Origin: Hyphomicrobiales bacterium
GTDB lineage: Bacteria > Pseudomonadota > Alphaproteobacteria > Rhizobiales > Beijerinckiaceae
Reading direction: 5' to 3'
DNA: 63,253 nt
NCBI GenBank assembly: GCA_026400555.1
Contig: JAPLOW010000173.1
Span: 3,380 to 66,632, forward strand
The position numbers and the translations under genes are program-made. Below the pieces are notes generated by a model that saw nothing but the letters and a program-made list of their open reading frames with translations, was not told the origin of the DNA and did not search any database. Positions 1 through 63,253 of the stretch are shown piece by piece. Each line of letters opens with the position of its first letter. The first letter of the stretch is position 1.

Positions 1-89
1 AGAATTACCAGAACGCCGACGGCTCGATCACCGTGCCCGAGGCGCTCCTGCCCTATATGGGCGGCGTGACGCGGATCGCGAGGGGTTGA
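1..89 (+). CDS. serS: Seryl-tRNA synthetase, C-terminal end (partial)
   Basis: The frame starting at base 3 reads the last 28 residues of a protein ending TRIARG and a TGA stop at 87-89. The stretch NADGSITVPEALLPYMGG matches the conserved end of bacterial seryl-tRNA synthetase, where the motif 2/3 catalytic core closes with a 'vP..L.PY' segment. The enzyme charges tRNA-Ser in the cytoplasm. Only the tail is in the window, so the class II active-site motifs cannot be checked. The next genes, surE and pcm, follow serS in many Hyphomicrobiales, which supports the call. Confidence 0.85.
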   Translation, partial: NYQNADGSITVPEALLPYMGGVTRIARG

Positions 90-140
90 GAAAGGCCGGG
101 CCGTTCTGCGCCGCAAGGCCCTCCGCGTTCATGCCCAATC

Positions 141-173
141 ATCCTCATCCTTCGACAGACTCAGGATGAGGAT
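141..173. repeat. Palindromic intergenic repeat, copy 1
   Basis: A perfect 10-bp inverted repeat (ATCCTCATCC at 141-150 and GGATGAGGAT at 164-173) encloses a 13-base loop with the core TTCGACAGACTCA. This resembles the short intergenic palindromes (CTCATCCTGAGCCTGTCGAAGGATGAG type) that are scattered through many alphaproteobacterial genomes. It lies between serS and surE and may also act as a transcription terminator for serS. A diverged second copy is at 5063-5106. Confidence 0.7.
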
Positions 174-305
174 CGTGGGGTGGCGTGAAAGCGGGATGGT
201 GGACGGCGTGCGCAGAACGCTTTATGCCCCACCCCGCCGCATACCGCTTGAGCCTTGGCCAAGCTTGGCGTAGCGACAAGGCACGTTACGCCATTCGGGA
301 TTCCC

Positions 306-1070
306 ATGCGCATACTGGTGACAAATGATGATGGCATCCATGCGCCGGGGCTCGCCGTCCTGGAGCGCATCGCGCGCGCGATTTCCGGTGATGTCTGGGT
401 GATCGCACCGGAAACCGACCAGTCCGGCGTCTCGCATTCGCTCTCTCTCAATGATCCCCTGCGGCTGCGCGAGATTTCGCCGCGCCATTTCGCGGTCAAG
501 GGCACGCCGACTGACTGCGTGATCATGGGCCTGCGGCAGGTCATGAGCGAAAGCCGTCCCGATCTCGTGCTGTCCGGCGTCAATCACGGCCAGAACGTCG
601 CCGAGGACGTGACCTATTCCGGCACCATTGCGGCAGCCATGGAAGGTACCATTCTGGGCGTACGCTCGATTGCTTTGAGCCAGGCCTATGGCGCGAAGGG
701 CCGCGCCGCGATCAACTGGTCCTGCGCTGAGACCCATGCCCCGGGCATCATCAAGCGGCTCATCGCCGAGGGAATCCCCGAGGACATCCTGATCAACGTC
801 AATTTCCCGGACTGCCTGCCCGAGGAGGTCGAGGGCGTCTCGGTCGCGGTGCAGGGCCGCCGCAACCAGAACCTCCTGCGCATCGATCCGCGCGAGGACG
901 GGCGCGGCAAGGCCTATTACTGGATCGCCTTCCAGCGCGGCAAGCAGGACCCGGCCAACGGCACGGACCTGAAGGCTCTGGCCGACAAGCGCATCTCGAT
1001 CACGCCGCTGGAACTCGACCTCACCCATGAGCCGACGCTGACCCGGCTGGCCATCGCCTTTGCCGGATGA
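306..1070 (+). CDS. surE: 5'/3'-nucleotidase SurE (survival protein)
   Basis: This 254-residue protein has the usual length of SurE, a metal-dependent nucleoside monophosphate phosphatase of the stationary-phase survival system. The N-terminus [10 protein letters not shown] carries the metal ligands Asp8 and Asp9; Ser40 lies in QSGVSHS and Asn93 in SGVNHGQN, matching the remaining metal-binding positions of the family. I chose the ATG at 306 because family members begin exactly with this strand; an in-frame ATG at 255 would add 17 unrelated residues. The stop overlaps the start of pcm (ATGA), so the two are translationally coupled, as in many proteobacteria. Confidence 0.96.
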
Positions 1071-1750
1071 TGGACGGGCCGTTCAGCGACGAGGAACAGG
1101 ATGCGCCTCTCGCGTCGGGCGCAAGGACGCTGCAGTTTCTCCTCGCGCTCCGGGCGCAGGGCGTGTCCGACCTGCCGGTGCTGCGCGCCATGGAGCGCAT
1201 CTCGCGCGAGCCCTTTGCGCCGGCCCGCTATGGCGATCTGTCGCGCACGGACATTTCAATTCCGCTGCCCTGCGGCCAGATGATGACGCCCCCCACGGTG
1301 GTGGCGTCCTTTCTGGTTTCGCTCGGCGTTGAGCCGGGCCATCGCGTGCTGGAGATCGGCACGGGCTCGGGCTATGTCTCGGCGCTGCTTTCGGTCATGG
1401 GCGCGAAGGTCGTGTCGATCGAGCGATTCCAGAGCCTCGCCCTGGCGACGCATGAACGGCTGTCGGTGCTCAGGATCGGCAATGTCGACCTGCAACACGG
1501 CGACGGGCTGAATGCGACGCGGCTTCTGGGCCGCTTCGACCGGGTGCTGCTCAACGGTGTCGTCGATGTCGTGCCGGAGCATCTGCTGCAGCGGCTGACG
1601 CCGACGGGTCGGCTGGTCGGCGCCCTCAAGGTCGAGGGCCTGTCCCGGAAGATCGTGATCGACCGCGTCGGCGACAACGCCGTCGATCATTCGCTCGGCG
1701 GGCCGGTGCGGCTGACGGCGCTGAGCGCCGGCGTGGCAGAGACGCTGTAG
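1067..1750 (+). CDS. pcm: Protein-L-isoaspartate O-methyltransferase
   Basis: The product (227 residues) is a class I SAM methyltransferase that methylates isoaspartyl residues in damaged proteins and so starts their repair in the cytoplasm. The SAM-binding motif I is visible as [16 protein letters not shown] (about residues 94-109). The family-typical segment [15 protein letters not shown] precedes it (65-79) and shapes the substrate pocket. The start overlaps the surE stop by four bases; ATG at 1067 or the adjacent one at 1070 are both possible. The C-terminus is slightly longer than in enterobacteria but within the alphaproteobacterial range. Confidence 0.94.
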
Positions 1751-1884
1751 GCACGCGGCGCCTGCCCGCCGGGGCTGACCCTGCGGAATTCTGTCAAATC
1801 GTTCAGCGCGGAAACGGTTTCGTAACCTGAATCCGCTTTTAATCATAACCGTCGAGTGTGTTGCGTAACCTGCGGTGCGGGCTG

Positions 1885-3558
1885 ATGCGTTTCAAGTTTG
1901 TGTTCCTCCGGTCCACGGCCGTCCTTCGTGTCGCGTCAGTCAGTGTCGTTGCGGCGACGCTGGGGGCATGCAGCAGCGATGTGGCGCGCTTCTCCGACAA
2001 TCCTTTCAGCAATCCCTTCAGGGGGGCCGGGCAGAGCCTCGACCGCAGCGCGACAGGCAGCGTCAAACGCGCGACCAATGATGCGGTGGCGGCGGGCGGC
2101 AGCCGGGTCGGGCAGGTGACGTCCCAGCCCCTGGCCGCGCCCACAGCGGCGGGCCGTCAGATCACCGCCCCGCTCACCACCGGTTCCGTTCCATCGCGCA
2201 CGACCCTGTCGCCGACGGCCCCGAGTGCGGTTGCGCTGTCCACGGCGCAGCCTGTCGCCGCGACCGCCCGCTCGGTTGGAAACTGGTCTGCGCAGGGTGG
2301 AACCCCGGTCGTCGTGGCCACTGGCGAAAGCGTCAATACGCTGTCTGCGCGCTATGGCGTGCCAGCCTCTGCCATTCTGGCGACCAACGGGTTGTCGTCC
2401 GCTTCGCAGGTTGCGCCGGGCTCGCGCATCACCATTCCGGTGTTCAACCAGGCCGGCTCCGTCAGCCCGCACGCTGCAGCGCCCGCCGAGCCGCCGCCCG
2501 AGCCGGCTCCCGTGACGCCGCGTCCCGTGGCCCAGGTTCCGGCGCCCGCGCAGGCTCCGGTTCAGGCTACCCCGAAGCCCGTCGCCAGCGTCCGCACGCC
2601 GACCGAGCCGCCCCGTCCGCCTGTTCGCACCGCTGAAGCCGCCCGGATTATCCCGCCCGCACAGGTCGCCGCCCCCAAGGCCGTCGCCTCCGCCTCCGCC
2701 GAAGCGGCGCGCGAGAAGGCGCGTGCGCAGGCTGATGCCGCCAAGGCGCGCGCCGAAACGGCAAGGCAGCAGTCCGCCGCCAATGCCTCCACCAACTCCC
2801 GACTTGAAGCCGAGGTGAAGGCCCGCAAGGCTGCTGAGGCCAAGGCGAAAGCTGAGGCCGAGAAGGCCAAGCTGGCCGAACTGAAGGCTCAGACCGCCGA
2901 GGACCGGATGAAGGCCGCCGAGACCCGCAAGGCCGCCGAAGCCGAGCGCACGAAAGCAGCTGAAGCAAAGGCCAAGGCCGAGGCGGAGCGCAAGGTCCAG
3001 GCCGAGGCCAAGCTCAAGGCGGACCGCGAACTGAAGGCCGCCCGCGCTGAGGCCGACAGCGCCGAGCGCAAGGCCCGGCAGCAGACAGCGGCAGTTCCAG
3101 CTGCACCGAGCACTTCAACCGCGCCGCGTGCCCAGGTGCAGGCCGATCCGAATCCGACCTCAAGCATCCCCAAGGACGAGCCCAAGGCGACCGCCGATTT
3201 CCGCTGGCCGGCGCGCGGCCGCGTCATCAGCGGCTTCTCCGGCAAGGGCGGTAATGAGGGCATTAACATCGCCGTGCCGGAAGGCACTCCGGTCAAGTCG
3301 GCGGGTGACGGCGTGGTGGCCTATTCGGGCAACGAACTGAAGGGCTACGGCAATCTCGTCCTGATCCGGCACGACAACGGCTATGTCTCGGCCTACGCCC
3401 ACAACGGTGACATCAATGTCAAGCGTGGCGAACGCGTCAGCCGCGGTCAGGTGATCGCGACCTCGGGCCAGTCCGGCAACGTGTCGTCCCCGCAGCTGCA
3501 CTTTGAAATCCGCAAGGGGTCGAACCCCGTGGACCCGATGCCGTACCTCACCAACTGA
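1885..3558 (+). CDS. LysM/LytM (M23) lipoprotein, NlpD/DipM-like amidase activator
   Basis: A lipoprotein signal ends with the lipobox LGAC (Cys29). One LysM peptidoglycan-binding domain follows (about 137-190), then a Pro-rich linker, a long Ala/Lys/Glu coiled coil (about 268-402) and a C-terminal LytM domain (about 438-557). The LytM domain has NEGINIA where active M23 endopeptidases have HxGxDxA, so the first metal-binding His and Asp are Asn here. The later AHN and LHFEI motifs remain. The same loss is known in NlpD, EnvC and DipM, which activate cell-wall amidases during division rather than cut peptidoglycan themselves. ATG 1885 is preferred over GTG 1858 because it starts the signal peptide cleanly. 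Confidence 0.85.
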   Translation: MRFKFVFLRSTAVLRVASVSVVAATLGACSSDVARFSDNPFSNPFRGAGQSLDRSATGSVKRATNDAVAAGGSRVGQVTSQPLAAPTAAGRQITAPLTTGSVPSRTTLSPTAPSAVALSTAQPVAATARSVGNWSAQGGTPVVVATGESVNTLSARYGVPASAILATNGLSSASQVAPGSRITIPVFNQAGSVSPHAAAPAEPPPEPAPVTPRPVAQVPAPAQAPVQATPKPVASVRTPTEPPRPPVRTAEAARIIPPAQVAAPKAVASASAEAAREKARAQADAAKARAETARQQSAANASTNSRLEAEVKARKAAEAKAKAEAEKAKLAELKAQTAEDRMKAAETRKAAEAERTKAAEAKAKAEAERKVQAEAKLKADRELKAARAEADSAERKARQQTAAVPAAPSTSTAPRAQVQADPNPTSSIPKDEPKATADFRWPARGRVISGFSGKGGNEGINIAVPEGTPVKSAGDGVVAYSGNELKGYGNLVLIRHDNGYVSAYAHNGDINVKRGERVSRGQVIATSGQSGNVSSPQLHFEIRKGSNPVDPMPYLTN

Positions 3559-3615
3559 CGCGGCATCGCCTGCCATTGCGATCAGCACTCGCGAGACCCT
3601 TGGGCTGATCGTGAA

Positions 3616-3656
3616 GAAAGACGGGACGGTCCAAAGAAAGGCCGCTCCCGTCTTTC
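3616..3656. terminator. Bidirectional intrinsic terminator
   Basis: An 11-bp perfect stem (GAAAGACGGGA at 3616-3626 pairing with TCCCGTCTTTC at 3646-3656) has A-rich and T-rich edges. It lies between the convergent LysM/LytM lipoprotein gene and the DUF815 ATPase gene, 15 bases from the stop of the latter, so it can serve both. Confidence 0.8.
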
Positions 3657-3671
3657 ATCGTTTTGCGGTCG

Positions 3672-4535
3672 TCACAGCCGCTGTTCCTCGCGCCCGGCCA
3701 GATCGGTGATGTATTGCCAGGCCGTGCGGCCCGAGCGGCTTCCGCGCGTGGTCGCCCATTCGAGCGCCTCGGCCCGCAGTGCTTCAGCGCCGATCCTGAG
3801 GCCGAAATGGGCGGCATAGCCCTCGACCATCTCCAGATACTCGTCCTGGCTGCATTTGTGGAAGCCGAGCCATAGCCCGAAGCGGTCGGACAAGGAGACC
3901 TTCTCCTCCACAGCCTCGCCTGGATTGATCGAGGTCGAACGCTCGTTCTCCATCATGTCGCGCGGCAAAAGATGGCGGCGGTTCGAGGTCGCGTAGAAGG
4001 CGACATTCTCCGGCCGGCCCTCGACGCCGCCGTCCAGCGCCGCTTTCAGCGACTTGTAGGACGTGTCGTTGTTGTCGAAGGACAGGTCATCGCAGAACAC
4101 GATGAAGCGATGCGGGTCCTGGCGCAGCAGCCCCATGAGGGCGGGCAGGCTTTCAATGTCCTCGCGGTGGATCTCGATCAGCTTCATCGGCAACCTGCCA
4201 AGCTTGCGGGCGTTCACGTCAGCATGGATCGACTTGACCAACGACGACTTGCCCATGCCGCGCGCACCCCAGAGCAGCACGTTGTTGGCGGCAAAGCCGC
4301 GCGCGAAGCGATCGGTGTTGTCGGCGAGCAGGTCGCGGACGCGGTCGACGCCCTTGAGCAGGCCAAGTTCGACCCGGTTGACCTTCAGCACGGGCTGCAG
4401 CCTAACCTCACGTGCATGCCAGACGAAAGCGTCGGCCCCGGTCACGTCCGGGCGGGCGGGTGGCGGCGGGCTCATGCGCTCGAGCGCGTCGGCAATGCGG
4501 GCGAGAAGGGCGATGGTCGGGTCAGGCTGGGTCAT
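3672..4535 (-). CDS. ATP-binding protein of the DUF815 (AAA+) family
   Basis: This 287-residue protein belongs to the DUF815 family of P-loop ATPases of unknown cellular role. Walker A is seen as GARGMGKSS (residues 90-98), Walker B as FIVFCDDLSF, and an arginine-finger-like region as NRRHLLPRDMMENE. The length fits the family (about 280-300). ATG 4535 was chosen because the upstream in-frame stretch to 4838 is antisense to the start of yajC and has no family similarity. It is transcribed toward the preceding operon and away from yajC-secDF, with a divergent promoter region at 4536-4697. The gene commonly sits here in related genomes. Confidence 0.88.
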   Translation of the reverse strand: MTQPDPTIALLARIADALERMSPPPPARPDVTGADAFVWHAREVRLQPVLKVNRVELGLLKGVDRVRDLLADNTDRFARGFAANNVLLWGARGMGKSSLVKSIHADVNARKLGRLPMKLIEIHREDIESLPALMGLLRQDPHRFIVFCDDLSFDNNDTSYKSLKAALDGGVEGRPENVAFYATSNRRHLLPRDMMENERSTSINPGEAVEEKVSLSDRFGLWLGFHKCSQDEYLEMVEGYAAHFGLRIGAEALRAEALEWATTRGSRSGRTAWQYITDLAGREEQRL

Positions 4536-4697
4536 GGCGTGAGGTTTCTGCAACAACGGGGCCAGTCTCATGAACCGAAATCGGCGCGGGCGCCATCCCC
4601 GCAATTGATTTCGGCGGCGCTTCGGATAATAGTCCGGCCCGAAATCCGCCTGCTTCGGGCGACGCGCCCCTTTCCACTTCCTTGTGAGGTACAATTC

Positions 4698-5042
4698 GTG
4701 ATTACCCCTGCTTTTGCCCAGGCCACCGGCGCCGGTGGCGGCGCCGACATCTTCATGTCGCTGGTGCCGTTCATCCTGATTTTCGTGATCATGTGGTTTC
4801 TCATCATCCGCCCGCAGCAGAAGCGGATGAAGGAGCATCGCGAGCTGATTGCGAATGTGCGGCGCGGCGACACCATCGTCACCTCCGGCGGGCTGATCGC
4901 CAAGGTCACCAAGGTGGTGGATGACGCCGAGGTCGAGGCCGAGATCGCGGACGGCGTGAAGGTCCGCTTCGTCAAGTCGATGATCCAGGACGTGCGCGCC
5001 AAGGGCGAGCCGGTCAAGGACAAGGAAGTGGCCAAGACCTGA
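4698..5042 (+). CDS. yajC: Sec translocon accessory subunit YajC
   Basis: A 114-residue protein with one membrane span (about 19-37, followed by IIRPQQKRMKEH), the signature of YajC. It forms a complex with SecD and SecF and supports SecYEG-dependent export. The start is a GTG at 4698, preceded by a TGAGG-like ribosome site; starting there gives VITPAFAQA, the usual beginning in Hyphomicrobiales. The longer upstream reading frame is antisense to the DUF815 gene and not real. secD follows after a 206-base gap that contains a palindromic repeat. Confidence 0.94.
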   Translation: MITPAFAQATGAGGGADIFMSLVPFILIFVIMWFLIIRPQQKRMKEHRELIANVRRGDTIVTSGGLIAKVTKVVDDAEVEAEIADGVKVRFVKSMIQDVRAKGEPVKDKEVAKT

Positions 5043-5062
5043 CGGTGCGGTGCAGGCCCGTG

Positions 5063-5106
5063 CTCCTCATCGTGAGCCTGTCGGCTGATGGGCCTGTCGA
5101 AGGGTG
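5063..5106. repeat. Palindromic intergenic repeat, diverged copy 2
   Basis: CTCCTCATCGTGAGCCTGTCG followed further on by GGGCCTGTCGAAGGGTGAG is the same repeat family as at 141-173, in inverted orientation. This copy carries a short internal duplication of the loop (GCTGATGGGCCTGTCG). It lies between yajC and secD; I see nothing else in this gap. Confidence 0.55.
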
Positions 5107-5248
5107 AGTGGCGGATGCTCGTTATCCCGCATTGTTGATCGCTTCTGCTTCGACAATCGCGGGACCACTGACTATGTGCATGACATGAGATTCTGTCCGC
5201 GAAATCGTTCCTTCGTCGGCAAGAACCCGAAATGAGGCTGAAAAGGCC

Positions 5249-6838
5249 ATGATGCGGATTTCCCGGATCAAGTCGATCCTGATTATTCTGGCTAGCCTGA
5301 TTGGCTGCCTTCTGGCCGTTCCGAGCCTGATGCCCGAGACGACGCGCAAGGCTGTGTTCAGCGCGCTTCCGTCGTGGGTGCCGCACAAGGCGGTCGCGCT
5401 CGGCCTCGATCTTCAGGGCGGCGCGCATGTGCTGCTCGAGATCGACAAGCCGGACCTGATGCGCTCAATGACGACGCAATTGCGCGACGATGTCCGCCGC
5501 GTGATGCGCGAGGAGCGCGTGGCCCTGCAAGGTGGCATCGCCATCCAGCCGCGTGGGGTTCAGTTCCGTATTCCGCAGGCTGATGATCGCGCGCGGGCGC
5601 TGCCGAAGCTCAGGCTTCTGGCGCAGCCAGCGGGACAGCAACTGTTCGGCCCCACGGGAACGCAGACCATCGATCTCGTCGAGGCGCCCGATGGCCAGAT
5701 CACCCTGACCTACAGCGAACTGGGCCTCAATGAGCGCATCCGTCGCGTCGGCCAGCAGACGATCGAGGTCATCGAGAAGCGCATTAACATCGACGGTACC
5801 AAGGAGCCGTCGATCCAGCGCCAGGGCCTTGACCGAATTCTGGTGCAGGTCCCCGGTCTGACCGATCCGCAGCAACTCAAGGAGCGCCTCGGCCGAACCG
5901 CGAAACTGCAGTTCCGTTTCGTTGCCGAAGCCGGGGCCGCGGACACCGAGCAAATGCGCAACCGCGACTCCGGCCAGCTTGTCGCCGTTGAGCGCTCGGT
6001 CATCGTCGAGGGCGAAGACCTGATCGACGCGCAGGCCTCCTTTGACCAGCGCACCGGCCAGCCGATCGTCAACTTCCGGTTCAACATCCGCGGCTCGCAG
6101 CGCTTCGGGGACGCCACCACCCGCGGCGTTGGACGCCAACTTGCCATCGTGCTCGATAATGAGGTGATTTCGGCCCCCGTGGTCCAGACCCCGATCACCG
6201 GCGGATCTGGCCAGATTTCCGGCCAATTCTCGGTCGAACAGGTCAACAGCCTGTCGCTCCTGCTGCGCGCGGGCGCGTTGCCGGCCAAGCTCGCGATCAT
6301 CGAGGAACGCACGGTCGGCGCCGGGCTTGGCGCCGATTCGATCCGCGCGGGCCTGCTCGCCTCCTACCTCGCCATGGCTCTGGTCGCCGTATTCATGATC
6401 GTGACCTACGGGTTCTTCGGGGTGGTCGCCGTGATCGCCGTGACCATCAACGTCTTCATGCTTCTGGGCCTGCTGGCAGTGATCGGTGCGACGCTGACGC
6501 TGCCCGGCATTGCCGGTATCGTGCTGACCGTCGGCATGGCGGTGGACGCGAACGTGCTGATCTATGAGCGCGTGCGCGAGGAAGCCCGCATGGGCCGTTC
6601 GGCCATCTCTGCGCTTGATGCCGGCTTTGAGCGTGCTCTCAGCACCATCGTTGATGCTAACCTGACCACGCTGATCGCTGCCGTCGTGCTGTTCTTTCTG
6701 GGGTCCGGCCCGGTGCGCGGCTTTGCCGTGACGCTGTCGCTCGGCATCCTGACCACAGTGTTTACGGCCTTCACCTTGAGCCGCCTGATGATCGCGACAT
6801 GGTATCGCTGGCGCAGGCCCTCCAAAGTCGTGATTTGA
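5249..6838 (+). CDS. secD: Protein translocase subunit SecD
   Basis: The 529-residue product is the SecD half of the proton-driven SecDF export motor in the inner membrane. It has an N-terminal span (about 9-27), the D1 motif LGLDLQGGAHVLLEID (about 51-66), a large periplasmic P1 region and five further spans from about residue 360 onward, including the conserved GMAVDANVLIYERVREE. The start is an ATGATG pair with a GAGG site upstream. secF begins eight bases after the stop, giving the standard yajC-secD-secF order. Confidence 0.97.
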   Translation: MMRISRIKSILIILASLIGCLLAVPSLMPETTRKAVFSALPSWVPHKAVALGLDLQGGAHVLLEIDKPDLMRSMTTQLRDDVRRVMREERVALQGGIAIQPRGVQFRIPQADDRARALPKLRLLAQPAGQQLFGPTGTQTIDLVEAPDGQITLTYSELGLNERIRRVGQQTIEVIEKRINIDGTKEPSIQRQGLDRILVQVPGLTDPQQLKERLGRTAKLQFRFVAEAGAADTEQMRNRDSGQLVAVERSVIVEGEDLIDAQASFDQRTGQPIVNFRFNIRGSQRFGDATTRGVGRQLAIVLDNEVISAPVVQTPITGGSGQISGQFSVEQVNSLSLLLRAGALPAKLAIIEERTVGAGLGADSIRAGLLASYLAMALVAVFMIVTYGFFGVVAVIAVTINVFMLLGLLAVIGATLTLPGIAGIVLTVGMAVDANVLIYERVREEARMGRSAISALDAGFERALSTIVDANLTTLIAAVVLFFLGSGPVRGFAVTLSLGILTTVFTAFTLSRLMIATWYRWRRPSKVVI

Positions 6839-6846
6839 GGTTTACC

Positions 6847-7833
6847 GTGGCTTTCCGTCTCCGCTTCATTCCCGACGACACCGAGTTCCCCTTCATGGGG
6901 TTCCGTGCGGTGAGCTTTCCGGCCTCGGCGCTTCTGTCGGTCCTGACCGTCATCGTGTTCTTTGCCATCGGTGTGAATTTCGGCATCGACTTCAAGGGCG
7001 GCACACTGGTCGAGCTGCAAGCCAAAGGCGCGCAGGCCAATATTTCGCAGGTGCGCGAAAAGTCGAACGCGCTTGGCTTCGGTTCCGTCGAGGTGGCCGA
7101 GTTCGGGTCGCCGCGGGAGCTGTTGCTGCGACTCGAATTGCAGACCGCTCCGACGACCGCCGAGCAGGAAAAAGCGCAGCAGAATGTCGTGAGCAAGCTG
7201 CGCGAGACCTTCGGCAATGACTACGAGTTCCGCCGCGTTGAGGTGGTTGGTCCGCGCGTTTCCGGCGAACTGGTGCAGAACGGCACCATCGGCGTGATCG
7301 TCGGCATCATCGGCGTGCTGATCTATCTCTGGTTCCGTTTCGAATGGCAGTTCGCCATCGGCGCCGTCATCGCGACCCTGCACGACATCGTGCTGACTAT
7401 CGGCTTTTTCGTGGTCATGCAGCTGACCTTCGACATGACCTCGCTCGCGGTGATCCTGACGATTCTGGGATACTCGCTGAACGACACGGTCGTGGTCTAT
7501 GACCGCATTCGGGAAATGCTGCGCAAATACAAGAAGCTCCAGCTCTACGAAGTCATCGACATCGCGATCAACTCGACCCTGTCGCGCACGGTCATTACCG
7601 CCACCACCACCTTCCTGGCCATGCTGGCCATGGCGATCTTCGGCGGCGAGGTGTTGCGGTCGTTCTCGCTCGCCATGTTGTTCGGCATCGTGATCGGCAC
7701 CTATTCCTCGATCTTCATCGCGGCGCCGATCCTGATCTACCTCGGCCTCAAGACCGGCGGCGGCGATCTGACCAAGGATGACAAGCCCGAGGCGGGCACG
7801 TCCAAAACCGCTGCTGCCCGCGCCAGGGCCTGA
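6847..7833 (+). CDS. secF: Protein translocase subunit SecF
   Basis: SecF (328 residues from the GTG at 6847) pairs with SecD to complete preprotein release on the periplasmic side. Visible marks are the first membrane span, the F1 motif FGIDFKGGTL (about 45-54), and the later LGYSLNDTVVVYDRIRE in the channel-forming spans. GTG 6847 is preferred to ATG 6799 because it has a TGAGG site, fits family starts (FRLRFIP...) and avoids a 40-base overlap with secD. Only one base separates its stop from the next gene. Confidence 0.95.
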   Translation: MAFRLRFIPDDTEFPFMGFRAVSFPASALLSVLTVIVFFAIGVNFGIDFKGGTLVELQAKGAQANISQVREKSNALGFGSVEVAEFGSPRELLLRLELQTAPTTAEQEKAQQNVVSKLRETFGNDYEFRRVEVVGPRVSGELVQNGTIGVIVGIIGVLIYLWFRFEWQFAIGAVIATLHDIVLTIGFFVVMQLTFDMTSLAVILTILGYSLNDTVVVYDRIREMLRKYKKLQLYEVIDIAINSTLSRTVITATTTFLAMLAMAIFGGEVLRSFSLAMLFGIVIGTYSSIFIAAPILIYLGLKTGGGDLTKDDKPEAGTSKTAAARARA

Positions 7834-7834
7834 C

Positions 7835-8224
7835 ATGGCGACGCCAGGGGCGCGTCCTGACGGTTTCGTTCCGGGCCGCCACCTGATCGACGCCTACGGA
7901 GCCGGCGGCTTCCGTTTCGCCGAGATGAGCCACAAGGGCTCGATCCTGATGCTGCCTTCCGGCGTCAGGGCCTGGGCTGCGACCGACAACCAGCCCTGGC
8001 TCGCCAGTCAGTTCATGGATGTCTTCGCCGAGGCCGGCAAGATCGAACTGCTGCTCCTCGGCACCGGGCTCAACCTCAGGCCGCTGCCGGAGGCGTTACG
8101 CTGGCGCTTCAGGGAGTTGAAGATCGGTCTTGAGCTGATGACGACGCCGCCCGCTGCGCGGACCTACAACATCCTCGTCGCCGAGGGCCGCAAGGTTGCC
8201 GCAGCCCTGATCGCCGTGGATTGA
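7835..8224 (+). CDS. Mth938-like (DUF498) protein, NDUFAF3 homologue
   Basis: This 129-residue cytoplasmic protein belongs to the Mth938/DUF498 family, seen in the pattern HIDAYGAGGFR ... GSILMLPSGVRAW ... LLLLGTGLNLRPLP. The human member NDUFAF3 is an assembly factor of respiratory complex I, and its bacterial relatives often lie beside secD/secF, as here. A role in complex I assembly in this organism is inference by homology. It starts one base after the secF stop and is followed 73 bases later by a homologue of NDUFAF6, a second assembly factor. Confidence 0.85.
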   Translation: MATPGARPDGFVPGRHLIDAYGAGGFRFAEMSHKGSILMLPSGVRAWAATDNQPWLASQFMDVFAEAGKIELLLLGTGLNLRPLPEALRWRFRELKIGLELMTTPPAARTYNILVAEGRKVAAALIAVD

Positions 8225-8297
8225 TGATTGAAATTTCGCGCGCCTGATCCAGATGTCCGTTCGAGGGCTGGCCAGCAACTGAAAGCATGATGTCGCC

Positions 8298-9188
8298 ATG
8301 TCGTTGCAGACAACAAATGGGCAACCGCTACCACCCCAGGGCCTCGAAGGTGCCTACAGGTATTGCGAGACGCTTATTCGTGATGTCGACAAGGATCGGT
8401 ACCTTGCAACCTTGTTTGCAGCAGCTGACAAGCGTCCGCACGTCTTCGCAATCTACGCCTTCAACTTTGAGATATCACGCATTCGTGAAGTCGTTTCCGA
8501 CTCGTTGCCCGGCGAGGTCCGCCTGCAATGGTGGCGCGATCTGATCAACGGATCGGATCACGGCGATGTGATGGCCAATCCGGTTGCGGCCGCGCTCCGC
8601 CACACCATCGCGGCGTTCAATCTGCCGCGCGAGGCCTTTGCCGGCATGATCGATGCCCGCATCTTCGATCTTTATGACGATCCGATGCCGACCGTCGCCG
8701 ACCTCGAAGGCTATTGCGGCGAAACCAGTTCGGCCCTGATCCGTCTGGTCAGCCTGGTTCTGGCGGGCGGCCGGGATCCCGGTGCTGCCGATGCGGCCGG
8801 CCATGCCGGCGTCGCCTACGCCGTCACCGGCCTCATGCGTGCCTTCCCCTGGCACGCCATGAACGGGCAGGTTTATATTCCCAAGGAGTATCTGCTGCAC
8901 TACGGGGCGACGCGGGACGATGTCGCCTCAGGACGCGGCGGGCCTGGCGTGATGGCGGCGCTGGCCGAAATGCGTCGCCTGGCGCGGCATCATCTCGAGC
9001 AGACGCGCCAGTTGCGCAACACCATCGTGCCCGAAATCGCGCCTGCCTTCCTGCCGGTTTCGCTCGTTGACGCCTATCTGGCTGCGATGGAGAAGCCGGG
9101 CTACGACCCTTACACTTCGGTGATCCAGTCGCCGCAATGGCGCCGGCAATGGACGCTCTGGCGCCAGGCGCGCCGGGCGATGCACTGA
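8298..9188 (+). CDS. Squalene/phytoene synthase-fold protein, NDUFAF6-like
   Basis: A 296-residue all-helical protein of the squalene/phytoene synthase superfamily. The place where real synthases have the Asp-rich DxxxD substrate motif reads YAFNFEISRIREVVSD, and the second motif reads YCGETSSALIRL, so the diphosphate-binding aspartates are missing. Human NDUFAF6 has the very similar YAFNVELAQVKDSVSE, plus the same QWWRDLI-like and AFPWH/ATPYH-like segments. I therefore call it an NDUFAF6-type complex I assembly protein, not a terpenoid enzyme; the functional part is inference. It shares a transcription unit with the NDUFAF3 homologue. Confidence 0.8.
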   Translation: MSLQTTNGQPLPPQGLEGAYRYCETLIRDVDKDRYLATLFAAADKRPHVFAIYAFNFEISRIREVVSDSLPGEVRLQWWRDLINGSDHGDVMANPVAAALRHTIAAFNLPREAFAGMIDARIFDLYDDPMPTVADLEGYCGETSSALIRLVSLVLAGGRDPGAADAAGHAGVAYAVTGLMRAFPWHAMNGQVYIPKEYLLHYGATRDDVASGRGGPGVMAALAEMRRLARHHLEQTRQLRNTIVPEIAPAFLPVSLVDAYLAAMEKPGYDPYTSVIQSPQWRRQWTLWRQARRAMH

Positions 9189-9389
9189 GTCCCGCGCGGC
9201 GCCATTCAACTTTCGTCTTGATTATGCCCGGATAGCTCGCTTAGTTTTTGAGGCCGGGCTGGGACGGGCGCATGCAGGATCGCGGCGATCCTGAACCCAT
9301 GTTGACCTTGACCAAGATCGGCGCATGCGGTGGCGGCCTCATGTGACTCAGGCGCTTTGTCAGGCGTCTGCCTTGGAAAGGGTCTTGGA

Positions 9390-9605
9390 ATGGCGAATGG
9401 TACTGTGAAGTGGTTCAATACGACCAAAGGGTATGGTTTCATTTTGCCTGATGATGGCGGCAAGGATGTCTTCGTTCACGTGAGCGCAGTCGAGAGGTCC
9501 GGCTGTGCACCCCTGAAGGACGGGCAGAAGATCAGCTTTGAGATCACGACAGACAAGCGGACAGGCAAGGCCGTTGCCGCGAACCTGAAAACGCTCGAAG
9601 GCTGA
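9390..9605 (+). CDS. Cold-shock domain protein
   Basis: The 71-residue product is a single cold-shock domain that binds single-stranded RNA and DNA. RNP1 is KGYGFI (residues 13-18) and RNP2 is DVFVHVS (26-32). ATG 9390 gives the canonical start [10 protein letters not shown]; the longer frame from 9330 is untranslated leader. The 201-base upstream region is long, as usual for cold-shock mRNAs whose leaders control translation, but I could not define a structure in it. The gene is convergent with trmFO, with one base between the stops. Confidence 0.93.
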
Positions 9606-9606
9606 C

Positions 9607-11058
9607 CTATTCGGCAGCGGATCGGGACAGGGCGACATCCGTCATCTGCGCGGCGACCGGCTCGGGTCCGTGGCTCCAGGCTGTCAACCTCTCTTTGGCG
9701 CGTTCCGTAAGGGCGCGCTTGCGCGCCTGCGCTTTGGCGGGTCCCCGCAGCCTTTTGCCGTCGGCACCCTTGACCGCGCCGTCGATTGGCGGGAACAGGC
9801 CGAAATTGATGTTCATCGGCTGGAACGAGCGCGGACCCTCGTCAATCGTGACGATATGCCCGCCCGTGATGTGGTTGAGCAGAGCCCCCATTGCCGTCTC
9901 GACGGGCGGCACCGGCAGCGATCGGCCGAGCCGTTCGGCTGCAGCCATGCGCCCGGCCATCAGGCCCACAGCCGCGCTCTCGACATAGCCTTCGCAGCCC
10001 GTGATCTGGCCGGCGAAGCGCAAGCGTGTTTCCGCCTTCAGGCGCAGGCTGCTGTCGAGCACCTTCGGCGCGTTGAGGTAGGTGTTGCGGTGCAGGCCGC
10101 CAAGCCGCGCGAATTCCGCGTCCTGCAGGCCCGGAATCATCCTGAGGATGCGCGCCTGTTCGGCATATTTCAGCTTGGTCTGGAAACCCACCATGTTGAA
10201 CAGCGTTCCCAGCGCATTGTCCTGCCGGAGCTGAACGATCGCATGCGCCTTGACGTCAGGCTCCCGCGGATTGGTCAGCCCCATCGGCTTCATCGGACCG
10301 TAACGCAGTGTCTCGCGGCCGCGCGAGGCCATGATCTCGATCGGCAGGCAGCCGTCGAAATAGGGCGTGTTGGCTTCCCACTCCTTGAAATCGGTGGTGT
10401 CGCCCGCGAGCAGGGCGTCGACAAAGGCTTCATACTCGTCCTTGGTCATCGGGCAGTTCAGATAGTCCGCGCCTGTCCCGCCCGGGCCGCTCTTGTCATA
10501 GCGCGACTGGAACCATGCAATGCCCATGTCGATACTGTCGCGATAGACGATAGGGGCAATGGCTTCGAAGAAAGCCAGTTCCTTTTCGCCTGTCAGCGCG
10601 GCGATAGCGCTCGCCAGCGCCGGCGAGGTGAGGGGGCCGGTGGCGACAATCACCGAATCCCAATCCGCCGGCGGCAGCCCCGCCACCTCGCGCCGGTCAA
10701 CCGTGATCAGGGGGTGCCCCTCCAGCGCGGCCGTGACCGCCGCCGAGAAGCCCTCACGATCCACCGCGAGGGCGCCGCCGGCCGGAACCTGATTCATGTC
10801 CGCCCTCGCCATGATGAGGGAGTTCAGCTGCCGCATTTCCCAGTGCAACTGGCCGACTGCGTTGCTCACATCATCATCGGACCGGAACGAGTTCGAGCAG
10901 ACCAGTTCGGCAAGCCCGTCCGTCTTGTGCGCCTCGGTGCTGCGCTCCGGCCGCATCTCGTGCAGGATCACCGGGACGCCGGCTTGCGCGATCTGCCAGG
11001 CCGCTTCCGAGCCTGCAAGCCCGCCGCCGATGACATGGATGGGATTGAGGCGTGTCAT
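9607..11058 (-). CDS. trmFO: tRNA uracil-54 methyltransferase TrmFO (folate/FAD dependent)
   Basis: The 483-residue enzyme makes ribothymidine at position 54 of tRNA using methylene-tetrahydrofolate and FADH2. The N-terminal FAD-binding motif is [14 protein letters not shown] (glycines 11-16). Cys54 in [11 protein letters not shown] and Cys202 in [11 protein letters not shown] correspond to the two conserved cysteines of the family. The C-terminal segment [15 protein letters not shown] closes the FAD site. Length and start fit the family. The following gene on this strand is an unrelated GST pseudogene. Confidence 0.95.
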
Positions 11059-11105
11059 ACCCGCGAGATAAGCCCGTTTCGCCGGGCAGGCAACAGCGTT
11101 TGGCT

Positions 11106-11732
11106 TCAGGCAGGCGGAATGAGGGGCTGCGATATCGGCCTGAACACGGCCAGCGCTTCGAGCCGGTGGCAGAAGGCCGCGATGTTCGGCGCGCTTTCGG
11201 GAGCGATAAGGCCGGGATGTGCCTCGCTGATGAACCGGAAGGCCGCCGCGACCGCCACATCCGCATGCTGCAGCCGCTCTCCGAACCAGAAAGGCGTTGT
11301 CCTGCCAGCAGCCTCGCGCTCGAGCGCATGAAGGGCGCCGAGCAACTGCATCTGGCAGCGCGCCGCCCAGACCTCCGAGATCTGCATATGAAGGCGCTTC
11401 TCGTAGAACAGGCTGACACCCTTCTCAGACATGCCCGGAGCCAGCGTCGTCACCCGGAGCGCGTGCCGCCGCTCGGGCTCGGCCGCCGGGATCATCGCAC
11501 GGCCGGGCGCCGCCATGCTGTCGAGATGGTCGAGGATGGCGGAACACTCGATCGGTGTTGCCCCGCTGGACAGCACCAGCGTCGTGACCCTGACCAGCGG
11601 GTTGTAGGGCGCGATCTTGTCGCCATCGCCTTAGACAGATCAGGGGCGGTGCTCAAAGCCGATGCCAAGATGCGTCAGCGCGACGCCGACACGCCTGACA
11701 AAAGGAGAATCATACTGCCCGATCAGGATCAT
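11106..11732 (-). pseudogene. Glutathione S-transferase pseudogene (two in-frame stops)
   Basis: Read from ATG 11732 the frame gives MILIGQYDSPFVRRVGVAL, a typical thioredoxin-fold GST start, and continues in the same frame to a normal end at 11106, about 208 codons in all. Codon 31 is TGA (11642-11640) and codon 34 is TAA (11633-11631). Intact relatives read RPWSVFGD at this place, so a Trp and a Phe codon became stops. The downstream part keeps the proximal motif ECSAILDHLD and the helical C-terminal domain. The initiator, frame and domain order are intact, so decay appears recent. Re-initiation downstream would lack the glutathione-binding N-domain. Confidence 0.85.
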
Positions 11733-11756
11733 GACCCGCTCCCCGCACCGCCACTG

Positions 11757-12848
11757 TCAGTCCCTGCCCCGATCCGTGACATTGAGACGTCCCTCGATGA
11801 TGGCTTCGATCACCGGCCTCTGGTCCGGCGCAGCTGCGATCAGGGGAGCCAGCAGATCGATCTGATTTGTGGCGATCAGCGACAGCACGTCGGTCATCAC
11901 CGCGCCATCCGCCCTGCGCGGCAGCGCGGTGACGAGCTGCACAAGTTCCGGCGGGTCGGCCTGATCACGGGCCTTCAGCCCGTCGATGACATCCTGCGCT
12001 GACATATCTTGCGTTTCGACGAAGGCATAAAGACCCACACCCTTGCGCCGGTAGGGATAGCCGACAATGCTTGCCGCGCTCACCCCAGCGAGGCTGGCCG
12101 CAACCGCTTCAAGACGCGGCGCCTCACGGTGCAGGCGCAGTCCGCCGCCCTCTCGGTCACGGACGCCGAGCAGGTCACGCGTGATCAGCTTGTAGACCTT
12201 CTTGCCGGTCATCAGCCAGATGCGGGCCGGCAAGCTCTTTTTCTTCAGCACCCGCAGTTCGCCGGGCGTGATGGCCGCGGGGCAGAACTTGCGTTTGTGC
12301 TTGAGCAGATGGCGTAGGTCTTCATGGGCCAGCAGGCGGTAAAGCCGACCGCGCGTGTCGTGGACGCTGGCGAGCTGGAAGTCTGTCACGGCCGCCTTGC
12401 CATCCGGCGTGACCAGCCAGTTCGGCTCCTTGGCCAGATCATTGTGGCACACGCCGGCGCGCCGCATTTGCCGAAGCAGGCGCTTGGCGTCGCTGAAGAC
12501 CTGAACCTGCCCATAGGGCTTCGCCATCTGGAATGGCAGCCCTTCGATGAAGCCGCGGATGATGATCCCGTCAGAGGCGGCGTGCAGGGCCGGAACGCCG
12601 TCAATGCCCGCGGCACGCGCGAGTGACCGCGTCTCCCGGACCCCGAAATGCCAGGCAAGCGGCTTGGCCCACCAGCGCGCCGTGGTGAGATCACGCCGGA
12701 TCGCCGGATGCTCGCCTGCTTCGTCGCGCCAGAAGCCGCGATCGATCGTCGAGAACACATCCGACTTCAGCGTCGCCACGCGTACGAAAGCCGACGTGTC
12801 CGTGCTGGGTTTGCGTCCGTCTGAAAAAGGCGTTGTCGGCTTGGCCAT
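11757..12848 (-). CDS. RIO1-like serine/threonine kinase
   Basis: A 363-residue protein with a kinase-like domain. The catalytic loop reads VCHNDLAKEPNW (His135-Asn-Asp137 to Asn143) and the metal-binding motif is TDFQLA (Asp156), the pattern of RIO-type atypical kinases. The C-terminal third (about 270-335) contains LVTALPRRADGAVMTD then VLSLIATNQID, which resembles the tail of AMP-forming acyl-CoA/fatty-acid ligases, suggesting relation to or fusion with such a protein. ATG 12848 begins just after an inverted repeat; the longer frame to 13280 is antisense to nothing useful and overlaps the DUF1127 gene. Substrate unknown. Confidence 0.75.
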   Translation of the reverse strand: MAKPTTPFSDGRKPSTDTSAFVRVATLKSDVFSTIDRGFWRDEAGEHPAIRRDLTTARWWAKPLAWHFGVRETRSLARAAGIDGVPALHAASDGIIIRGFIEGLPFQMAKPYGQVQVFSDAKRLLRQMRRAGVCHNDLAKEPNWLVTPDGKAAVTDFQLASVHDTRGRLYRLLAHEDLRHLLKHKRKFCPAAITPGELRVLKKKSLPARIWLMTGKKVYKLITRDLLGVRDREGGGLRLHREAPRLEAVAASLAGVSAASIVGYPYRRKGVGLYAFVETQDMSAQDVIDGLKARDQADPPELVQLVTALPRRADGAVMTDVLSLIATNQIDLLAPLIAAAPDQRPVIEAIIEGRLNVTDRGRD

Positions 12849-12870
12849 GCGACTGCCTAGATCAGTTTGC

Positions 12871-12891
12871 AAAAGCGAGTAAACCGCTTTT
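12871..12891. promoter_or_regulatory. Inverted repeat upstream of the RIO-like kinase
   Basis: AAAAGCG (12871-12877) and CGCTTTT (12885-12891) form a 7-bp dyad around a 7-base spacer, 22 bases upstream of the kinase ATG. It could be an operator or a leader hairpin. No matching regulator was recognised. Confidence 0.4.
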
Positions 12892-12915
12892 CTGGCATCC
12901 TGTGGCTCATCAACG

Positions 12916-12939
12916 CAAAAACCCGCCGGATGGCGGGTT
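12916..12939 (-). terminator. Intrinsic terminator of the DUF1127 gene
   Basis: AACCCGCC-GGAT-GGCGGGTT (12920-12939) is an 8-bp stem with a tetraloop. In the direction of the DUF1127 gene it is followed by a T run (complement of CGCAAAAA), the classical intrinsic terminator form. Confidence 0.85.
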
Positions 12940-12969
12940 CGCGTCGGCCTCGGATGGAGGTCGGATGGT

Positions 12970-13125
12970 TCAGGCGGCCGAGTAGTGGCGCGCGATATCT
13001 TCGATGTTGCCGCGGCTGATGCCGAGATCGTCGAGTTCGCGGTCGGACAGCTTCGACAGTTCGCGGACGGTCTCGCGATAGCGGAAAAAGGACTGAACCT
13101 TGGCGATGATGGATGCGATGAACAT
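12970..13125 (-). CDS. DUF1127 small protein
   Basis: The 51-residue product ends with the DUF1127 (YjiS-like) motif: RETVRELSKLSDRELDDLGI, then SRGNIEDIARHY. Such proteins are abundant in Hyphomicrobiales; some members act in phosphate, carbon or stress control through RNA turnover, but the role of this one is unknown. ATG 13125 follows a clear AGGAG site with good spacing, which decides against the longer frame to 13224. It has its own terminator at 12916-12939. Upstream 13126-13388 is comparatively AT-rich and should hold its promoter, but I could not assign -35/-10 boxes. Confidence 0.9.
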   Translation of the reverse strand: MFIASIIAKVQSFFRYRETVRELSKLSDRELDDLGISRGNIEDIARHYSAA

Positions 13126-13388
13126 GGTGGCTCCTTTGGATAGCGTTTGGAATCGGCTGGCGCGCATGTCTTGTGCACTGCAACAACGCTGATATAGGGC
13201 ATGCGAAAAAGGATCGTCAGGCATCTTAATGAATTGAAGGTATGCGTATAGAGCATGATTAGTTCACGATTTGGCAACAATTGGCACTCCGGCCAAAATC
13301 ATGCACCGCATTTTGCCGCTTTTCTGCCGCGACTCGCCCGCTTCATCACGATGTTGGCTCACATGAGTCGTGCTGGGGCTGTCCTGCA

Positions 13389-13589
13389 ATGCCTGTTTCC
13401 GGAACTTCGTTGCCATCCCGGGTGTCCGCACTGTCGCTTGCCAGCGTTGTTGCGGTTCTTGGCCTCGCCATCGGCCTTGTCGCGGCCTCGATCGGCGGCA
13501 TTGATACGCGCCCGCCGCGGGCTGAATTCGTCTCTGGCGGGGCGGTGGCCCAGCCGCTGCTCGCCTTCCCGCTGTCGCAGCGAATCTGA
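13389..13589 (+). CDS. Hypothetical small membrane protein (doubtful)
   Basis: A 66-codon frame starting at ATG 13389 encodes one clear hydrophobic helix (about residues 13-32, LSLASVVAVLGLAIGLVAAS) followed by a short polar tail. No family was recognised and no strong ribosome site precedes it. It lies alone between the DUF1127 and potA genes. The hydrophobic stretch favours a real small membrane protein, but the evidence is thin. Confidence 0.35.
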   Translation: MPVSGTSLPSRVSALSLASVVAVLGLAIGLVAASIGGIDTRPPRAEFVSGGAVAQPLLAFPLSQRI

Positions 13590-13680
13590 CCTGCGCAAAA
13601 CATCCCGGCGGGATGTCAAAGCCGCCCGCTTCGCTCTACATGTGAGTCTATGACGCGCGGATGCATGGGTTGACGGCTTG

Positions 13681-14841
13681 ATGGATTGTGACAGGCAGTT
13701 CGGGTCGGGCCGTCGCCCGTTGGCCCCCTGGGCTGACCCGGCAGTGCGCCCCCTGATCCGAATCCGCAACGTCGAACGCCGCTTTGGCGCCGTGACAGCG
13801 GTCGACAACGTATCGCTTGATCTGTTCGGCGCCGAGATGTTCTGCCTGCTCGGCCCGTCCGGCTGCGGCAAGACCACCCTTCTGCGCATGCTGGCCGGCT
13901 TCGAGCCGGTTGATGCGGGGAGCATCCTGCTGGATGAGGTCGATCAGGCCGGTCTTGCGCCGCACCAGCGCCAGACGAACATGATGTTTCAGTCTTACGC
14001 CCTGTTCCCGCACCTGACCGTCGCCGGGAACATTGGCTTTGGCCTGAAGCAGCAGGGCCTTGCGCGGCCTGACATCAGCGCGCGCGTGGCGGACCTGATG
14101 ACCCTTGTGCAGATCGATGGGCTGGCCGACCGGAAGCCCCATCAACTGTCTGGTGGCCAGAAGCAGCGGGTCGCGCTGGCCCGGGCGCTGGCCTGCCAGC
14201 CCAAGGTGCTCCTGCTGGATGAGCCCATGGCGGCGCTGGACGCTCGGATCCGGGCGGAAACCCAGCGGGAACTGAAGCAGATCCAGCACCGGACAGGGAC
14301 CACCTTCATCGTGGTTACGCACGACCAGAGTGAGGCCATGGCGATGGCTGACCGGATCGGCGTGATGCAGGGCGGCCGGCTCGTACAGGTCGGCACGCCC
14401 GCCGACATCTATGAGCACCCGGTCAGCCGCGCGGTTGCGCGTTTCGTCGGCAACATCAATCTGTTCGAGGCCATCGTTCAGGGCGACAATGCGGCAGGGG
14501 AGGTTGTCCTGACCTGTCCATCAATCCCATGCGGGCTGGTTGCGGCGCGGCCGGTCGGTCCGCTTGCGCCAGGGCAGCCGGTCGCGGTGGCCGTGCGGCC
14601 CGAACGGATGCAGGTGCTGTCAGGCCGGTTGACGGGCGCTGCCCCAAACGTCGCGCATGGCGTGATCAGCGCGATCAGCTATCTCGGTGACCTGACAGTC
14701 TATTCGGTCAGGCTGGCGGACGGGGTCGCGCTGACTGTGAGTGCCGTGAATGACGGACGCGGGACAGGGCAGGGGCTGGGCTGGGACGCCGAAGTGACCG
14801 TGCGGTTTGATCCGCATTCGGCCATGGTGCTCACCGCATGA
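13681..14841 (+). CDS. potA: Spermidine/putrescine ABC transporter ATPase PotA
   Basis: This 386-residue ATPase drives a polyamine-type importer. Walker A is GPSGCGKTT (about 58-66), the signature LSGGQKQR (about 156-163), Walker B LLLDEP (about 177-182), the switch His is in VVTHDQSEA, and a TOBE domain fills the C-terminus. The track frame begins at a TTG; I use the ATG at 13681, and a GTG at 13744 (giving VRPLIRIRNV) is also possible because family members often begin there. Its end overlaps potB by four bases. PotA-type ATPases also serve other small cations, so the substrate is inferred. Confidence 0.88.
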   Translation: MDCDRQFGSGRRPLAPWADPAVRPLIRIRNVERRFGAVTAVDNVSLDLFGAEMFCLLGPSGCGKTTLLRMLAGFEPVDAGSILLDEVDQAGLAPHQRQTNMMFQSYALFPHLTVAGNIGFGLKQQGLARPDISARVADLMTLVQIDGLADRKPHQLSGGQKQRVALARALACQPKVLLLDEPMAALDARIRAETQRELKQIQHRTGTTFIVVTHDQSEAMAMADRIGVMQGGRLVQVGTPADIYEHPVSRAVARFVGNINLFEAIVQGDNAAGEVVLTCPSIPCGLVAARPVGPLAPGQPVAVAVRPERMQVLSGRLTGAAPNVAHGVISAISYLGDLTVYSVRLADGVALTVSAVNDGRGTGQGLGWDAEVTVRFDPHSAMVLTA

Positions 14842-15755
14842 CGCGCGCCGCCCGCTCGCCCGGCTGGTCCCGAGTTTTGGTCGCCGCCGTGCCGGCGCTG
14901 TGGCTTGCCGCGCTGTTCCTGGCCCCTTTCGCCATCGTGGCCAAACTCTCGCTGTCGAGCCCTGCGACCGCCCAGCCGCCCTATACCCCCGTCTTCGATC
15001 TGTTCGCAGGACTGGAACGGCTCACGGCCGACATGTCCTCGCTGACCTTGGCCAACTTTACAACCGTCTTCAGCGACGCGCTCTACGTCGATGCCTTGCT
15101 CTCCTCCGTCAGGCTGGCGGGCGTCGCCACGCTTGTGTTGCTGCTGATCGGCTACCCGGCGGCCATGGCCCTGTCGCGCTTGCCGGAGCGCTGGAGGCCG
15201 CTCGGCCTTGCACTGGTGATCCTGCCATTCTGGACCAGTTTCCTGATCCGCATCTATGCCTGGATCGGAATTCTTCGGCCGGAGGGCTACCTCAATGGCT
15301 TTCTACGCTGGCTTGGGCTGATCGATGAGCCGATCCTGTTCCTCAACACCGACTTCGCCATCGTGCTCGGGCTGGTCTACGCCTATCTGCCCTTCATGGT
15401 GCTCCCCCTGTTCGCGGCGGTCGCTCGGCTTGATCAGTCGCTGGCCGAGGCCGCGGCGGACCTCGGTTGCCCGCCCTGGAAGACCTTCTGGCTGGTCACC
15501 CTGCCTCTGACATTGCCAGGCGCTGCCGCCGGCGCGCTCCTTGTCTTCATCCCGTCGCTCGGCGAGATCATCGTGCCGGACCTGCTCGGCGGCTCCGATA
15601 CGCTGATGATCGGGCGGACGCTGTGGTCGGAGTTCTTTTCGAACCGGGACTGGCCTCTGGCCTCGGCGCTTGCGATCCTGCTGCTGACGGTGCTTCTGCC
15701 GCCGATCATGGTGTGGCGCCGGCTCGAGGCCAGGCGCTGGAGCGGCGCGGCATGA
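14838..15755 (+). CDS. potB: Polyamine ABC transporter permease PotB/PotH-like
   Basis: An inner-membrane permease of 305 residues with six predicted spans. The EAA loop that docks on the ATPase is seen near residues 206-222 (AEAAADLGCPPWKTFWLVTL). The segment FWTSFLIRIYAWIGIL is typical of PotB/PotH. It is translationally coupled at both ends (ATGA overlaps with potA and potC), so the three proteins are made together. No periplasmic binding protein gene is adjacent. Confidence 0.88.
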   Translation: MTRAARSPGWSRVLVAAVPALWLAALFLAPFAIVAKLSLSSPATAQPPYTPVFDLFAGLERLTADMSSLTLANFTTVFSDALYVDALLSSVRLAGVATLVLLLIGYPAAMALSRLPERWRPLGLALVILPFWTSFLIRIYAWIGILRPEGYLNGFLRWLGLIDEPILFLNTDFAIVLGLVYAYLPFMVLPLFAAVARLDQSLAEAAADLGCPPWKTFWLVTLPLTLPGAAAGALLVFIPSLGEIIVPDLLGGSDTLMIGRTLWSEFFSNRDWPLASALAILLLTVLLPPIMVWRRLEARRWSGAA

Positions 15756-16558
15756 GAGCGAGACCCCTGTCTCCCAGGCGCTGGGACGTGGCGGTGCTCA
15801 CGCTGCTTTTCAGCTTTCTCTACGTTCCGATTCTGATCGTTGTCGTTTTCTCGTTCAACGATTCGCGGCTGGTGACGGTCTGGGCGGGCTTTTCGACGCG
15901 CTGGTATGGCAGCCTCCTAAGCAACCGTCCCCTGCTGGATGCCGCCCTGATCAGCCTTCAGATCGGCCTGCTGTCGGCGCTGATCGCCACCGTTCTCGGC
16001 ACCTGGGCCGCCATTGCGCTGACGCGGCTGGGACCCTTCCGAGGCAGGGCGGTTCTGGGCGCGATGGTCTACGCCCCGCTCGTGATGCCGGAGATCATTA
16101 CCGGCCTGTCGCTCCTTCTCTTGTTTGTCGCCATCGGCCTTGACCGCGGTTTCTGGACCATCACGCTGGCCCATGCGACGTTCTCGATGTGCTTTGTCAC
16201 CGTGCTCGTGCAGGCTCGGCTCTTGACCCTCGACAAAAGCCTTGAGGAGGCGGCGCAGGACCTTGGCTGCTCACCCTTGGCGGCTTTCTGGCAGGTGACG
16301 CTTCCCTTGATTTCAACGTCGGTCGCTGCAGGCTTCCTGTTGGCGCTGACGCTGTCGCTGGACGATCTGGTGGTCGCCAGCTTTGTGTCCGGGCCGGGCG
16401 CGACCACCTTGCCGATGCGCATCTATGGTCAGGCAAGGCTTGGCGTGACGCCCGAAATCAACGCCATCTGTTCTGTTCTGATCGGCCTTGTCACGCTTGC
16501 GCTGCTGGCCGCCTCATTGTTGACCAAGCGCGACTTCGCCGCGCGGCGTGAACGCTGA
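15752..16558 (+). CDS. potC: Polyamine ABC transporter permease PotC/PotI-like
   Basis: The second permease subunit (268 residues) pairs with PotB to form the channel. It has six spans, the PotC-like opening VPILIVVVFSFNDSR, and the EAA loop LEEAAQDLGCSPLAAFWQVT. The start at 15752 overlaps the potB stop by four bases; the longer frame from 15467 runs through potB and is a shadow. The cassette ends here: the next gene is convergent and unrelated, and no potD/potF lies in the window. Confidence 0.88.
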   Translation: MRARPLSPRRWDVAVLTLLFSFLYVPILIVVVFSFNDSRLVTVWAGFSTRWYGSLLSNRPLLDAALISLQIGLLSALIATVLGTWAAIALTRLGPFRGRAVLGAMVYAPLVMPEIITGLSLLLLFVAIGLDRGFWTITLAHATFSMCFVTVLVQARLLTLDKSLEEAAQDLGCSPLAAFWQVTLPLISTSVAAGFLLALTLSLDDLVVASFVSGPGATTLPMRIYGQARLGVTPEINAICSVLIGLVTLALLAASLLTKRDFAARRER

Positions 16559-16564
16559 AGCCGT

Positions 16565-18340
16565 TCAGTTGGCCCGGCCGCCAATCAGCGGCGCGGCGGC
16601 GCCCGAACGCTCGAGAAGAACGCGGGCGTTGACCTGCACTGAAGGCTCAAGGAGCGGCCCCACGATCTCGAACGGGATCTGGCTGGCGCCATTGACCGAG
16701 AGCGCATGGCCTTCGACGCGGAACAGCCGCTCCAGCAGCGAGATCCGGCCTTCCAGTGCCAGCCGGTAGGATGTGCCGCTGACCTGGCCTTCGCCGATGG
16801 TCAGCGAGCCTCCACCCAGGATACCGGTGAAGCTCGCTTGATCGAAGCTTGTGCGTCCGCCGCGCCAGTCGCGCGCCACAGCCAGAGGCTGGCGGTCCAC
16901 CCGGCGCATCACGTCATTGAGGTTGGTGCCGGCGAAGTCCCCGTTGCGGGCCGTGAAGGCGATACGTCCGGACGCATTGGTGATCAGGTCCAGCGCGGTT
17001 CGCCCGCTGCTCTCGATCTGGTATTGTGCCGTTCCCGTTCCGCTCAGCAGCCGGCTGTCGGTGACGTCCGCGCTCATCACGCCAAGGTCGATGCGCTCGG
17101 CGGTCATCTGCGTGCGCAGGCCGATGCCGGATGCTGTCCGTTCAAGCGTCATCCGCCCCTTCATGGCGCCGCGATACATCCCGGCATTGGCAATCGATAG
17201 GTCCAGCCGCTGTTCCTTGGCCATGACCTGCACGGCAACGTCCGAAAGCGTGGCCCAGGGCAAGCGCACGCGCTGGAGGGATAATCGCACATCGACATCG
17301 TTTGCCATCAGGTCATCAACATCGATCGCGCCGCCCTGCGCGCTGTCCGCAAAGGCTCCCCATTGCGGCTCGATTCCCGCCTGCGGCCGGCCGACGTCGA
17401 GGCTCCTGCCCGCGAAGGTTCCGGACAGCAGCCAGCGGGCGTCGCGCTTGCGCCAGTCGAAAGCGCCCTCAAGCGTATCCGACCCGACCACAACGACGGC
17501 ATTGCGCATCTGCGCCCCGGCGGCATCAAGCTGCAGTGTGCCGCTGACGGTGGTCTTCCCGACAGGGATCGTGACGGGGCGGCCGGCCGACAGCCAGGAG
17601 GCCAGCCGCGCCACCGAAGGGACACTGGCCTGGAACTGGCCTTCAATCCGGGCCGGGGACGCTGCTGCGCCGGCAAGCGCCCTGCGCGACGCGAAATCAA
17701 CATCGAGCATGGCGGACCTGATCTTCGCCATTGGCAGGGTCGCCCGAGTGGCTGAGTTCGACGCGAAAGAGATGTCCACCAGTTCGCCGCGCCAGCGCGT
17801 CGAGCCGCTGGCCTCGACAGCGTCGCCGGCGTCGCGCGCCGAGATATCCAGCGCAATGTCCCGCGCGGCGGAAACAATGGTCCCTCCTTGCCGGAAGAAA
17901 ACGGAGCCGTTCTCCCGGACCGAGATGCGTGGCGTCCTTGGCAGGGCGCTCGCCGCCTCCGAGACAAGAAGGGCGATCGGGTCATAGCCCTCGCGCGGCA
18001 GGGCGACATCGACCTGCGGCGACACCAAGATCATGTGGTTGATCGCCACGCTTCCGGTCAACAGGCTCGCGAGGTTCAGATCGACCCGCAGGCGCGGCAC
18101 CTTGCCCTTGACCGTCCCGTCGGCGGTAGCAAATTCGACATTGTGAGCCACGATGCGCGGGGTGGGCAGCAGCGCGAAGGCGCCGTCACCGCCGGTCGTG
18201 ATTGTGAGCCCGAGATCGGTGGACAGCCGCCCGATCACGTAGCGCTCGAACGTCGTCTCCGCCAGCCGCCAAGGCTGGAGCGCCAGGGTCACCATAGCGG
18301 ATAGCGCAACAAGCCCGGCGAGATAGGCCGTCCGCTTCAT
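16565..18340 (-). CDS. AsmA family protein
   Basis: A 591-residue protein with one N-terminal membrane anchor (about 6-23) and a long periplasmic beta-rich region. AsmA-type features are the N-terminal TGGDGAFALLPTPRIVAHNVEF and the C-terminal part with LDLITNASGRIAFTARNGDF and GTNLNDVMRRV. AsmA-like proteins form lipid-conducting bridges or affect outer-membrane assembly; which role applies here is unknown. ATG 18340 starts the anchor; the frame can be extended only to a TTG at 18376. It is convergent with potC with six bases between stops. Confidence 0.82.
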   Translation of the reverse strand: MKRTAYLAGLVALSAMVTLALQPWRLAETTFERYVIGRLSTDLGLTITTGGDGAFALLPTPRIVAHNVEFATADGTVKGKVPRLRVDLNLASLLTGSVAINHMILVSPQVDVALPREGYDPIALLVSEAASALPRTPRISVRENGSVFFRQGGTIVSAARDIALDISARDAGDAVEASGSTRWRGELVDISFASNSATRATLPMAKIRSAMLDVDFASRRALAGAAASPARIEGQFQASVPSVARLASWLSAGRPVTIPVGKTTVSGTLQLDAAGAQMRNAVVVVGSDTLEGAFDWRKRDARWLLSGTFAGRSLDVGRPQAGIEPQWGAFADSAQGGAIDVDDLMANDVDVRLSLQRVRLPWATLSDVAVQVMAKEQRLDLSIANAGMYRGAMKGRMTLERTASGIGLRTQMTAERIDLGVMSADVTDSRLLSGTGTAQYQIESSGRTALDLITNASGRIAFTARNGDFAGTNLNDVMRRVDRQPLAVARDWRGGRTSFDQASFTGILGGGSLTIGEGQVSGTSYRLALEGRISLLERLFRVEGHALSVNGASQIPFEIVGPLLEPSVQVNARVLLERSGAAAPLIGGRAN

Positions 18341-18656
18341 GAACGAGTGAACCGTGATGTCATGGAAGAGTTTCAACCCATTCGAATGCCGGACGGACGC
18401 GGCCAGATTGACGGCGAAGACTCATACAAATTATTCCAAAAACACAATACAGTGTAAACCAGCTTGCGCGGGCGTCAAAGGCGAAATCTTGTGCTGGCGA
18501 CACGCCGGCCTGTGGACAAAACCTGAGGCGTCGTCTGTGCAGCCGTCAGGCCCCGACGCTGAGCGGACGCAATTCCGGTTGACTTCCGGACCATGACGGG
18601 TTGGAAGAGATGACCTTGTGCAAGCTGTTTTCTGTGAGAAACTGGATCTTACGATA
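18341..18656. promoter_or_regulatory. Divergent intergenic region asmA-like / scoA, with palindrome
   Basis: This 316-base gap separates two divergent genes and must hold promoters for both. The only structured element I see is a perfect 13-bp palindrome TTTCT-GTG-AGAAA at 18629-18641, 15 bases upstream of the scoA start, a position suited to an operator or a leader hairpin. An AT-rich stretch lies at about 18420-18460. No RNA gene or additional ORF is convincing. Confidence 0.4.
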
Positions 18657-19364
18657 ATGTCGAAGGTATATTCCGATGCAACCGCGGCGCTGGCCGGCGT
18701 TCTCCGCGACGACATGATGATCATGGCCGGCGGGTTCGGCCTGTGCGGCATTCCCGAAGCGTTGATCGCAGCCATTCACGAAAGCGGCGTGAAAGGGCTG
18801 ACCATCATCTCGAACAACGCCGGCGTCGACGGTATTGGCCTCGGCGTCTTGCTGGAGACCCGGCAGGTCCGCAAGATGATCAGCTCCTATGTCGGCGAGA
18901 ACAAGACCTTCGCCACGCAATATCTGGCTGGGGAGCTCGAGATCGAGTTCAACCCGCAGGGCACCCTGGCCGAGCGCATCCGCGCCGGCGGCGCCGGCAT
19001 TCCGGCCTTCTACACCAAGACCGGTGTCGGCACGCTCGTCGCGGAAGGCAAGGAAGAGCGCGCCTTCGGCGGCATGCGCTACATCATGGAGACCGGTCTG
19101 TTCGCAGACCTGGCGATTGTCCATGCCTGGAAGGGCGACACCGAGGGGAACCTCGTCTACCGCAAGACGGCGCGCAACTTCAATCCGATGATGGCGACGG
19201 CGGCAAAGGTCACGGTCGCGGAGGTCGAACATCTGGTCAACGCCGGCGAGATCGACCCCGACCACATGCACACGCCTGGAATTTACATCAAGCGCATGAT
19301 CAAGCTCGACAATCCGGTCAAGCGCATCGAGCAGCGCACCGTCCGCCAGCGCCCCGCCGCCTGA
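18657..19364 (+). CDS. scoA: 3-oxoacid CoA-transferase subunit A
   Basis: The 235-residue alpha subunit binds CoA in a transferase that activates acetoacetate (or another 3-oxoacid) with succinyl-CoA, feeding ketone bodies into the TCA cycle. The glycine-rich GGFGLCGIPEALI (about 22-34) is the CoA-transferase A signature, and the segment FNPQGTLAERIRAGGAGIPAF is characteristic of SCOT rather than of glutaconate or propionate enzymes. ATG 18657 is favoured over 18618 because MSKVY... is the family start. scoB follows after 33 bases in the same unit. Confidence 0.92.
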   Translation: MSKVYSDATAALAGVLRDDMMIMAGGFGLCGIPEALIAAIHESGVKGLTIISNNAGVDGIGLGVLLETRQVRKMISSYVGENKTFATQYLAGELEIEFNPQGTLAERIRAGGAGIPAFYTKTGVGTLVAEGKEERAFGGMRYIMETGLFADLAIVHAWKGDTEGNLVYRKTARNFNPMMATAAKVTVAEVEHLVNAGEIDPDHMHTPGIYIKRMIKLDNPVKRIEQRTVRQRPAA

Positions 19365-19397
19365 CATCCGCAACCCGAACCGCGAGGAGACAAGATC

Positions 19398-20054
19398 ATG
19401 GCATGGACCCGCGAGCAGATGGCCGCACGCGCCGCGCAGGAACTGGCTGACGGCTACTACGTCAACCTGGGGATCGGCATTCCCACATTGGTCTCGAACT
19501 ACATTCCGGCTGGCATGAACGTGCAGCTTCAGAGCGAGAACGGCATGCTCGGCATGGGTCCGTTTCCCTATGACGACGAGGTTGATCCCGACCTGATCAA
19601 CGCAGGCAAGCAGACGATCACCCAACTGCCGACCACGAGCTATTTCTCGTCCTCGGACTCCTTCGCGATGATCCGGGGCGGCCATATCGACCTGTCGATC
19701 CTTGGCGCGATGCAGGTGTCGCAAAACGGTGACCTCGCCAACTGGATGATCCCCGGCAAGATGGTCAAGGGCATGGGCGGCGCCATGGACCTCGTCGCCG
19801 GCGTCAAGAAGGTTGTCGTGGTCATGGAGCACGAGGCCAAGGGTGAATCAAAGCTGCTGAAGGCCTGCAACCTGCCGCTGACCGGCGCGGGTGTCGTTGA
19901 CATGGTCATCACTGACCTTGCCGTCTTCCTGATCGACAAGAAGAAGGGCGGCATGACACTCATCGAATTGGCCGATGGCGTGACCCTTGATGAGGTCAGG
20001 GCCAAGACGGATGCCGCGTTCAGCGTGGCGCTCGGGGACGCGAAGGCAGCCTGA
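19398..20054 (+). CDS. scoB: 3-oxoacid CoA-transferase subunit B
   Basis: The 218-residue beta subunit carries the catalytic glutamate in the motif [12 protein letters not shown], and the usual [15 protein letters not shown] before it. Together with ScoA it forms succinyl-CoA:3-ketoacid CoA-transferase. A GAGGAG-like ribosome site precedes the ATG. The gene is convergent with the iron permease gene; the 89-base gap has GC-rich sequence but no convincing terminator. Confidence 0.93.
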
Positions 20055-20143
20055 CAGGGCGCTTGCGGGTTCGCCGTTCGGTCGGGTCGCTGCGGTCGCC
20101 GAACCGGTCCTCGAAGACGGCGACGGTTGCGGGGCGTGGCCTC

Positions 20144-21859
20144 TCAATGGCGCTGACGCATGGCGCTCGTCAGCAGCAGCACCGGCAGGATGCCGATGAC
20201 GACAATGGCCAGCGCTGCCGTCGATGACTGCGCGAGCCGCTCATCGGAGGCGAGTTGGTAGGCCCTGATCGCCAGCGTGTCGAGGTTGAAGGGCCTGACG
20301 ATCAGCGTCGCTGGCAGTTCCTTCATCACATCGACAAAGACCACAAGGCCCGCGGTCAGCAGCGACCGGCGCAGCATTGGCGCGTGGATGCGCCCGGCGA
20401 GCGCGCCTTGCGTTGAGCCGAGCGTGCGCGCTGCATAATCCACGTTCATGCCAATGCGCGCGTAGCCCGCTTCGATCCCGCCTGTGGCGATGGCCAGAAA
20501 GCGGACAAGATAGGCGAACATCAGTGCCACCAGCGTGCCGCTAAAGAGCAATCCCGTCGAGATGCCAAAGCTGCCGCGCATGAACCGGTCAAGCGTGTTG
20601 TCGAACAGTCCGAGCGGCAGCAGGATTCCGACGGCAACGACAGTTCCCGGGATGGCGTAACCCAGCGTGGCGAAGCGCACGGCAAGGCGGGTGAGCGGCG
20701 AGGCCGAGACCCGCAGCGCATAGGCCAACAGCGCGCCAGCCGCCACCACGATCACGGCAGCCATTCCGGCCAGCATAAACGAGTTCGTGGCGTATTGGGC
20801 GAAACGCGCTCCGAACAGGGGATCGCCACCGCTCAGGTGCAGGCGCACCAGCAGGAAGGCGGGAACGGCGAAGCCGAGCAGTACAGGAAGCGCACATGCG
20901 GCCAGCGCCGCTGTGGCCGTCACCCCTCTCAGCGGCCGCGCGCCCAGAATACGCTCGCGCCGCGATGTCCGCGCGAAGCGTCGCGACCCGCGCGCCTGCC
21001 GCTCGAGCGCCGCCAGCACGAACACGAAGCACAGCAGCCCGATCGAGAGTTGCGCCGCAGCGATCCGGTCGCCCATGCCGAACCAGGTCCGGTAGATCAC
21101 GGTGGTGAAGGTGTGGATGCCAAAATACTCGACCGTACCGAAATCCGCGAGCGCCTCCATCAGCACCAGCGCGACGCCGGCGGCGACGGCAGGCCGGGCC
21201 AGGGGCAAGGCGATGCGCCAGAAGCTCTCCGACATGCTGCCGCCGAGCGTGCGTGATGCATCCATGGTGCAGGCCGACTGCTCGATGAAGGCCGAGCGCG
21301 CCAGCATGTAGACATACGGGTACAACACCAGCGTGAGCATCAGGCTGACGCCGCCGAGGTTGTGGATGTCCGGAAACCAGTAGTCTGCCTTCGACCAGCC
21401 GAACCAGGCGCGCAACGCCGACTGCACCGGACCCACGAATGCCAGCGCGTCGGTGTAGACGTATCCGATGATATAGGCCGGCATCGCCATGGGCAGAAGC
21501 AGCAGCCATTCCAGATGGCGCGAGCCCGGAAAGCGGAATGCCGTTACGAGCCAGGCTGTGATCACGCCAACGAAGGCAGTGCCGCTGCCCACCAGCAGGA
21601 TCAACCCGATCGTGTTGAGCACCGCCGCCGGCAGCACGGTGCGTGACAGATGCTGAAGGCTACCGGTGCCCGTCTGCGTCAGGCTCGCAGCAAGGCTGAG
21701 GAGCGGCAGCGCCACAATCAGCGCAACGGCCAGTGCCGTGAAGGTCAGCGGCGTCAGGCCGCGGCGCAGGCGCGCCACGACGCCGGTCCGCAACAGTTGC
21801 GGGCCGGGCAGGGCGGAGGTGGACATCGCGATCTGATCAGGCAAGGCGTTGGGCAGCAT
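20144..21859 (-). CDS. Ferric iron ABC transporter permease (FbpB/SfuB type)
   Basis: A 571-residue fused permease with about twelve spans, i.e. two BPD-transport domains in one chain, as in FbpB, SfuB and FutB. Two EAA-like loops are visible (ACTMDASRTLGGSMSESFWR and YARIGMNVDYAARTLGSTQG). It would move Fe(III) delivered by the binding protein across the inner membrane. The start ATG 21859 lies two bases after the fbpA stop; ATG 21826 is an alternative. No fbpC ATPase gene follows, so the partner must be encoded elsewhere. Confidence 0.88.
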   Translation of the reverse strand: MLPNALPDQIAMSTSALPGPQLLRTGVVARLRRGLTPLTFTALAVALIVALPLLSLAASLTQTGTGSLQHLSRTVLPAAVLNTIGLILLVGSGTAFVGVITAWLVTAFRFPGSRHLEWLLLLPMAMPAYIIGYVYTDALAFVGPVQSALRAWFGWSKADYWFPDIHNLGGVSLMLTLVLYPYVYMLARSAFIEQSACTMDASRTLGGSMSESFWRIALPLARPAVAAGVALVLMEALADFGTVEYFGIHTFTTVIYRTWFGMGDRIAAAQLSIGLLCFVFVLAALERQARGSRRFARTSRRERILGARPLRGVTATAALAACALPVLLGFAVPAFLLVRLHLSGGDPLFGARFAQYATNSFMLAGMAAVIVVAAGALLAYALRVSASPLTRLAVRFATLGYAIPGTVVAVGILLPLGLFDNTLDRFMRGSFGISTGLLFSGTLVALMFAYLVRFLAIATGGIEAGYARIGMNVDYAARTLGSTQGALAGRIHAPMLRRSLLTAGLVVFVDVMKELPATLIVRPFNLDTLAIRAYQLASDERLAQSSTAALAIVVIGILPVLLLTSAMRQRH

Positions 21860-21861
21860 GC

Positions 21862-22908
21862 CTATTTCCAGCCCGCCCGATCCATGATCTGCAGCGCCAG
21901 CGCATTGTTGCGGGCGAAGACCCCGGCATTGAGCTGGTCCGGCTTGAAGGAGCCGAAGCGGGCAATGGTCGCGGGCGGCGCCACGCCAGCCACCACCGGG
22001 TACTCGTCATTGCCGTCTGCGAGGAACCTCTGCGCCGGTTCAGAGACCAGATACTCAAGGAAGCGGACCGCCGCATGCGGGTTCTTCGAGGAGGCGCACA
22101 GGCCGCCGCCGGAGATGTTGATGTGCGTGCCGCGGCCGCCCTGGTTGGGAAAGAACACGGCAATCTTCTCAAGAACGGCCGCATCCGCTGGCTGCGGCTT
22201 CCGGATCGCGTTGCCGAGATAGTAAGTGTTGGCGATGGCAAGGTCGCCTTCACCGGCCGCGCAGGCCCGGAACTGGTCCGTGTCGCCACCGCGCGGCGGC
22301 CGCGCCATGTTGGCGACGATGCCGCGTGCCCAGGTTTCGGTCGCAGCCTCGCCGTTGGCTGCCAGGATCGAGCCAGTGAGCGACTGGTTGTAAATCGCGG
22401 TCGATGACCGGGTCAGTAATCTGCCTTTCCACTTCGGATTGGCGAGCTCCTCGTAGGTTGACAGCTCGGCCGGGCTGACCTTGTCCTTGTTGTACATGAT
22501 CACGCGGGCGCGGCTCGAAAACCCGAACCAGTAGCCGTTCGGATCACGCAGCGAGGCCGGAACGCGGCTGGCGAGGACCTCGGAATTGACCGGCGCGAGA
22601 AGCCCGAGTTCGCGCGCCCGTTCGATGCGGCCGGCATCGACCGACACGAACACATCAGCCGGGCTGTTGGCGCCTTCCGCGCGCATCCGCTCGATCAGCG
22701 CGTCCGGCGCGGCCTCGATCCGGTTGACGCGGATGCCGGTTCCCGTTGTAAAATTGGCATAGAGCGCCTCGTCCGTGTCGTAGTGGCGCGACGAATACAG
22801 GTTCAGGACCTGCGCCGCCTGCGCACGCACGATCGCGGGGGCGGTCAGGGCGACCGTCAGGCCGGCGGAGGTCGCCAGAAATTGGCGGCGGTTGGTCAAA
22901 GTGGACAT
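21862..22908 (-). CDS. fbpA: Ferric iron ABC transporter substrate-binding protein (FbpA type)
   Basis: This 348-residue periplasmic protein captures Fe(III). It has a twin-arginine-like signal (NRRQFLATSAGLTVALTAPA) and the C-terminal iron-binding motif ANTYYLGN with paired tyrosines. LNLYSSRHYDTDEALYANF is the family's N-lobe start. ATG 22908 is chosen because a GGAGATCACG ribosome site sits just before it; an upstream frame to 22935 would cross that site. The leader holds the 17-bp palindrome at 22926-22942 that recurs before sufA and sufB. Confidence 0.92.
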   Translation of the reverse strand: MSTLTNRRQFLATSAGLTVALTAPAIVRAQAAQVLNLYSSRHYDTDEALYANFTTGTGIRVNRIEAAPDALIERMRAEGANSPADVFVSVDAGRIERARELGLLAPVNSEVLASRVPASLRDPNGYWFGFSSRARVIMYNKDKVSPAELSTYEELANPKWKGRLLTRSSTAIYNQSLTGSILAANGEAATETWARGIVANMARPPRGGDTDQFRACAAGEGDLAIANTYYLGNAIRKPQPADAAVLEKIAVFFPNQGGRGTHINISGGGLCASSKNPHAAVRFLEYLVSEPAQRFLADGNDEYPVVAGVAPPATIARFGSFKPDQLNAGVFARNNALALQIMDRAGWK

Positions 22909-22925
22909 CGTGATCTCCATGCTTC

Positions 22926-22942
22926 GCGGGTTCAAGGCCCGC
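22926..22942 (-). promoter_or_regulatory. Shared iron/Fe-S leader palindrome, copy before fbpA
   Basis: On the coding strand the sequence is GCGGGCCTTGAACCCGC: a 5-bp stem GCGGG/CCCGC around the 7-base loop CCTTGAA. It ends 17 nt before the fbpA ATG, just upstream of the ribosome site. Identical or near-identical copies lie at 42391-42407 (sufA) and 48915-48931 (sufB). Confidence 0.75.
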
Positions 22943-23029
22943 GATTCCGGGCTCGGCGTTTGACACCGTTCGCTTTGTTAGGCGCGCAGTCGCGGCGCGG
23001 TCAATAAAAAAGTGATATAAAACAATAAC

Positions 23030-23045
23030 TTGTAGAAATTCTAAA
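23030..23045. promoter_or_regulatory. AT-rich palindrome upstream of fbpA
   Basis: TAGAA-A-TTCTA sits in an AT-rich island (about 23005-23045) about 122 bases upstream of the fbpA ATG; with flanks it reads TTGTAGAAATTCTAAA. It resembles half-sites of Irr or Fur-family operators, but the spacing is shorter than in the Irr box. A role in iron control is likely from position, not proven. Confidence 0.4.
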
Positions 23046-23135
23046 CTGCGCGCGGCGCCGCGCCCAATTTTGAACCGGTCAAAGCACGGCGCAAAGGCAA
23101 GCCAGATCAGCCGCTTGCGCGCGATGTCGCAGGCA

Positions 23136-23164
23136 AACAGAAAGGCCGGGCAGGAGCCCGGCCT
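23136..23164 (-). terminator. Intrinsic terminator of the DUF2865 gene
   Basis: AGGCCGGGC (23143-23151) and GCCCGGCCT (23156-23164) form a 9-bp stem with loop AGGA. In the direction of the DUF2865 gene it is followed by TTTCTGTTT. It lies 25 bases beyond the stop codon. Confidence 0.85.
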
Positions 23165-23188
23165 CGTCGAGAATCATACAGCTGGTTG

Positions 23189-24340
23189 TCAGCGCCGGGA
23201 CAGATCGATGACACGGGCCGGCGTGGTGCGTGTGGTCGGTTGGCCATTGGCGTTCTCGAGGCGCACGCCCCCGCTCACAATGTCGACCGCGCGGTTGCCA
23301 GACAGGGCGTTGGCCTCGCGCACGCGTGTGATGCGCTGGACTTCGCGGCGCAGGCTCTCCTCGCGGCTGACCCCGACGACATGGTCGATCTGCTTGCGAG
23401 TCGACTCGGACAAGGCCGCCGATGAGCGGAAATCGCGGAAATTCGCGGCTGTGAACGGATAGCTGGTCGAGCCAATGAAGACCCGCGGCCGGCCATTGAC
23501 CATGACCGTGTCACCGGCCCGCAGCGTGAAATCTTTCAGCAGCGATACGGTGCGTGCCCCGTTGCGGGGGCGGGCGCAAGCCGGATCGATCGATGTCTGG
23601 TAGGCATAGGCCATGGGCAACGAGCGATAGGTCTTGCCGTCGCTGCCGACCGCCTCGTCAATCGTACCGGCGCCTGCGGCGACGCGCATCACCCGCGTCG
23701 GCACATCGGGGAAGATCGCGCGGCAGAGCGCCTCGTGGCCGACCAGCTCGGCGTTGTCGCGAATGTAGCCCAACGGGTACTGGTAGCCATCGCACAGCCG
23801 CACGCAGATCGAGCGCGGAACGTCAGCCGCCCCCGATACGGTGTCCAGCGCTGCGCTGACGGCGGTCTTGGCCTGTTGCTTGTTCCGGTCAGCGCGCCGC
23901 GTCCGGTCCTGCTCGTGTCCGGTCGGATGGAACGGGTTCAACCGGAAGTCAGGGAAGGCGACGCGGTTCTGTGGGGTTATGGCCGCGAGCGGCTGGAACA
24001 CAACGCTGCGCTGCGCGGCATAGCTGCTGGCCGAGGTATAGGCCTGGGCAGGGACAGCCTGTTCGCGGCGGCCCCGTCCATCGCTGCGAAAGGTCTCGTA
24101 CATGTCGAGGCGATCACTGGCCTGCACGAGGGAGACACCGAGCACTGCGCCGCCGACGCCTACCGTGACGCCCAGCGCTGCAAGTGCTGCCAGCTTCACC
24201 GCGCGGGAGCGGCTGGCGGCAACAGTAGCGTCCAGATAGCGGGCGCGGAGCGTCAGGAGGAGAGGGGTACAAACCTGCGGCTGGCTGGCAGGAACGGCAA
24301 GAAACGAGCTCTCGTCACGGACAGACCGCTCACGCAGCAT
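23189..24340 (-). CDS. DUF2865 domain protein
   Basis: The 383-residue protein has one membrane span (about 50-72) and a periplasmic domain with the DUF2865 pattern SICVRLCDGYQYPLGYI and the later YQTSIDPACARP, four cysteines that may form disulfides. The role of DUF2865 is unknown; it is largely restricted to Hyphomicrobiales. It has its own terminator and ATG 24340. It is not in an operon with fbpA or the RND pump genes. Confidence 0.8.
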   Translation of the reverse strand: MLRERSVRDESSFLAVPASQPQVCTPLLLTLRARYLDATVAASRSRAVKLAALAALGVTVGVGGAVLGVSLVQASDRLDMYETFRSDGRGRREQAVPAQAYTSASSYAAQRSVVFQPLAAITPQNRVAFPDFRLNPFHPTGHEQDRTRRADRNKQQAKTAVSAALDTVSGAADVPRSICVRLCDGYQYPLGYIRDNAELVGHEALCRAIFPDVPTRVMRVAAGAGTIDEAVGSDGKTYRSLPMAYAYQTSIDPACARPRNGARTVSLLKDFTLRAGDTVMVNGRPRVFIGSTSYPFTAANFRDFRSSAALSESTRKQIDHVVGVSREESLRREVQRITRVREANALSGNRAVDIVSGGVRLENANGQPTTRTTPARVIDLSRR

Positions 24341-24504
24341 AGTGTTACTCCAAACATAACAAATAACTCTGCCGCATTCCCTTCTTAGCCAGAAATTTCA
24401 GATGAGCCAATAGTTCTCGCTGTACTGGATTTAAACATTATTAATCTCTCGAACGGGCCATAGAGTCCGGTCTTGAGGTTTGAAGCGCCGATCGTACAGC
24501 CCTG

Positions 24505-27500
24505 CTACTCGGCCGGCTGCGGCGCCGGCTCGACGACGACATTTTCCTCACGGTTTCGCCCCGAGATCAGCGAGTCGACCTTGTCGAGATAAAAGTACAC
24601 GACCGGGGTGATGTAGAGTGTCAGCACTTGGGACAAGATCAGCCCGCCGACCACTGCCACGCCCAGGGGCTGTCGCAGTTCAGCACCGGCGCCGCTGCCC
24701 AGAGCGATCGGCAAGATGGCAAAGATGGCGGCGAAGCTTGTCATGATGATGGGACGAAAGCGGACCAGCGCCGCCTCGCGGATCGCGGTCATGGCATCGA
24801 CATTCTCGCTGCGCCGTTTCTCGATCGCGAAGTCGACCATCATGATGGCGTTCTTCTTGACGATGCCGACCAGCATCAGAATACCGATAATGGCAATGAC
24901 CGACAGGTCCATCCCGAACCACTGCAGCGCGAGCAGGGCGCCGAGGCCGGCCGAGGGCAGGCCAGACAGGATCGTGATCGGGTGGATGTAGCTCTCGTAC
25001 AGGATGCCGAGCACGATATAGATCACAAGCACCGCGGCGAGGATCAGAAGTCCCTGACCCTTGAGCGCGTCCTGGAAGAGCTGGGCAGAGCCCGAGAAAT
25101 TCGAGGTCATTGAGGCGGCCATGCCGACCTCGCGTTCCGCCACGCGCACCGCATCGACCGCCTCGCCGATCGCCACGCCAGGCGCCGTGTTGAAGGAGAA
25201 GGTCACGGCGGGTTGTTGCGAGATGCGGTTCACGGCCAGGGGCCCGACGGAGGGCACGATCTTGGCCACCGCCTCCAGCGGCACGTTCTGGCCTCCGGCT
25301 GTCCGCAGCAGCAGGCGCGACAGAACGGCCGGATCAAGCTGGAACGCCTTGTCGGCCTCCATGATGACCTGGTAGTCGTTCGATGCTGTGAAGATCGTGG
25401 CGATCTGGCGCTGACCGAAAGCGTTATAGAGCGTTTGCCGGATCTGGTCCGACGTGATCCCGAGGCTAGCCGCACGGTCGCGGTCAAGCTCGACAGCGAT
25501 CTGGGGATTGCGCAGCTGCAGGTCCAGCGAGACATCGCGCAACTGCGGCAGCCGCGACAGGCGCTCCTGCAGCCGCGGCGCGAGGTTGAACAGCGCTTCA
25601 AGATCCGGACCCGAGATGGAATACTGATAGGCAGCCCTAGAGGCCCGGCCCGCATTGAGGTTGATGTTCTGCACCGGCTGGAACACAGCGGTCAGACCCG
25701 GGACCGAGGACGATGCGCGTCTCAGGCGACCGATGATTTCCTGGGCGCTGTCACGCTCCTTGCGTGGCTTCAATGCGATGAACAGGAAGCCTGTATTAAC
25801 CGAGTTGAACCCGCCGATGTTAACCGTCATGTAGTCGACGGCGGGATCGGCGCGGATGATTTCCGCCAACCGCTGCACACGGGCGGACATGGCCTCGAAC
25901 GACGTGTCGGGCGGGCCTTCGGTCGCGCCCCGCAACAAGCCGGTGTCCTCGACCGGGAAGAAGCCCTTGGGAATGTCGATGTAAAGCTGCACGCTGACAT
26001 AGACCGTTGCCAGGGTGAGCGCGAGCACCAGCAGGCGCAGCTTGAGCACGATATCGAGCGACCAGCGGTAGGCGGCGAGGACAGCGTCAAACACCGGATC
26101 AACGATCCTGTCCATCAGCGTCTTCTTCCCGTGCTCGCCATGGTCCCCGCGCAGGAGCCGGGCGCACATCATCGGCGTCAGCGTCAGCGAGACGAAGCCG
26201 GAGACCAGGATCGCCGCCGAGATGGTCCCGGCGAACTCGCGGAAGACACGGCCGACCACCCCGCCCATCAGGAAAACCGGGATGAACACGGCCACCAGCG
26301 ACAGGGTGATGGAGACAACGGTGAAGGCAATCTCGCGCGAGCCGACCAGCGCGGCCTCGAAGGGCTTCTTGCCCATTTCGATGTGGCGGACGATATTTTC
26401 GAGCACCACGATCGCGTCATCGACCACCAGCCCGACGGCGAGGGTGAGAGCCAGCAGCGAAATGTTGTCGAGCGAATAGCCGAACGCGTACATCGCCGCG
26501 AAGGTGCCCATCAGCGAGATCGGCAGCGTGATCGTGGGGATCAGCGTCGCCGTCAGCCGCTTCAGGAACACGAAGATCACGACAATCACGCACAGTGTCG
26601 CGAGAACCAGCTTCTCCAGAACCTTGTCGACCGATTCCTTGATCGGCTGGGCGCGGTCATTCAGGACAGCGAGGTCGATCGAGGCCGGCAACTGGTCGCG
26701 GTAGCTCGGCAGGCGGTTGCGGATCTGTTGCACGACATCGACGGTGTTCGCGTCGGACTGGCGGAACACGGCGAGGATGATCGACCGCTGACCATTGTAC
26801 CAGCTGGCCGTCTGGTTGTTCTCGACCGAGTCGGCGACGGAGGCCACATCTTCGAGCTTGATCGGAATGCCGTTGCGCTGGGCGATGATCAGGCCGCCAT
26901 ATTCGGAGGCCTTTTCCAGCTGCCCCGTGGCGCCGAGCGTAAGACGCTGACGTTCGCCGGAAATTGTGCCAACGGGCGAATTGGAGTTGGCGGCCTGCAC
27001 TGCGGTGCGGACCTCGTTGAGCGTCAGGCCGCGCGCCGAAACCGCGTCTGGATTGACAAAAATGCGGACGGCATACTTCTGCGCGCCAAAGACGTTAACC
27101 TGAGCTACGCCGGTAATCTGCGAAATCTGCTGTTGCAGGATGGTTTCTGCGTACTCATTCAGGCTGGACAGCGGTTGCGTGCCCGATGTCAGCACGAGGA
27201 ACACCACCGGCTGGTCAGCCGGGTTGGCCTTTCTGAAGGATGGAGGGGCCGGAAGGTCCTGCGGCAAGCGGCGCGCGGCGGCGCTGAGGGCGGCCTGAAC
27301 ATCCAGTGCGGCGCCGTCGATGTTGCGGTCGAGATCGAACTGGAGCGTGATCGAGGTCGACCCCTGCTGCGACACCGAAGACATTGAGGCGATGCCCGCG
27401 ATCGAGGCCATCTCGCGCTCAAGCGGCGCTGCAACCGAGGTGGCCATCGTTTCCGGGCTCGCGCCGGGAAGGCGCACGTTCACATTGATCGTCGGAAAAT

Positions 27501-27621
27501 CGACCCGGGGCAGGGCTGCCACCGGCAATTGCCGGAACGCGAAGAAGCCGAACACCACAAATGACAGCATCATCAGCGTGGTCATCACGGGCCGGCGGAT
27601 GCAAAGTTCAGGAAGCGACAT
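24505..27621 (-). CDS. RND multidrug efflux permease (MdtB/MdtC/AcrB-like)
   Basis: This 1038-residue inner-membrane pump exports drugs or other amphiphiles with proton energy. It has the RND layout: first span after the LCIRRPVMTTLMML start, two large periplasmic loops and spans 2-6 and 8-12. The proton-relay Asp pair is in GLVVDDAIVVLENIVRH (span 4). PVAALPRVDFPTINV and DLDRNIDGAALDVQAA place it near MdtB/MdtC and other HAE1 pumps. ATG 27621 gives the canonical MSLPELCIRRPV start. It follows its adaptor gene by 66 bases; no outer-membrane channel gene is present. Confidence 0.93.
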   Translation of the reverse strand: MSLPELCIRRPVMTTLMMLSFVVFGFFAFRQLPVAALPRVDFPTINVNVRLPGASPETMATSVAAPLEREMASIAGIASMSSVSQQGSTSITLQFDLDRNIDGAALDVQAALSAAARRLPQDLPAPPSFRKANPADQPVVFLVLTSGTQPLSSLNEYAETILQQQISQITGVAQVNVFGAQKYAVRIFVNPDAVSARGLTLNEVRTAVQAANSNSPVGTISGERQRLTLGATGQLEKASEYGGLIIAQRNGIPIKLEDVASVADSVENNQTASWYNGQRSIILAVFRQSDANTVDVVQQIRNRLPSYRDQLPASIDLAVLNDRAQPIKESVDKVLEKLVLATLCVIVVIFVFLKRLTATLIPTITLPISLMGTFAAMYAFGYSLDNISLLALTLAVGLVVDDAIVVLENIVRHIEMGKKPFEAALVGSREIAFTVVSITLSLVAVFIPVFLMGGVVGRVFREFAGTISAAILVSGFVSLTLTPMMCARLLRGDHGEHGKKTLMDRIVDPVFDAVLAAYRWSLDIVLKLRLLVLALTLATVYVSVQLYIDIPKGFFPVEDTGLLRGATEGPPDTSFEAMSARVQRLAEIIRADPAVDYMTVNIGGFNSVNTGFLFIALKPRKERDSAQEIIGRLRRASSSVPGLTAVFQPVQNINLNAGRASRAAYQYSISGPDLEALFNLAPRLQERLSRLPQLRDVSLDLQLRNPQIAVELDRDRAASLGITSDQIRQTLYNAFGQRQIATIFTASNDYQVIMEADKAFQLDPAVLSRLLLRTAGGQNVPLEAVAKIVPSVGPLAVNRISQQPAVTFSFNTAPGVAIGEAVDAVRVAEREVGMAASMTSNFSGSAQLFQDALKGQGLLILAAVLVIYIVLGILYESYIHPITILSGLPSAGLGALLALQWFGMDLSVIAIIGILMLVGIVKKNAIMMVDFAIEKRRSENVDAMTAIREAALVRFRPIIMTSFAAIFAILPIALGSGAGAELRQPLGVAVVGGLILSQVLTLYITPVVYFYLDKVDSLISGRNREENVVVEPAPQPAE

Positions 27622-27687
27622 GGTTCCGTTCCTCTCGGCCACGAAGGGCCACGATTTCAAGCATCACATTCAATCGGACGGGGCGCA

Positions 27688-28980
27688 TCAGCCCTGCGTC
27701 GGCCGCTGCTGCTGCGCCGATGGCGCCCCCTGCGGCCGCTGTCCTCCGGGCTGACGCACAACGACGCGTGCGCCGTTGGTCAGCAGAAGCTGGCCGTCCG
27801 TGACGACCGTCTCGCCGCCGGACAGGCCGCTGGTGAGGACGACCTCACTGTCCATCGTCCGGTTGACCACAACGGGGCGCACGCGGGCCACATCGCCCTC
27901 CAGCACGAACACAAAGGTGCCGCTCTGGCTGGTCTGCACCGCTTCACGGGGCACCACCAGCGCGTCCTGTTCGGTCCTCAGGATGAGCCTGACGCTGCAC
28001 AACGCGCCTGGCCAGAGCAACTCGTCCGCATTGGTGAAGACCGCTCGGGCTGAAATGGTCCCGGTCGTTCCGTCCACCTGGTTTTCGACGAAGGCCACCC
28101 GCCCGGTCGCCGACTTTGGCAGTCCCTGCGGCGTTGCGATCACGGACGAGCTCTGGTCGCCGATCGAGCTCTTGAGATCGATCAGATAGCGCTGCGGCAC
28201 CGAAAAGGCGACGTAAATCGGGCTGGTCTGGTTGATCAGGGCCAGAACGGGCGAGCTGTCCCCGGTCTTGGCGATGTTGCCGGTCTTGAGGCCCGCAGGT
28301 CCGACACGCCCCGAGATCGGCGCGGCAACCGTGTAGTAGCTGAGCTGGACCTTGAGGTTATCGACGTTCGCCTCGCTGGCGCGAACAATCGCGCGCTGCG
28401 TCTCGGCGGCTGCCCTGGCCTGATCGAGACGCTGCTCGGACGCGAAGTCCCGCTTGGCCAGTTCCTGGGCGCGCTTGAAGTCCGCGTCGGCCGACACCGA
28501 CTGTGCCCGGTCGCGCGCCAGGTTCGCTTCGGCTTGCCGAATCTGCGCCTCGATCTGGCGCGAATCCAGCCTGAAAAGGACGTCGCCGCTCTTCACGGAC
28601 GAGCCATCCTCGAACGGGACTTCGAGGATCTGGCTTTCGACGCGGGCGCGGACGCTCACCGTCGCCATGGTCTGAACCGTGCCGAGCGCATCGAGACGGA
28701 CAGCCATTGGCTTGCGTTCCGCCTTGCCGGTCGTGACCGGAACCGGCGGCCGGGCCGGCGGCCCGGCGGAGGCCGTTTGCGGGCCGGATGCCGGGCGCGT
28801 CTCGCCGGGCTTGGCAGCTGGTTTGAGGAAGGGAAGCTGCGCAAGCAGCGGGGCGGTGTAAGGCGTCGCCAGCGAAAGCGGATAGGGAGCTGGCTGCCCC
28901 GTGTAGTGGTAATATCCCACCGCGCCGGCGCCAGCCACGACCACTGCGGCGACACCGCGCAAAATCCCCGAAAGTGCCAT
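27688..28980 (-). CDS. RND efflux periplasmic adaptor (membrane fusion protein)
   Basis: The 430-residue adaptor bridges the RND pump and an outer-membrane channel. It has an N-terminal anchor (about 6-22), a Pro-rich linker, the lipoyl half-motif (VRARVESQILEVPFEDGSSV and YYTVAAPISGRVG), a coiled-coil hairpin between them and beta-barrel and membrane-proximal domains. ATG 28980 is chosen so that the anchor is N-terminal (MALSGILRGVAAVVVAG). It is upstream of the pump gene in the same operon. The C-terminal tail is Gln/Pro-rich and likely disordered. Confidence 0.92.
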   Translation of the reverse strand: MALSGILRGVAAVVVAGAGAVGYYHYTGQPAPYPLSLATPYTAPLLAQLPFLKPAAKPGETRPASGPQTASAGPPARPPVPVTTGKAERKPMAVRLDALGTVQTMATVSVRARVESQILEVPFEDGSSVKSGDVLFRLDSRQIEAQIRQAEANLARDRAQSVSADADFKRAQELAKRDFASEQRLDQARAAAETQRAIVRASEANVDNLKVQLSYYTVAAPISGRVGPAGLKTGNIAKTGDSSPVLALINQTSPIYVAFSVPQRYLIDLKSSIGDQSSSVIATPQGLPKSATGRVAFVENQVDGTTGTISARAVFTNADELLWPGALCSVRLILRTEQDALVVPREAVQTSQSGTFVFVLEGDVARVRPVVVNRTMDSEVVLTSGLSGGETVVTDGQLLLTNGARVVVRQPGGQRPQGAPSAQQQRPTQG

Positions 28981-29143
28981 GAACAAGCCTTCTTGAACCA
29001 CCGGGATCCATGCCCGACAGGACATGCGTCCGCACGTTAAACTCTCATCACAAGCCGCCCGGTTGTGCTAGAGCCCTGCGGGTCCGAAAGCAACTGTCAT
29101 GCCCAAATGCGGTTCACACGAATATGTGAGGCCCTTTTCGCTC

Positions 29144-29635
29144 TCAGGCCGGGTGCTTCTCCATCAATTCGAAGACCAGCGCGGCGATCCAGCCATAGAT
29201 CATGTGGCCGATCAGGCTCATCAGCGACAGCAGCGGCACGTCGCGAAGAAGGAAGAACTGGCCAGCCAGCGGCGCCATCACACCGAGCGCGATGAAGTAG
29301 GTGGCCACACCCCAGATCCAGCCGTCCGCGGGCATGCCGAAACTCTTGATCATGCGCGTCACGCCCCAGTAGCCGATCGGGTAGAACAGGAAGCCGGTGA
29401 CGTAGTGGATGGCGTGGGCCAGAACATTGGAGATTGTCAGGCCGAACAGGTTGAAGAACAGGGACTTCACCAGTTCAGGCGGCTGGAGCGGAAACCCCGC
29501 CACCATGGCGGTCGGCACCGCTGAAAAGGCCTCCCAGAAACCAAGGCCAGCGCAGCCGCCGATGAACAGATGCCACACTGTGGTGGCTGAAGGCAGGGTA
29601 AAGGCGCGCGTTTCTGTCATGGGTGCGGTGGTCAT
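29144..29635 (-). CDS. Uncharacterised four-span membrane protein
   Basis: A 163-residue protein with about four hydrophobic helices (LFIGGCAGLGFWEAFSAVP; FFNLFGLTISNVLAHAIHYV; WGVATYFIALGVMAPLAGQF; LLSLMSLIGHMIYGWIAALV). Conserved-looking His, Gly and Trp residues in HYVTGFLFYPIGYWG and GHMIYGW suggest a known family, but I do not recognise it. It lies 45 bases downstream of the TTC38-like gene on the same strand and may be co-transcribed with it. Confidence 0.7.
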   Translation of the reverse strand: MTTAPMTETRAFTLPSATTVWHLFIGGCAGLGFWEAFSAVPTAMVAGFPLQPPELVKSLFFNLFGLTISNVLAHAIHYVTGFLFYPIGYWGVTRMIKSFGMPADGWIWGVATYFIALGVMAPLAGQFFLLRDVPLLSLMSLIGHMIYGWIAALVFELMEKHPA

Positions 29636-29679
29636 GGTGCTCTCGTCTGGTTGGATTGGTAAGGGTGAGTTGATGGTCG

Positions 29680-31077
29680 TCAGTGCATCGCGGCGGATGG
29701 CGCGAGGGCGATCAGGGCCGCGGCGAGACGCGTCGCGCTCCGCGGACGGCTGCTCTCAATCTGCGCGAGGCGCTGGGCCGCAAAGCGGTTATGGCCGTTC
29801 CGGGACCTCAGCCGGTCCTGCAGCAGTCCCTGGGCCAGGTCGTGGTCGCCACTGCGGACGGCACTCTCGATGAGCATCTGTTCGAACAGGTCTCGCTGCG
29901 CGTGGCTGCCGCCAAGCTGTTTCATGTGAGGGCGGGCTTTGAGCAGAAGGCGTGCGGCCTCTCTGAACCGCCGCTCGTGGAAGGCGCCGAGGGCTGCTCC
30001 GACAAGCGCGCCGACCGAGCGCGCGGTACGGCCGTCGGGGCTGCTGGCCGGGTCTGACGCCAGCCCGCGGAACAGCCCGTCTGCATCCCGTTCACGGCCG
30101 GCCCCGAGCAGCGCCAGCGCATAGTGCAGGTCAGCGAACACGAGGCACCGGTCCTCGATGCGGCGGGAAGCGAGATCGGCGAGTTCATCCCAGCGGGCTC
30201 CGACCGCGACCCCCGCAAGCTGGAGCCGTTGAAGCAGCGAAGCGGCATTGGCGATGTCACGGTAGTCGTCGGTTTTGTTGGCGCGGATGCTGTGGTCATA
30301 CAGGTCGAGCGCGGCCCCATGCTGGCCAAGCTCAAGGCAGAACAGCGCCTCATGCCAGGACAGGTGAAAGCCGAAGTTGTTGCAGTGGACCCAGTTCGAA
30401 CGCCCCTGCGCCAGCCAGCGTGCGCCCTCGGCGGCGCGGCCCGTCATTTCGAAGACATGCGCCACCGAATGCCGCGCCCAGGCATCCTGCGGCATCCGGT
30501 CGATGGCGGCGAGTCCGAGGGATTCAGCAAGCCCGTAATCGCCGTTCTCCTCATGGGCGAAGGCGAGGCAGCCCATGAGGTAGCCGCTGTGCAGCCGGTC
30601 GGTCCCATACAGCTGCAGATGTTTACGTGCCGAGGCCAGCATGCCCTTGCTGTCGCCCGACATGAAGAGGATGGCGTGAACCAGCTTGGCGGCCAGGACG
30701 TCTCCGTTGTCGAGGCTGATGGCCCGCTCAAGTTCAAGGGCGGCAAGGTCGGGGCGGCGATCCAGCCATAGCGACAGTGCGGCGGTGTAGCAACGCTCGC
30801 GCGGCGTGACCGGCGTGGCCATATCAGGGGTGCGCGCGGTGGCCAGAGCCGCCATGGCGTCGGCGGTCAGTTCGCGGCGTGCCAGCGTCAGCATCATCAA
30901 GCCCTTGGCTGCATGGCCCAGCGCGAAGGATGGGTCGGCGGCGAGCGCCTTGCCGAGGCAGACCGGAGCGGCGGCGCCATGGGCCAGCACATGCCCGATC
31001 GTCTCGTTCCAGTGGCCGAGCGCCACGGGCGAGGCGATGGTCGTTTCAGCGCCGCTGGCATCATGCAGAATGGTCAT
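29680..31077 (-). CDS. TTC38-like tetratricopeptide repeat protein
   Basis: The 465-residue protein is made of helix-turn-helix TPR-like repeats, e.g. FALGHAAKGLMML, YLMGCLAFAHEENGDYGLAE and ARHSVAHVFEMTGRAAEGAR. The motif WVHCNNFGFHLSWHEALFCLELG is typical of the TTC38 family, conserved from bacteria to animals but of unknown biochemical role. ATG 31077 follows a GGGGAGA ribosome site. It probably forms a unit with the small membrane protein gene downstream. Confidence 0.8.
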   Translation of the reverse strand: MTILHDASGAETTIASPVALGHWNETIGHVLAHGAAAPVCLGKALAADPSFALGHAAKGLMMLTLARRELTADAMAALATARTPDMATPVTPRERCYTAALSLWLDRRPDLAALELERAISLDNGDVLAAKLVHAILFMSGDSKGMLASARKHLQLYGTDRLHSGYLMGCLAFAHEENGDYGLAESLGLAAIDRMPQDAWARHSVAHVFEMTGRAAEGARWLAQGRSNWVHCNNFGFHLSWHEALFCLELGQHGAALDLYDHSIRANKTDDYRDIANAASLLQRLQLAGVAVGARWDELADLASRRIEDRCLVFADLHYALALLGAGRERDADGLFRGLASDPASSPDGRTARSVGALVGAALGAFHERRFREAARLLLKARPHMKQLGGSHAQRDLFEQMLIESAVRSGDHDLAQGLLQDRLRSRNGHNRFAAQRLAQIESSRPRSATRLAAALIALAPSAAMH

Positions 31078-31159
31078 CGCGGTTCTCCCCAAGCGGCGCG
31101 TTTGCGTCGTCTCATGAGGGAGTTCGACTGCGGCCTACGCCGCGTTACGGTCCGTCTGA

Positions 31160-32344
31160 TCACTGATCCGTGATCTGTTTGCCGCTGACCTTGGCCCAAG
31201 GCGCCGACTTGAACCAGCCGATGGCATGTGCGCCGGCAATGATCAGCGCCAATCCTGCGAGATTGACCACGGCCGTCGGCAGCGCCTCGCGTCCGGATAT
31301 GTCGAGTGCGACCCCGGCGAGGCGCGCAAAGACCAGGCTGAGCAGGAAGGACGCCAGCGATTGCTGACCAACCTTCACGATGTGGCGGCCGAGACCTGCA
31401 TCGAGCCGCGGCTTGAAGGCCGCCACAAGGCTGAGCACCACATAGGCGACGGCGAGAAAGTGCACGAGGCGCAGTATGTGCATGTCGGTCTTTTCATTGC
31501 CGAACAGGACGGCATCGTGAAGCCGCGCCAGAACCGGAAAGGCGTTCTGGAAACCCCAGAATGAGAGCGGGATCACTGCTGCGACGAACACCGCGCAGAC
31601 GATCACAAGCGGCTTCTGGCCGAACTCCGGCGGCGTCAGCCACTTCATGCCGATCGCGAAACCGGCGAAGAACACGAGTTGCCAGCCAAACGGGTTGAAG
31701 AACCAGCCAAAACCGGTCCACGGGTTGCCGGTGAGGTTGAAGCCCAGGAGCCAGACAGACAGATACATGAGCAGCGACAGGACGAAGGGCAGAGACGCGT
31801 GCAGGCGCCTGAGCGCCATCATCACCGGGATCAGCCCGAGAATGATGAGATACATCGGCAGGATGTCGAGATAGCCGGGCAGCCAGCACAGGGTGACCAA
31901 TCCGAGGACCGCAGTTCCGGGGTCACGCGCGATCGGTTCGATGTGCTCCTGATAATAGGCGTCGCCCCAGCCGAGCCGCTGCACCAGCACGGCCAGCGCC
32001 GCCAGCGCCACGAACAGGCCGATATGGGCCCAGTAGACCTGCCAGACGCGCTGGGCGATCCGGGCCGTGCCCAGAAACCAGCCACGCCTGACGAAAATGC
32101 CGCCAAAGGCGAAGGCACTGGCCAGCCCTGAGCAGAAGACAAATAGTTCGGTGGCCGATGAGAAACCGAAGCGTGCAGGGATCCAGTTGTTCCACGGGTT
32201 GCCCGGCGCATGGGCGAGGAAGATGATCAGCATGCCGAGCCCGCGGAAGAAATCGAGGCGCTGGTCGCGCGGCGGCTTCGCGGAAGGCTGTCTGGCCGCC
32301 ATAGCGCCAGGAGCAGCGGCGCCGGGCGCAACCTCCGTCAGCAT
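31160..32344 (-). CDS. OpgC family membrane protein (periplasmic glucan modification)
   Basis: A 394-residue polytopic protein (about ten spans) with the OpgC pattern RLDFFRGLGMLIIFLAHAPG at the start, then FGFSSATELFVFCSGLASAF. Characterised OpgC proteins add succinyl groups to osmoregulated periplasmic glucans; related acyltransferase-3-like proteins modify other glycans. Its ATG overlaps the stop of the ThDP enzyme gene by one base, so the two are coupled. No opgG/opgH is nearby, so the acceptor is uncertain. Confidence 0.85.
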   Translation of the reverse strand: MLTEVAPGAAAPGAMAARQPSAKPPRDQRLDFFRGLGMLIIFLAHAPGNPWNNWIPARFGFSSATELFVFCSGLASAFAFGGIFVRRGWFLGTARIAQRVWQVYWAHIGLFVALAALAVLVQRLGWGDAYYQEHIEPIARDPGTAVLGLVTLCWLPGYLDILPMYLIILGLIPVMMALRRLHASLPFVLSLLMYLSVWLLGFNLTGNPWTGFGWFFNPFGWQLVFFAGFAIGMKWLTPPEFGQKPLVIVCAVFVAAVIPLSFWGFQNAFPVLARLHDAVLFGNEKTDMHILRLVHFLAVAYVVLSLVAAFKPRLDAGLGRHIVKVGQQSLASFLLSLVFARLAGVALDISGREALPTAVVNLAGLALIIAGAHAIGWFKSAPWAKVSGKQITDQ

Positions 32345-33960
32345 CAGAATGCGCCTTCATAGGCGCGGTCACCGATCCGTGCCGCGATCAGCGTGAAACC
32401 GTCGCGGGCAAAGGCCGCGTGGGTTTCCCGCGCGAGTTCATCTGTTGAGGACACCGTGACACCGTGTCCCCCGAGCGCCCCCGCGACGGCGGCGAAGTCA
32501 GTGGCGCCAAAGTCGACCGCTATGCGCGGCAATTGCATCTGCCGCTGCTTCAGCTCGATCAGGGCCAACGCAGAGTCGACCAGACAGATGATCACGACAG
32601 GCAATTGGTGGTCGCGCAGGGTGGCGATTTCGCCAAGGACCATCTCGAGCCCGGCATCCCCCACGAAGCACAGCGTGTGACGACGCGTGGCGAAGGCGTG
32701 GCCGGCGGCGAGGGGCAGCGCGCCGCCCATGGTGCAGAATCCCGAGGACTGGATCAGTCCGAGCGGCGCTTCGCACGGCCACATCTGGCTCAGCAGGATG
32801 CGGTGCGCGCCGGAATCCGCGCTGGCGACAGTGCCAATCGGGGAACACTCCCGCACGGTTGCGAAGACCTGATGCGGTCCCCAGCCGCCGTGGTTCGGCG
32901 CCGCGAACGCCGCCTTCAGCGACTGGCGCATGGCCGCCAGTTCACCGCTGGGCCAGGTCGCGCCCACTGGCGGGAGGGCTGCCGTCAGCTCGCGCAGCGC
33001 CACAGCGACATCGCCCTCAAAGGTGAGGCTCGCGCCGTGCATGCCATGCGGCAGTGCTTCCGCGACGAGATCGATCACCGGTTTGCCGGCAGGCCACGGG
33101 TTGCGCCAGCTTTGCCGCATCTCGATCGGGTCATACCCCGCCAGGATGATCAGGTCGGACCATTCAATCAGCGGCTTGACGATGGCGTCGGCCTTTGGCG
33201 ACAGCCCGATGGCGCCAAGATGAAGGGGGTGGTCTGGCGGCAGGACGCCCTTGGCCTTATAGGTCGTCAGCACTGGCGCGCCGATCCGTTCGGCGAATGC
33301 AGTCAACGCCTCACTTCCGGCAGTGTTCGCCACATCGAGTCCGGCGATGATCAGGGGCTGGCGGGAGCGTGCGGCGAGGTCCAGCGCTGGCCCCAGATCT
33401 GCGGGGCGCCCGGGCTCCGGCGTGCGGCTCACGAGCAGCGGCCGGTCCGGCTGCCGCGCTTCCGCGACCATGATCGGCAGATCGACATGGACCGGCCCCG
33501 GCCGGCCCTTCAGTGCGATGGCGAGGGCCTTGTCCGTCACGATGTCCTCGGTACCGGACTGCGCCCGAAATCTAGCCTTGGTGATCGGGCGCATCAGCGC
33601 GCCATGGTCGATCACCTGATGCGTATAGCTCTCGGCCAGCGCCGCATCGACACAGCCGCTGATGACGATCATCGGAACCCGGTCCTGGTGGGCGTTGGCG
33701 ATCACGTTCACGGCGTTGGTCAGCCCCGGTCCGATGGTCGTGACCAGAAGGGCAGGAGCGCCCGTGGCATGCCAGACGCCTTCCGCCATGAAGCCGGCGG
33801 CCGTCTCGTGCCGTGTCAGCACGAACCGGATGCCGGCGCGGTCGAGGGCCGCCACCAGCGCCAGAACTTCGCCGCCCGGCATGCCGAAGGCGAGACGGAT
33901 TCCGGCCTTGGCAAGGCGGCGGGCGACCAGGTCGGCGCCGGTGATCGTGTCGGGGCTCAT
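32344..33960 (-). CDS. Thiamine-diphosphate-dependent enzyme (acetolactate synthase-like)
   Basis: The 538-residue protein has the three domains of the ThDP decarboxylase/acetolactate synthase superfamily. The cofactor-activating Glu52 is in LTRHETAAGFMAEG, and the ThDP/Mg site begins GDAGLEMVLGEIATL. The usual Asn pair after it is replaced (CLVDSALAL), so it is a divergent member. Acetolactate synthase, 2-oxoacid decarboxylase or a guanidino-oxopentanoate-type decarboxylase are all possible. ATG 33960 begins the PYR domain; translation is coupled to the OpgC gene. No small regulatory subunit (ilvH) is present, which argues against branched-chain synthesis. Confidence 0.75.
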   Translation of the reverse strand: MSPDTITGADLVARRLAKAGIRLAFGMPGGEVLALVAALDRAGIRFVLTRHETAAGFMAEGVWHATGAPALLVTTIGPGLTNAVNVIANAHQDRVPMIVISGCVDAALAESYTHQVIDHGALMRPITKARFRAQSGTEDIVTDKALAIALKGRPGPVHVDLPIMVAEARQPDRPLLVSRTPEPGRPADLGPALDLAARSRQPLIIAGLDVANTAGSEALTAFAERIGAPVLTTYKAKGVLPPDHPLHLGAIGLSPKADAIVKPLIEWSDLIILAGYDPIEMRQSWRNPWPAGKPVIDLVAEALPHGMHGASLTFEGDVAVALRELTAALPPVGATWPSGELAAMRQSLKAAFAAPNHGGWGPHQVFATVRECSPIGTVASADSGAHRILLSQMWPCEAPLGLIQSSGFCTMGGALPLAAGHAFATRRHTLCFVGDAGLEMVLGEIATLRDHQLPVVIICLVDSALALIELKQRQMQLPRIAVDFGATDFAAVAGALGGHGVTVSSTDELARETHAAFARDGFTLIAARIGDRAYEGAF

Positions 33961-34175
33961 GCGAAGGGTCCTGCAGGCGATTGTCGTGAAGGGCTGCCGC
34001 CCGCATGGTGGACGGCTCGGGAACACAGTGCAACTTCGCGGCAGGCCCTTGCTTTGTTACGCGGCCCCGGCGCACGGATGTTCACCTTGACGTCCGGGGA
34101 TGAACGTGGTTGCTCCCGGCCCGGCTCTGCGGGTGGTCTGCGGCGTCGGCTCACGAACTCCAGAGCACCTGCCCG

Positions 34176-35129
34176 ATGAAGACAGATCCCCATCCGCTCA
34201 AGTTTGCCGTGATCGGCGTCGGCTCCATGGGGCGCAACCACGCCCGCATCCTGGCCTCCTCACCAACCGTCGACCTCGTCGGCATCGTCGATCCTGATCC
34301 CGATGCAAGGCGCCAGATTGCGAGCATGGCGCAGGCCGAGGCGATGGCCGATGTGGAAGAGGCCATTGCACGCGGCATTGACGCCGCGATCGTGGCCGTA
34401 CCGACGGTCCAGCACCACGATGTCGCCCGGCGTCTGATCGATGCCGGCGTGCATGTGCTGATCGAGAAACCGATCGCAGCCACCAGCGCCGAGGCACACG
34501 ACCTGATCGACCGCGCTGCGGCGAAGGGTACAATCCTCACGGTGGGCCATGTCGAACGGTTCAACCCGGCCATCCGCACGCTCTACGAGGCAATCGGCGG
34601 TGAGGACATCATTTCGATTGCGATCTCGCGCGTCGGGCCATTCCCGCCCCGCATCAGCGATGTCGGCATCGTCACAGACCTTGGCGTGCATGACATCGAC
34701 CTGATCCGCTGGCTCAGCGGCTCGGAGATCGTCGAGCACCAGTCGCTGCTGACCCGCGCCCGCGGCCAGCATGAAGACATCGCCTTCCTGCAGTTCCGCC
34801 TCGCCAATGGGGCACTGGCGCATATCAACACCAACTGGCTGACGCCCTTCAAGGAGCGCCGCATCAGCGTGTCGACGGCCAAGCGCTTCATCGTCTGCGA
34901 CATGCTGCTGCGCACGGTGAACGAGTTCTCCGGCTTCATGCCGGATGGCCTTCCAGACCGGCTCGCGCAGGGCAGTTTCGTTAGCCGCAGCCTCAGCGTG
35001 CCGTTTGTCGAGCCGCTGCGCGCCGAGATCGACGCCTTCATCGACGCGATCCGCGGCCGCGGACCGGTGATGGTCAGCGGGCTCGACGGCGCCCGCACAC
35101 TCGAAGTGGCGCTGGCCTGCCTTGCCTGA
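34176..35129 (+). CDS. Gfo/Idh/MocA family oxidoreductase
   Basis: This 317-residue NAD(P)-dependent dehydrogenase acts on a sugar or cyclitol type substrate that is not known. The Rossmann motif is FAVIGVGSMGRNHARIL (10-26), and the family motif is HVLIEKPIAATSAEA with the conserved Lys. The middle motif GVHDIDLIRWLSG holds the catalytic Asp/His pair. ATG 34176 is chosen by homology; the frame open to 34110 adds an unlikely leader. The gene is divergent from the ThDP enzyme gene, with 215 bases for both promoters. Confidence 0.88.
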   Translation: MKTDPHPLKFAVIGVGSMGRNHARILASSPTVDLVGIVDPDPDARRQIASMAQAEAMADVEEAIARGIDAAIVAVPTVQHHDVARRLIDAGVHVLIEKPIAATSAEAHDLIDRAAAKGTILTVGHVERFNPAIRTLYEAIGGEDIISIAISRVGPFPPRISDVGIVTDLGVHDIDLIRWLSGSEIVEHQSLLTRARGQHEDIAFLQFRLANGALAHINTNWLTPFKERRISVSTAKRFIVCDMLLRTVNEFSGFMPDGLPDRLAQGSFVSRSLSVPFVEPLRAEIDAFIDAIRGRGPVMVSGLDGARTLEVALACLA

Positions 35130-35165
35130 TCACCATCGGTCTTGCCTGGCCGTTGAGGCTGGAGC

Positions 35166-36599
35166 TCAGCCGCCGGTCGGCTTGGCCGCCCAGCCGCCCG
35201 TGCGCAGGATATGCCGGCCCGAGCCGGGGGTTCCAACCGTCGTGCCGTCACGCGCCACGGTCCGTCCGCGCACCAGCACGGTTTCGGGCCAGCCCTTCAC
35301 CGTCCGGCCCGCGAAGGGCGTGTAGCCGGTATTGCCGACCATCAGCGCGTCGGTGAGCGTGACGCGGCGGTTGGCATCCCAGATTGCGATGTCGGCGTCG
35401 AGGCCCACGGCGATGTTGCCCTTGCCGGTAAGGTTGTAGATGCGCGCCGGCTGGGTCGCCGTCAGGTTGACGAAGCTCTGAAGCGCTTGTCCCGCGAACT
35501 CCGGCCGCTTCTTCGAGACCATGGCGTCGAACATCAGCGGCATCCGCGTTTCCAGACCCGGCAAGCCGTTGGCGATCTGCTTGAAGGTGCTGTTCGGCCC
35601 GCCCGAGAGCTTGCCGCTCGCGTCGAAGCGATAAGGTGCGTGGTCGGAGGAGACGGTTTGCAGGTCTCCGAGCGCGAGTGCGGCCCACAGCGCCTCCTGG
35701 TCCGACTTGTCGCGGGGAGGGGGCGAGCACATGAACTTGGCGCCCTCCAGGCCCGGCCGGTCGAGGTCGGCGGCTGTCAGGAACAAGTACTGCGGGCAGG
35801 TTTCGGCGAAGACCTTGAGCCCCTGACGGCGCGCATCGCCGACGATCGCGGCGCCCTCGGCCGTCGACACATGGAAAATCATGATCGGCTGGTCGACCAG
35901 TGCGGCAGCCGAAATCAGGCGCGTGAAAGCTTCCGTTTCTGACGCGCGCGGATGGCTGACGGCGTGATACTTCGGCGCGGTCTTGCCTTCCGCAAGCAGT
36001 TTGCGGCCCATCCAGGCAATCATGCCGTGGTTCTCGGCATGCACGCAGACCAGCGCCTTGTGCTCGCGTGCCACCGCCAGGACATCGAGAAGCGTCTCGT
36101 CCTCGACCTTGAGCTTGTCATACGTCATGAACAGCTTGATCGAGGCATGTCCCTCAGCGATCAGCGCGGGCAGGTCGCGGGTCAGCGTTGCCTCGGTCGG
36201 GTCTGACACGATCATGTGGAATGCGTAGTCCACCATCGCGCCACGCGCCGCCAGCACGCTGTAGTCGTCGACGACCTTGCGCAGGGACAGGCCCTTGTGC
36301 TGCGCGGCGAAGGAAATGACGGTGGTCGTCCCGCCGAAGGCTGCAGCCCGCGTCGCGCTCTCAAACGTGTCCGCGTTCATGATCCCGGCGGCTGACAGTT
36401 GTTCGATATGCGTGTGGCTGTCGATGCCGCCCGGGAGCACCAGTTTGCCCCTGGCGTCGATTTCTTCGCGGCCCGGCGCCAGCTTCGCGCCGATCGCCGC
36501 GATCTGGCCGCGGGCCACGCCGACGTCTGCTTTGAAGACATCGGTGGCGGTAACCACAGTACCGTTGCGGATGACAAGGTCGAATGCGGAAACTGGCAT
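35166..36599 (-). CDS. Dihydropyrimidinase / D-hydantoinase
   Basis: The 477-residue amidohydrolase opens cyclic ureides such as dihydropyrimidines or hydantoins. Metal ligands are visible: His62 and His64 in GGIDSHTHIEQ, the carboxylated Lys155 in ASIKLFMTYD, His187 in VCVHAEN, His243 in IFHVSTAEG and Asp318 in VSSDHAPYRF. SSDHAP and the C-terminal layout favour the hydantoinase/dihydropyrimidinase branch over allantoinase. ATG 36599 begins MPVSAFDLVIRNGTVV; the frame to 36884 runs antisense into the racemase gene. It is divergent from a hydantoin racemase gene with only 58 bases between starts. Confidence 0.88.
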   Translation of the reverse strand: MPVSAFDLVIRNGTVVTATDVFKADVGVARGQIAAIGAKLAPGREEIDARGKLVLPGGIDSHTHIEQLSAAGIMNADTFESATRAAAFGGTTTVISFAAQHKGLSLRKVVDDYSVLAARGAMVDYAFHMIVSDPTEATLTRDLPALIAEGHASIKLFMTYDKLKVEDETLLDVLAVAREHKALVCVHAENHGMIAWMGRKLLAEGKTAPKYHAVSHPRASETEAFTRLISAAALVDQPIMIFHVSTAEGAAIVGDARRQGLKVFAETCPQYLFLTAADLDRPGLEGAKFMCSPPPRDKSDQEALWAALALGDLQTVSSDHAPYRFDASGKLSGGPNSTFKQIANGLPGLETRMPLMFDAMVSKKRPEFAGQALQSFVNLTATQPARIYNLTGKGNIAVGLDADIAIWDANRRVTLTDALMVGNTGYTPFAGRTVKGWPETVLVRGRTVARDGTTVGTPGSGRHILRTGGWAAKPTGG

Positions 36600-36657
36600 G
36601 GCTGGACAATCCGGGGTGAGAGATGAAACTGTGGTTCCGAGCAAACGGAACCCCAGC

Positions 36658-37311
36658 ATGACACGCAAACGCATCCTCGTCGTCAACCCGAACTCGAACG
36701 AGGCCGTCACGCAAGGATTGCGTGACGCGCTGGAATGCTTCCACAATCCGCTCGGTCCGGAGGTGGTCTGCCGCACGCTCACGGAGGGTCCGTTCGGCGT
36801 CGAAACGCAGGAGCATGTCGAAAGCGTCGCGCTGCCCCTGCGGCGGTTGGTGGAAGGCGACAATGACAGCGCGGCCTTCGTCATCGCCTGCTATTCCGAT
36901 CCCGGCCTGCATGTCTGCAGGGAAGGCACGTCCCGGCCTGTCTTCGGGATTGCAGAATGCGGCGTCCTGACCGCGCTCGCCCGTGCGGACACGTTCGGCG
37001 TGATCGCCATCAAGAGCCGGTCGATCCCGCGCCACTATCGCTACATGCGCCAGATGGGCCTGACCGACCGGCTGGTCAGCGAGCGCGCGCTCGAAATGAG
37101 CGTCGCCGAGACGGCCAGCGGCGAGGGCACATTGGCCCGGATGATCGAGATTGGCGGCCTGCTGAAGGCGGACGGGGCGCGCGCCATCGTCATGGGCTGC
37201 GCCGGAATGGCGCGGCACAGGAAGCCGCTGGAGGACGCTCTTGGCGTTCCGGTGATCGACCCGACACAGGCGGCCGTCGCGATGGCGATCGGCACTGTTG
37301 CAATCAGTTAA
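36658..37311 (+). CDS. Hydantoin (Asp/Glu family) racemase
   Basis: A 217-residue cofactor-independent racemase. The paired catalytic cysteines are Cys78 in FVIACYSDPGLH and Cys181 in IVMGCAGMA, and the start RILVVNPNSNEAVT is typical of HyuE-like hydantoin racemases. It would interconvert D- and L-5-substituted hydantoins so that the neighbouring enantioselective hydantoinase can use both. ATG 36658 agrees with family starts. The shared 58-base divergent promoter region suggests joint control. Confidence 0.88.
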   Translation: MTRKRILVVNPNSNEAVTQGLRDALECFHNPLGPEVVCRTLTEGPFGVETQEHVESVALPLRRLVEGDNDSAAFVIACYSDPGLHVCREGTSRPVFGIAECGVLTALARADTFGVIAIKSRSIPRHYRYMRQMGLTDRLVSERALEMSVAETASGEGTLARMIEIGGLLKADGARAIVMGCAGMARHRKPLEDALGVPVIDPTQAAVAMAIGTVAIS

Positions 37312-37388
37312 GCGCCGATTAGGCCTCCGCGAACGTAGCCGTTGTGCGCCGGGGGGCGATTCGCATGGTGCAGCCATTGGAGAGGACG

Positions 37389-37727
37389 ATGGCGCATTTG
37401 AGCAGGGCTTTGGACTATCAGGGGGAGGAACGGCGCGGATGCTTGCGCATCCGGACGCTTCTGGCTGCTGTTGCCCATGATGAAGGGGCCACGGGCGCTT
37501 GGAACTGTGTCGTTCGCAACGTCTCGGTGACCGGCGCTCGGCTGGAACTGGAAAAGCCGCTGCCTCTGCCGGCCCAGTTCCGGCTTGATGTGCCATCCAA
37601 GAACATGCGCAGGTTTGCCGTCGTCGTGTGGCGCAATTCGGCCGTGGTTGGCATCAGGTTCAGGGCCGGTCCTGCAAAATCGAGCCGGACAGGCGTAACG
37701 CCGCAGGCACCGCACAGGCCTCACTGA
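37389..37727 (+). CDS. PilZ domain protein 1
   Basis: The 112-residue protein is a single PilZ domain, the usual receptor for cyclic di-GMP. The binding motif RxxxR is RGCLR (Arg16-Arg20) and the second motif is NVSVTG (Asn44-Gly49), with Asn in place of the more common Asp. ATG 37389 has a GAGAGGAC-like ribosome site; ATG 37365 is an alternative. A second PilZ gene follows 89 bases downstream. Confidence 0.82.
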   Translation: MAHLSRALDYQGEERRGCLRIRTLLAAVAHDEGATGAWNCVVRNVSVTGARLELEKPLPLPAQFRLDVPSKNMRRFAVVVWRNSAVVGIRFRAGPAKSSRTGVTPQAPHRPH

Positions 37728-37791
37728 GCTTTCCGGACCGCGCGCGGTGGGCGCGACGGACGCCTCGCTGTTCAGGTTAGCAATACGACAA

Positions 37792-37809
37792 TGCCCGGTT
37801 TGCCGGGCA
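37792..37809. terminator. Hairpin between the two PilZ genes
   Basis: TGCCCGG-TTTG-CCGGGCA is a 7-bp stem with a tetraloop ending 7 bases before the second PilZ start. It has no T run, so it may be a weak terminator or a translational hairpin over the ribosome-binding region. Confidence 0.5.
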
Positions 37810-37816
37810 CACGGCT

Positions 37817-38203
37817 ATGCTTGCTTTCCTTGCAAGGAGGTCGCACAAGGCCGGGTCCCTCCAGGAAAGACGCTTGTCGCCGCGCACGCGTACGCTGCTT
37901 GGCGCCATGGCGCGCGAAGCCAACAAACGTGCGACGTGGGATTGCCAGGTGCAGAACCTGTCGGAGCAGGGCGCGCGGCTTGAGACAGCAAACCCGGTCT
38001 GGTTTCCGCAGTCCTTCGAACTCGATGTGCCTGTGCGCCACCTGCGCCTCCAGACCTCAGTCGTCTGGCGCGCGGGACGGCAGCTTGGCGTCGCGTTTAC
38101 CGGCGACGAAGCAGGCCCGTCCGCGACCGAGCGGGACGAACTCCAGCGCCTAAAGCTTGAGCATGGCCGGCTGCGCGCCCACCTCAGGGAATTCACTGGC
38201 TGA
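37817..38203 (+). CDS. PilZ domain protein 2
   Basis: The 128-residue product has a PilZ domain with RxxxR as RLSPR (Arg19-Arg23) and NLSEQG (Asn47-Gly52), the c-di-GMP contact motifs. A C-terminal helical tail (about 100-127, TERDELQRLKLEHGRLRAHL) is extra and may mediate dimer or partner contacts. ATG 37817 has no clear ribosome site, and a hairpin lies just upstream, hinting at translational control. The gene is convergent with the photolyase gene, with eight bases between stops. Confidence 0.8.
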   Translation: MLAFLARRSHKAGSLQERRLSPRTRTLLGAMAREANKRATWDCQVQNLSEQGARLETANPVWFPQSFELDVPVRHLRLQTSVVWRAGRQLGVAFTGDEAGPSATERDELQRLKLEHGRLRAHLREFTG

Positions 38204-38211
38204 GGAAGGCT

Positions 38212-39741
38212 TCATGCCTCGCCGAGGGTGGCGAGGAACGCCTGCGCATCGTTCGTGATCTCGGCGCGTCTCGTGTCGCTGAAGGTCGCCAGCGTGCGGT
38301 ATGGCATCGCCATGCGCTGGTTTCCCGCCAACCTGCCCTGATTCTCTATGAGAAAATTCCAGTACAGGTAATTGAAGGGGCAGGCTTTTGGCCCCGCCTT
38401 GACCTTCGGATCATAGCGGCAGGTGCGGCAATAGTCGCTCATGCGGTCGATATAGGCGCCCGAGGCTGCATAGGGCTTGGATGCCAGCAGCCCGCCATCG
38501 GCGAACAGCGCCATCCCGTGCACATTCGGCAGTTCAACCCATTCATAGGCGTCGGCATAGACGGCGAGATACCACGCCTCGATCGCGGCAGGCGCCACCC
38601 CGGCCAGCAGTGCGAAATTGCCTGTCACCATCAGGCGCTGGATATGGTGGCCATAGGCGTTGCGGCGGATGTCGCCGATGGACTGGACAAGGCAGTTCAT
38701 ATCCGTCTCGCCGGACCAGTAGAAGCCGGGCAGGGGTCGTGTGGCATTCAGCGCATTTGTGTCGGCATAGCCCGGCATGCGCGTCCAATAGATGCCGCGC
38801 ACATACTCGCGCCAGCCGAGAATCTGCCGGATGAAGCCTTCGACGGCATTGAGCGGCGCACGGCCCTCACGCCATTCCGCCTCGGCCCGCGCGCAGACCT
38901 CGCGGGCGGTGATCAAGCCTACGTTGAGATAAGGCGAGATGATGCTGTGAAACAGGAAGGGCTCGGCGGTCTTCATCGCGTCCTGGTAGTCGCCAAAAAG
39001 CGGCAGGCACACGGTGATGAAGTGATCCAGTGCCTCGAGCGCATCGGACCGCGTCACGGCCCAGCCGAACGGCTCAAGCTCGCCGAAATGGTCCGGGAAC
39101 CGTTGCTGAACCAAGGCCATTACGGCGCGCGTGATCTCATCCGGCTCGAAGCGCGTCCGCTTCGGCACGGTGATACCGGCTGGCAACGCCTTGCGGTTGT
39201 CTTGATCGAAGTTCCACTGCCCACCCGCCGGCTCGTCACCCGCCATCAGCACATCATGCTCGCGGCGCATCTCCCGGTAGAAGAACTCCATGCGAAAGCT
39301 CTTGCGTCCCTCCGCCCAGCGCTGGAAGCGGGCGCTCGAGGCGAAGAAGCGGTCATCGGCACGGATCTCCACATCAATCCCATGGCGCTCCTGCCAGCCG
39401 CGCATGGCGCTGAGCACGCGCCATTCGCCCGGCTCGGTCAGCACGATGCGTGACGGCGCGTGGCGGGCCACCGCGCGCCCGATCTCGCCGCTGAGAGAGC
39501 CCGTATTGCCGGGGTTGTCCAGCCTCACATAATCGACGCGGATCCCGGCCGCGCGCAACTCCGCCGCGAAATGGCGCATTGCCGAGAGCACCAGCACGAT
39601 CTTCTGCTTGTGATGTGGCACATAGGTGGTCTCGTCATGCACCTCCGCCATCAGCACGACGTCGCGCGCGGCATCGATGTCGCTGAGGGAGGCAAGATCG
39701 CGTGTGAGTTGGTCACCGAGCACAAGGCGCAGGCGCGTCAT
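38212..39741 (-). CDS. phrB: Iron-sulfur bacterial cryptochrome/(6-4) photolyase, PhrB type
   Basis: The 509-residue flavoprotein belongs to the FeS-BCP class that repairs (6-4) photoproducts in light. The four cysteines that hold the [4Fe-4S] cluster are Cys350 (DMNCLVQSI), Cys438 and Cys441 (DYCRTCRYD) and Cys454 (PKACPF). As I recall the published Agrobacterium PhrB numbering, these are the same positions. The FAD-binding region includes GWREYVRGIYW and GHHIQRLMVTGNF. Its start overlaps the stop of the small DUF2256 gene by four bases. FAD, a lumazine-type antenna and the cluster are expected by family. Confidence 0.95.
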   Translation of the reverse strand: MTRLRLVLGDQLTRDLASLSDIDAARDVVLMAEVHDETTYVPHHKQKIVLVLSAMRHFAAELRAAGIRVDYVRLDNPGNTGSLSGEIGRAVARHAPSRIVLTEPGEWRVLSAMRGWQERHGIDVEIRADDRFFASSARFQRWAEGRKSFRMEFFYREMRREHDVLMAGDEPAGGQWNFDQDNRKALPAGITVPKRTRFEPDEITRAVMALVQQRFPDHFGELEPFGWAVTRSDALEALDHFITVCLPLFGDYQDAMKTAEPFLFHSIISPYLNVGLITAREVCARAEAEWREGRAPLNAVEGFIRQILGWREYVRGIYWTRMPGYADTNALNATRPLPGFYWSGETDMNCLVQSIGDIRRNAYGHHIQRLMVTGNFALLAGVAPAAIEAWYLAVYADAYEWVELPNVHGMALFADGGLLASKPYAASGAYIDRMSDYCRTCRYDPKVKAGPKACPFNYLYWNFLIENQGRLAGNQRMAMPYRTLATFSDTRRAEITNDAQAFLATLGEA

Positions 39742-39899
39742 GGTACGGCCTTCGCGCGGCGGCCGCGCCTGAGCTCACTCTTGCAGCGTTCCGAGCAGGT
39801 CTTCACCTCATCCCAGACGCGTTCCCATTTCTTGCGCCAGGCGAAGGGCCGCCCGCAGGCTTCGCAGGTCTTCTGCGGCAGATCGCCCTTTGCCCGCAT
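39738..39899 (-). CDS. DUF2256 small zinc-ribbon-like protein
   Basis: A 53-residue protein: MRAKGDLPQKTCEACGRPF followed by AWRKKWERVWDEVKTCSERC and a basic tail. Two cysteine pairs, CxxC (12, 15) and CxxxC (35, 39), likely bind zinc. This is the DUF2256 family, of unknown function, often found next to cryptochromes and photolyases in bacteria and cyanobacteria. Its TGA overlaps the phrB ATG (ATGA), so the two are coupled. The SDR gene ends 12 bases upstream of its start. Confidence 0.92.
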   Translation of the reverse strand: MRAKGDLPQKTCEACGRPFAWRKKWERVWDEVKTCSERCKSELRRGRRAKAVP

Positions 39900-39911
39900 C
39901 TTCGCCACAGC

Positions 39912-40640
39912 CTAGCCCTTGGTGCGCAGCGTCGACCGGCCGCCATCCACGCCGATAATCTGGCCTGTGATCCAGCCTGCATCAGCCGACATCAGGAATG
40001 CTGCCGTTGCGGCAATGTCATCGGCCTCGCCCAGCCGCTGCATGGCATGCATCTGCGCGATGGCTGTGGCCATCTGCTCGTTGCCGGTAAGCGCCTTCGC
40101 CAGAGGCGTGCGCGTGAGCGATGGCGCGATGCAGTTGACCCTGATCTTCGGCGCAAGCTCGGCGGCCAGGGCAAGGGTAAGGCCCTCGACGGCGCCCTTG
40201 GCCATGGCGACGGACGCGTGGGCGGTGAAGCCCTGGGCCACCGCAACGGTCGAGAACAGCATCACGCAGGGCGTGCCATGCGCTGCCTTGAGGGCGGGTA
40301 GGGCGGCCTGAACCGCGCGCACGGCGCCAAGCGCGTTCAGCCGGAAGTCGTTCTCGAAGTCGCCGTCGGTCAGGCGCGAAACGGGCTTCAGGTTGATCGA
40401 GCCCACAGCGTAGGCAAGGCCGCCGACGGCCGGTCCTGCCGCCTCCACGGTAGCTTTCAGCGCATCGGCATCGAGGACATCAGCGACGGCGCTTGACGCG
40501 CCAAGCTCGCCGGCGATCGCCGACAGCTTCACCGGATCGCGGCCAATGAGGTGAACCTGACGACCGGCAGCAACCAGCCGTCGCGCCAGCGCAGAGCCGA
40601 CGCCGCCGGTACCGCCGACGATGATCGTTATATCAGACAT
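39912..40640 (-). CDS. Short-chain dehydrogenase/reductase lacking the catalytic Tyr
   Basis: The 242-residue protein has the SDR cofactor motif VGGTGGVGSALARRL near the start and the late motif GWITGQIIGVDGGRSTL. In the active site the Ser is kept (FSTVAV), but the YxxxK motif reads VAMAK, so Tyr is replaced by Val while Lys remains. This subgroup with an HAS-V-AMAK-like site is seen beside photolyase genes. Activity as a classical dehydrogenase is doubtful. It is the first gene of the SDR-DUF2256-phrB operon. Confidence 0.85.
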   Translation of the reverse strand: MSDITIIVGGTGGVGSALARRLVAAGRQVHLIGRDPVKLSAIAGELGASSAVADVLDADALKATVEAAGPAVGGLAYAVGSINLKPVSRLTDGDFENDFRLNALGAVRAVQAALPALKAAHGTPCVMLFSTVAVAQGFTAHASVAMAKGAVEGLTLALAAELAPKIRVNCIAPSLTRTPLAKALTGNEQMATAIAQMHAMQRLGEADDIAATAAFLMSADAGWITGQIIGVDGGRSTLRTKG

Positions 40641-40803
40641 TCAGGGATGACCTTTGCTTTTGGTTCAGCACTCAACCTGCTTACGGCTGGCTGGACCAAC
40701 TGGTTCAACCCGGGCAGACATGATCACGGAGGACACCAAGCCGCCATCTTGTGGGTGCCCATTGCGGCTGGGGTTGGGCAAACAGATCGCCAGGGAGGCA
40801 TCA

Positions 40804-41943
40804 ATGTTGCACGAGCCCGACCACAATCAAGCCGGAGACGTTTCGCTCTCGCGCCATGGGATTGTCGCCGCGTTGGAAGCGGGCATCGCCGCCGCTGCGG
40901 TCAAGCCGCCCCGCTGTGGCTCAAACCGCGCCACCGGGGCCGCCAAGCACGATCACCACTCCTCCGCGGGACTTCTCGCCGCGCGGCGCGCCGACCACCT
41001 ATCTCTGGGACCCGCACGTAATCGCAGTCGATCCCGTCTTCAACGGCAGCGCCCAGCCCAATGCGCCGGTCCAGCGCTATGGTCCGAAGGGCCGGCCTCA
41101 AATGCTCAGGCCCGCTATCTGGTCTGGAGCGACATTCCGACCAACCGGCAACTGCGCTGGCTTGAGGATGACGGCCGCGTCACGGTCTTCCGCAATCCCT
41201 CGAACACCAGCAACGGCAACAGCTTCGACTTCCAGGGCCGGCAGCTTGCCTGCGAGCATCTGACGCGCAGGGTCGTGCGCTACGAACTCGACGGCTCGGT
41301 CACGATCCTCGCTGACCGGTTTGATGGCAAAGCGCCTCAACTCACCGAATGACGTGGTGCCGCATCCTGATGGCAGCTACTGGTGCACCGATCCGCCCTA
41401 TGGAGGCGAGGTCTATGAGGGCGCGCTTGACGCGTCCAGCGGCCCGACCAACCCGGCAGGACGGCTTCGGAACCGGCTGGGACAGTCGGCAGAGATCGGC
41501 GCGGCGCGAACTGCCGACCAACTGCGACCGCATTGATCCTGGCGGACGGGTCGACCTCGTGGTCACCGAGCAACAGGTGCCGGACCCGAACGGGCTCTGC
41601 TTCTCGCCCGATTACCGGAAGCTCTACGTGGTCAGCACCGGAAAGGGCCCTGGCGACACCGGCCCCGGCGCCAAGGGCGACATGAATATCTTCGATGTCG
41701 GCGCGGACGACAAGCTCAGCAAACAGAAGCTGTTCAGCGACGTCATGATTGACCGGGTGAAGTGCGGGCCGGCTGGCGTCAGGGCCAATGTCAATGTCAA
41801 TCTGTGGTGCTCCAGCAATGCCGGCCGCAGCTTCGGCCAAAAAAGGCGTGACGATCTGGTCCAAGCGCAACCGCTTGTTCATGGCCGACAGCAAGTCGCT
41901 CTATGCGGTCTTCATCAATACCCAAGGCAAGGCTCAGGGTTGA
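40804..41943 (+). pseudogene. SMP-30/gluconolactonase pseudogene
   Basis: Fragments of one SMP-30/gluconolactonase-like protein lie in order but in changing frames. They are: an N-terminal signal-like part from ATG 40804; APTTYLWDPHVIAVDPVFNG (to about 41090); ARYLVWSDIPTNRQLRWLED to ILADRFDGK (to about 41335); LNSPNDVVPHPDGSYWCTDP (to about 41465); DPNGLCFSPDYRKLYVVSTG (to about 41840); and KRNRLFMADSKSLYAVFINT to a TGA at 41943. At least five frame changes separate them. Part of the last blade between GVTIW and KRNRLFM is deleted. An A6 run at about 41841 marks one frameshift. Such lactonases hydrolyse sugar lactones; this copy cannot. Confidence 0.85.
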
Positions 41944-41966
41944 GCCGGGAACGGAGCGAAGTGTTG

Positions 41967-41991
41967 TCCCCGTCGTCGAGGGCGACGGGGA
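41967..41991 (-). terminator. Hairpin terminator downstream of sufA
   Basis: TCCCCGTCG (41967-41975) and CGACGGGGA (41983-41991) form a 9-bp stem with a 7-base loop, seven bases beyond the sufA stop. The T run is poor, so strength is uncertain. Confidence 0.6.
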
Positions 41992-41998
41992 TGGCGCC

Positions 41999-42373
41999 TC
42001 ACGCGATGGGCAATGGTGTCTTTTGCGGCGTGATCGCGACCGACTCGCCGCAGCCGCAGGCCGATGTCTGGTTCGGATTGTTGAACACGAAGGTCGATGA
42101 CAGCTTGTCGACCTTGAAGTCGAGCTCTGTCCCGATCAGGAACAGGACCGCTTTGCCATCCACGACCACCTTCGCGCCCTTGTCCTCGACCAGTTCGTCG
42201 CCCGGCTTGAGATCGCGTGCGACATCGAAGGTGTATTCCATGCCGGCGCAGCCGCCCTTCTTCACGCCAACGCGCAGGCCAAGTGCGCCTTCTGCCTTCG
42301 ACGCGATCTCGCTGACGCGCCGGGCGGCGGCATCAGTGAGGGAAATGACCTTGAGGCCCGGAATCGAGAACAT
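41999..42373 (-). CDS. sufA: Iron-sulfur cluster carrier SufA (A-type)
   Basis: The 124-residue A-type carrier receives Fe-S clusters from SufBCD and passes them to apoproteins. The three cysteine ligands are in KKGGCAGMEY and TSACGCGES. ATG 42373 is chosen because GAGGAGGAAGACACC precedes it as a strong ribosome site. In related species sufA follows sufT directly; here an inverted dehydrogenase gene separates them, so sufA must have its own promoter. The leader palindrome at 42391-42407 lies just upstream. Confidence 0.92.
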   Translation of the reverse strand: MFSIPGLKVISLTDAAARRVSEIASKAEGALGLRVGVKKGGCAGMEYTFDVARDLKPGDELVEDKGAKVVVDGKAVLFLIGTELDFKVDKLSSTFVFNNPNQTSACGCGESVAITPQKTPLPIA

Positions 42374-42390
42374 GGTGTCTTCCTCCTCGC

Positions 42391-42407
42391 GAGGGTTCAA
42401 GGCCCTG
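42391..42407 (-). promoter_or_regulatory. Shared iron/Fe-S leader palindrome, copy before sufA
   Basis: On the coding strand the core is AGGGCCTTGAACCCT: the same 13-mer GGGCCTTGAACCC as before fbpA and sufB. The next pair outward is A-T here instead of C-G in the other two copies. This compensating change keeps the dyad. The element ends 17 nt from the sufA ATG. Confidence 0.75.
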
Positions 42408-42508
42408 CGTTGCGGACAGATGCACCCTACATAGCCATTCGTTGCCAATTCGTCGAGAGCAGCTAGGGTCAGTCGTATCACAACGTGTTGTTGCGGAACG
42501 ATCCTGCC

Positions 42509-43555
42509 ATGCGCCTGTTTTCACCTGATGAACTTGCCGATGTCACCAGCCGCACCTTCGTTGCGGCCGGATGGCCGCAGGCTGACGCCGAGGAGGGTGC
42601 CCGCCACTGCGTGCTGGCAAACCTGTCGGGGCATGACAGCCACGGCGTCGGCATGCTGCCGCTTTACATCTCAGCCGTCCATGATGGCCTGCTCTCGCCC
42701 GCCAGCACGCCGGTGGACCGGATCAACGCCGCGCCGTTTCTGGTGATCGACGGGCAGGTGGCGCTTGGCCAGCCGACCGCGCGGCGTGCGATTGCCCGCG
42801 CCTGCGACATGGCGCTGGCCGGCGGCGTCGCCGTGCTGAACCTGATCGACGCGCACCATATTGGACGGATCGGTGATTACGCCGAACAGGCCGCTGCCGC
42901 CGGTCTGATCGCGATGTATTGGGTCAACGTCGCCGGACGCGTGCCGATCGTCGCGCCACATGGCGGGCGCGAGGCGCGCTGGGGCACAAATCCGCACGCC
43001 ATCGGCGTTCCTGACGGGCAGGGCAGGCCGCTCATCCTCGACTTCGCCACCAGCCGAATGGCCCATGGCAAGGCGCGCGTGGCCTTCAACAAGGGCGTTA
43101 CGGTGGCCGACGGCTTCCTGATTGATGCGGAGGGCAAAGCCTCGAATGACCCGGCCGTGGTGTTCCCGCCGGCGCCGATGGGAGCGCTGCTGCCCTTTGG
43201 CGACCACAAGGGGGCAGGAATCGCCCTGATCGCCGAGATCCTGTCTGCCGGTCTGACCGGCGGCGCGCTGATCAAGGACAAGCCCGTCAAAAGCTGGATC
43301 ATCAACAGCCTGTTCGGCATCCTGATTGATCCGGCGAAGCTGGAGCCTGACGCGGCGGCCCGCTCTGCCCGCATCGACGCCATCGCCAGCTATGTCCGCT
43401 CCGCCGCGCCGCGCGAGGGCTTCGACAAGGTGCGCGCGCCGGGCGACATCGAACGCGAGACGCGGATCAGTCGTCAGCAGAAAGGAATTCCCGTCGATGA
43501 CGAGACCTGGAGGCAGATTGTCGCCGCGGCGGACAGCGTCGGCGTCAAGGTCTGA
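42509..43555 (+). CDS. Malate/L-lactate dehydrogenase family oxidoreductase
   Basis: This 348-residue NAD(P)-dependent oxidoreductase is of the Ldh_2 (YlbC/AllD/YiaK) family, which reduces or oxidises 2-oxoacids such as malate, ureidoglycolate or 2,3-diketogulonate. Family marks are the catalytic-region GHDSHGVGMLPLYI (His near 44-47), AHHIGRIGDYAEQAA and GTNPHAIGVP. ATG 42509 is preferred to the GTG at 42485. It lies between sufT and sufA on the opposite strand, so it interrupts the usual suf order. The substrate cannot be told. Confidence 0.88.
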   Translation: MRLFSPDELADVTSRTFVAAGWPQADAEEGARHCVLANLSGHDSHGVGMLPLYISAVHDGLLSPASTPVDRINAAPFLVIDGQVALGQPTARRAIARACDMALAGGVAVLNLIDAHHIGRIGDYAEQAAAAGLIAMYWVNVAGRVPIVAPHGGREARWGTNPHAIGVPDGQGRPLILDFATSRMAHGKARVAFNKGVTVADGFLIDAEGKASNDPAVVFPPAPMGALLPFGDHKGAGIALIAEILSAGLTGGALIKDKPVKSWIINSLFGILIDPAKLEPDAAARSARIDAIASYVRSAAPREGFDKVRAPGDIERETRISRQQKGIPVDDETWRQIVAAADSVGVKV

Positions 43556-43573
43556 CAGCGCAGTCCCGGCCCG

Positions 43574-43954
43574 TCACCACATGTCGAGCGCCACGCGTGC
43601 CTCATCGGACATGCGCGACTGATCCCAGGGCGGATCGAAGGTCATGTTTACGGTGACACCGGAGACGCCCTGGACCGTGCCGACCGCATTCTCCACCCAG
43701 CCAGGCATTTCTCCGGCCACCGGGCAGCCCGGGGCTGTCAGCGTCATGTCGATGGTGACATGACGCTCGTCGGAGATGTCGACCCGGTAGATCAGCCCCA
43801 ACTCGTAGATGTCCGACGGGATTTCCGGGTCATAGACCGTCTTCAGTGCGGCGATGATGTCATCGGTCAGGCGGTCGATCTCGGCGGGCGCAAGCGTCGT
43901 GGCCGGCGCGATCGTCGGCGCATTGGGCTTCAACTCGGTCGCGGCATCGGTCAC
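43574..43954 (-). CDS. sufT: Fe-S assembly protein SufT (DUF59/MIP18 family)
   Basis: The 126-residue protein has an N-terminal Pro/Ala extension and a DUF59 domain: VYDPEIPSDIYELGLIY, then TLTAPGCPVAGEMP with the conserved Cys, and NMTFDPPWDQSRMSDEAR. SufT proteins help mature Fe-S clusters under high demand. The likely start is GTG 43954, ten bases after the sufS stop; the longer frame to 44041 runs into sufS. The gene ends the unbroken part of the suf operon. Confidence 0.88.
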   Translation of the reverse strand: MTDAATELKPNAPTIAPATTLAPAEIDRLTDDIIAALKTVYDPEIPSDIYELGLIYRVDISDERHVTIDMTLTAPGCPVAGEMPGWVENAVGTVQGVSGVTVNMTFDPPWDQSRMSDEARVALDMW

Positions 43955-43964
43955 GGCGTCATCC

Positions 43965-45203
43965 TCACGCAAACAGGCTCTCGGCTTTCGCGAGCGCCTC
44001 AGCCAGCTTATCGACTTCTTCAAGCGTGTTATAGAGGCCAAATGAGGCCCGGCACGTGGATGTGACCCCGAAGCGGGTCATCAGCGGCATGGTGCAGTGC
44101 GTTCCGGCGCGGACGGCCACGCCGGAGCGGTCAATCACAGTCGCCACATCATGGGCATGCGCGCCCGCCATCTCAAACGACACGATCGCCCCCTTGCTGG
44201 CGGCCTTGCCGATGATGCGGATCGAGTTCATCCGCCCGAGCCGCTCATGAGCGTAGTCGCGCAGGCGGTTCTCATGGGCAAGGATCTGATCGGAGCCAAG
44301 CGCCATCATATATTTCAGCGCCGCGCCCAGCCCGACAGCTTCAATGATGGCCGGGGTTCCGGCTTCGAAGCGGTGCGGCGGATCATTATAGGTCACCGTG
44401 TCGGTCGTGACGGTGACGATCATCTCGCCGCCGCCCTCAAACGGGGGCAGCTTCTCCAGCCATTCCTTACGACCCCAGACCGCGCCGATGCCGGTCGGCC
44501 CGTAAACCTTGTGGCCGGTGAAGACATAGAAGTCCGCGCCAAGTTTCTGCACATCCACAGGAAGATGGACGGCTCCCTGGCTGCCATCCACCACCAGCGG
44601 GACGCCGGCGGCGCGGGTCAGCTTCGCCACGTCGCTGATCGGCACGATGGTGCCCAGCGCATTCGACATGTGGGTCAGCGCCACGACCTTCGTCCGCGGC
44701 GTGATGAGTTTGGCGAATTCGTCGATCAGGAAATTGCCATCCTCGTCGACCGGCGCCCACTTGATCACCGCGCCATGCCGCTCGCGCCAGAAGTGCCAGG
44801 GCACGATGTTGGAATGGTGCTCCATGATCGACAGGAGAATTTCATCGCCCTCGCCGATGTTGAGGTGCCGGCCGAGGCAGGACGCCAGCATGTTGAGCCC
44901 GCCCGTGGACGAACGGCAGAACACGATCTCCTCGCTGCTCGCTGCGTTGAGGAACAGCCGTACGGCTTCGCGTGCATCCTCATAGGCTTCGGTCGAGGCG
45001 TTGGCGAGATAGTGCAGCCCGCGGTGGACGTTGGCATAGTCCTCGCTCATCAGCCGCGTCATCGCGTCCATGACCTGGCGCGGCTTCTGGGCTGATGCGC
45101 CATTGTCGAGATAGACCAGTGGCTTGCCGTAGACCTGCCTCGACAGGATCGGGAAGTCCGCGCGGATGGCCGTCAGATCATAGGGGTGCGTGATCGCGTT
45201 CAT
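43965..45203 (-). CDS. sufS: Cysteine desulfurase SufS
   Basis: The 412-residue PLP enzyme removes sulfur from cysteine for Fe-S assembly. The PLP lysine is in FTGHKVYGPTG and the persulfide-forming Cys in TSTCRASFGLYNT, the short-loop form typical of group II (SufS) enzymes that need a SufE or SufU partner. FSILSRQVYGKPLVYLDNGASAQ-like text at the start is standard for the family. The start overlaps the sufD stop, so they are coupled. Confidence 0.95.
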   Translation of the reverse strand: MNAITHPYDLTAIRADFPILSRQVYGKPLVYLDNGASAQKPRQVMDAMTRLMSEDYANVHRGLHYLANASTEAYEDAREAVRLFLNAASSEEIVFCRSSTGGLNMLASCLGRHLNIGEGDEILLSIMEHHSNIVPWHFWRERHGAVIKWAPVDEDGNFLIDEFAKLITPRTKVVALTHMSNALGTIVPISDVAKLTRAAGVPLVVDGSQGAVHLPVDVQKLGADFYVFTGHKVYGPTGIGAVWGRKEWLEKLPPFEGGGEMIVTVTTDTVTYNDPPHRFEAGTPAIIEAVGLGAALKYMMALGSDQILAHENRLRDYAHERLGRMNSIRIIGKAASKGAIVSFEMAGAHAHDVATVIDRSGVAVRAGTHCTMPLMTRFGVTSTCRASFGLYNTLEEVDKLAEALAKAESLFA

Positions 45204-46549
45204 GAGACCGTCGGAGCCTCCGCATTCAGCCGCGCCGCCCGCGCCTGCAGCCAGTCCCGCACCAGCGCATGCAGGATCTCGCGGATCGGCTCGTGGTCGA
45301 TGAAGTCGATCGATGCGCCGACGAAGCTCTCGATCATCAGCGCCTCGGCCTCGGCTTTCGAGATGCCGCGCGACATCAGATAGAACAAGAGCTCGTCATC
45401 GAGCGCACCGCAGGTCGCGCCATGGGCGCAGGCGACATCGTCGGCGAAGATTTCCAGCTCCGGCTTGTTGTACATCGCCGCACTTTCGGACAGCAGTACC
45501 GCGTTCGAAGCCATGCGGCCGTCGGTCTTCTGCGCATGCGGCTGCACGATGATCTTGCCCTGGAACACGCCCGAGGCTTCGTCATCAATGATGGTGCGGA
45601 ACAGTTCGCGGCTTTCGCCGCCCGGTTCTGCCGCATGTTCGACAACGAGCGTCGAGTCGGCATGCTGCGTGCCGCTGAGCAGCGTCGCCCCGTTGATCTG
45701 TGCGCGCGCATCGCCGCCCGAAAAGCGCACGAAGGCCTGATGCCGGGTAACGGCGCCTTGCAGCGCCACATTCACGGAGGTCAGGGACGTCTCGCTCCCG
45801 AGGTCGGCGGTAAGGGTGGACAGCGCGACCGCGCCCGCGCTGTTGAGGCCAAGGCGCACATGGCTCACGACAGCCTTGTCGCCGGCGATGATCTCGAGCG
45901 CCGTGTTAGGCTGGTGGGCGAGGGCACCCTGGCCCTCATGGCTTTCGACGAGCATCACATGCGAACCGGCTTCGGCCACCATCAGCACGCGCGCGGCGGT
46001 CGCCACGGCTGTCGCGCCACTTGTGACGAAGCGCAGGGCGATCGGCCCATCCACGGTCACACCTTCAGCCACATGAATGATCGCCCCATCGGTCATGAAG
46101 GCCGTGTTCAGCGAGAGTGCCAGATCCCCATGCACCAGCTTGAGCGCGCCGATCCGGCTCAGAAGCGGATGCCCGCCGGCCAGTGCCTTGGCGAGGGGCG
46201 TGATGCTGACGCCCGCGGGCAATGCGCCCGCAGTCGCCACATGGTGCCCGTTGACGAACGACAAGGTGACAACACCCTGTCCGGCCAAGGGGCTGTGGCC
46301 CTTTAGCGCCACGGTGATCTCGGCGTCATTCGGCCTCGCAGCCAGCGGCGCGGCTTCGCGCATCGCGGCGCGCAGGTCGGTGTATTTCCAGGCTTCGACG
46401 CGGCGCGTTGGCAGGCCGGCCGCAGCGAAAGCCGCAAAAGCGTTCTCTCGCAGGGCCGGCAAGCCGGGCAGGCTCGCCTTCAACGCCGGAAAGCGGTCGA
46501 TCAGCGCGCTCTCTGCGGCGCTGCGGATGGGAGTGATCTTCGCGCTCAT
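45200..46549 (-). CDS. sufD: Fe-S cluster assembly protein SufD
   Basis: SufD (449 residues) is the partner of SufB in the SufBC2D scaffold. Visible marks are RRVEAWKYTDLRAAM near the N-terminus, SGVFQGKIIVQPHAQKTDG and the end AHGATCGALDDELLFYLMSRG, with a conserved His in DVACAHGATCG that helps ligate iron at the SufB interface. ATG 46549 is chosen by family start; the frame to 46642 overlaps sufC. The sufC stop is seven bases upstream. Confidence 0.93.
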   Translation of the reverse strand: MSAKITPIRSAAESALIDRFPALKASLPGLPALRENAFAAFAAAGLPTRRVEAWKYTDLRAAMREAAPLAARPNDAEITVALKGHSPLAGQGVVTLSFVNGHHVATAGALPAGVSITPLAKALAGGHPLLSRIGALKLVHGDLALSLNTAFMTDGAIIHVAEGVTVDGPIALRFVTSGATAVATAARVLMVAEAGSHVMLVESHEGQGALAHQPNTALEIIAGDKAVVSHVRLGLNSAGAVALSTLTADLGSETSLTSVNVALQGAVTRHQAFVRFSGGDARAQINGATLLSGTQHADSTLVVEHAAEPGGESRELFRTIIDDEASGVFQGKIIVQPHAQKTDGRMASNAVLLSESAAMYNKPELEIFADDVACAHGATCGALDDELLFYLMSRGISKAEAEALMIESFVGASIDFIDHEPIREILHALVRDWLQARAARLNAEAPTVS

Positions 46550-46556
46550 GACCACC

Positions 46557-47309
46557 TCACGCCGCGCTCTGGTAGTCGCGGTAGCCATTGGCTTCGAGCT
46601 CCAGCGCCAGCTCGGGGCCGCCCGTCTTGACGATCTGGCCACGGCTCATCACGTGGACGGTGTCCGGCTTGATGTAGTCGAGAAGGCGCTGGTAGTGCGT
46701 GATGACGAGGAAGGCGTGCTCGGGGTCGCGGCGGGCGTTGACGCCTTCGGCCACGATCTTGAGCGCGTCGATGTCGAGCCCTGAATCGGTCTCATCCATG
46801 ATCGACATTTTGGGTTCGAGCAGGGTCATCTGCAGGATTTCCATGCGCTTCTTCTCCCCGCCGGAGAAGCCGACATTGAGCGGACGGCGCAGCATGTCCT
46901 TCGGAATGCCAAGCAAGTCGGCCGCCTTGTTCACGCGCTTGATGAAGTCCGGCGTGGTCAGTTCGGCCTCGCCGCGCTGCCTGCGCTGCGCATTCATGGC
47001 CGCTTTCAGAAAGGTCATGGTGGCGACGCCGGGAATCTCCATCGGATACTGGAAGGCGAGGAACAGACCTGCCGCCGCGCGCTCGTCGGGCGCCATCTCG
47101 AGGATGTTCACGCCGTCGAGCAGCACCTCGCCACCGGTCACCTCATAGTCCGGCTTGCCGGCGATGACATAGGACAGGGTCGATTTGCCAGACCCGTTCG
47201 GCCCCATGATGGCCGCGACCTCGCCCTTGGCGACCTTGAGGTTCAGGCCATTGAGAATGACCTTGTCTTCGTCAGCGATCTTGACGTGCAGGTTGCGAAT
47301 TTCGAGCAT
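46557..47309 (-). CDS. sufC: Fe-S cluster assembly ATPase SufC
   Basis: The 250-residue ATPase powers the SufBCD scaffold. Walker A is MGPNGSGKSTLSYV, the signature GFSGGEKKRMEILQM, Walker B SIMDETDSGLDIDAL and the switch His ITHYQRLLDYI. The SGLD variant after Walker B is specific to SufC. ATG 47309 fits the family. The 112-base gap from sufB holds a strong hairpin, unusual inside a suf operon. Confidence 0.96.
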   Translation of the reverse strand: MLEIRNLHVKIADEDKVILNGLNLKVAKGEVAAIMGPNGSGKSTLSYVIAGKPDYEVTGGEVLLDGVNILEMAPDERAAAGLFLAFQYPMEIPGVATMTFLKAAMNAQRRQRGEAELTTPDFIKRVNKAADLLGIPKDMLRRPLNVGFSGGEKKRMEILQMTLLEPKMSIMDETDSGLDIDALKIVAEGVNARRDPEHAFLVITHYQRLLDYIKPDTVHVMSRGQIVKTGGPELALELEANGYRDYQSAA

Positions 47310-47388
47310 TGTTGTTGTCCATTGTCTGCGGGCGCCTTGCGCAGCATGCTGCCGCGGTTCCGCGCGTGATTGATCCGGAAATCGTGGA

Positions 47389-47409
47389 TGGACGGGCCAG
47401 GCCCGTCCA
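47389..47409 (-). terminator. Intercistronic hairpin between sufB and sufC
   Basis: TGGACGGG-CCAGG-CCCGTCCA is an 8-bp perfect stem with a 5-base loop, 12 bases beyond the sufB stop. It has no T run. It may be an attenuator or an RNA-stabilising hairpin that sets the sufB to sufC ratio. Confidence 0.55.
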
Positions 47410-47421
47410 CGTCACCGAGAT

Positions 47422-48894
47422 TTAGCCGACCGAGCCTTCAAGGCTGATCGAAATGAGCTTCTGTGCTTCCACCGCAAACTCCATCGGCAGTTGCTGGAGC
47501 ACGTCTTTCACGAAGCCGTTGACGATGAGCGCGGTGGCGTCCTCGGCTGAGAGCCCGCGCTGCATGCAGTAGAACAGCTGGTCCTCGGAGATTTTCGAGG
47601 TGGTCGCCTCATGCTCGAAGGTGGCGGTCGAGGTCTTGCTCTCGATATAGGGCACGGTGTGGGCGCCGCACTGGTTGCCGATCAGCAACGAGTCGCAATT
47701 GGTGAAGTTGCGCGCGTTGGTTGCCTTGCGGTGGGCCGAGACCAGCCCGCGATAGGTGTTCTGCGAGCGGCCCGCCGAGATCCCCTTGGAGATGATGCGG
47801 CTGGTCGTGTTCTTGCCCAGGTGGATCATCTTGGTGCCGCTGTCGACCTGTTGCATGCCGTTCGAGACCGCGATCGAATAGAACTCGCCGCGCGAGCCGT
47901 CGCCGCGCAGGATGCAGGACGGGTACTTCCAGGTGATGGCCGAACCGGTCTCCACCTGCGTCCAAGAGATCTTGGAGTTCTTGCCCCGGCAGTCGCCGCG
48001 CTTGGTGACGAAATTGTAGATGCCGCCCTTGCCGTTGGCATCGCCCGGATACCAGTTCTGCACGGTGGAATACTTGATCTCGGCATCGTCCAGGGTGATC
48101 AGCTCGACCACGGCGGCGTGAAGCTGGTTCTCGTCGCGCTGCGGGGCTGTGCAGCCTTCGAGATAGCTCACATAGGAGCCTTCCTCGGCGATGATCAGCG
48201 TGCGCTCGAACTGGCCGGTGTTCTTCTCGTTGATCCGGAAATAGGTCGACAGCTCCATCGGGCAGCGAACGCCCTTGGGGATGTAGACGAACGAGCCATC
48301 GGTGAAGACGGCCGAGTTGAGCGTGGCGTAGTAGTTGTCGGTCACCGGCACGACCGTGCCGATGTACTTTCGCACCAGTTCGGGGTGTTCCTGCAGCGCG
48401 TCGGAGATCGAACAGAAGATCACGCCAGCCTTGGCAAGTTCGGCGCGGAAAGTTGTCACCACTGACACCGAGTCGAACACGGCATCGACCGCCACGCGGT
48501 TCTGCGGCTCGACTCCGGCCAGGATTTCCTGCTCGCGCAGCGGGATGCCGAGCTTCTTGTAGGCGTCGAGAATGGCAGGATCGACCTCGTCGAGCGACTT
48601 CGGCGCGCCATTCATCTTTGGCGCGGCGTAGTAGTAGATGTCCTGGAAGTCGATCTCGGGATAGTGCACCCGCGCCCAGGTTGGCTCGGTCATGGTCTTC
48701 CAGCGACGGAAGGCGTCAAGCCGCCACTCCAGCATCCAGGCCGGCTCGTTCTTGCGCGCCGAGATGTAGCGCACCGTGTCTTCGGTCAGGCCCTTGGCGG
48801 GCTTTTCCATCTCGACGTCGGTGATGAAGCCGTACTTGTATTCCGACACATCGATGGCTTTGACCTGATCGATGGTCTCCTGAACAGCAGGCAT
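47422..48894 (-). CDS. sufB: Fe-S cluster assembly scaffold SufB
   Basis: The 490-residue scaffold on which clusters are built. Marks include [55 protein letters not shown] and [17 protein letters not shown], with the conserved Cys in EGCTAP. ATG 48894 follows a GAGGAGACTGGAAC ribosome site. The gap to the preceding desulfurase gene is 60 bases and holds the leader palindrome at 48915-48931. Confidence 0.96.
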
Positions 48895-48914
48895 GTTCCA
48901 GTCTCCTCGCCGAT

Positions 48915-48931
48915 GCGGGTTCAAGGCCCGC
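48915..48931 (-). promoter_or_regulatory. Shared iron/Fe-S leader palindrome, copy before sufB
   Basis: The coding strand reads GCGGGCCTTGAACCCGC, identical over 17 bases to the copy before fbpA. It ends 20 nt from the sufB ATG. It lies inside the operon, between the first desulfurase gene and sufB, which favours an RNA-level or internal-promoter role. Confidence 0.75.
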
Positions 48932-48954
48932 TGGTGGGTTGTTGTTGTGTGGGC

Positions 48955-50130
48955 TCAGCCCGCAGCCTCAGCCTTCTGAAAGTTCACCACCGACACATGC
49001 TTGGCATAGGCGGCCAAAAAACGTTTGAGATCAGCCTCGACAGTCAACCTGCCAAGGCTGACCCGAAGCGCCGCGCCAGCAAGCGAGGGGGAAACACCCA
49101 TCGCCTGAAGCACATGTGACGGCCTGACCTTGCCCGACGAACAGGCTGACCCTGATGAGACTGATACGCCGGCGAGGTCAATTGAGATCAGCGCATTTTC
49201 GGCGCGGACGCCCGGCGTCGCGAAACAGCTTGTATTGGGCAGGCGCGGAGCGTCGGCTGCGAAGATAGTCGTCGCAGGCAGCTTCGCCCGCAACTCCGTT
49301 TCGAACCAGTCCCGCATAGCCCGCTGGCGTGGCGCTTCCGCTTCGAGTTCCGCAAGCGCCAGTTCCGCTGCAGCGCCGAAGCCGGCATTTCCCGCGACGT
49401 TTTCCGTTCCGGCGCGGGCGCCTTTCTCCTGACCGCCGCCGCGGATCAGCCTGTCGCGGACCTCGATCCGGTCGGAGCCGAAAATCACCGCGCCGACACC
49501 CTTGGGACCACCGAGCTTGTGGGCGGAAAGGGTCAGCACATCGGCGCCAAGCGTGGTCATGTCAATGCCGATCTTGCCGGCAGCCTGCACGGCGTCGACA
49601 TGCAGCAGCGCGTCATGCTCGCGGCACATCAGCCCGATCTGCGCAATCGGCTGGATCGCCCCGGTCTCGTTGTTGGCCATGTGGACGGAGACAAGCGCGC
49701 GGCCGTCGCGCGGCTCCGCAAGCGCTTCTGCAAGACGGTCCAGTGCGATGAGCCCATCGGCGGTCACCGGTATCTCGATGGCATCGGCCTTCGAAAAGCG
49801 GTGCCCATCCCGCACGCACGGATGTTCTGTCGCGCTCATCAGCAGGTGCGTGGTCGGGCGCCTGTCATTCAGCGTCAGCGAAGGGGTCAGCGCAAACACG
49901 TTGGCTTCCGAGCCGCCGCTCGTGAACACCACCCGGCTGGCCGGGGCATTGACCAGCGCGGCGACCTGTTCGCGCGCCCGTTCGACGGCAGCGTGCGCGG
50001 CGCGGCCTTCGGCATGGACGGAGGAGGGGTTTCCGGCGAGGCCGAGCGCGCGCGTGACAGCGTCCATGACCTCGGGGCGAACCGGGGCAGTGGCGTTCCA
50101 GTCAAGATAGCTGCGCAGGGGGCTCGTCAT
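48955..50130 (-). CDS. Cysteine desulfurase, IscS/NifS type (first gene of suf operon)
   Basis: The 391-residue PLP enzyme is the group I type: the PLP lysine is in LSAHKLGGPKGVG and the catalytic Cys in the long loop SSGSACSSGKVRPSH. It is thus different from SufS further down the same operon; Agrobacterium has the same pair (sufS2 and sufS1). ATG 50130 starts MTSPLRSYLDWNATAPV; the frame to 50205 is leader. The upstream region carries an Irr-type box and diverges from the hydrolase gene. Confidence 0.93.
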   Translation of the reverse strand: MTSPLRSYLDWNATAPVRPEVMDAVTRALGLAGNPSSVHAEGRAAHAAVERAREQVAALVNAPASRVVFTSGGSEANVFALTPSLTLNDRRPTTHLLMSATEHPCVRDGHRFSKADAIEIPVTADGLIALDRLAEALAEPRDGRALVSVHMANNETGAIQPIAQIGLMCREHDALLHVDAVQAAGKIGIDMTTLGADVLTLSAHKLGGPKGVGAVIFGSDRIEVRDRLIRGGGQEKGARAGTENVAGNAGFGAAAELALAELEAEAPRQRAMRDWFETELRAKLPATTIFAADAPRLPNTSCFATPGVRAENALISIDLAGVSVSSGSACSSGKVRPSHVLQAMGVSPSLAGAALRVSLGRLTVEADLKRFLAAYAKHVSVVNFQKAEAAG

Positions 50131-50286
50131 GCCGCAAGGCAATCCTTTTGCTTCGCTCGATTCCATGTTTTCGATGCCGGCTGCGATAAATGCTTGAAAA
50201 TGCACCCGGCAGCCGTGCTATACGCCAGCACCCAAGAAGTCCCGCCGAGCGCAACGCATCTTGTGTTCCTGTTGCGTTCACGGTAC

Positions 50287-50301
50287 TTAGAAGAGTTCTA
50301 A
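50287..50301. promoter_or_regulatory. Irr-type iron control element upstream of the suf operon
   Basis: TTAGAA-GAG-TTCTAA is a perfect palindrome with the spacing of the rhizobial Irr box (ICE, TTTAGAA-N3-TTCTAAA). It is 156 bases upstream of the desulfurase start and 113 bases upstream of the hydrolase start. Irr represses suf genes in iron-limited Agrobacterium, so the same control is likely here. Confidence 0.7.
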
Positions 50302-50414
50302 CAGCCTCAGATTTGGGCCGCTGGTTGCCGGAAGTCAAGGGATCGTTCGCCCCTGATCCCGGCCGAAGCAGCCGGGATGCCGGGCTCTGTGCAGAGACAA
50401 AGGTCGACCATCCC

Positions 50415-51071
50415 ATGCCTGAGGTGATTTTCAACGGCCCTTCCGGACGCATCGAGGGACGCTACCAGCCATCCAAGAAGCGCAACGCGCCGCTGGCCAT
50501 CGTGCTGCACCCACATCCGCAATTCGGCGGAACGATGAACAACCAGATCGTCTATAACCTGTTCTACACCTTCGTTGAGCGCGGCTTCTCGGCACTGCGC
50601 TTCAATTTCCGTGGCGTCGGGCGCAGCCAGGGCGTGTTCGACCACGGCCAGGGCGAGTTGTCGGATGCGGCCTCCGCGCTCGACTGGGCCCAGGCCATCA
50701 ACCCCGAGGCCAAGACCTGCTGGATCGCCGGCATTTCCTTCGGCGCCTGGATCGGCATGCAACTCCTGATGCGCCGCCCCGAAATCGAGGGCTTCATCTC
50801 CATCGCCGCGATGGCCAACCGCTATGACTTCTCCTTCCTCGCGCCGTGCCCCTCATCGGGCCTGTTCGTGCATGGCTCGGAGGATCGCGTGGCGCCGGCC
50901 AAGGACGTGATCAGTGTGATTGAGAAGGTCAAGACGCAGAAGGGCATTCAGATCGAACACCAGACCGTCGAGGGCGCCAACCACTTCTTCGACGGCCGCG
51001 TCGACGAACTGATGTCAACCGTGAATACCTATCTCGACAAGCGCGTAGGCCCGAAGCCGCCGAAGGAGTGA
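50415..51071 (+). CDS. Alpha/beta hydrolase
   Basis: A 218-residue hydrolase with the triad Ser108 (AGISFGAW), Asp157 (HGSEDRVAP) and His190 (EGANHFF). HPHPQFGGTMNNQIV and NFRGVGRSQG define the subfamily that sits beside suf operons in many alphaproteobacteria. The natural substrate is unknown. ATG 50415 is used because the frame back to 50190 has no homology and crosses the Irr box. It is divergent from the suf operon and may share iron control. Confidence 0.87.
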   Translation: MPEVIFNGPSGRIEGRYQPSKKRNAPLAIVLHPHPQFGGTMNNQIVYNLFYTFVERGFSALRFNFRGVGRSQGVFDHGQGELSDAASALDWAQAINPEAKTCWIAGISFGAWIGMQLLMRRPEIEGFISIAAMANRYDFSFLAPCPSSGLFVHGSEDRVAPAKDVISVIEKVKTQKGIQIEHQTVEGANHFFDGRVDELMSTVNTYLDKRVGPKPPKE

Positions 51072-51200
51072 GGGTTGGGCAATCCGCTTCACGATCCTCG
51101 AACCATCAGATAACTGACCAGCCACTTCATTAGGCCCATGCCCACGATACTCGGTGAGGTGTCGGCATGAGCGCCTGGCTGCACGATGCGACTGTGCCGA

Positions 51201-51574
51201 TCATGCCTCGATGACGGACACGCCCAAGGCACGACCTGCTGGTGCCATGTTGGTGTCGAAGGTCAGGAACCGGGCCGAAATGGCATGGCAAATGGCGATG
51301 TGCAACGCGTCAGGGCCACGCAGATTGAAGCGCAGTTGAGCCAAGATGGCGGATGCTTCGGAAAAAATCGGTCCAGACATCTCCAGGCTCACAGCATTGG
51401 CGGCGATCCAAAGGCCATAATCCGCCAAAAGCTCCTTGCAGTGAACTCCAGCCCCGTCAACACACTCACAGCGATTTGGTCAGACACATTACGAAGCGCG
51501 AAGTCAACTCGACCGCTATGCGCATCGCCAGCAAGCAACGAAACGAGCACGCCGGTGTCGACACAGGTTGTCAC
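51201..51574 (-). pseudogene. VapC-like PIN-domain toxin, frameshifted
   Basis: A GTG at 51574 starts TTCVDTGVLVSLLAGDAHSG with the first acidic PIN residue, and continues to VLTGLEFTA with the conserved Glu. The rest of the domain (LLADYGLWIAANAV, GPDALHIAICHAISA, LTFDTNM) is in a different frame from about 51435 to the stop at 51201. One base change near 51430-51440 explains the break. All four acidic residues of a PIN ribonuclease are present across the two parts. The antitoxin gene directly upstream is intact. Confidence 0.82.
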
Positions 51575-51576
51575 CG

Positions 51577-51825
51577 TCAGTCTACAACCCGCAACTTGCG
51601 GACAAGATCGACGGCATCGATGTTCAACGGACCTCTCGCGGCACGGCGTTCAGCGATCCAATCAAGCGCGTTGCTGTCAAGAGGTGCCTGCGGAGGATCG
51701 GCGACCGGTTTCATTTCCAAAACCGGGTGCCCATGCCGCGTGATCACCACGCGCTCGCCCTTGAGGGCGCGCTCAATCAGCGCGGACAGCCGGTTCTTGG
51801 CTTCAACGACGCTGTGATTGCCCAT
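51577..51825 (-). CDS. Phd/YefM-type antitoxin
   Basis: The 82-residue protein starts SVVEAKNRLSALIERALKGE and continues VVITRHGHPVLEMKPV, the DNA-binding half of Phd/YefM antitoxins. The C-terminal part (LDWIAERRAARGPL) is the usual toxin-binding tail of VapB-like partners of PIN toxins. It overlaps nothing and is two bases ahead of the broken toxin start. It may now act only as an autoregulator or as protection against related toxins. Confidence 0.85.
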   Translation of the reverse strand: MGNHSVVEAKNRLSALIERALKGERVVITRHGHPVLEMKPVADPPQAPLDSNALDWIAERRAARGPLNIDAVDLVRKLRVVD

Positions 51826-51862
51826 GCAGAAAACATAGCGAGGGTCCGGCTATTTTTCAGGT

Positions 51863-52489
51863 TCATACCGCGAACCCACCCTTGCGCAGCACACCCCGGA
51901 ACGCCTCACATTCCGCGGCGTCTGCATGGGGCATGTGAAACACCCGATAGCCGACGGATCTGGCGGCAGCGATGTTCACGGCGCTGTCGTCGACGAAGAT
52001 CAGTTCCTCGGGTTTCAACCCCACATCGTGCACGAAGCGGTGATAGATGCGGTAGTCCGGCTTGATCAGGCCGATATCCGCTGACACGAGCGCATGGTCG
52101 AAGGCATTGAGGAACGGAAAACGCGCACGCGCGATGTCGAACTTCTCTCGGGCGAAGTTGGTGATGGCGTGAACCGTATGCCCGGCCTTCTTAAGCGCCA
52201 GCAGCGTCGCGACATTGTCGTCGATGGCATGCAGCACGCAGTCCGACCAGCGCGTATCGAAGGCCCGCAATGGCGCTTCGTACTGTGGAAAGCGTTTCAC
52301 CAGTTCGCCGATCCCGTCGGCGAAGGGTCGGCCCGCGTCGAATTCCAGGTTCATCCACATCAGCCGCGTTGAGTCGAGGAACGTCGCGTAATCGATGTCG
52401 CTGCCGAAGTAGGGTCGGAGCATCTGGTCGGGCTCCCAACGGATCAGGATATTGCCCACATCGAAGACAATGGCTTTCAGTTCAGACAT
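51863..52489 (-). CDS. HAD family hydrolase
   Basis: The 208-residue phosphatase-like protein has the HAD motif 1 as FDVGNILIRW, with the nucleophile Asp and Asn where most members have a second Asp, as in the YihX (sugar-phosphate phosphatase) branch. Motif 2 is HAITNFA, motif 3 has the Lys in GLIKPDYRIYH, and motif 4 is IFVDDSAVN. The cap is a small helical insert after motif 1. The true start is ATG 52489, just after an in-frame GTG. Substrate unknown. Confidence 0.87.
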   Translation of the reverse strand: MSELKAIVFDVGNILIRWEPDQMLRPYFGSDIDYATFLDSTRLMWMNLEFDAGRPFADGIGELVKRFPQYEAPLRAFDTRWSDCVLHAIDDNVATLLALKKAGHTVHAITNFAREKFDIARARFPFLNAFDHALVSADIGLIKPDYRIYHRFVHDVGLKPEELIFVDDSAVNIAAARSVGYRVFHMPHADAAECEAFRGVLRKGGFAV

Positions 52490-52602
52490 CACGGCCCCCG
52501 GTGACAGTCGAATCCGCTAGCGCGGATTCGGGCTTTTCGTGTTAGACGCTGCCACGGTTCAAAACCAGACCGCATCCCGTCCTAGCACTGCACGACACGA
52601 TC

Positions 52603-53862
52603 ATGACCGCGTTCACGCCGAAATCCGATTTCCTGCGCATCCTTCAGGAGCGCGGCTTCATTCACCAGTGTTCGGACCTTGAGGGGCTTGATGCGCTGGC
52701 CGCCAAGGGCAAGGCCATCGGCTATGTCGGCTATGACTGTACGGCGCCGTCGCTGCACATCGGCAATTTCCTGACCGCGATGATGCTGCACTGGCTGCAG
52801 GTGAGCGGGAACAAGCCGATCACGCTGATGGGCGGCGGCACCACCATGGTGGGCGACCCGTCAGGCAAGGACGAAACGCGGGCACTGCGCACTGTGGCCG
52901 AGATTGAGGCCAACAAGGCCAGCATCAAGGGCGTTTTCGCCAAGGTGCTCCGCTATGGCGATGGTCCGACCGACGCCATCATGCTCGACAATGCCGACTG
53001 GCTGCTCAAGCTCAACTGGATCGAGATGCTGCGCGATGTCGGCCGGCACTTCTCCGTCAACCGCATGCTGTCGATGGATTCCGTCCGCCTCCGTCTCGAG
53101 CGTGAGCACGAGATGAGCTTCATCGAATTCAACTACATGGTGCTGCAATCCTATGACTTCGCGCACATGGCGAAGACCGTCGGCTGCAACCTGCAGATGG
53201 GCGGCTCTGACCAGTGGGGCAACATCGTCAACGGCGTCGATCTCGGCCGTCGCATGGGCACGCACCAGCTCTATGCGTTGACCACGCCGCTCCTGACAAC
53301 GGCCTCCGGCGCCAAGATGGGCAAGACGGCCCAGGGCGCGGTCTGGCTCAACGCGGACGCCTTCAGCCCCTATGATTTCTGGCAGTACTGGCGCAACACC
53401 GAGGACGCCGACGTGGTCAAGTTCCTCAAGCTGTTCACGACCTTGCCGATGGGCGAGATCGCAAAGCTTGTGGCGCTGGGCGGGGCCGAGATCAACCAGG
53501 CCAAGATCGTGCTCGCCAACGAGGCGACGGCGCTGCTGCATGGACGCGCCGCAGCGGACGCTGCCGCCGAGACCGCACGCAAGACTTTCCAGGAGGGCAC
53601 GCTCGCGGGCGATCTGCCGACCGTTTCTGTGGCGGAAGGCGAAATTGCGGCCGGTCTCGGGCTGCTCAGCGCCTTCGTCAAGGCCGGCATCGTACCCTCG
53701 ACCGGCGAAGCGCGCCGTCAGATCAAGAGCGGCGGGCTGAAGCTCAACGACGTCACGCTCAGCGACGAGCGGGCCGTTCTCGCCTCCAGCGACTTCAACA
53801 CCGACGGCGTTGCCAAGCTGTCGATGGGCAGGAAAAAACACGTCTTGCTTAAGATCGGTTAA
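52603..53862 (+). CDS. tyrS: Tyrosyl-tRNA synthetase
   Basis: This 419-residue class I synthetase charges tRNA-Tyr. The HIGH motif is LHIGNF (52-57), the KMSKS loop is AKMGKTAQG, and the tyrosine site includes GYDCTAPS and GGSDQWGNI. The C-terminal S4 RNA-binding domain (about 350-418, [18 protein letters not shown]) is complete. ATG 52603 fits the family. The gene is alone; no T-box or other leader structure was seen. Confidence 0.97.
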
Positions 53863-54006
53863 GACCCCGACCGGCGAACCAGAACCCACTGTTTTGACCG
53901 GGCAGGGATCGCAAGCCATGACGTTCGCAATTGTGGGCGTCACATTTTTGCAGGGCTGATCACGGGTTTTTCGTTTGTCTTGCCCGGTCGGCTCGGCGAG
54001 ACTGCT

Positions 54007-54057
54007 GCAGTGCACCATCTGCACTGCGATAGAAGGGCACCGGCTTGGTCAGTGCCC
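54007..54057. promoter_or_regulatory. Two inverted repeats upstream of the CoxL-like gene
   Basis: GCAGTGCA-CCATC-TGCACTGC (54007-54027) is an 8-bp stem, followed by GGGCAC (54035-54040) and GTGCCC (54052-54057), a 6-bp stem. Both lie 24-74 bases before the ATG at 54081. They may be operators or tandem leader hairpins. Confidence 0.45.
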
Positions 54058-54080
54058 GCAACACCCAGGATTTATCGCCT

Positions 54081-56432
54081 ATGAACATCCGCGTCACTGA
54101 TGGCGCCATCGCCACGGAGAAATTCGCCGTCGGCCAGCCTGTGCCGCGCTCTGAAGACCCGATGCTGCTGCGGGGTGAGGGCGCCTACACGGACGATCTC
54201 AATCTGCCCCGGCAGGCCTACGCCGTCATGGTCCGCAGCCAGCATGCGCACGGGATCATCGGGGAGATCGACACCGCTGCGGCGAAAGCCATGCCCGGCG
54301 TGCTTGGCGTATTCACGGCCCCGGACCTTGCTGACGGAGGCTACGGCACGCTCGCCTGCAACATGGTGTATCCAAATGCAGACGGCTCGCCGATGAAGCG
54401 GCCGCCGCGTCCGGTCCTTGCTAGGGGCAGGGTGCGCCATGTCGGCGAAGCGGTGGCCTTCGTGGTGGCGAACACGGCGCAAGCAGCGCAGGATGCTGCT
54501 GAAGCGGTGACCATCTCGCTGTCGTCGCTGCCTGCAATTGTCAGCATGTCCGATGCCATCGAGCCGGATGCGGCGCAATTGCACGACGAGGCGCCCGGCA
54601 ATGTGGCGCTCAACTGGCACTTCGGCGACAGCGCAAAGGTCGCAAGGGCCTTTGCCGAGGCTGCCCATGTCACGCGCCTCGACCTCGACAACAACCGTGT
54701 GGTCGTGAATGCGATGGAGCCGCGCTCCGCCATTGCCGACTTCAACAAGAAGACCGGGCGCTTCACCCTGCATGTCGGCTCGCAAGGCGTCTTTGGCCTG
54801 CGCAACGCCATCGCCGACGAGGTCATGAAGATGCCGCGTGATCGCCTGCGGGTGATGACCGGCCAGGTCGGTGGCTCGTTCGGCATGAAGGCCTCGGTCT
54901 ATCCGGAGTATATCTGCCTTCTGCATGCCGCGCGCGCCCTCGGCTGTCCGGTCAAGTGGACCGACAAGCGCTCCGAGAGTTTCGTATCGGATCACCATGG
55001 CAGGGATCACAGCGTCGTGGCGGAACTGGCGCTCGACGCAAGGGGGCGTTTCCTCGCGATCCGGGTCACCGGTCTAGGCAACATGGGCGCTTACCTCACC
55101 CATGTCGGGCCGATGATGTCGACCCTCAACATCGTCAAGAACATGCCCAGCCTCTACCGCACGCCGCTCATCGAGATGAACGCGCGCTGCGTCTTCACCA
55201 ACACAACGCCATTGGGCGCCTATCGCGGGGCGGGGCGTCCCGAGGGCAACTATTACATGGAGCGTCTGATCGACAAGGCGGCCGAGGAGATGAGCATCGA
55301 CCGACTCACGCTGCGCCGCCGGAACTTCATTCCGCCCTCGGCCATGCCGTTCACCTCGGCCTCAGGCATGGTCTATGACACCGGCGACTTCCGCGCCCTG
55401 TTCGACGAGGTGGTCGAGAAGGCCGATGTGAAGGGCTTCGCCACGCGCAGGAAGGCCAGCCGCAAGGCCGGCAAGCTGCGCGGCCTTGGTGTTGGCTGCT
55501 TCCTTGAGGTGACGGCGCCGCCGATGAGCGAAATGGGTGGCATCCGCTTCGAGAAAGATGGCACGATCACCATCATCACCGGCACCATGGACTACGGCCA
55601 GGGGCATGCCACACCATTTGCCCAGGTCCTGGTGCGATCGCTCGGCATGCCCTTCGAGTCGGTCCGGCTTGTGCAGGGCGACAGCGATCGGCTGATCGCA
55701 GGCGGCGGAACGGGCGGATCGAAGTCGATCATGGCGAGCGGCGCGGCGATCATGGAGGCCAGCACCAGGGTGATCGAGCAGGGTCGCCGGATCGCGGCGC
55801 ACCTGCTGGAGGCAGGCGACGGCGACATATCTTTCAAGGCGGGCCGCTTCTCGATCACTGGCACGGATCGCGGCATTGGCATCATGGAGATTGCGCGCCG
55901 GATCAACAGCGGCGCGGCTTTGCCCGCCGATCTGCCGCAGTCGCTGGATGTCGACCATGTCTTCGCGGCAGCTCCGTCGGCCTATCCCAATGGCTGCCAT
56001 GTGGCCGAGGTCGAGATTGATCCTGACACCGGCGTCACCGAGGTGGTGCGATACACGGCGGGCGGCGACTTCGGCACGGTGGTCAATCCCTTGCTTGTGC
56101 AAGGGCAGGTCCATGGCGGCATTGTCCAGGGCATCGGGCAGGCCCTGATGGAGCAGACCCGCTACGACGACGACGGCCAGCTCGTGACCGGCTCGTTCAT
56201 GGATTATGCCATGCCGCGTGCCGACAACGCGCCGTTCTTCACCTTCATCAGCCATCCGGTTCCGGCCACCACCAATCCCTTGGGGGCCAAGGGCTGCGGC
56301 GAGGCCGGTTGTGCCGGTGCCTTGCCGTCCGTCATGAACGCCGTGGTGAATGCGCTGGCCGGGCATGGCGTCCGGCATGTGAACATGCCCGCGACGCCGG
56401 CTGTCATCTGGAAAGCCCTGCACGGCGCGTAG
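54081..56432 (+). CDS. Molybdopterin-binding hydroxylase large subunit, CoxL form II-like
   Basis: The 783-residue protein is the molybdenum subunit of the xanthine oxidase family. It has the ammonia/Moco-binding segments GQVGGSFGMK, TTPLGAYRGAGRPEGN and the C-terminal GAKGCGEAGCAG with the base Glu. The active loop AYRGAGR is the form II signature; real CO dehydrogenases (form I) have AYRCSFR. It is thus more likely an aromatic or purine hydroxylase-like enzyme of unknown substrate. The usual medium (FAD) and small (2Fe-2S) subunit genes are absent beside it. ATG 54081 is chosen by homology. Confidence 0.88.
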   Translation: MNIRVTDGAIATEKFAVGQPVPRSEDPMLLRGEGAYTDDLNLPRQAYAVMVRSQHAHGIIGEIDTAAAKAMPGVLGVFTAPDLADGGYGTLACNMVYPNADGSPMKRPPRPVLARGRVRHVGEAVAFVVANTAQAAQDAAEAVTISLSSLPAIVSMSDAIEPDAAQLHDEAPGNVALNWHFGDSAKVARAFAEAAHVTRLDLDNNRVVVNAMEPRSAIADFNKKTGRFTLHVGSQGVFGLRNAIADEVMKMPRDRLRVMTGQVGGSFGMKASVYPEYICLLHAARALGCPVKWTDKRSESFVSDHHGRDHSVVAELALDARGRFLAIRVTGLGNMGAYLTHVGPMMSTLNIVKNMPSLYRTPLIEMNARCVFTNTTPLGAYRGAGRPEGNYYMERLIDKAAEEMSIDRLTLRRRNFIPPSAMPFTSASGMVYDTGDFRALFDEVVEKADVKGFATRRKASRKAGKLRGLGVGCFLEVTAPPMSEMGGIRFEKDGTITIITGTMDYGQGHATPFAQVLVRSLGMPFESVRLVQGDSDRLIAGGGTGGSKSIMASGAAIMEASTRVIEQGRRIAAHLLEAGDGDISFKAGRFSITGTDRGIGIMEIARRINSGAALPADLPQSLDVDHVFAAAPSAYPNGCHVAEVEIDPDTGVTEVVRYTAGGDFGTVVNPLLVQGQVHGGIVQGIGQALMEQTRYDDDGQLVTGSFMDYAMPRADNAPFFTFISHPVPATTNPLGAKGCGEAGCAGALPSVMNAVVNALAGHGVRHVNMPATPAVIWKALHGA

Positions 56433-56450
56433 CCGTAGCGGCAAGCGCTC

Positions 56451-56693
56451 CTACCAATCTCCTGCGCAGCCATCCGGCGCGCTCGGGGCCTGGGTCCGCG
56501 CCTTGACCTGCCCGCAGGCCCAGTCGCGCAGCGGCAACGGCATGCGGGTGTTGAGGTCGACCCAGACCTCCTCATCAGCTCGCGTGACAGTCATGGTTTT
56601 CCAGCCCCAAAGGGCCGTGAAGGCAACCAAGAGCGCAAGGATTCCCCAGAACAGGATCGACAGGACCCGGATTAAAATCCATCTGTTCCACAT
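56451..56693 (-). CDS. Small membrane protein of unknown function
   Basis: The 80-codon frame encodes one membrane helix (about residues 6-28, ILIRVLSILFWGILALLVAF) followed by a soluble part with two cysteines (WACGQVKAR and DGCAGDW). Its ATG lies within the last bases of rsmB on the same strand (22-base overlap), as in a coupled operon. I recognise no family. The position and clear helix make it plausible. Confidence 0.55.
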   Translation of the reverse strand: MWNRWILIRVLSILFWGILALLVAFTALWGWKTMTVTRADEEVWVDLNTRMPLPLRDWACGQVKARTQAPSAPDGCAGDW

Positions 56694-57940
56694 CGCAGCG
56701 CAGTGAGCTGCAGACCATGGCCTTTGTGCGATGTGAACGAGGCAAGCCCGCCAAGTCCTGCCTTATCCGCGACCGCGCCGGGCTCGATCACCTCGAAGCC
56801 GGTATGGCGCGCGAGGAAAGCCTCGATCGCATCGTCGTTCTCTTCCGGCAGTAGCGAGCAGGTGATATAGGCGATGCGGCCGCCCTTCTTCACCAGCCGG
56901 GCAGCGCGATCGAGCACGATTGTCTGATCCTTGATCCGTTCTGCCAGCGCACCGGGACGCAGACGCCATTTTGCGTCCGGATTACGGCGCCATGTGCCCG
57001 AACCGGTGCAGGGCGCATCGACGAAAACAAGATCGGCGAGGCCATCGATGTCAGCCACCGCGTCGTCATTGCGCAGCTTTGGTGATCGCACCTGCACATT
57101 GCGCGCGCCCGACCGCGTGACGCGCTCATAGAGCGGGGTCAGGCGGCGGCTGTCATTCTCGGTGGCAATGATCTGGCCGCGGTTTTCCATGAGCGCAGCG
57201 AGCGACAGCGTCTTGCCGCCGGCGCCGGCGCAAAGGTCAACGGCGAAATCGCTGGGGCTTGCCAGCGACAGGCGCGCCGCCAGCTGTGAGCCCTCGTCCT
57301 GCACTTCGAACAGGCCGTCGAGAAAGGCCTTCTCGGTCTGTAGGGACGGGCCGCGCCCGTCTTCGCTGGGCTGGAAACGCAGGCCGTCGAGTGAGTAGGG
57401 CGTTTCCTCGGGATTGAGGTGCGCCAGCTCCGCCATCAGCTTCTTGCGCGTGGTCTTGAGCTCGTTGACACGGATGTCGATCGGGGCCCGGGCTGAGAAG
57501 GCGAAAACTTCCTCGACCGCGTTCTCGCCGAAAGCAGCCTGCATGGACGGCCATATCCACTCGGGCGCGTCGGCCCGAACGTGCTCCGGCGCTTCATCGA
57601 GCGAGCCTGCGAGGCGGCACTGTTCTTCATCGGACAGTGAATCTGGCGCGTGCCGCTCACCGGAGAACAGCCGGACCACGCCAGCGGGGTCCATTCCGCG
57701 CTGAAGCCTGAGCGCTCCCGCCATGACGGCGCGCGGCGTCTCGGCGCCCATCAGCCAAGCCGCGGAGGAGCGGCGGCGCAGGGTATCATAGACCAGGCTG
57801 GCGATCGAGGCACGGTCCTTGGAGCCAGCGAAGCGGTGGCTCAGGCCCCAGTCCTTCAGGGCGTCCGGCGCAGGGCGTTTGCGCTCGATCAGATCGGTCA
57901 GGACTTCGATGGCGGCCTGGATGCGTGCGGCAGGGGTCAT
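56672..57940 (-). CDS. rsmB: 16S rRNA (cytosine-5) methyltransferase, RsmB/Sun family
   Basis: The 422-residue enzyme has an N-terminal NusB-like region and a C-terminal RsmB methyltransferase domain. SAM motif I is VDLCAGAGGKTLSLAAL, the second catalytic Cys lies in DAPCTGSGTWRRNPD, and the nucleophile Cys in YITCSLLPEEND. It should methylate C967 (E. coli numbering) of 16S rRNA or a nearby site. A stem of unrelated small genes follows. ATG 57940 fits. Confidence 0.9.
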   Translation of the reverse strand: MTPAARIQAAIEVLTDLIERKRPAPDALKDWGLSHRFAGSKDRASIASLVYDTLRRRSSAAWLMGAETPRAVMAGALRLQRGMDPAGVVRLFSGERHAPDSLSDEEQCRLAGSLDEAPEHVRADAPEWIWPSMQAAFGENAVEEVFAFSARAPIDIRVNELKTTRKKLMAELAHLNPEETPYSLDGLRFQPSEDGRGPSLQTEKAFLDGLFEVQDEGSQLAARLSLASPSDFAVDLCAGAGGKTLSLAALMENRGQIIATENDSRRLTPLYERVTRSGARNVQVRSPKLRNDDAVADIDGLADLVFVDAPCTGSGTWRRNPDAKWRLRPGALAERIKDQTIVLDRAARLVKKGGRIAYITCSLLPEENDDAIEAFLARHTGFEVIEPGAVADKAGLGGLASFTSHKGHGLQLTALRCGTDGF

Positions 57941-57989
57941 AGGAATCTGTTCAGTTTTTCATGGTTGAAAGGACATCAACACAATGCCG

Positions 57990-59156
57990 TCACAGTTTGG
58001 CGTGACGGGAGTGCTGCATGCCGACAAGGCGTTGCGAGGGCTTTGGACCCAAACGCGGCCCAAGTCGATCCTTATCGTGCATCCGCCCGCGGATGGGCCT
58101 ACTTTGATGAAAGTAACCACCAATGACCAAGCTGCTCAAGCTCTCCGCCGCCGCCCTGGTGGCCGCCTCGCTCGCTGCCTGTGCCCAGTCGACCGCACAG
58201 AACTTCGATCCGCCGCCGGCCAAGCGCGTCGACGCCAAGACAAACCTCGAATCCGGCCGCCGCTGAGGCCAGGACCAGCATCGCAGGAAAGGCCCGGCAC
58301 GTGCCGGGCCCAGCGGCATCACGATTTCCGTCAGAAGCTCTGTCGGCGACAATTCTTGCGGGCTGTTCAGATAGCGCTCGAAGCACGGGTGGTCCGCCGG
58401 CTCGTGCCCGCTGGCTGGCAGCCACTCGCGGTAAATGGACTGATAGAGCCGTTCGAGTTCGGGATAGGGGCCCTTGAAAAGAAATGTTGCAACGGGGCCT
58501 GCGGGGATTGTCATGATCTGGAAATCCCCATCCGCCTTGATCTCCTCCGAAACGCCGATCCCAGCGAATGACCGCAGCTTCGCGGTTGGCACCGTTTGCG
58601 GGTCATCGAAATAGATCCCGATGAAGTCTGTTGTCGGGCCGACCAGACAATGGGCCGCGCCATAGGTGCCGACACGGTCGAAGACGCTGGCGATCTGGTG
58701 ATAGTCGCCGGAATGGTGCAATCCGAGCAGGCGGTAGCCGGTCGTCTTGCTGATCTTGACGTCGTACATGACATGATCCTTGTGCTGGGGGACATGTCCG
58801 AATGGATGGCTTCGACGACTGCGGCGGTAGGCGACGGGCGAGTGGCCATAGCGTGTCCCAAAGGCCCGCATGAAGGCCACGACCGATCCATATCCGGCCC
58901 GGTAGGCGATGCGCTTCACCATTGATGACGAGTTGATCAGTTTGATCGCCGCACGATGCAGCCGCATGCGTCGCAGCGCCACATCCGGCGTCTCGCCGGT
59001 GAGCATGCGAAACACGCGATGCAGGTGGTAACACGACAGGCACGCAACCTCGGCCAGGTCGTCAAGCCTTTGCCGGCGGTCGAGGTTTGCGCCGATATGG
59101 CGCAACACCCGGTCGATGCGGCCCGCGCAGGCGTTCCAGGTCGCTTGTCGTTTCAT
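57990..59156 (-). CDS. AraC-type regulator with GyrI-like ligand domain, overlong C-terminus
   Basis: The N-terminal part has two AraC helix-turn-helix motifs (RLDDLAEVACLSCYHLHRVF and AYRAGYGSVVAFMRAFGTRY), then a GyrI-like small-molecule domain (about 128-281, KTTGYRLLGLHHSGDYHQ). Relatives stop soon after LLTEIVMPL. Here the frame goes on for about 107 more residues (282-388), through a 20-bp palindrome at 58291-58310 and antisense to the small lipoprotein gene, with no recognisable domain. Loss of the normal stop is the simplest reading. ATG 59156 follows a GTG. It may sense drugs or other ligands, like Rob. Confidence 0.8.
   Translation of the reverse strand: MKRQATWNACAGRIDRVLRHIGANLDRRQRLDDLAEVACLSCYHLHRVFRMLTGETPDVALRRMRLHRAAIKLINSSSMVKRIAYRAGYGSVVAFMRAFGTRYGHSPVAYRRSRRSHPFGHVPQHKDHVMYDVKISKTTGYRLLGLHHSGDYHQIASVFDRVGTYGAAHCLVGPTTDFIGIYFDDPQTVPTAKLRSFAGIGVSEEIKADGDFQIMTIPAGPVATFLFKGPYPELERLYQSIYREWLPASGHEPADHPCFERYLNSPQELSPTELLTEIVMPLGPARAGPFLRCWSWPQRRPDSRFVLASTRLAGGGSKFCAVDWAQAASEAATRAAAESLSSLVIGGYFHQSRPIRGRMHDKDRLGPRLGPKPSQRLVGMQHSRHAKL
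58123..58266 (+). CDS. Small lipoprotein
   Basis: A 47-residue protein, MTKLLKLSAAALVAASLA then the lipobox ending AC (Cys20) and a short Pro/Lys-rich tail (NFDPPPAKRVDAKTN). It would be lipidated at Cys20 and held in a membrane facing the periplasm. It is antisense to the C-terminal extension of the AraC-type gene and ends just before the shared palindrome at 58291-58310. Codon use and the clear signal support a real gene despite its size. Confidence 0.75.
   Translation: MTKLLKLSAAALVAASLAACAQSTAQNFDPPPAKRVDAKTNLESGRR
58291..58310. terminator. 20-bp perfect palindrome between lipoprotein and AraC-type genes
   Basis: GGCCCGGCACGTGCCGGGCC is a perfect 20-bp palindrome placed 24 bases beyond the lipoprotein stop. 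It is the position of a bidirectional terminator between convergent genes; yet the AraC-type frame reads through it. Confidence 0.65.
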
Positions 59157-59248
59157 CACATTCCTCGAACAGATGCGACCTTAGCGGCCTGCATTGATCA
59201 AGCTTGCGAAGTTGTGCCTCCAGGCGACCGCGCGCGCTGCCAGTGGCC

Positions 59249-60805
<1,557 letters not shown>

Positions 60806-60879
60806 CTATCACGCATGTGCGAAAAGGGAAAGACGAAACCTTGTGCAGCGCCTGAGATCGGCCGGCGGACGTCAGGCTT

Positions 60880-61926
60880 TCACGCGACGGCGCTGATATC
60901 GAGCTGGTCTTCGGTGACCGTGCGGTTACGGCCGTTGGCTTTTGCCCGCATCAGCGCCGCGTCGGCCCGGCCGACGAGACTCAGCGCGCTGTCGTTGCGC
61001 GTCCAGGTGCCGACACCGATCGATACGCTGATCCGGCCCATCTTCTCGCCGGTCGAGCGCTTGACCAGTTCGCGTGCCTCCATGCTCTGCCGCGCCGCTT
61101 CAGCGCCAATCCACCCGGCCATCAGATCGGCGTCGGGCAGAATGACAGCAAACTCCTCGCCGCCGAAGCGAGCGACCGTCGCGCGTGTCGGAAACTTCTC
61201 GCGCAGTGTCTGCGCCACAACCCGGAGCACCTTGTCACCGGTGAGATGCCCGAACGTGTCGTTGAACTTCTTGAAGAAATCGATGTCGATCATCAGCAGC
61301 GCGAAGGGCCGACGTGACTGCTTGGCGCTCTCGACAGCTGCCTGGATGCTTTGCTCGAAGTGCTTTCGGTTCGAAATCCCCGTCAGGGCGTCCTTCAGCG
61401 TCTCAAGCCTGGTGTCTTCCAGCACCTTGCGCAGGTCGTCCACTTCCTTGCGGGCGCCGCGCAGGCCCTTTTCCAGGGTCTGGTTCATGCCGCGGGTTTC
61501 GTCCGTCGCCTTCACGAGGGTCGCCACGATCTCCTTGAGGGCCGTCGGATCATTGGCGGTCACCATCTCGCCCAAAAGCAACGAGAGCTTTTCGCTATAG
61601 TTCGATGTCGAACCGAGCGACATCTTGATCAGATCGACAATTCCGTCGATCTCCATGATCACCGCGCGGCTGGAGCGCTCCGCCAGTTTGACCGAGCCTG
61701 AGTTCTGGATATGCGCATCATGGAGCTCCTCGATGACCTCCGCGGTCAGCGACTGCCCGAGCGTCTGTCGCGATCGGATGGAGGCGCTCAGCGCCGGATC
61801 ATGACCGGCGACATGGGCGTACCAGACAGCAAAAACATGGGGTGTCGGAGGCAGCGAGAGCGCTTCGAGTTCGCTGATCACAGTCGCCGCCAAATTGCCT
61901 GCCGAATGATTATGCAAAAACGACAT
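60880..61926 (-). CDS. Diguanylate cyclase (GGDEF domain)
   Basis: A 348-residue protein with an N-terminal helical region of unknown type (about 1-170) and a C-terminal GGDEF domain. The active-site motif is ARFGGEEFAVILP, with the metal-binding DIDFFKKFNDTFGH before it, so it should make cyclic di-GMP. The RxxD inhibitory site five residues before GGEEF is absent (PTRA at that place). ATG 61926 gives MSFLHNHSAG; the GTG at 61956 has no ribosome site. The two PilZ proteins in the window are potential receptors. Confidence 0.9.
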   Translation of the reverse strand: MSFLHNHSAGNLAATVISELEALSLPPTPHVFAVWYAHVAGHDPALSASIRSRQTLGQSLTAEVIEELHDAHIQNSGSVKLAERSSRAVIMEIDGIVDLIKMSLGSTSNYSEKLSLLLGEMVTANDPTALKEIVATLVKATDETRGMNQTLEKGLRGARKEVDDLRKVLEDTRLETLKDALTGISNRKHFEQSIQAAVESAKQSRRPFALLMIDIDFFKKFNDTFGHLTGDKVLRVVAQTLREKFPTRATVARFGGEEFAVILPDADLMAGWIGAEAARQSMEARELVKRSTGEKMGRISVSIGVGTWTRNDSALSLVGRADAALMRAKANGRNRTVTEDQLDISAVA

Positions 61927-61976
61927 CAGGTGGCCCAACTCTTCTTTGAGACACACTAAGACAAGCTGTTTGACAA

Positions 61977-63224
<1,248 letters not shown>

Positions 63225-63253
63225 GTGGTTTGGCTCGGACGGTTGGCGGGCAT

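Follow-up and report, generated by a model that had tools for sequence, protein, structure and literature searches.

A candidate leader-hairpin switch for joint control of iron-uptake and Fe-S genes in Hyphomicrobiales

Introduction

Iron control in rhizobia and their relatives is described as transcriptional and involves Irr, RirA and IscR, which are the DNA-binding iron regulators of Hyphomicrobiales. The Irr box (ICE), a DNA palindrome TTTAGAA-N3-TTCTAAA located near the promoter, marks iron and Fe-S genes in these bacteria. At the RNA level, the iron-responsive element (IRE) of animals is a leader hairpin with a CAGUGN hexaloop and a bulged C that is bound by IRP1/aconitase. Leader-hairpin operators with a shared binder are also known as CsrA, ANTAR-type and r-protein leaders, and rhizobial haem-receptor mRNAs carry a 5'UTR motif that depends on HmuP/HemP.

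Here a hairpin is described from a window of 63,253 nt (the whole stretch of DNA analysed; positions 3,380 to 66,632 of contig JAPLOW010000173.1, assembly GCA_026400555.1) of a Hyphomicrobiales bacterium of the Beijerinckiaceae. Like the IRE, it is short, lies in the leader near the start codon, where it could hinder the ribosome, and is common to several iron-metabolism mRNAs; unlike the IRE, its loop is the heptamer CCUUGAA and its stem is unbroken, it belongs to one bacterial order, and its binder is putative. It shares with CsrA, ANTAR-type and r-protein leaders the use of one loop sequence on differing stems, in several operons, near the ribosome site, whereas it matches no Rfam 15 family and serves another gene set, its binder again being putative. 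The HmuP/HemP motif is likewise a 5'UTR motif of rhizobial iron-related mRNAs, but HemP is missing from several genomes with the hairpin, and no haem receptor was found among the targets examined. As for the Irr box, the hairpin marks iron and Fe-S genes in the same bacteria, yet it stands directly before the ribosome site rather than near the promoter, and it covaries; its consensus holds no TTAGAA-N3-TTCTAA, the Irr box being found separately.

Results

The original prediction placed exactly three copies of GGGCCTTGAACCC in the window, always on the coding strand, before fbpA, sufA and sufB. These coordinates were confirmed (22928-22940, 42393-42405 and 48917-48929, all on the minus strand), and three copies in one window were reached in none of 100 dinucleotide shuffles. 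The gap from the 13-mer to the ATG was 19, 19 and 22 nt for the fbpA, sufA and sufB copies, and the predicted 17-20 nt was right when counted from the 17-mer (17, 17 and 20 nt). The gene identities also held, with SufB and SufA above NCBIfam cut-offs and the fbpA product matching first 'Extracellular solute-binding protein, family 1' (1.6e-122) and then the iron proteins 'Iron transport protein' (4.9e-116) and 'PERIPLASMIC IRON-BINDING PROTEIN' (7e-103). The features are as follows.

21862..22908, minus strand: fbpA, periplasmic ferric-iron-binding protein (Pfam SBP_bac families; PDB iron-binding proteins)
22924..22944, minus strand: fbpA leader hairpin, 7-bp stem UCGCGGG/CCCGCGA, loop CCUUGAA; highest R1 score of the window (31.3 bits); present in the RNA fold
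41999..42373, minus strand: sufA, A-type Fe-S carrier (TIGR01997 above the NCBIfam cut-off)
42392..42406, minus strand: sufA leader hairpin, 4-bp stem AGGG/CCCU, loop CCUUGAA; R1 21.1 bits; present in the RNA fold
47422..48894, minus strand: sufB, Fe-S assembly scaffold (TIGR01980 and NF008773 above the NCBIfam cut-off)
48915..48931, minus strand: sufB leader hairpin, 5-bp stem GCGGG/CCCGC, loop CCUUGAA; R1 28.0 bits; between the cysteine-desulfurase-type gene and sufB
48955..50205, minus strand: class-V aminotransferase, read by us as cysteine-desulfurase type (Aminotran_5, 7.5e-63; start codon taken from the ORF tool)

The 13-mer forms the top of each hairpin, that is, 4-7 mostly GC pairs closing the 7-nt loop CCUUGAA, followed by the ribosome site and the ATG. 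The predicted exchange of the fourth pair from C-G to A-T in the sufA copy was found, but the symmetry did not extend beyond it: the fifth pair is broken (C opposite C), so that the stem is only 4 bp long. Folding energies of the three leaders were ordinary (z -0.44, -0.20 and -1.69), and the minimum-energy fold of a longer sufB leader favoured another pairing and lacked the hairpin. The sufB hairpin occupies a 60-nt gap behind the same-strand class-V aminotransferase gene, which forms a putative operon with sufB.

In the source genome (3.79 Mb, 85% complete), exact copies of GGGCCTTGAACCC were restricted to the three window sites, with two further sites differing at the fourth letter, and two more hairpin targets were identified, nfuA and the monothiol-glutaredoxin gene (grxD). 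The arms varied among these leaders (CGCGGG in fbpA, AGGG in sufA, GCCGG in nfuA, GCAGG in grxD) while the loop was kept. The degenerate search pattern originally proposed, GGGNNTTGAANCCC, was off by one base and reached the three sites only with one mismatch.

Covariation was evaluated in the least biased set available, 220 loci fetched by protein alone, with no motif, which provided 271 leaders of sufB, sufA, grxD, nfuA, erpA and a few of fnr. Selection by loop, ribosome site and ATG, blind to the stem, resulted in 49 distinct sites, 46 of which carried the stem. With the misses included, covariation over the 49 sites was 0.586 versus 0.150 after shuffling (0/500), doubly changed cells numbered 73 versus 29.0, and slid stem registers reached 0.185 at most. 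Wider sets, fetched in part by motif, gave similar values (0.571 vs. 0.150 and 0.601 vs. 0.138). The covariation in related genomes that the prediction called for was thus borne out in Hyphomicrobiales, with compensatory double changes at all six stem pairs and a nearly invariant loop. Counting such pairs alone does not set the data apart from shuffles, since 6 was also reached in 50/500 shuffles of the 49-site set and 111/500 of the wider set. Among distinct perfect hairpins with a 5-bp stem and a 7-nt loop in the protein-fetched loci, the loop was CCTTGAA in 24/51 and CCTTGAC in 5/51.

A conserved 7-nt loop on a stiff stem would suit kissing contacts, and the loop could be the target of a small RNA through kissing or seed pairing, perhaps Hfq-aided, in the manner of RyhB-type iron sRNAs. 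We consider this unlikely, since loops within one genome differ at positions 5-7 (CCTTGGA in sufB and CCTTTAC in sufA of Sinorhizobium kostiense; CCTTGAC in grxD of the source genome vs. CCTTGAA elsewhere), which a fixed partner would not follow. Moreover, when the fourth letter is left free, the source genome holds five copies of the 13-mer, and a perfect 13-nt complement is therefore possible only at those sites. In favour of such a small RNA, FbpA (SMc00784) is elevated and cellular iron about nine times higher in an hfq mutant of Sinorhizobium meliloti (PMC3484140), a species in which a hairpin before fbpA is putative. No consistent complementarity between the loop and the ribosome site was seen by eye.

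The hairpin was always oriented in the sense of the gene, with 49 distinct sense sites against none with a complementary loop in the protein-fetched loci (82 to 0 in a wider, partly motif-fetched set). The end of a 6-bp stem lay 13-21 nt before the ATG in 70 of 81 sites (full range 9-31), and in 41 of 46 protein-fetched sites (range 10-25), which places the hairpin within the initiating ribosome's footprint or touching it. These results bear on a DNA operator, in which an inverted repeat downstream of the promoter would be bound by an iron or Fe-S regulator and block transcription. The arms are indeed inverted repeats, the iron regulators of this order bind DNA, and the wobble counts for pairs 1-5 (G-U 13 vs. 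A-C 7, p = 0.26; 13 vs. 9 in a second count, p = 0.52) are compatible with it. We nevertheless regard a DNA operator as improbable, and prefer the RNA form, because the loop, an asymmetric centre, is conserved and not the arms, which vary even between targets of one genome, because the orientation is fixed, and because the hairpin keeps its place relative to the start codon; the sufB copy, in addition, sits in a short gap behind another gene.

A genome-wide motif search had also been proposed, and stem-bearing sites before starts were found almost exclusively at iron or Fe-S genes. In a survey of 61 genomes, blind to pairing, 95 rows corresponded to 94 places, 37 of which were paired. Iron or Fe-S genes account for 34 of these paired sites, an imelysin-linked ORF for 2 and an rpoH-like gene (L483) for 1. 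In 80 suf loci (1,237,247 nt), a ribosome site and ATG followed 39 of 127 CCTTGA hairpins, all sufB or sufA leaders (38) apart from one sufC. The motif neither preceded many unrelated genes nor lacked conservation in sister species, outcomes that the prediction had named as refuting. The wider target set included nfuA, grxD and, sometimes, erpA, a flavin-type reductase, FTR1-cupredoxin and imelysin-linked loci; no regulator gene was recognised behind the stem-bearing sites examined. In what was sampled, the hairpin was confined to Hyphomicrobiales and patchy inside the order (sufB in about 20/43 genomes, grxD in 9/30, nfuA in 8/30 by script, erpA in 2/30), and it preceded sufB or sufA in Bradyrhizobium, Mesorhizobium, Sinorhizobium, Rhizobium and Methylobacterium. 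The survey pattern exceeded its reversed control outside the order as well (42 vs. 3 in 74 genomes), so this excess by itself proves nothing.

Several look-alikes were encountered. Some genomes are rich in REP-like units GCCCGGCCTTGAGCCGGGC, often arranged as plus/minus pairs, which are similar to the hairpin, and the leader copies could be fossils of such a dispersed palindromic repeat inserted by chance before these genes. This origin is very improbable: the repeat loop, CCTTGAG, was seen in only 1 of the 46 stem-bearing leader sites of the protein-fetched loci, and the leader copies are all gene-sense with a common place before the start. Copies of the repeat CCCGGCCTTGAGCCGGG turned up in several genomes; one of them, accompanied by a ribosome site, precedes a TRAP-transporter-like gene (L280). 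A tRNA T-arm was discarded as the source of the copies in the window, which holds no tRNA gene; the variant GGGACTTGAACCC, which we take to be the complement of a T-arm, was left out of the evidence, as was the occurrence of GGGNCTTGAACCC in 131/149 family genomes, a figure inflated by an ACTT variant. Mimicry of an anticodon arm (5-bp stem, 7-nt loop, UUG/UUU/UUC at the anticodon place) was rejected, position 33 being mostly C and position 37 not always a purine (loop CCTTGTA in L399).

HemP was discarded as an obligate partner. It was present in 12/46 genomes and absent from the source genome (G000, 85% complete) and from G193, G210, G222, G225, G189 and G202, all with the sufB hairpin. Of the 12 HemP genomes, 10 had that hairpin (one, L399, with the variant loop CCTTGTA), so a loose association remains.

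In nfuA leaders of 30 genomes, an Irr-type box was found in 19, against 0.25 expected. Hairpin and Irr box coincided in 2 of the 8 hairpin leaders detected by script (Fisher p 0.028), and in 1 of 7 after removal of one false hairpin (p 0.0045), the hairpin thus tending to take the place of the Irr box. In general, a short GC-rich stem close to the ribosome site can shield an mRNA or adjust how readily translation starts, and the hairpin could likewise stabilise the mRNAs of particular genes, or enhance their translation, without any dedicated binder. That, too, seems improbable, as a purely structural role needs no CCUUGAA loop and would account neither for the strong concentration at iron and Fe-S genes nor for the swap with the Irr box in nfuA.

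Discussion

The hairpin element and its gene set are well supported. As in leader-hairpin operators, the stem changes are compensatory, the place at the ribosome footprint is fixed, and several unlinked targets share one function. The genome searches and the covariation support the proposed RNA stem-loop or operator as a link between iron uptake and Fe-S assembly, and the element looks, from its sequence, like an undescribed switch for joint post-transcriptional control of both gene groups.

The prediction knew of no described element with this sequence, and none emerged from Rfam 15 or the literature. Rfam 15 gave no match in the window at gathering scores; for the elements of six loci, with E up to 1, there were two sub-threshold matches, which fell in L035 but away from its element. 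The three hairpin alignments showed none of the IRE features (CAGUGN hexaloop, bulged C). Text searches with hairpin sequence strings found no paper, and no description was found in the literature searched, including passages of PMC3484140, PMC1273637, PMC2864571 and PMC2873474. The 'Rhizobiales-1' element carries no Rfam accession in PMC2864571 and stands outside the Rfam comparison.

The best explanation, to which we assign a probability of roughly 0.6 on comparative sequence evidence, is a translational operator in mRNA leaders, read by an iron- or Fe-S-responsive factor that is probably a protein. The hairpin would act as RNA, at translation: a trans-acting factor, presumably proteinaceous, would read the loop CCUUGAA on its rigid stem and, once bound, would block the 30S subunit sterically or alter mRNA stability, its binding being set by iron or Fe-S status. 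The sign of control leans slightly towards repression under sufficient iron.

A more specific version, which we put forward tentatively, is a bacterial counterpart of the IRE/IRP system. A single Fe-S- or iron-sensing RNA-binding protein (e.g. an aconitase-type or other Fe-S protein) might recognise the CCUUGAA hairpin in Hyphomicrobiales and so set how strongly the mRNAs for iron uptake (FbpA, FTR1, imelysin-linked loci) and for Fe-S assembly and trafficking (SufB, SufA, NfuA, Grx4, ErpA) are translated. Individual genes would then have exchanged hairpin and Irr box in one direction or the other. For nfuA, the leaders suggest such an exchange between regulation by a DNA box and regulation by an RNA hairpin.

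Given its presence before sufB or sufA in the genera named above, the hairpin is testable at once, and it offers a bait for discovery of its binder. If the reading is true, iron uptake and Fe-S assembly would be linked by a further, post-transcriptional layer of control through the common hairpin, in bacteria for which the demand for Fe-S is of great importance (nitrogen fixation, methylotrophy).

Leader hairpins in the window and in the genome of origin

The 13-mer GGGCCTTGAACCC was found in three copies on the minus strand of the window, ahead of fbpA, sufA and sufB (19, 19 and 22 nt from the ATG, respectively), a number reached in none of 100 window shuffles. Each copy tops a hairpin with the loop CCUUGAA:

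fbpA leader hairpin, window, minus strand, 7 bp stem
sufB leader hairpin, window, minus strand, 5 bp stem
sufA leader hairpin, window, minus strand, 4 bp stem

The window SufB and SufA scored above the NCBIfam cut-offs (best named relative for SufB: Boseaceae bacterium BT-24-1, 88%, by which the organism is probably one of the Hyphomicrobiales close to Bosea), and the fbpA product resembles periplasmic iron-binding proteins of solved structure. The sufB hairpin sits in a 60-nt gap downstream of a same-strand cysteine-desulfurase-type gene.

A scan of the organism's own assembly (3.79 Mb, 85% complete) with R1, a covariance model of the hairpin, gave 23 matches (E ≤ 10), with the leaders of fbpA, sufB, nfuA and grxD (monothiol glutaredoxin) in ranks 1-4 and that of sufA in rank 9. 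Among the 18 others, which include a +/- repeat pair, no stem with a ribosome site before a recognised iron gene was seen, part of these sites being annotated. The arms varied among the five targets (CGCGGG in fbpA, GCGGG in sufB, AGGG in sufA, GCCGG in nfuA and GCAGG in grxD), while the loop was retained. The grxD gene of this genome is divided between two contig ends (end of G000:C75, start of C28).

Conservation within the order

A SufB scan of genome contigs yielded 80 loci, in which hairpins were called by a loop CYTTKR and at least 4/5 inner pairs, G-U allowed. In the 49 best-matching loci (L035-L083), mainly from Hyphomicrobiales, the hairpin preceded sufB in 31 and sufA in 14 of 31, one of the latter (L081) being judged false by eye; it preceded neither sufB (0/31) nor sufA (0/18) in L084-L114, from Caulobacter, Rhodobacteraceae, Acetobacteraceae and others. 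Genera with the hairpin include Bradyrhizobium, Mesorhizobium, Sinorhizobium, Rhizobium, Methylobacterium, Methylosinus, Devosia, Pleomorphomonas and Martelella. A second sufB (L067) in the strain of L058 lacked it.

In a prevalence sample of 46 genomes (45 with SufB, 43 with readable leaders), 20 of the 43 sufB leaders were positive by script, or 18 after discarding the AT-rich L419 and L420 (L405 has a variant loop); two more with variant loops (L391, L399) were missed by the script. Script counts for the other genes were 9/30 for grxD (L296 cut at a contig end; L298 a loop variant), 8/30 for nfuA (L335 false, L344 weak) and 2/30 for erpA. By these counts at sufB, grxD, nfuA and erpA, presence of the element is patchy within the order.

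Target genes and look-alike repeats

R1 matches occurred in all 41 genomes of the genus, among the matches listed. Of 90 genus loci read (30 returned and 60 fetched as top-ranking matches, with some sites counted twice), 58 lie before sufB, sufA, grxD, nfuA, fbpA or a pyridine-nucleotide-disulphide oxidoreductase gene, the latter in our reading of the ferredoxin/flavodoxin-NADP reductase type. The remaining 32 comprised REP-like repeats (loop CCTTGAG), copies of a recurring CGCGGCCCTTGACGCCGCG with no start behind them, and various other sites; in L280, a REP-like copy with ribosome site and ATG lies ahead of a TRAP-transporter-like gene. A dispersed palindrome of the type GCCCGGCCTTGAGCCGGGC (loop CCTTGAG), frequently in close +/- pairs, was seen at G000:C39:8085-8174 (L168, L169) and in many places in four other genomes (G190, G195, G215, G218). 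This repeat, possibly a REP family, resembles the leader hairpin and is a confounder. A perfect hairpin with arms CGCGGC and GCCGCG around the loop CCTTGAC, without a start codon behind it, was also present in at least seven genus genomes (L261, L266, L271, L273, L276, L283, L290).

Across 40 families, 32 of 41 genomes had an R1 match at E up to 0.3; of 69 loci read (29 returned, 40 fetched), 32 lie ahead of a genus-survey target gene, erpA or an imelysin-linked locus; the other 37 are elsewhere. Two further tests depended less on R1. In the first, the 80 suf loci (1,237,247 nt) contained 127 CCTTGA hairpins, of which 39 had a ribosome site and ATG behind them; 38 of these were in sufB or sufA leaders and one was before sufC (L072).

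In the second, a pairing-blind pattern (loop, two C, GGAG, ATG; 5' arm free) gave 95 rows at 94 places in 61 genomes of the order, vs. 10 for the reversed-pattern control. All 94 places were read, 75 anew and 19 from earlier loci in which the script had picked the match by pairing. At least 4/5 inner pairs were present in 37 places, vs. a mean of 17.2 and a maximum of 30 in 2000 arm shuffles with the real arms in the shuffled pool. These 37 lie before sufB (15), fbpA (9), sufA (3), grxD (3), nfuA (1), a cupredoxin and FTR1 iron permease locus (1, by Pfam), imelysin-linked loci (4) and an rpoH-like gene (1, L483); at the remaining 57 the stems were weaker, and in most cases the gene behind was unrelated or absent. 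The imelysin gene lies downstream in L224 and L452, while in L438 and L453 the shared part is limited to the conserved ORF preceding it (E 2e-30 and 2e-7), with no imelysin gene in the stretch covered; the imelysin loci L496 and L499 had only three pairs. In L224, L438, L452, L453 and L499, the hairpin (half in L499) and ribosome site are followed by a short variable ORF and a conserved GFRxW... ORF without Pfam family, with imelysin after it in L224, L452 and L499.

Applied to 76 genomes of the class, the pairing-blind pattern had 42 rows in the 74 that do not belong to the family, vs. 3 for the control; the excess over the reversed pattern is therefore general and no evidence alone. Among the 28 of these 42 rows that were read, one had 4 pairs (L535) and no iron gene was recognised. 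Both L483 (5 pairs) and L535 (4 pairs, outside the order) are CCTTGA hairpin-like leaders of rpoH-like genes, either chance or a separate element.

Covariation and RNA character

An initial alignment (41 hairpins, 36 of them distinct), picked partly by pairing so that its pairing percentage is biased, gave a covariation of 0.571 vs. 0.150 shuffled. A wider set chosen by the loop near starts comprised 72 sites, 70 with at least 3/5 Watson-Crick pairs, and a looser motif gave 91, 81 with the stem kept and 10 dropped; wider-set covariation was 0.601 vs. 0.138, with some bias as many loci were fetched by motif or model. The analysis was therefore repeated on 220 loci fetched by protein only (L035-L114, L296-L435; sufB, sufA, grxD, nfuA, erpA and fnr, no fbpA), whose 271 leaders contained 49 distinct sites when selected by loop, ribosome site and ATG; a stem was present in 46 of them. 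With all 49 kept, misses and the spurious-looking row L373 included, 84.4% of cells were paired (57.4% shuffled), doubly changed cells numbered 73 (29.0 shuffled), and covariation was 0.586 vs. 0.150, equalled in 0/500 shuffles, which leave relatedness in; slid registers scored 0.070-0.185. The plain count of pairs with a double change did not discriminate, as shuffles matched it in 50/500 (49 sites) and 111/500 (wider set).

Conservation of the element lies in its asymmetric loop: 35 of the 46 stem-bearing sites have CCTTGAA and 6 CCTTGAC. All 49 distinct hairpins in protein-fetched leaders were in sense orientation vs. none with the complementary loop (82 vs. 0 in a wider collection of 396 leaders), and the end of the 6-bp stem lay 13-21 nt from the ATG in 41/46 of these sites and 70/81 of the looser motif set. 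The conserved asymmetric loop, sense-only orientation, varying arms and ATG-tied position thus favour, from sequence, an element acting as RNA over one acting as DNA. In a wobble-pair comparison of RNA with DNA, G-U pairs numbered 13 vs. 7 A-C (p = 0.26), or 13 vs. 9 (p = 0.52), no significant excess.

Folding stability of the three window leaders was not above shuffles (z -0.44, -0.20 and -1.69). The predicted folds of the fbpA and sufA leaders contain the hairpin; in the minimum-energy fold of the sufB leader (window 48880-48954) its 5' arm pairs instead with codons 2-4, and the two pairings might form an on/off structure pair, a switch.

Relationship with the Irr box and proposed mechanism

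Irr-type boxes, named for the iron regulator Irr, were called at 10/12 or more positions of the ICE consensus. Such a box was present in 19 of 30 nfuA leaders (L329-L355, one genome per family) vs. 0.25 expected, in 2/8 with the hairpin vs. 17/22 without it by script (Fisher p 0.028), or 1/7 vs. 18/23 (p 0.0045) with the false L335 reassigned, a post hoc correction with the data already seen. Hairpin and box coexist in 7/32 sufB hairpin leaders and in 9/13 of the fbpA ones, the latter fetched by motif.

The element fits a translational operator best, in which a rigid stem would offer the 7-nt loop at the margin of the ribosome's footprint, to be read in trans by a putative binder according to iron or Fe-S status. 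HemP, the candidate partner of rhizobial haem-receptor leaders, was excluded as a required binder by a co-occurrence test, the element being found without it. A small RNA possibly reads the loop instead: an hfq mutant of S. meliloti is reported to have raised FbpA and far more iron (PMC3484140), yet loops differ between targets within one genome. No Rfam 15 family matches the hairpin, and no description of it was found in the literature searched, which left most subscription journals outside its scope. The hairpin would belong to a known kind, in which several leaders carry hairpins for one common binder, and is new in sequence, lineage and gene set.
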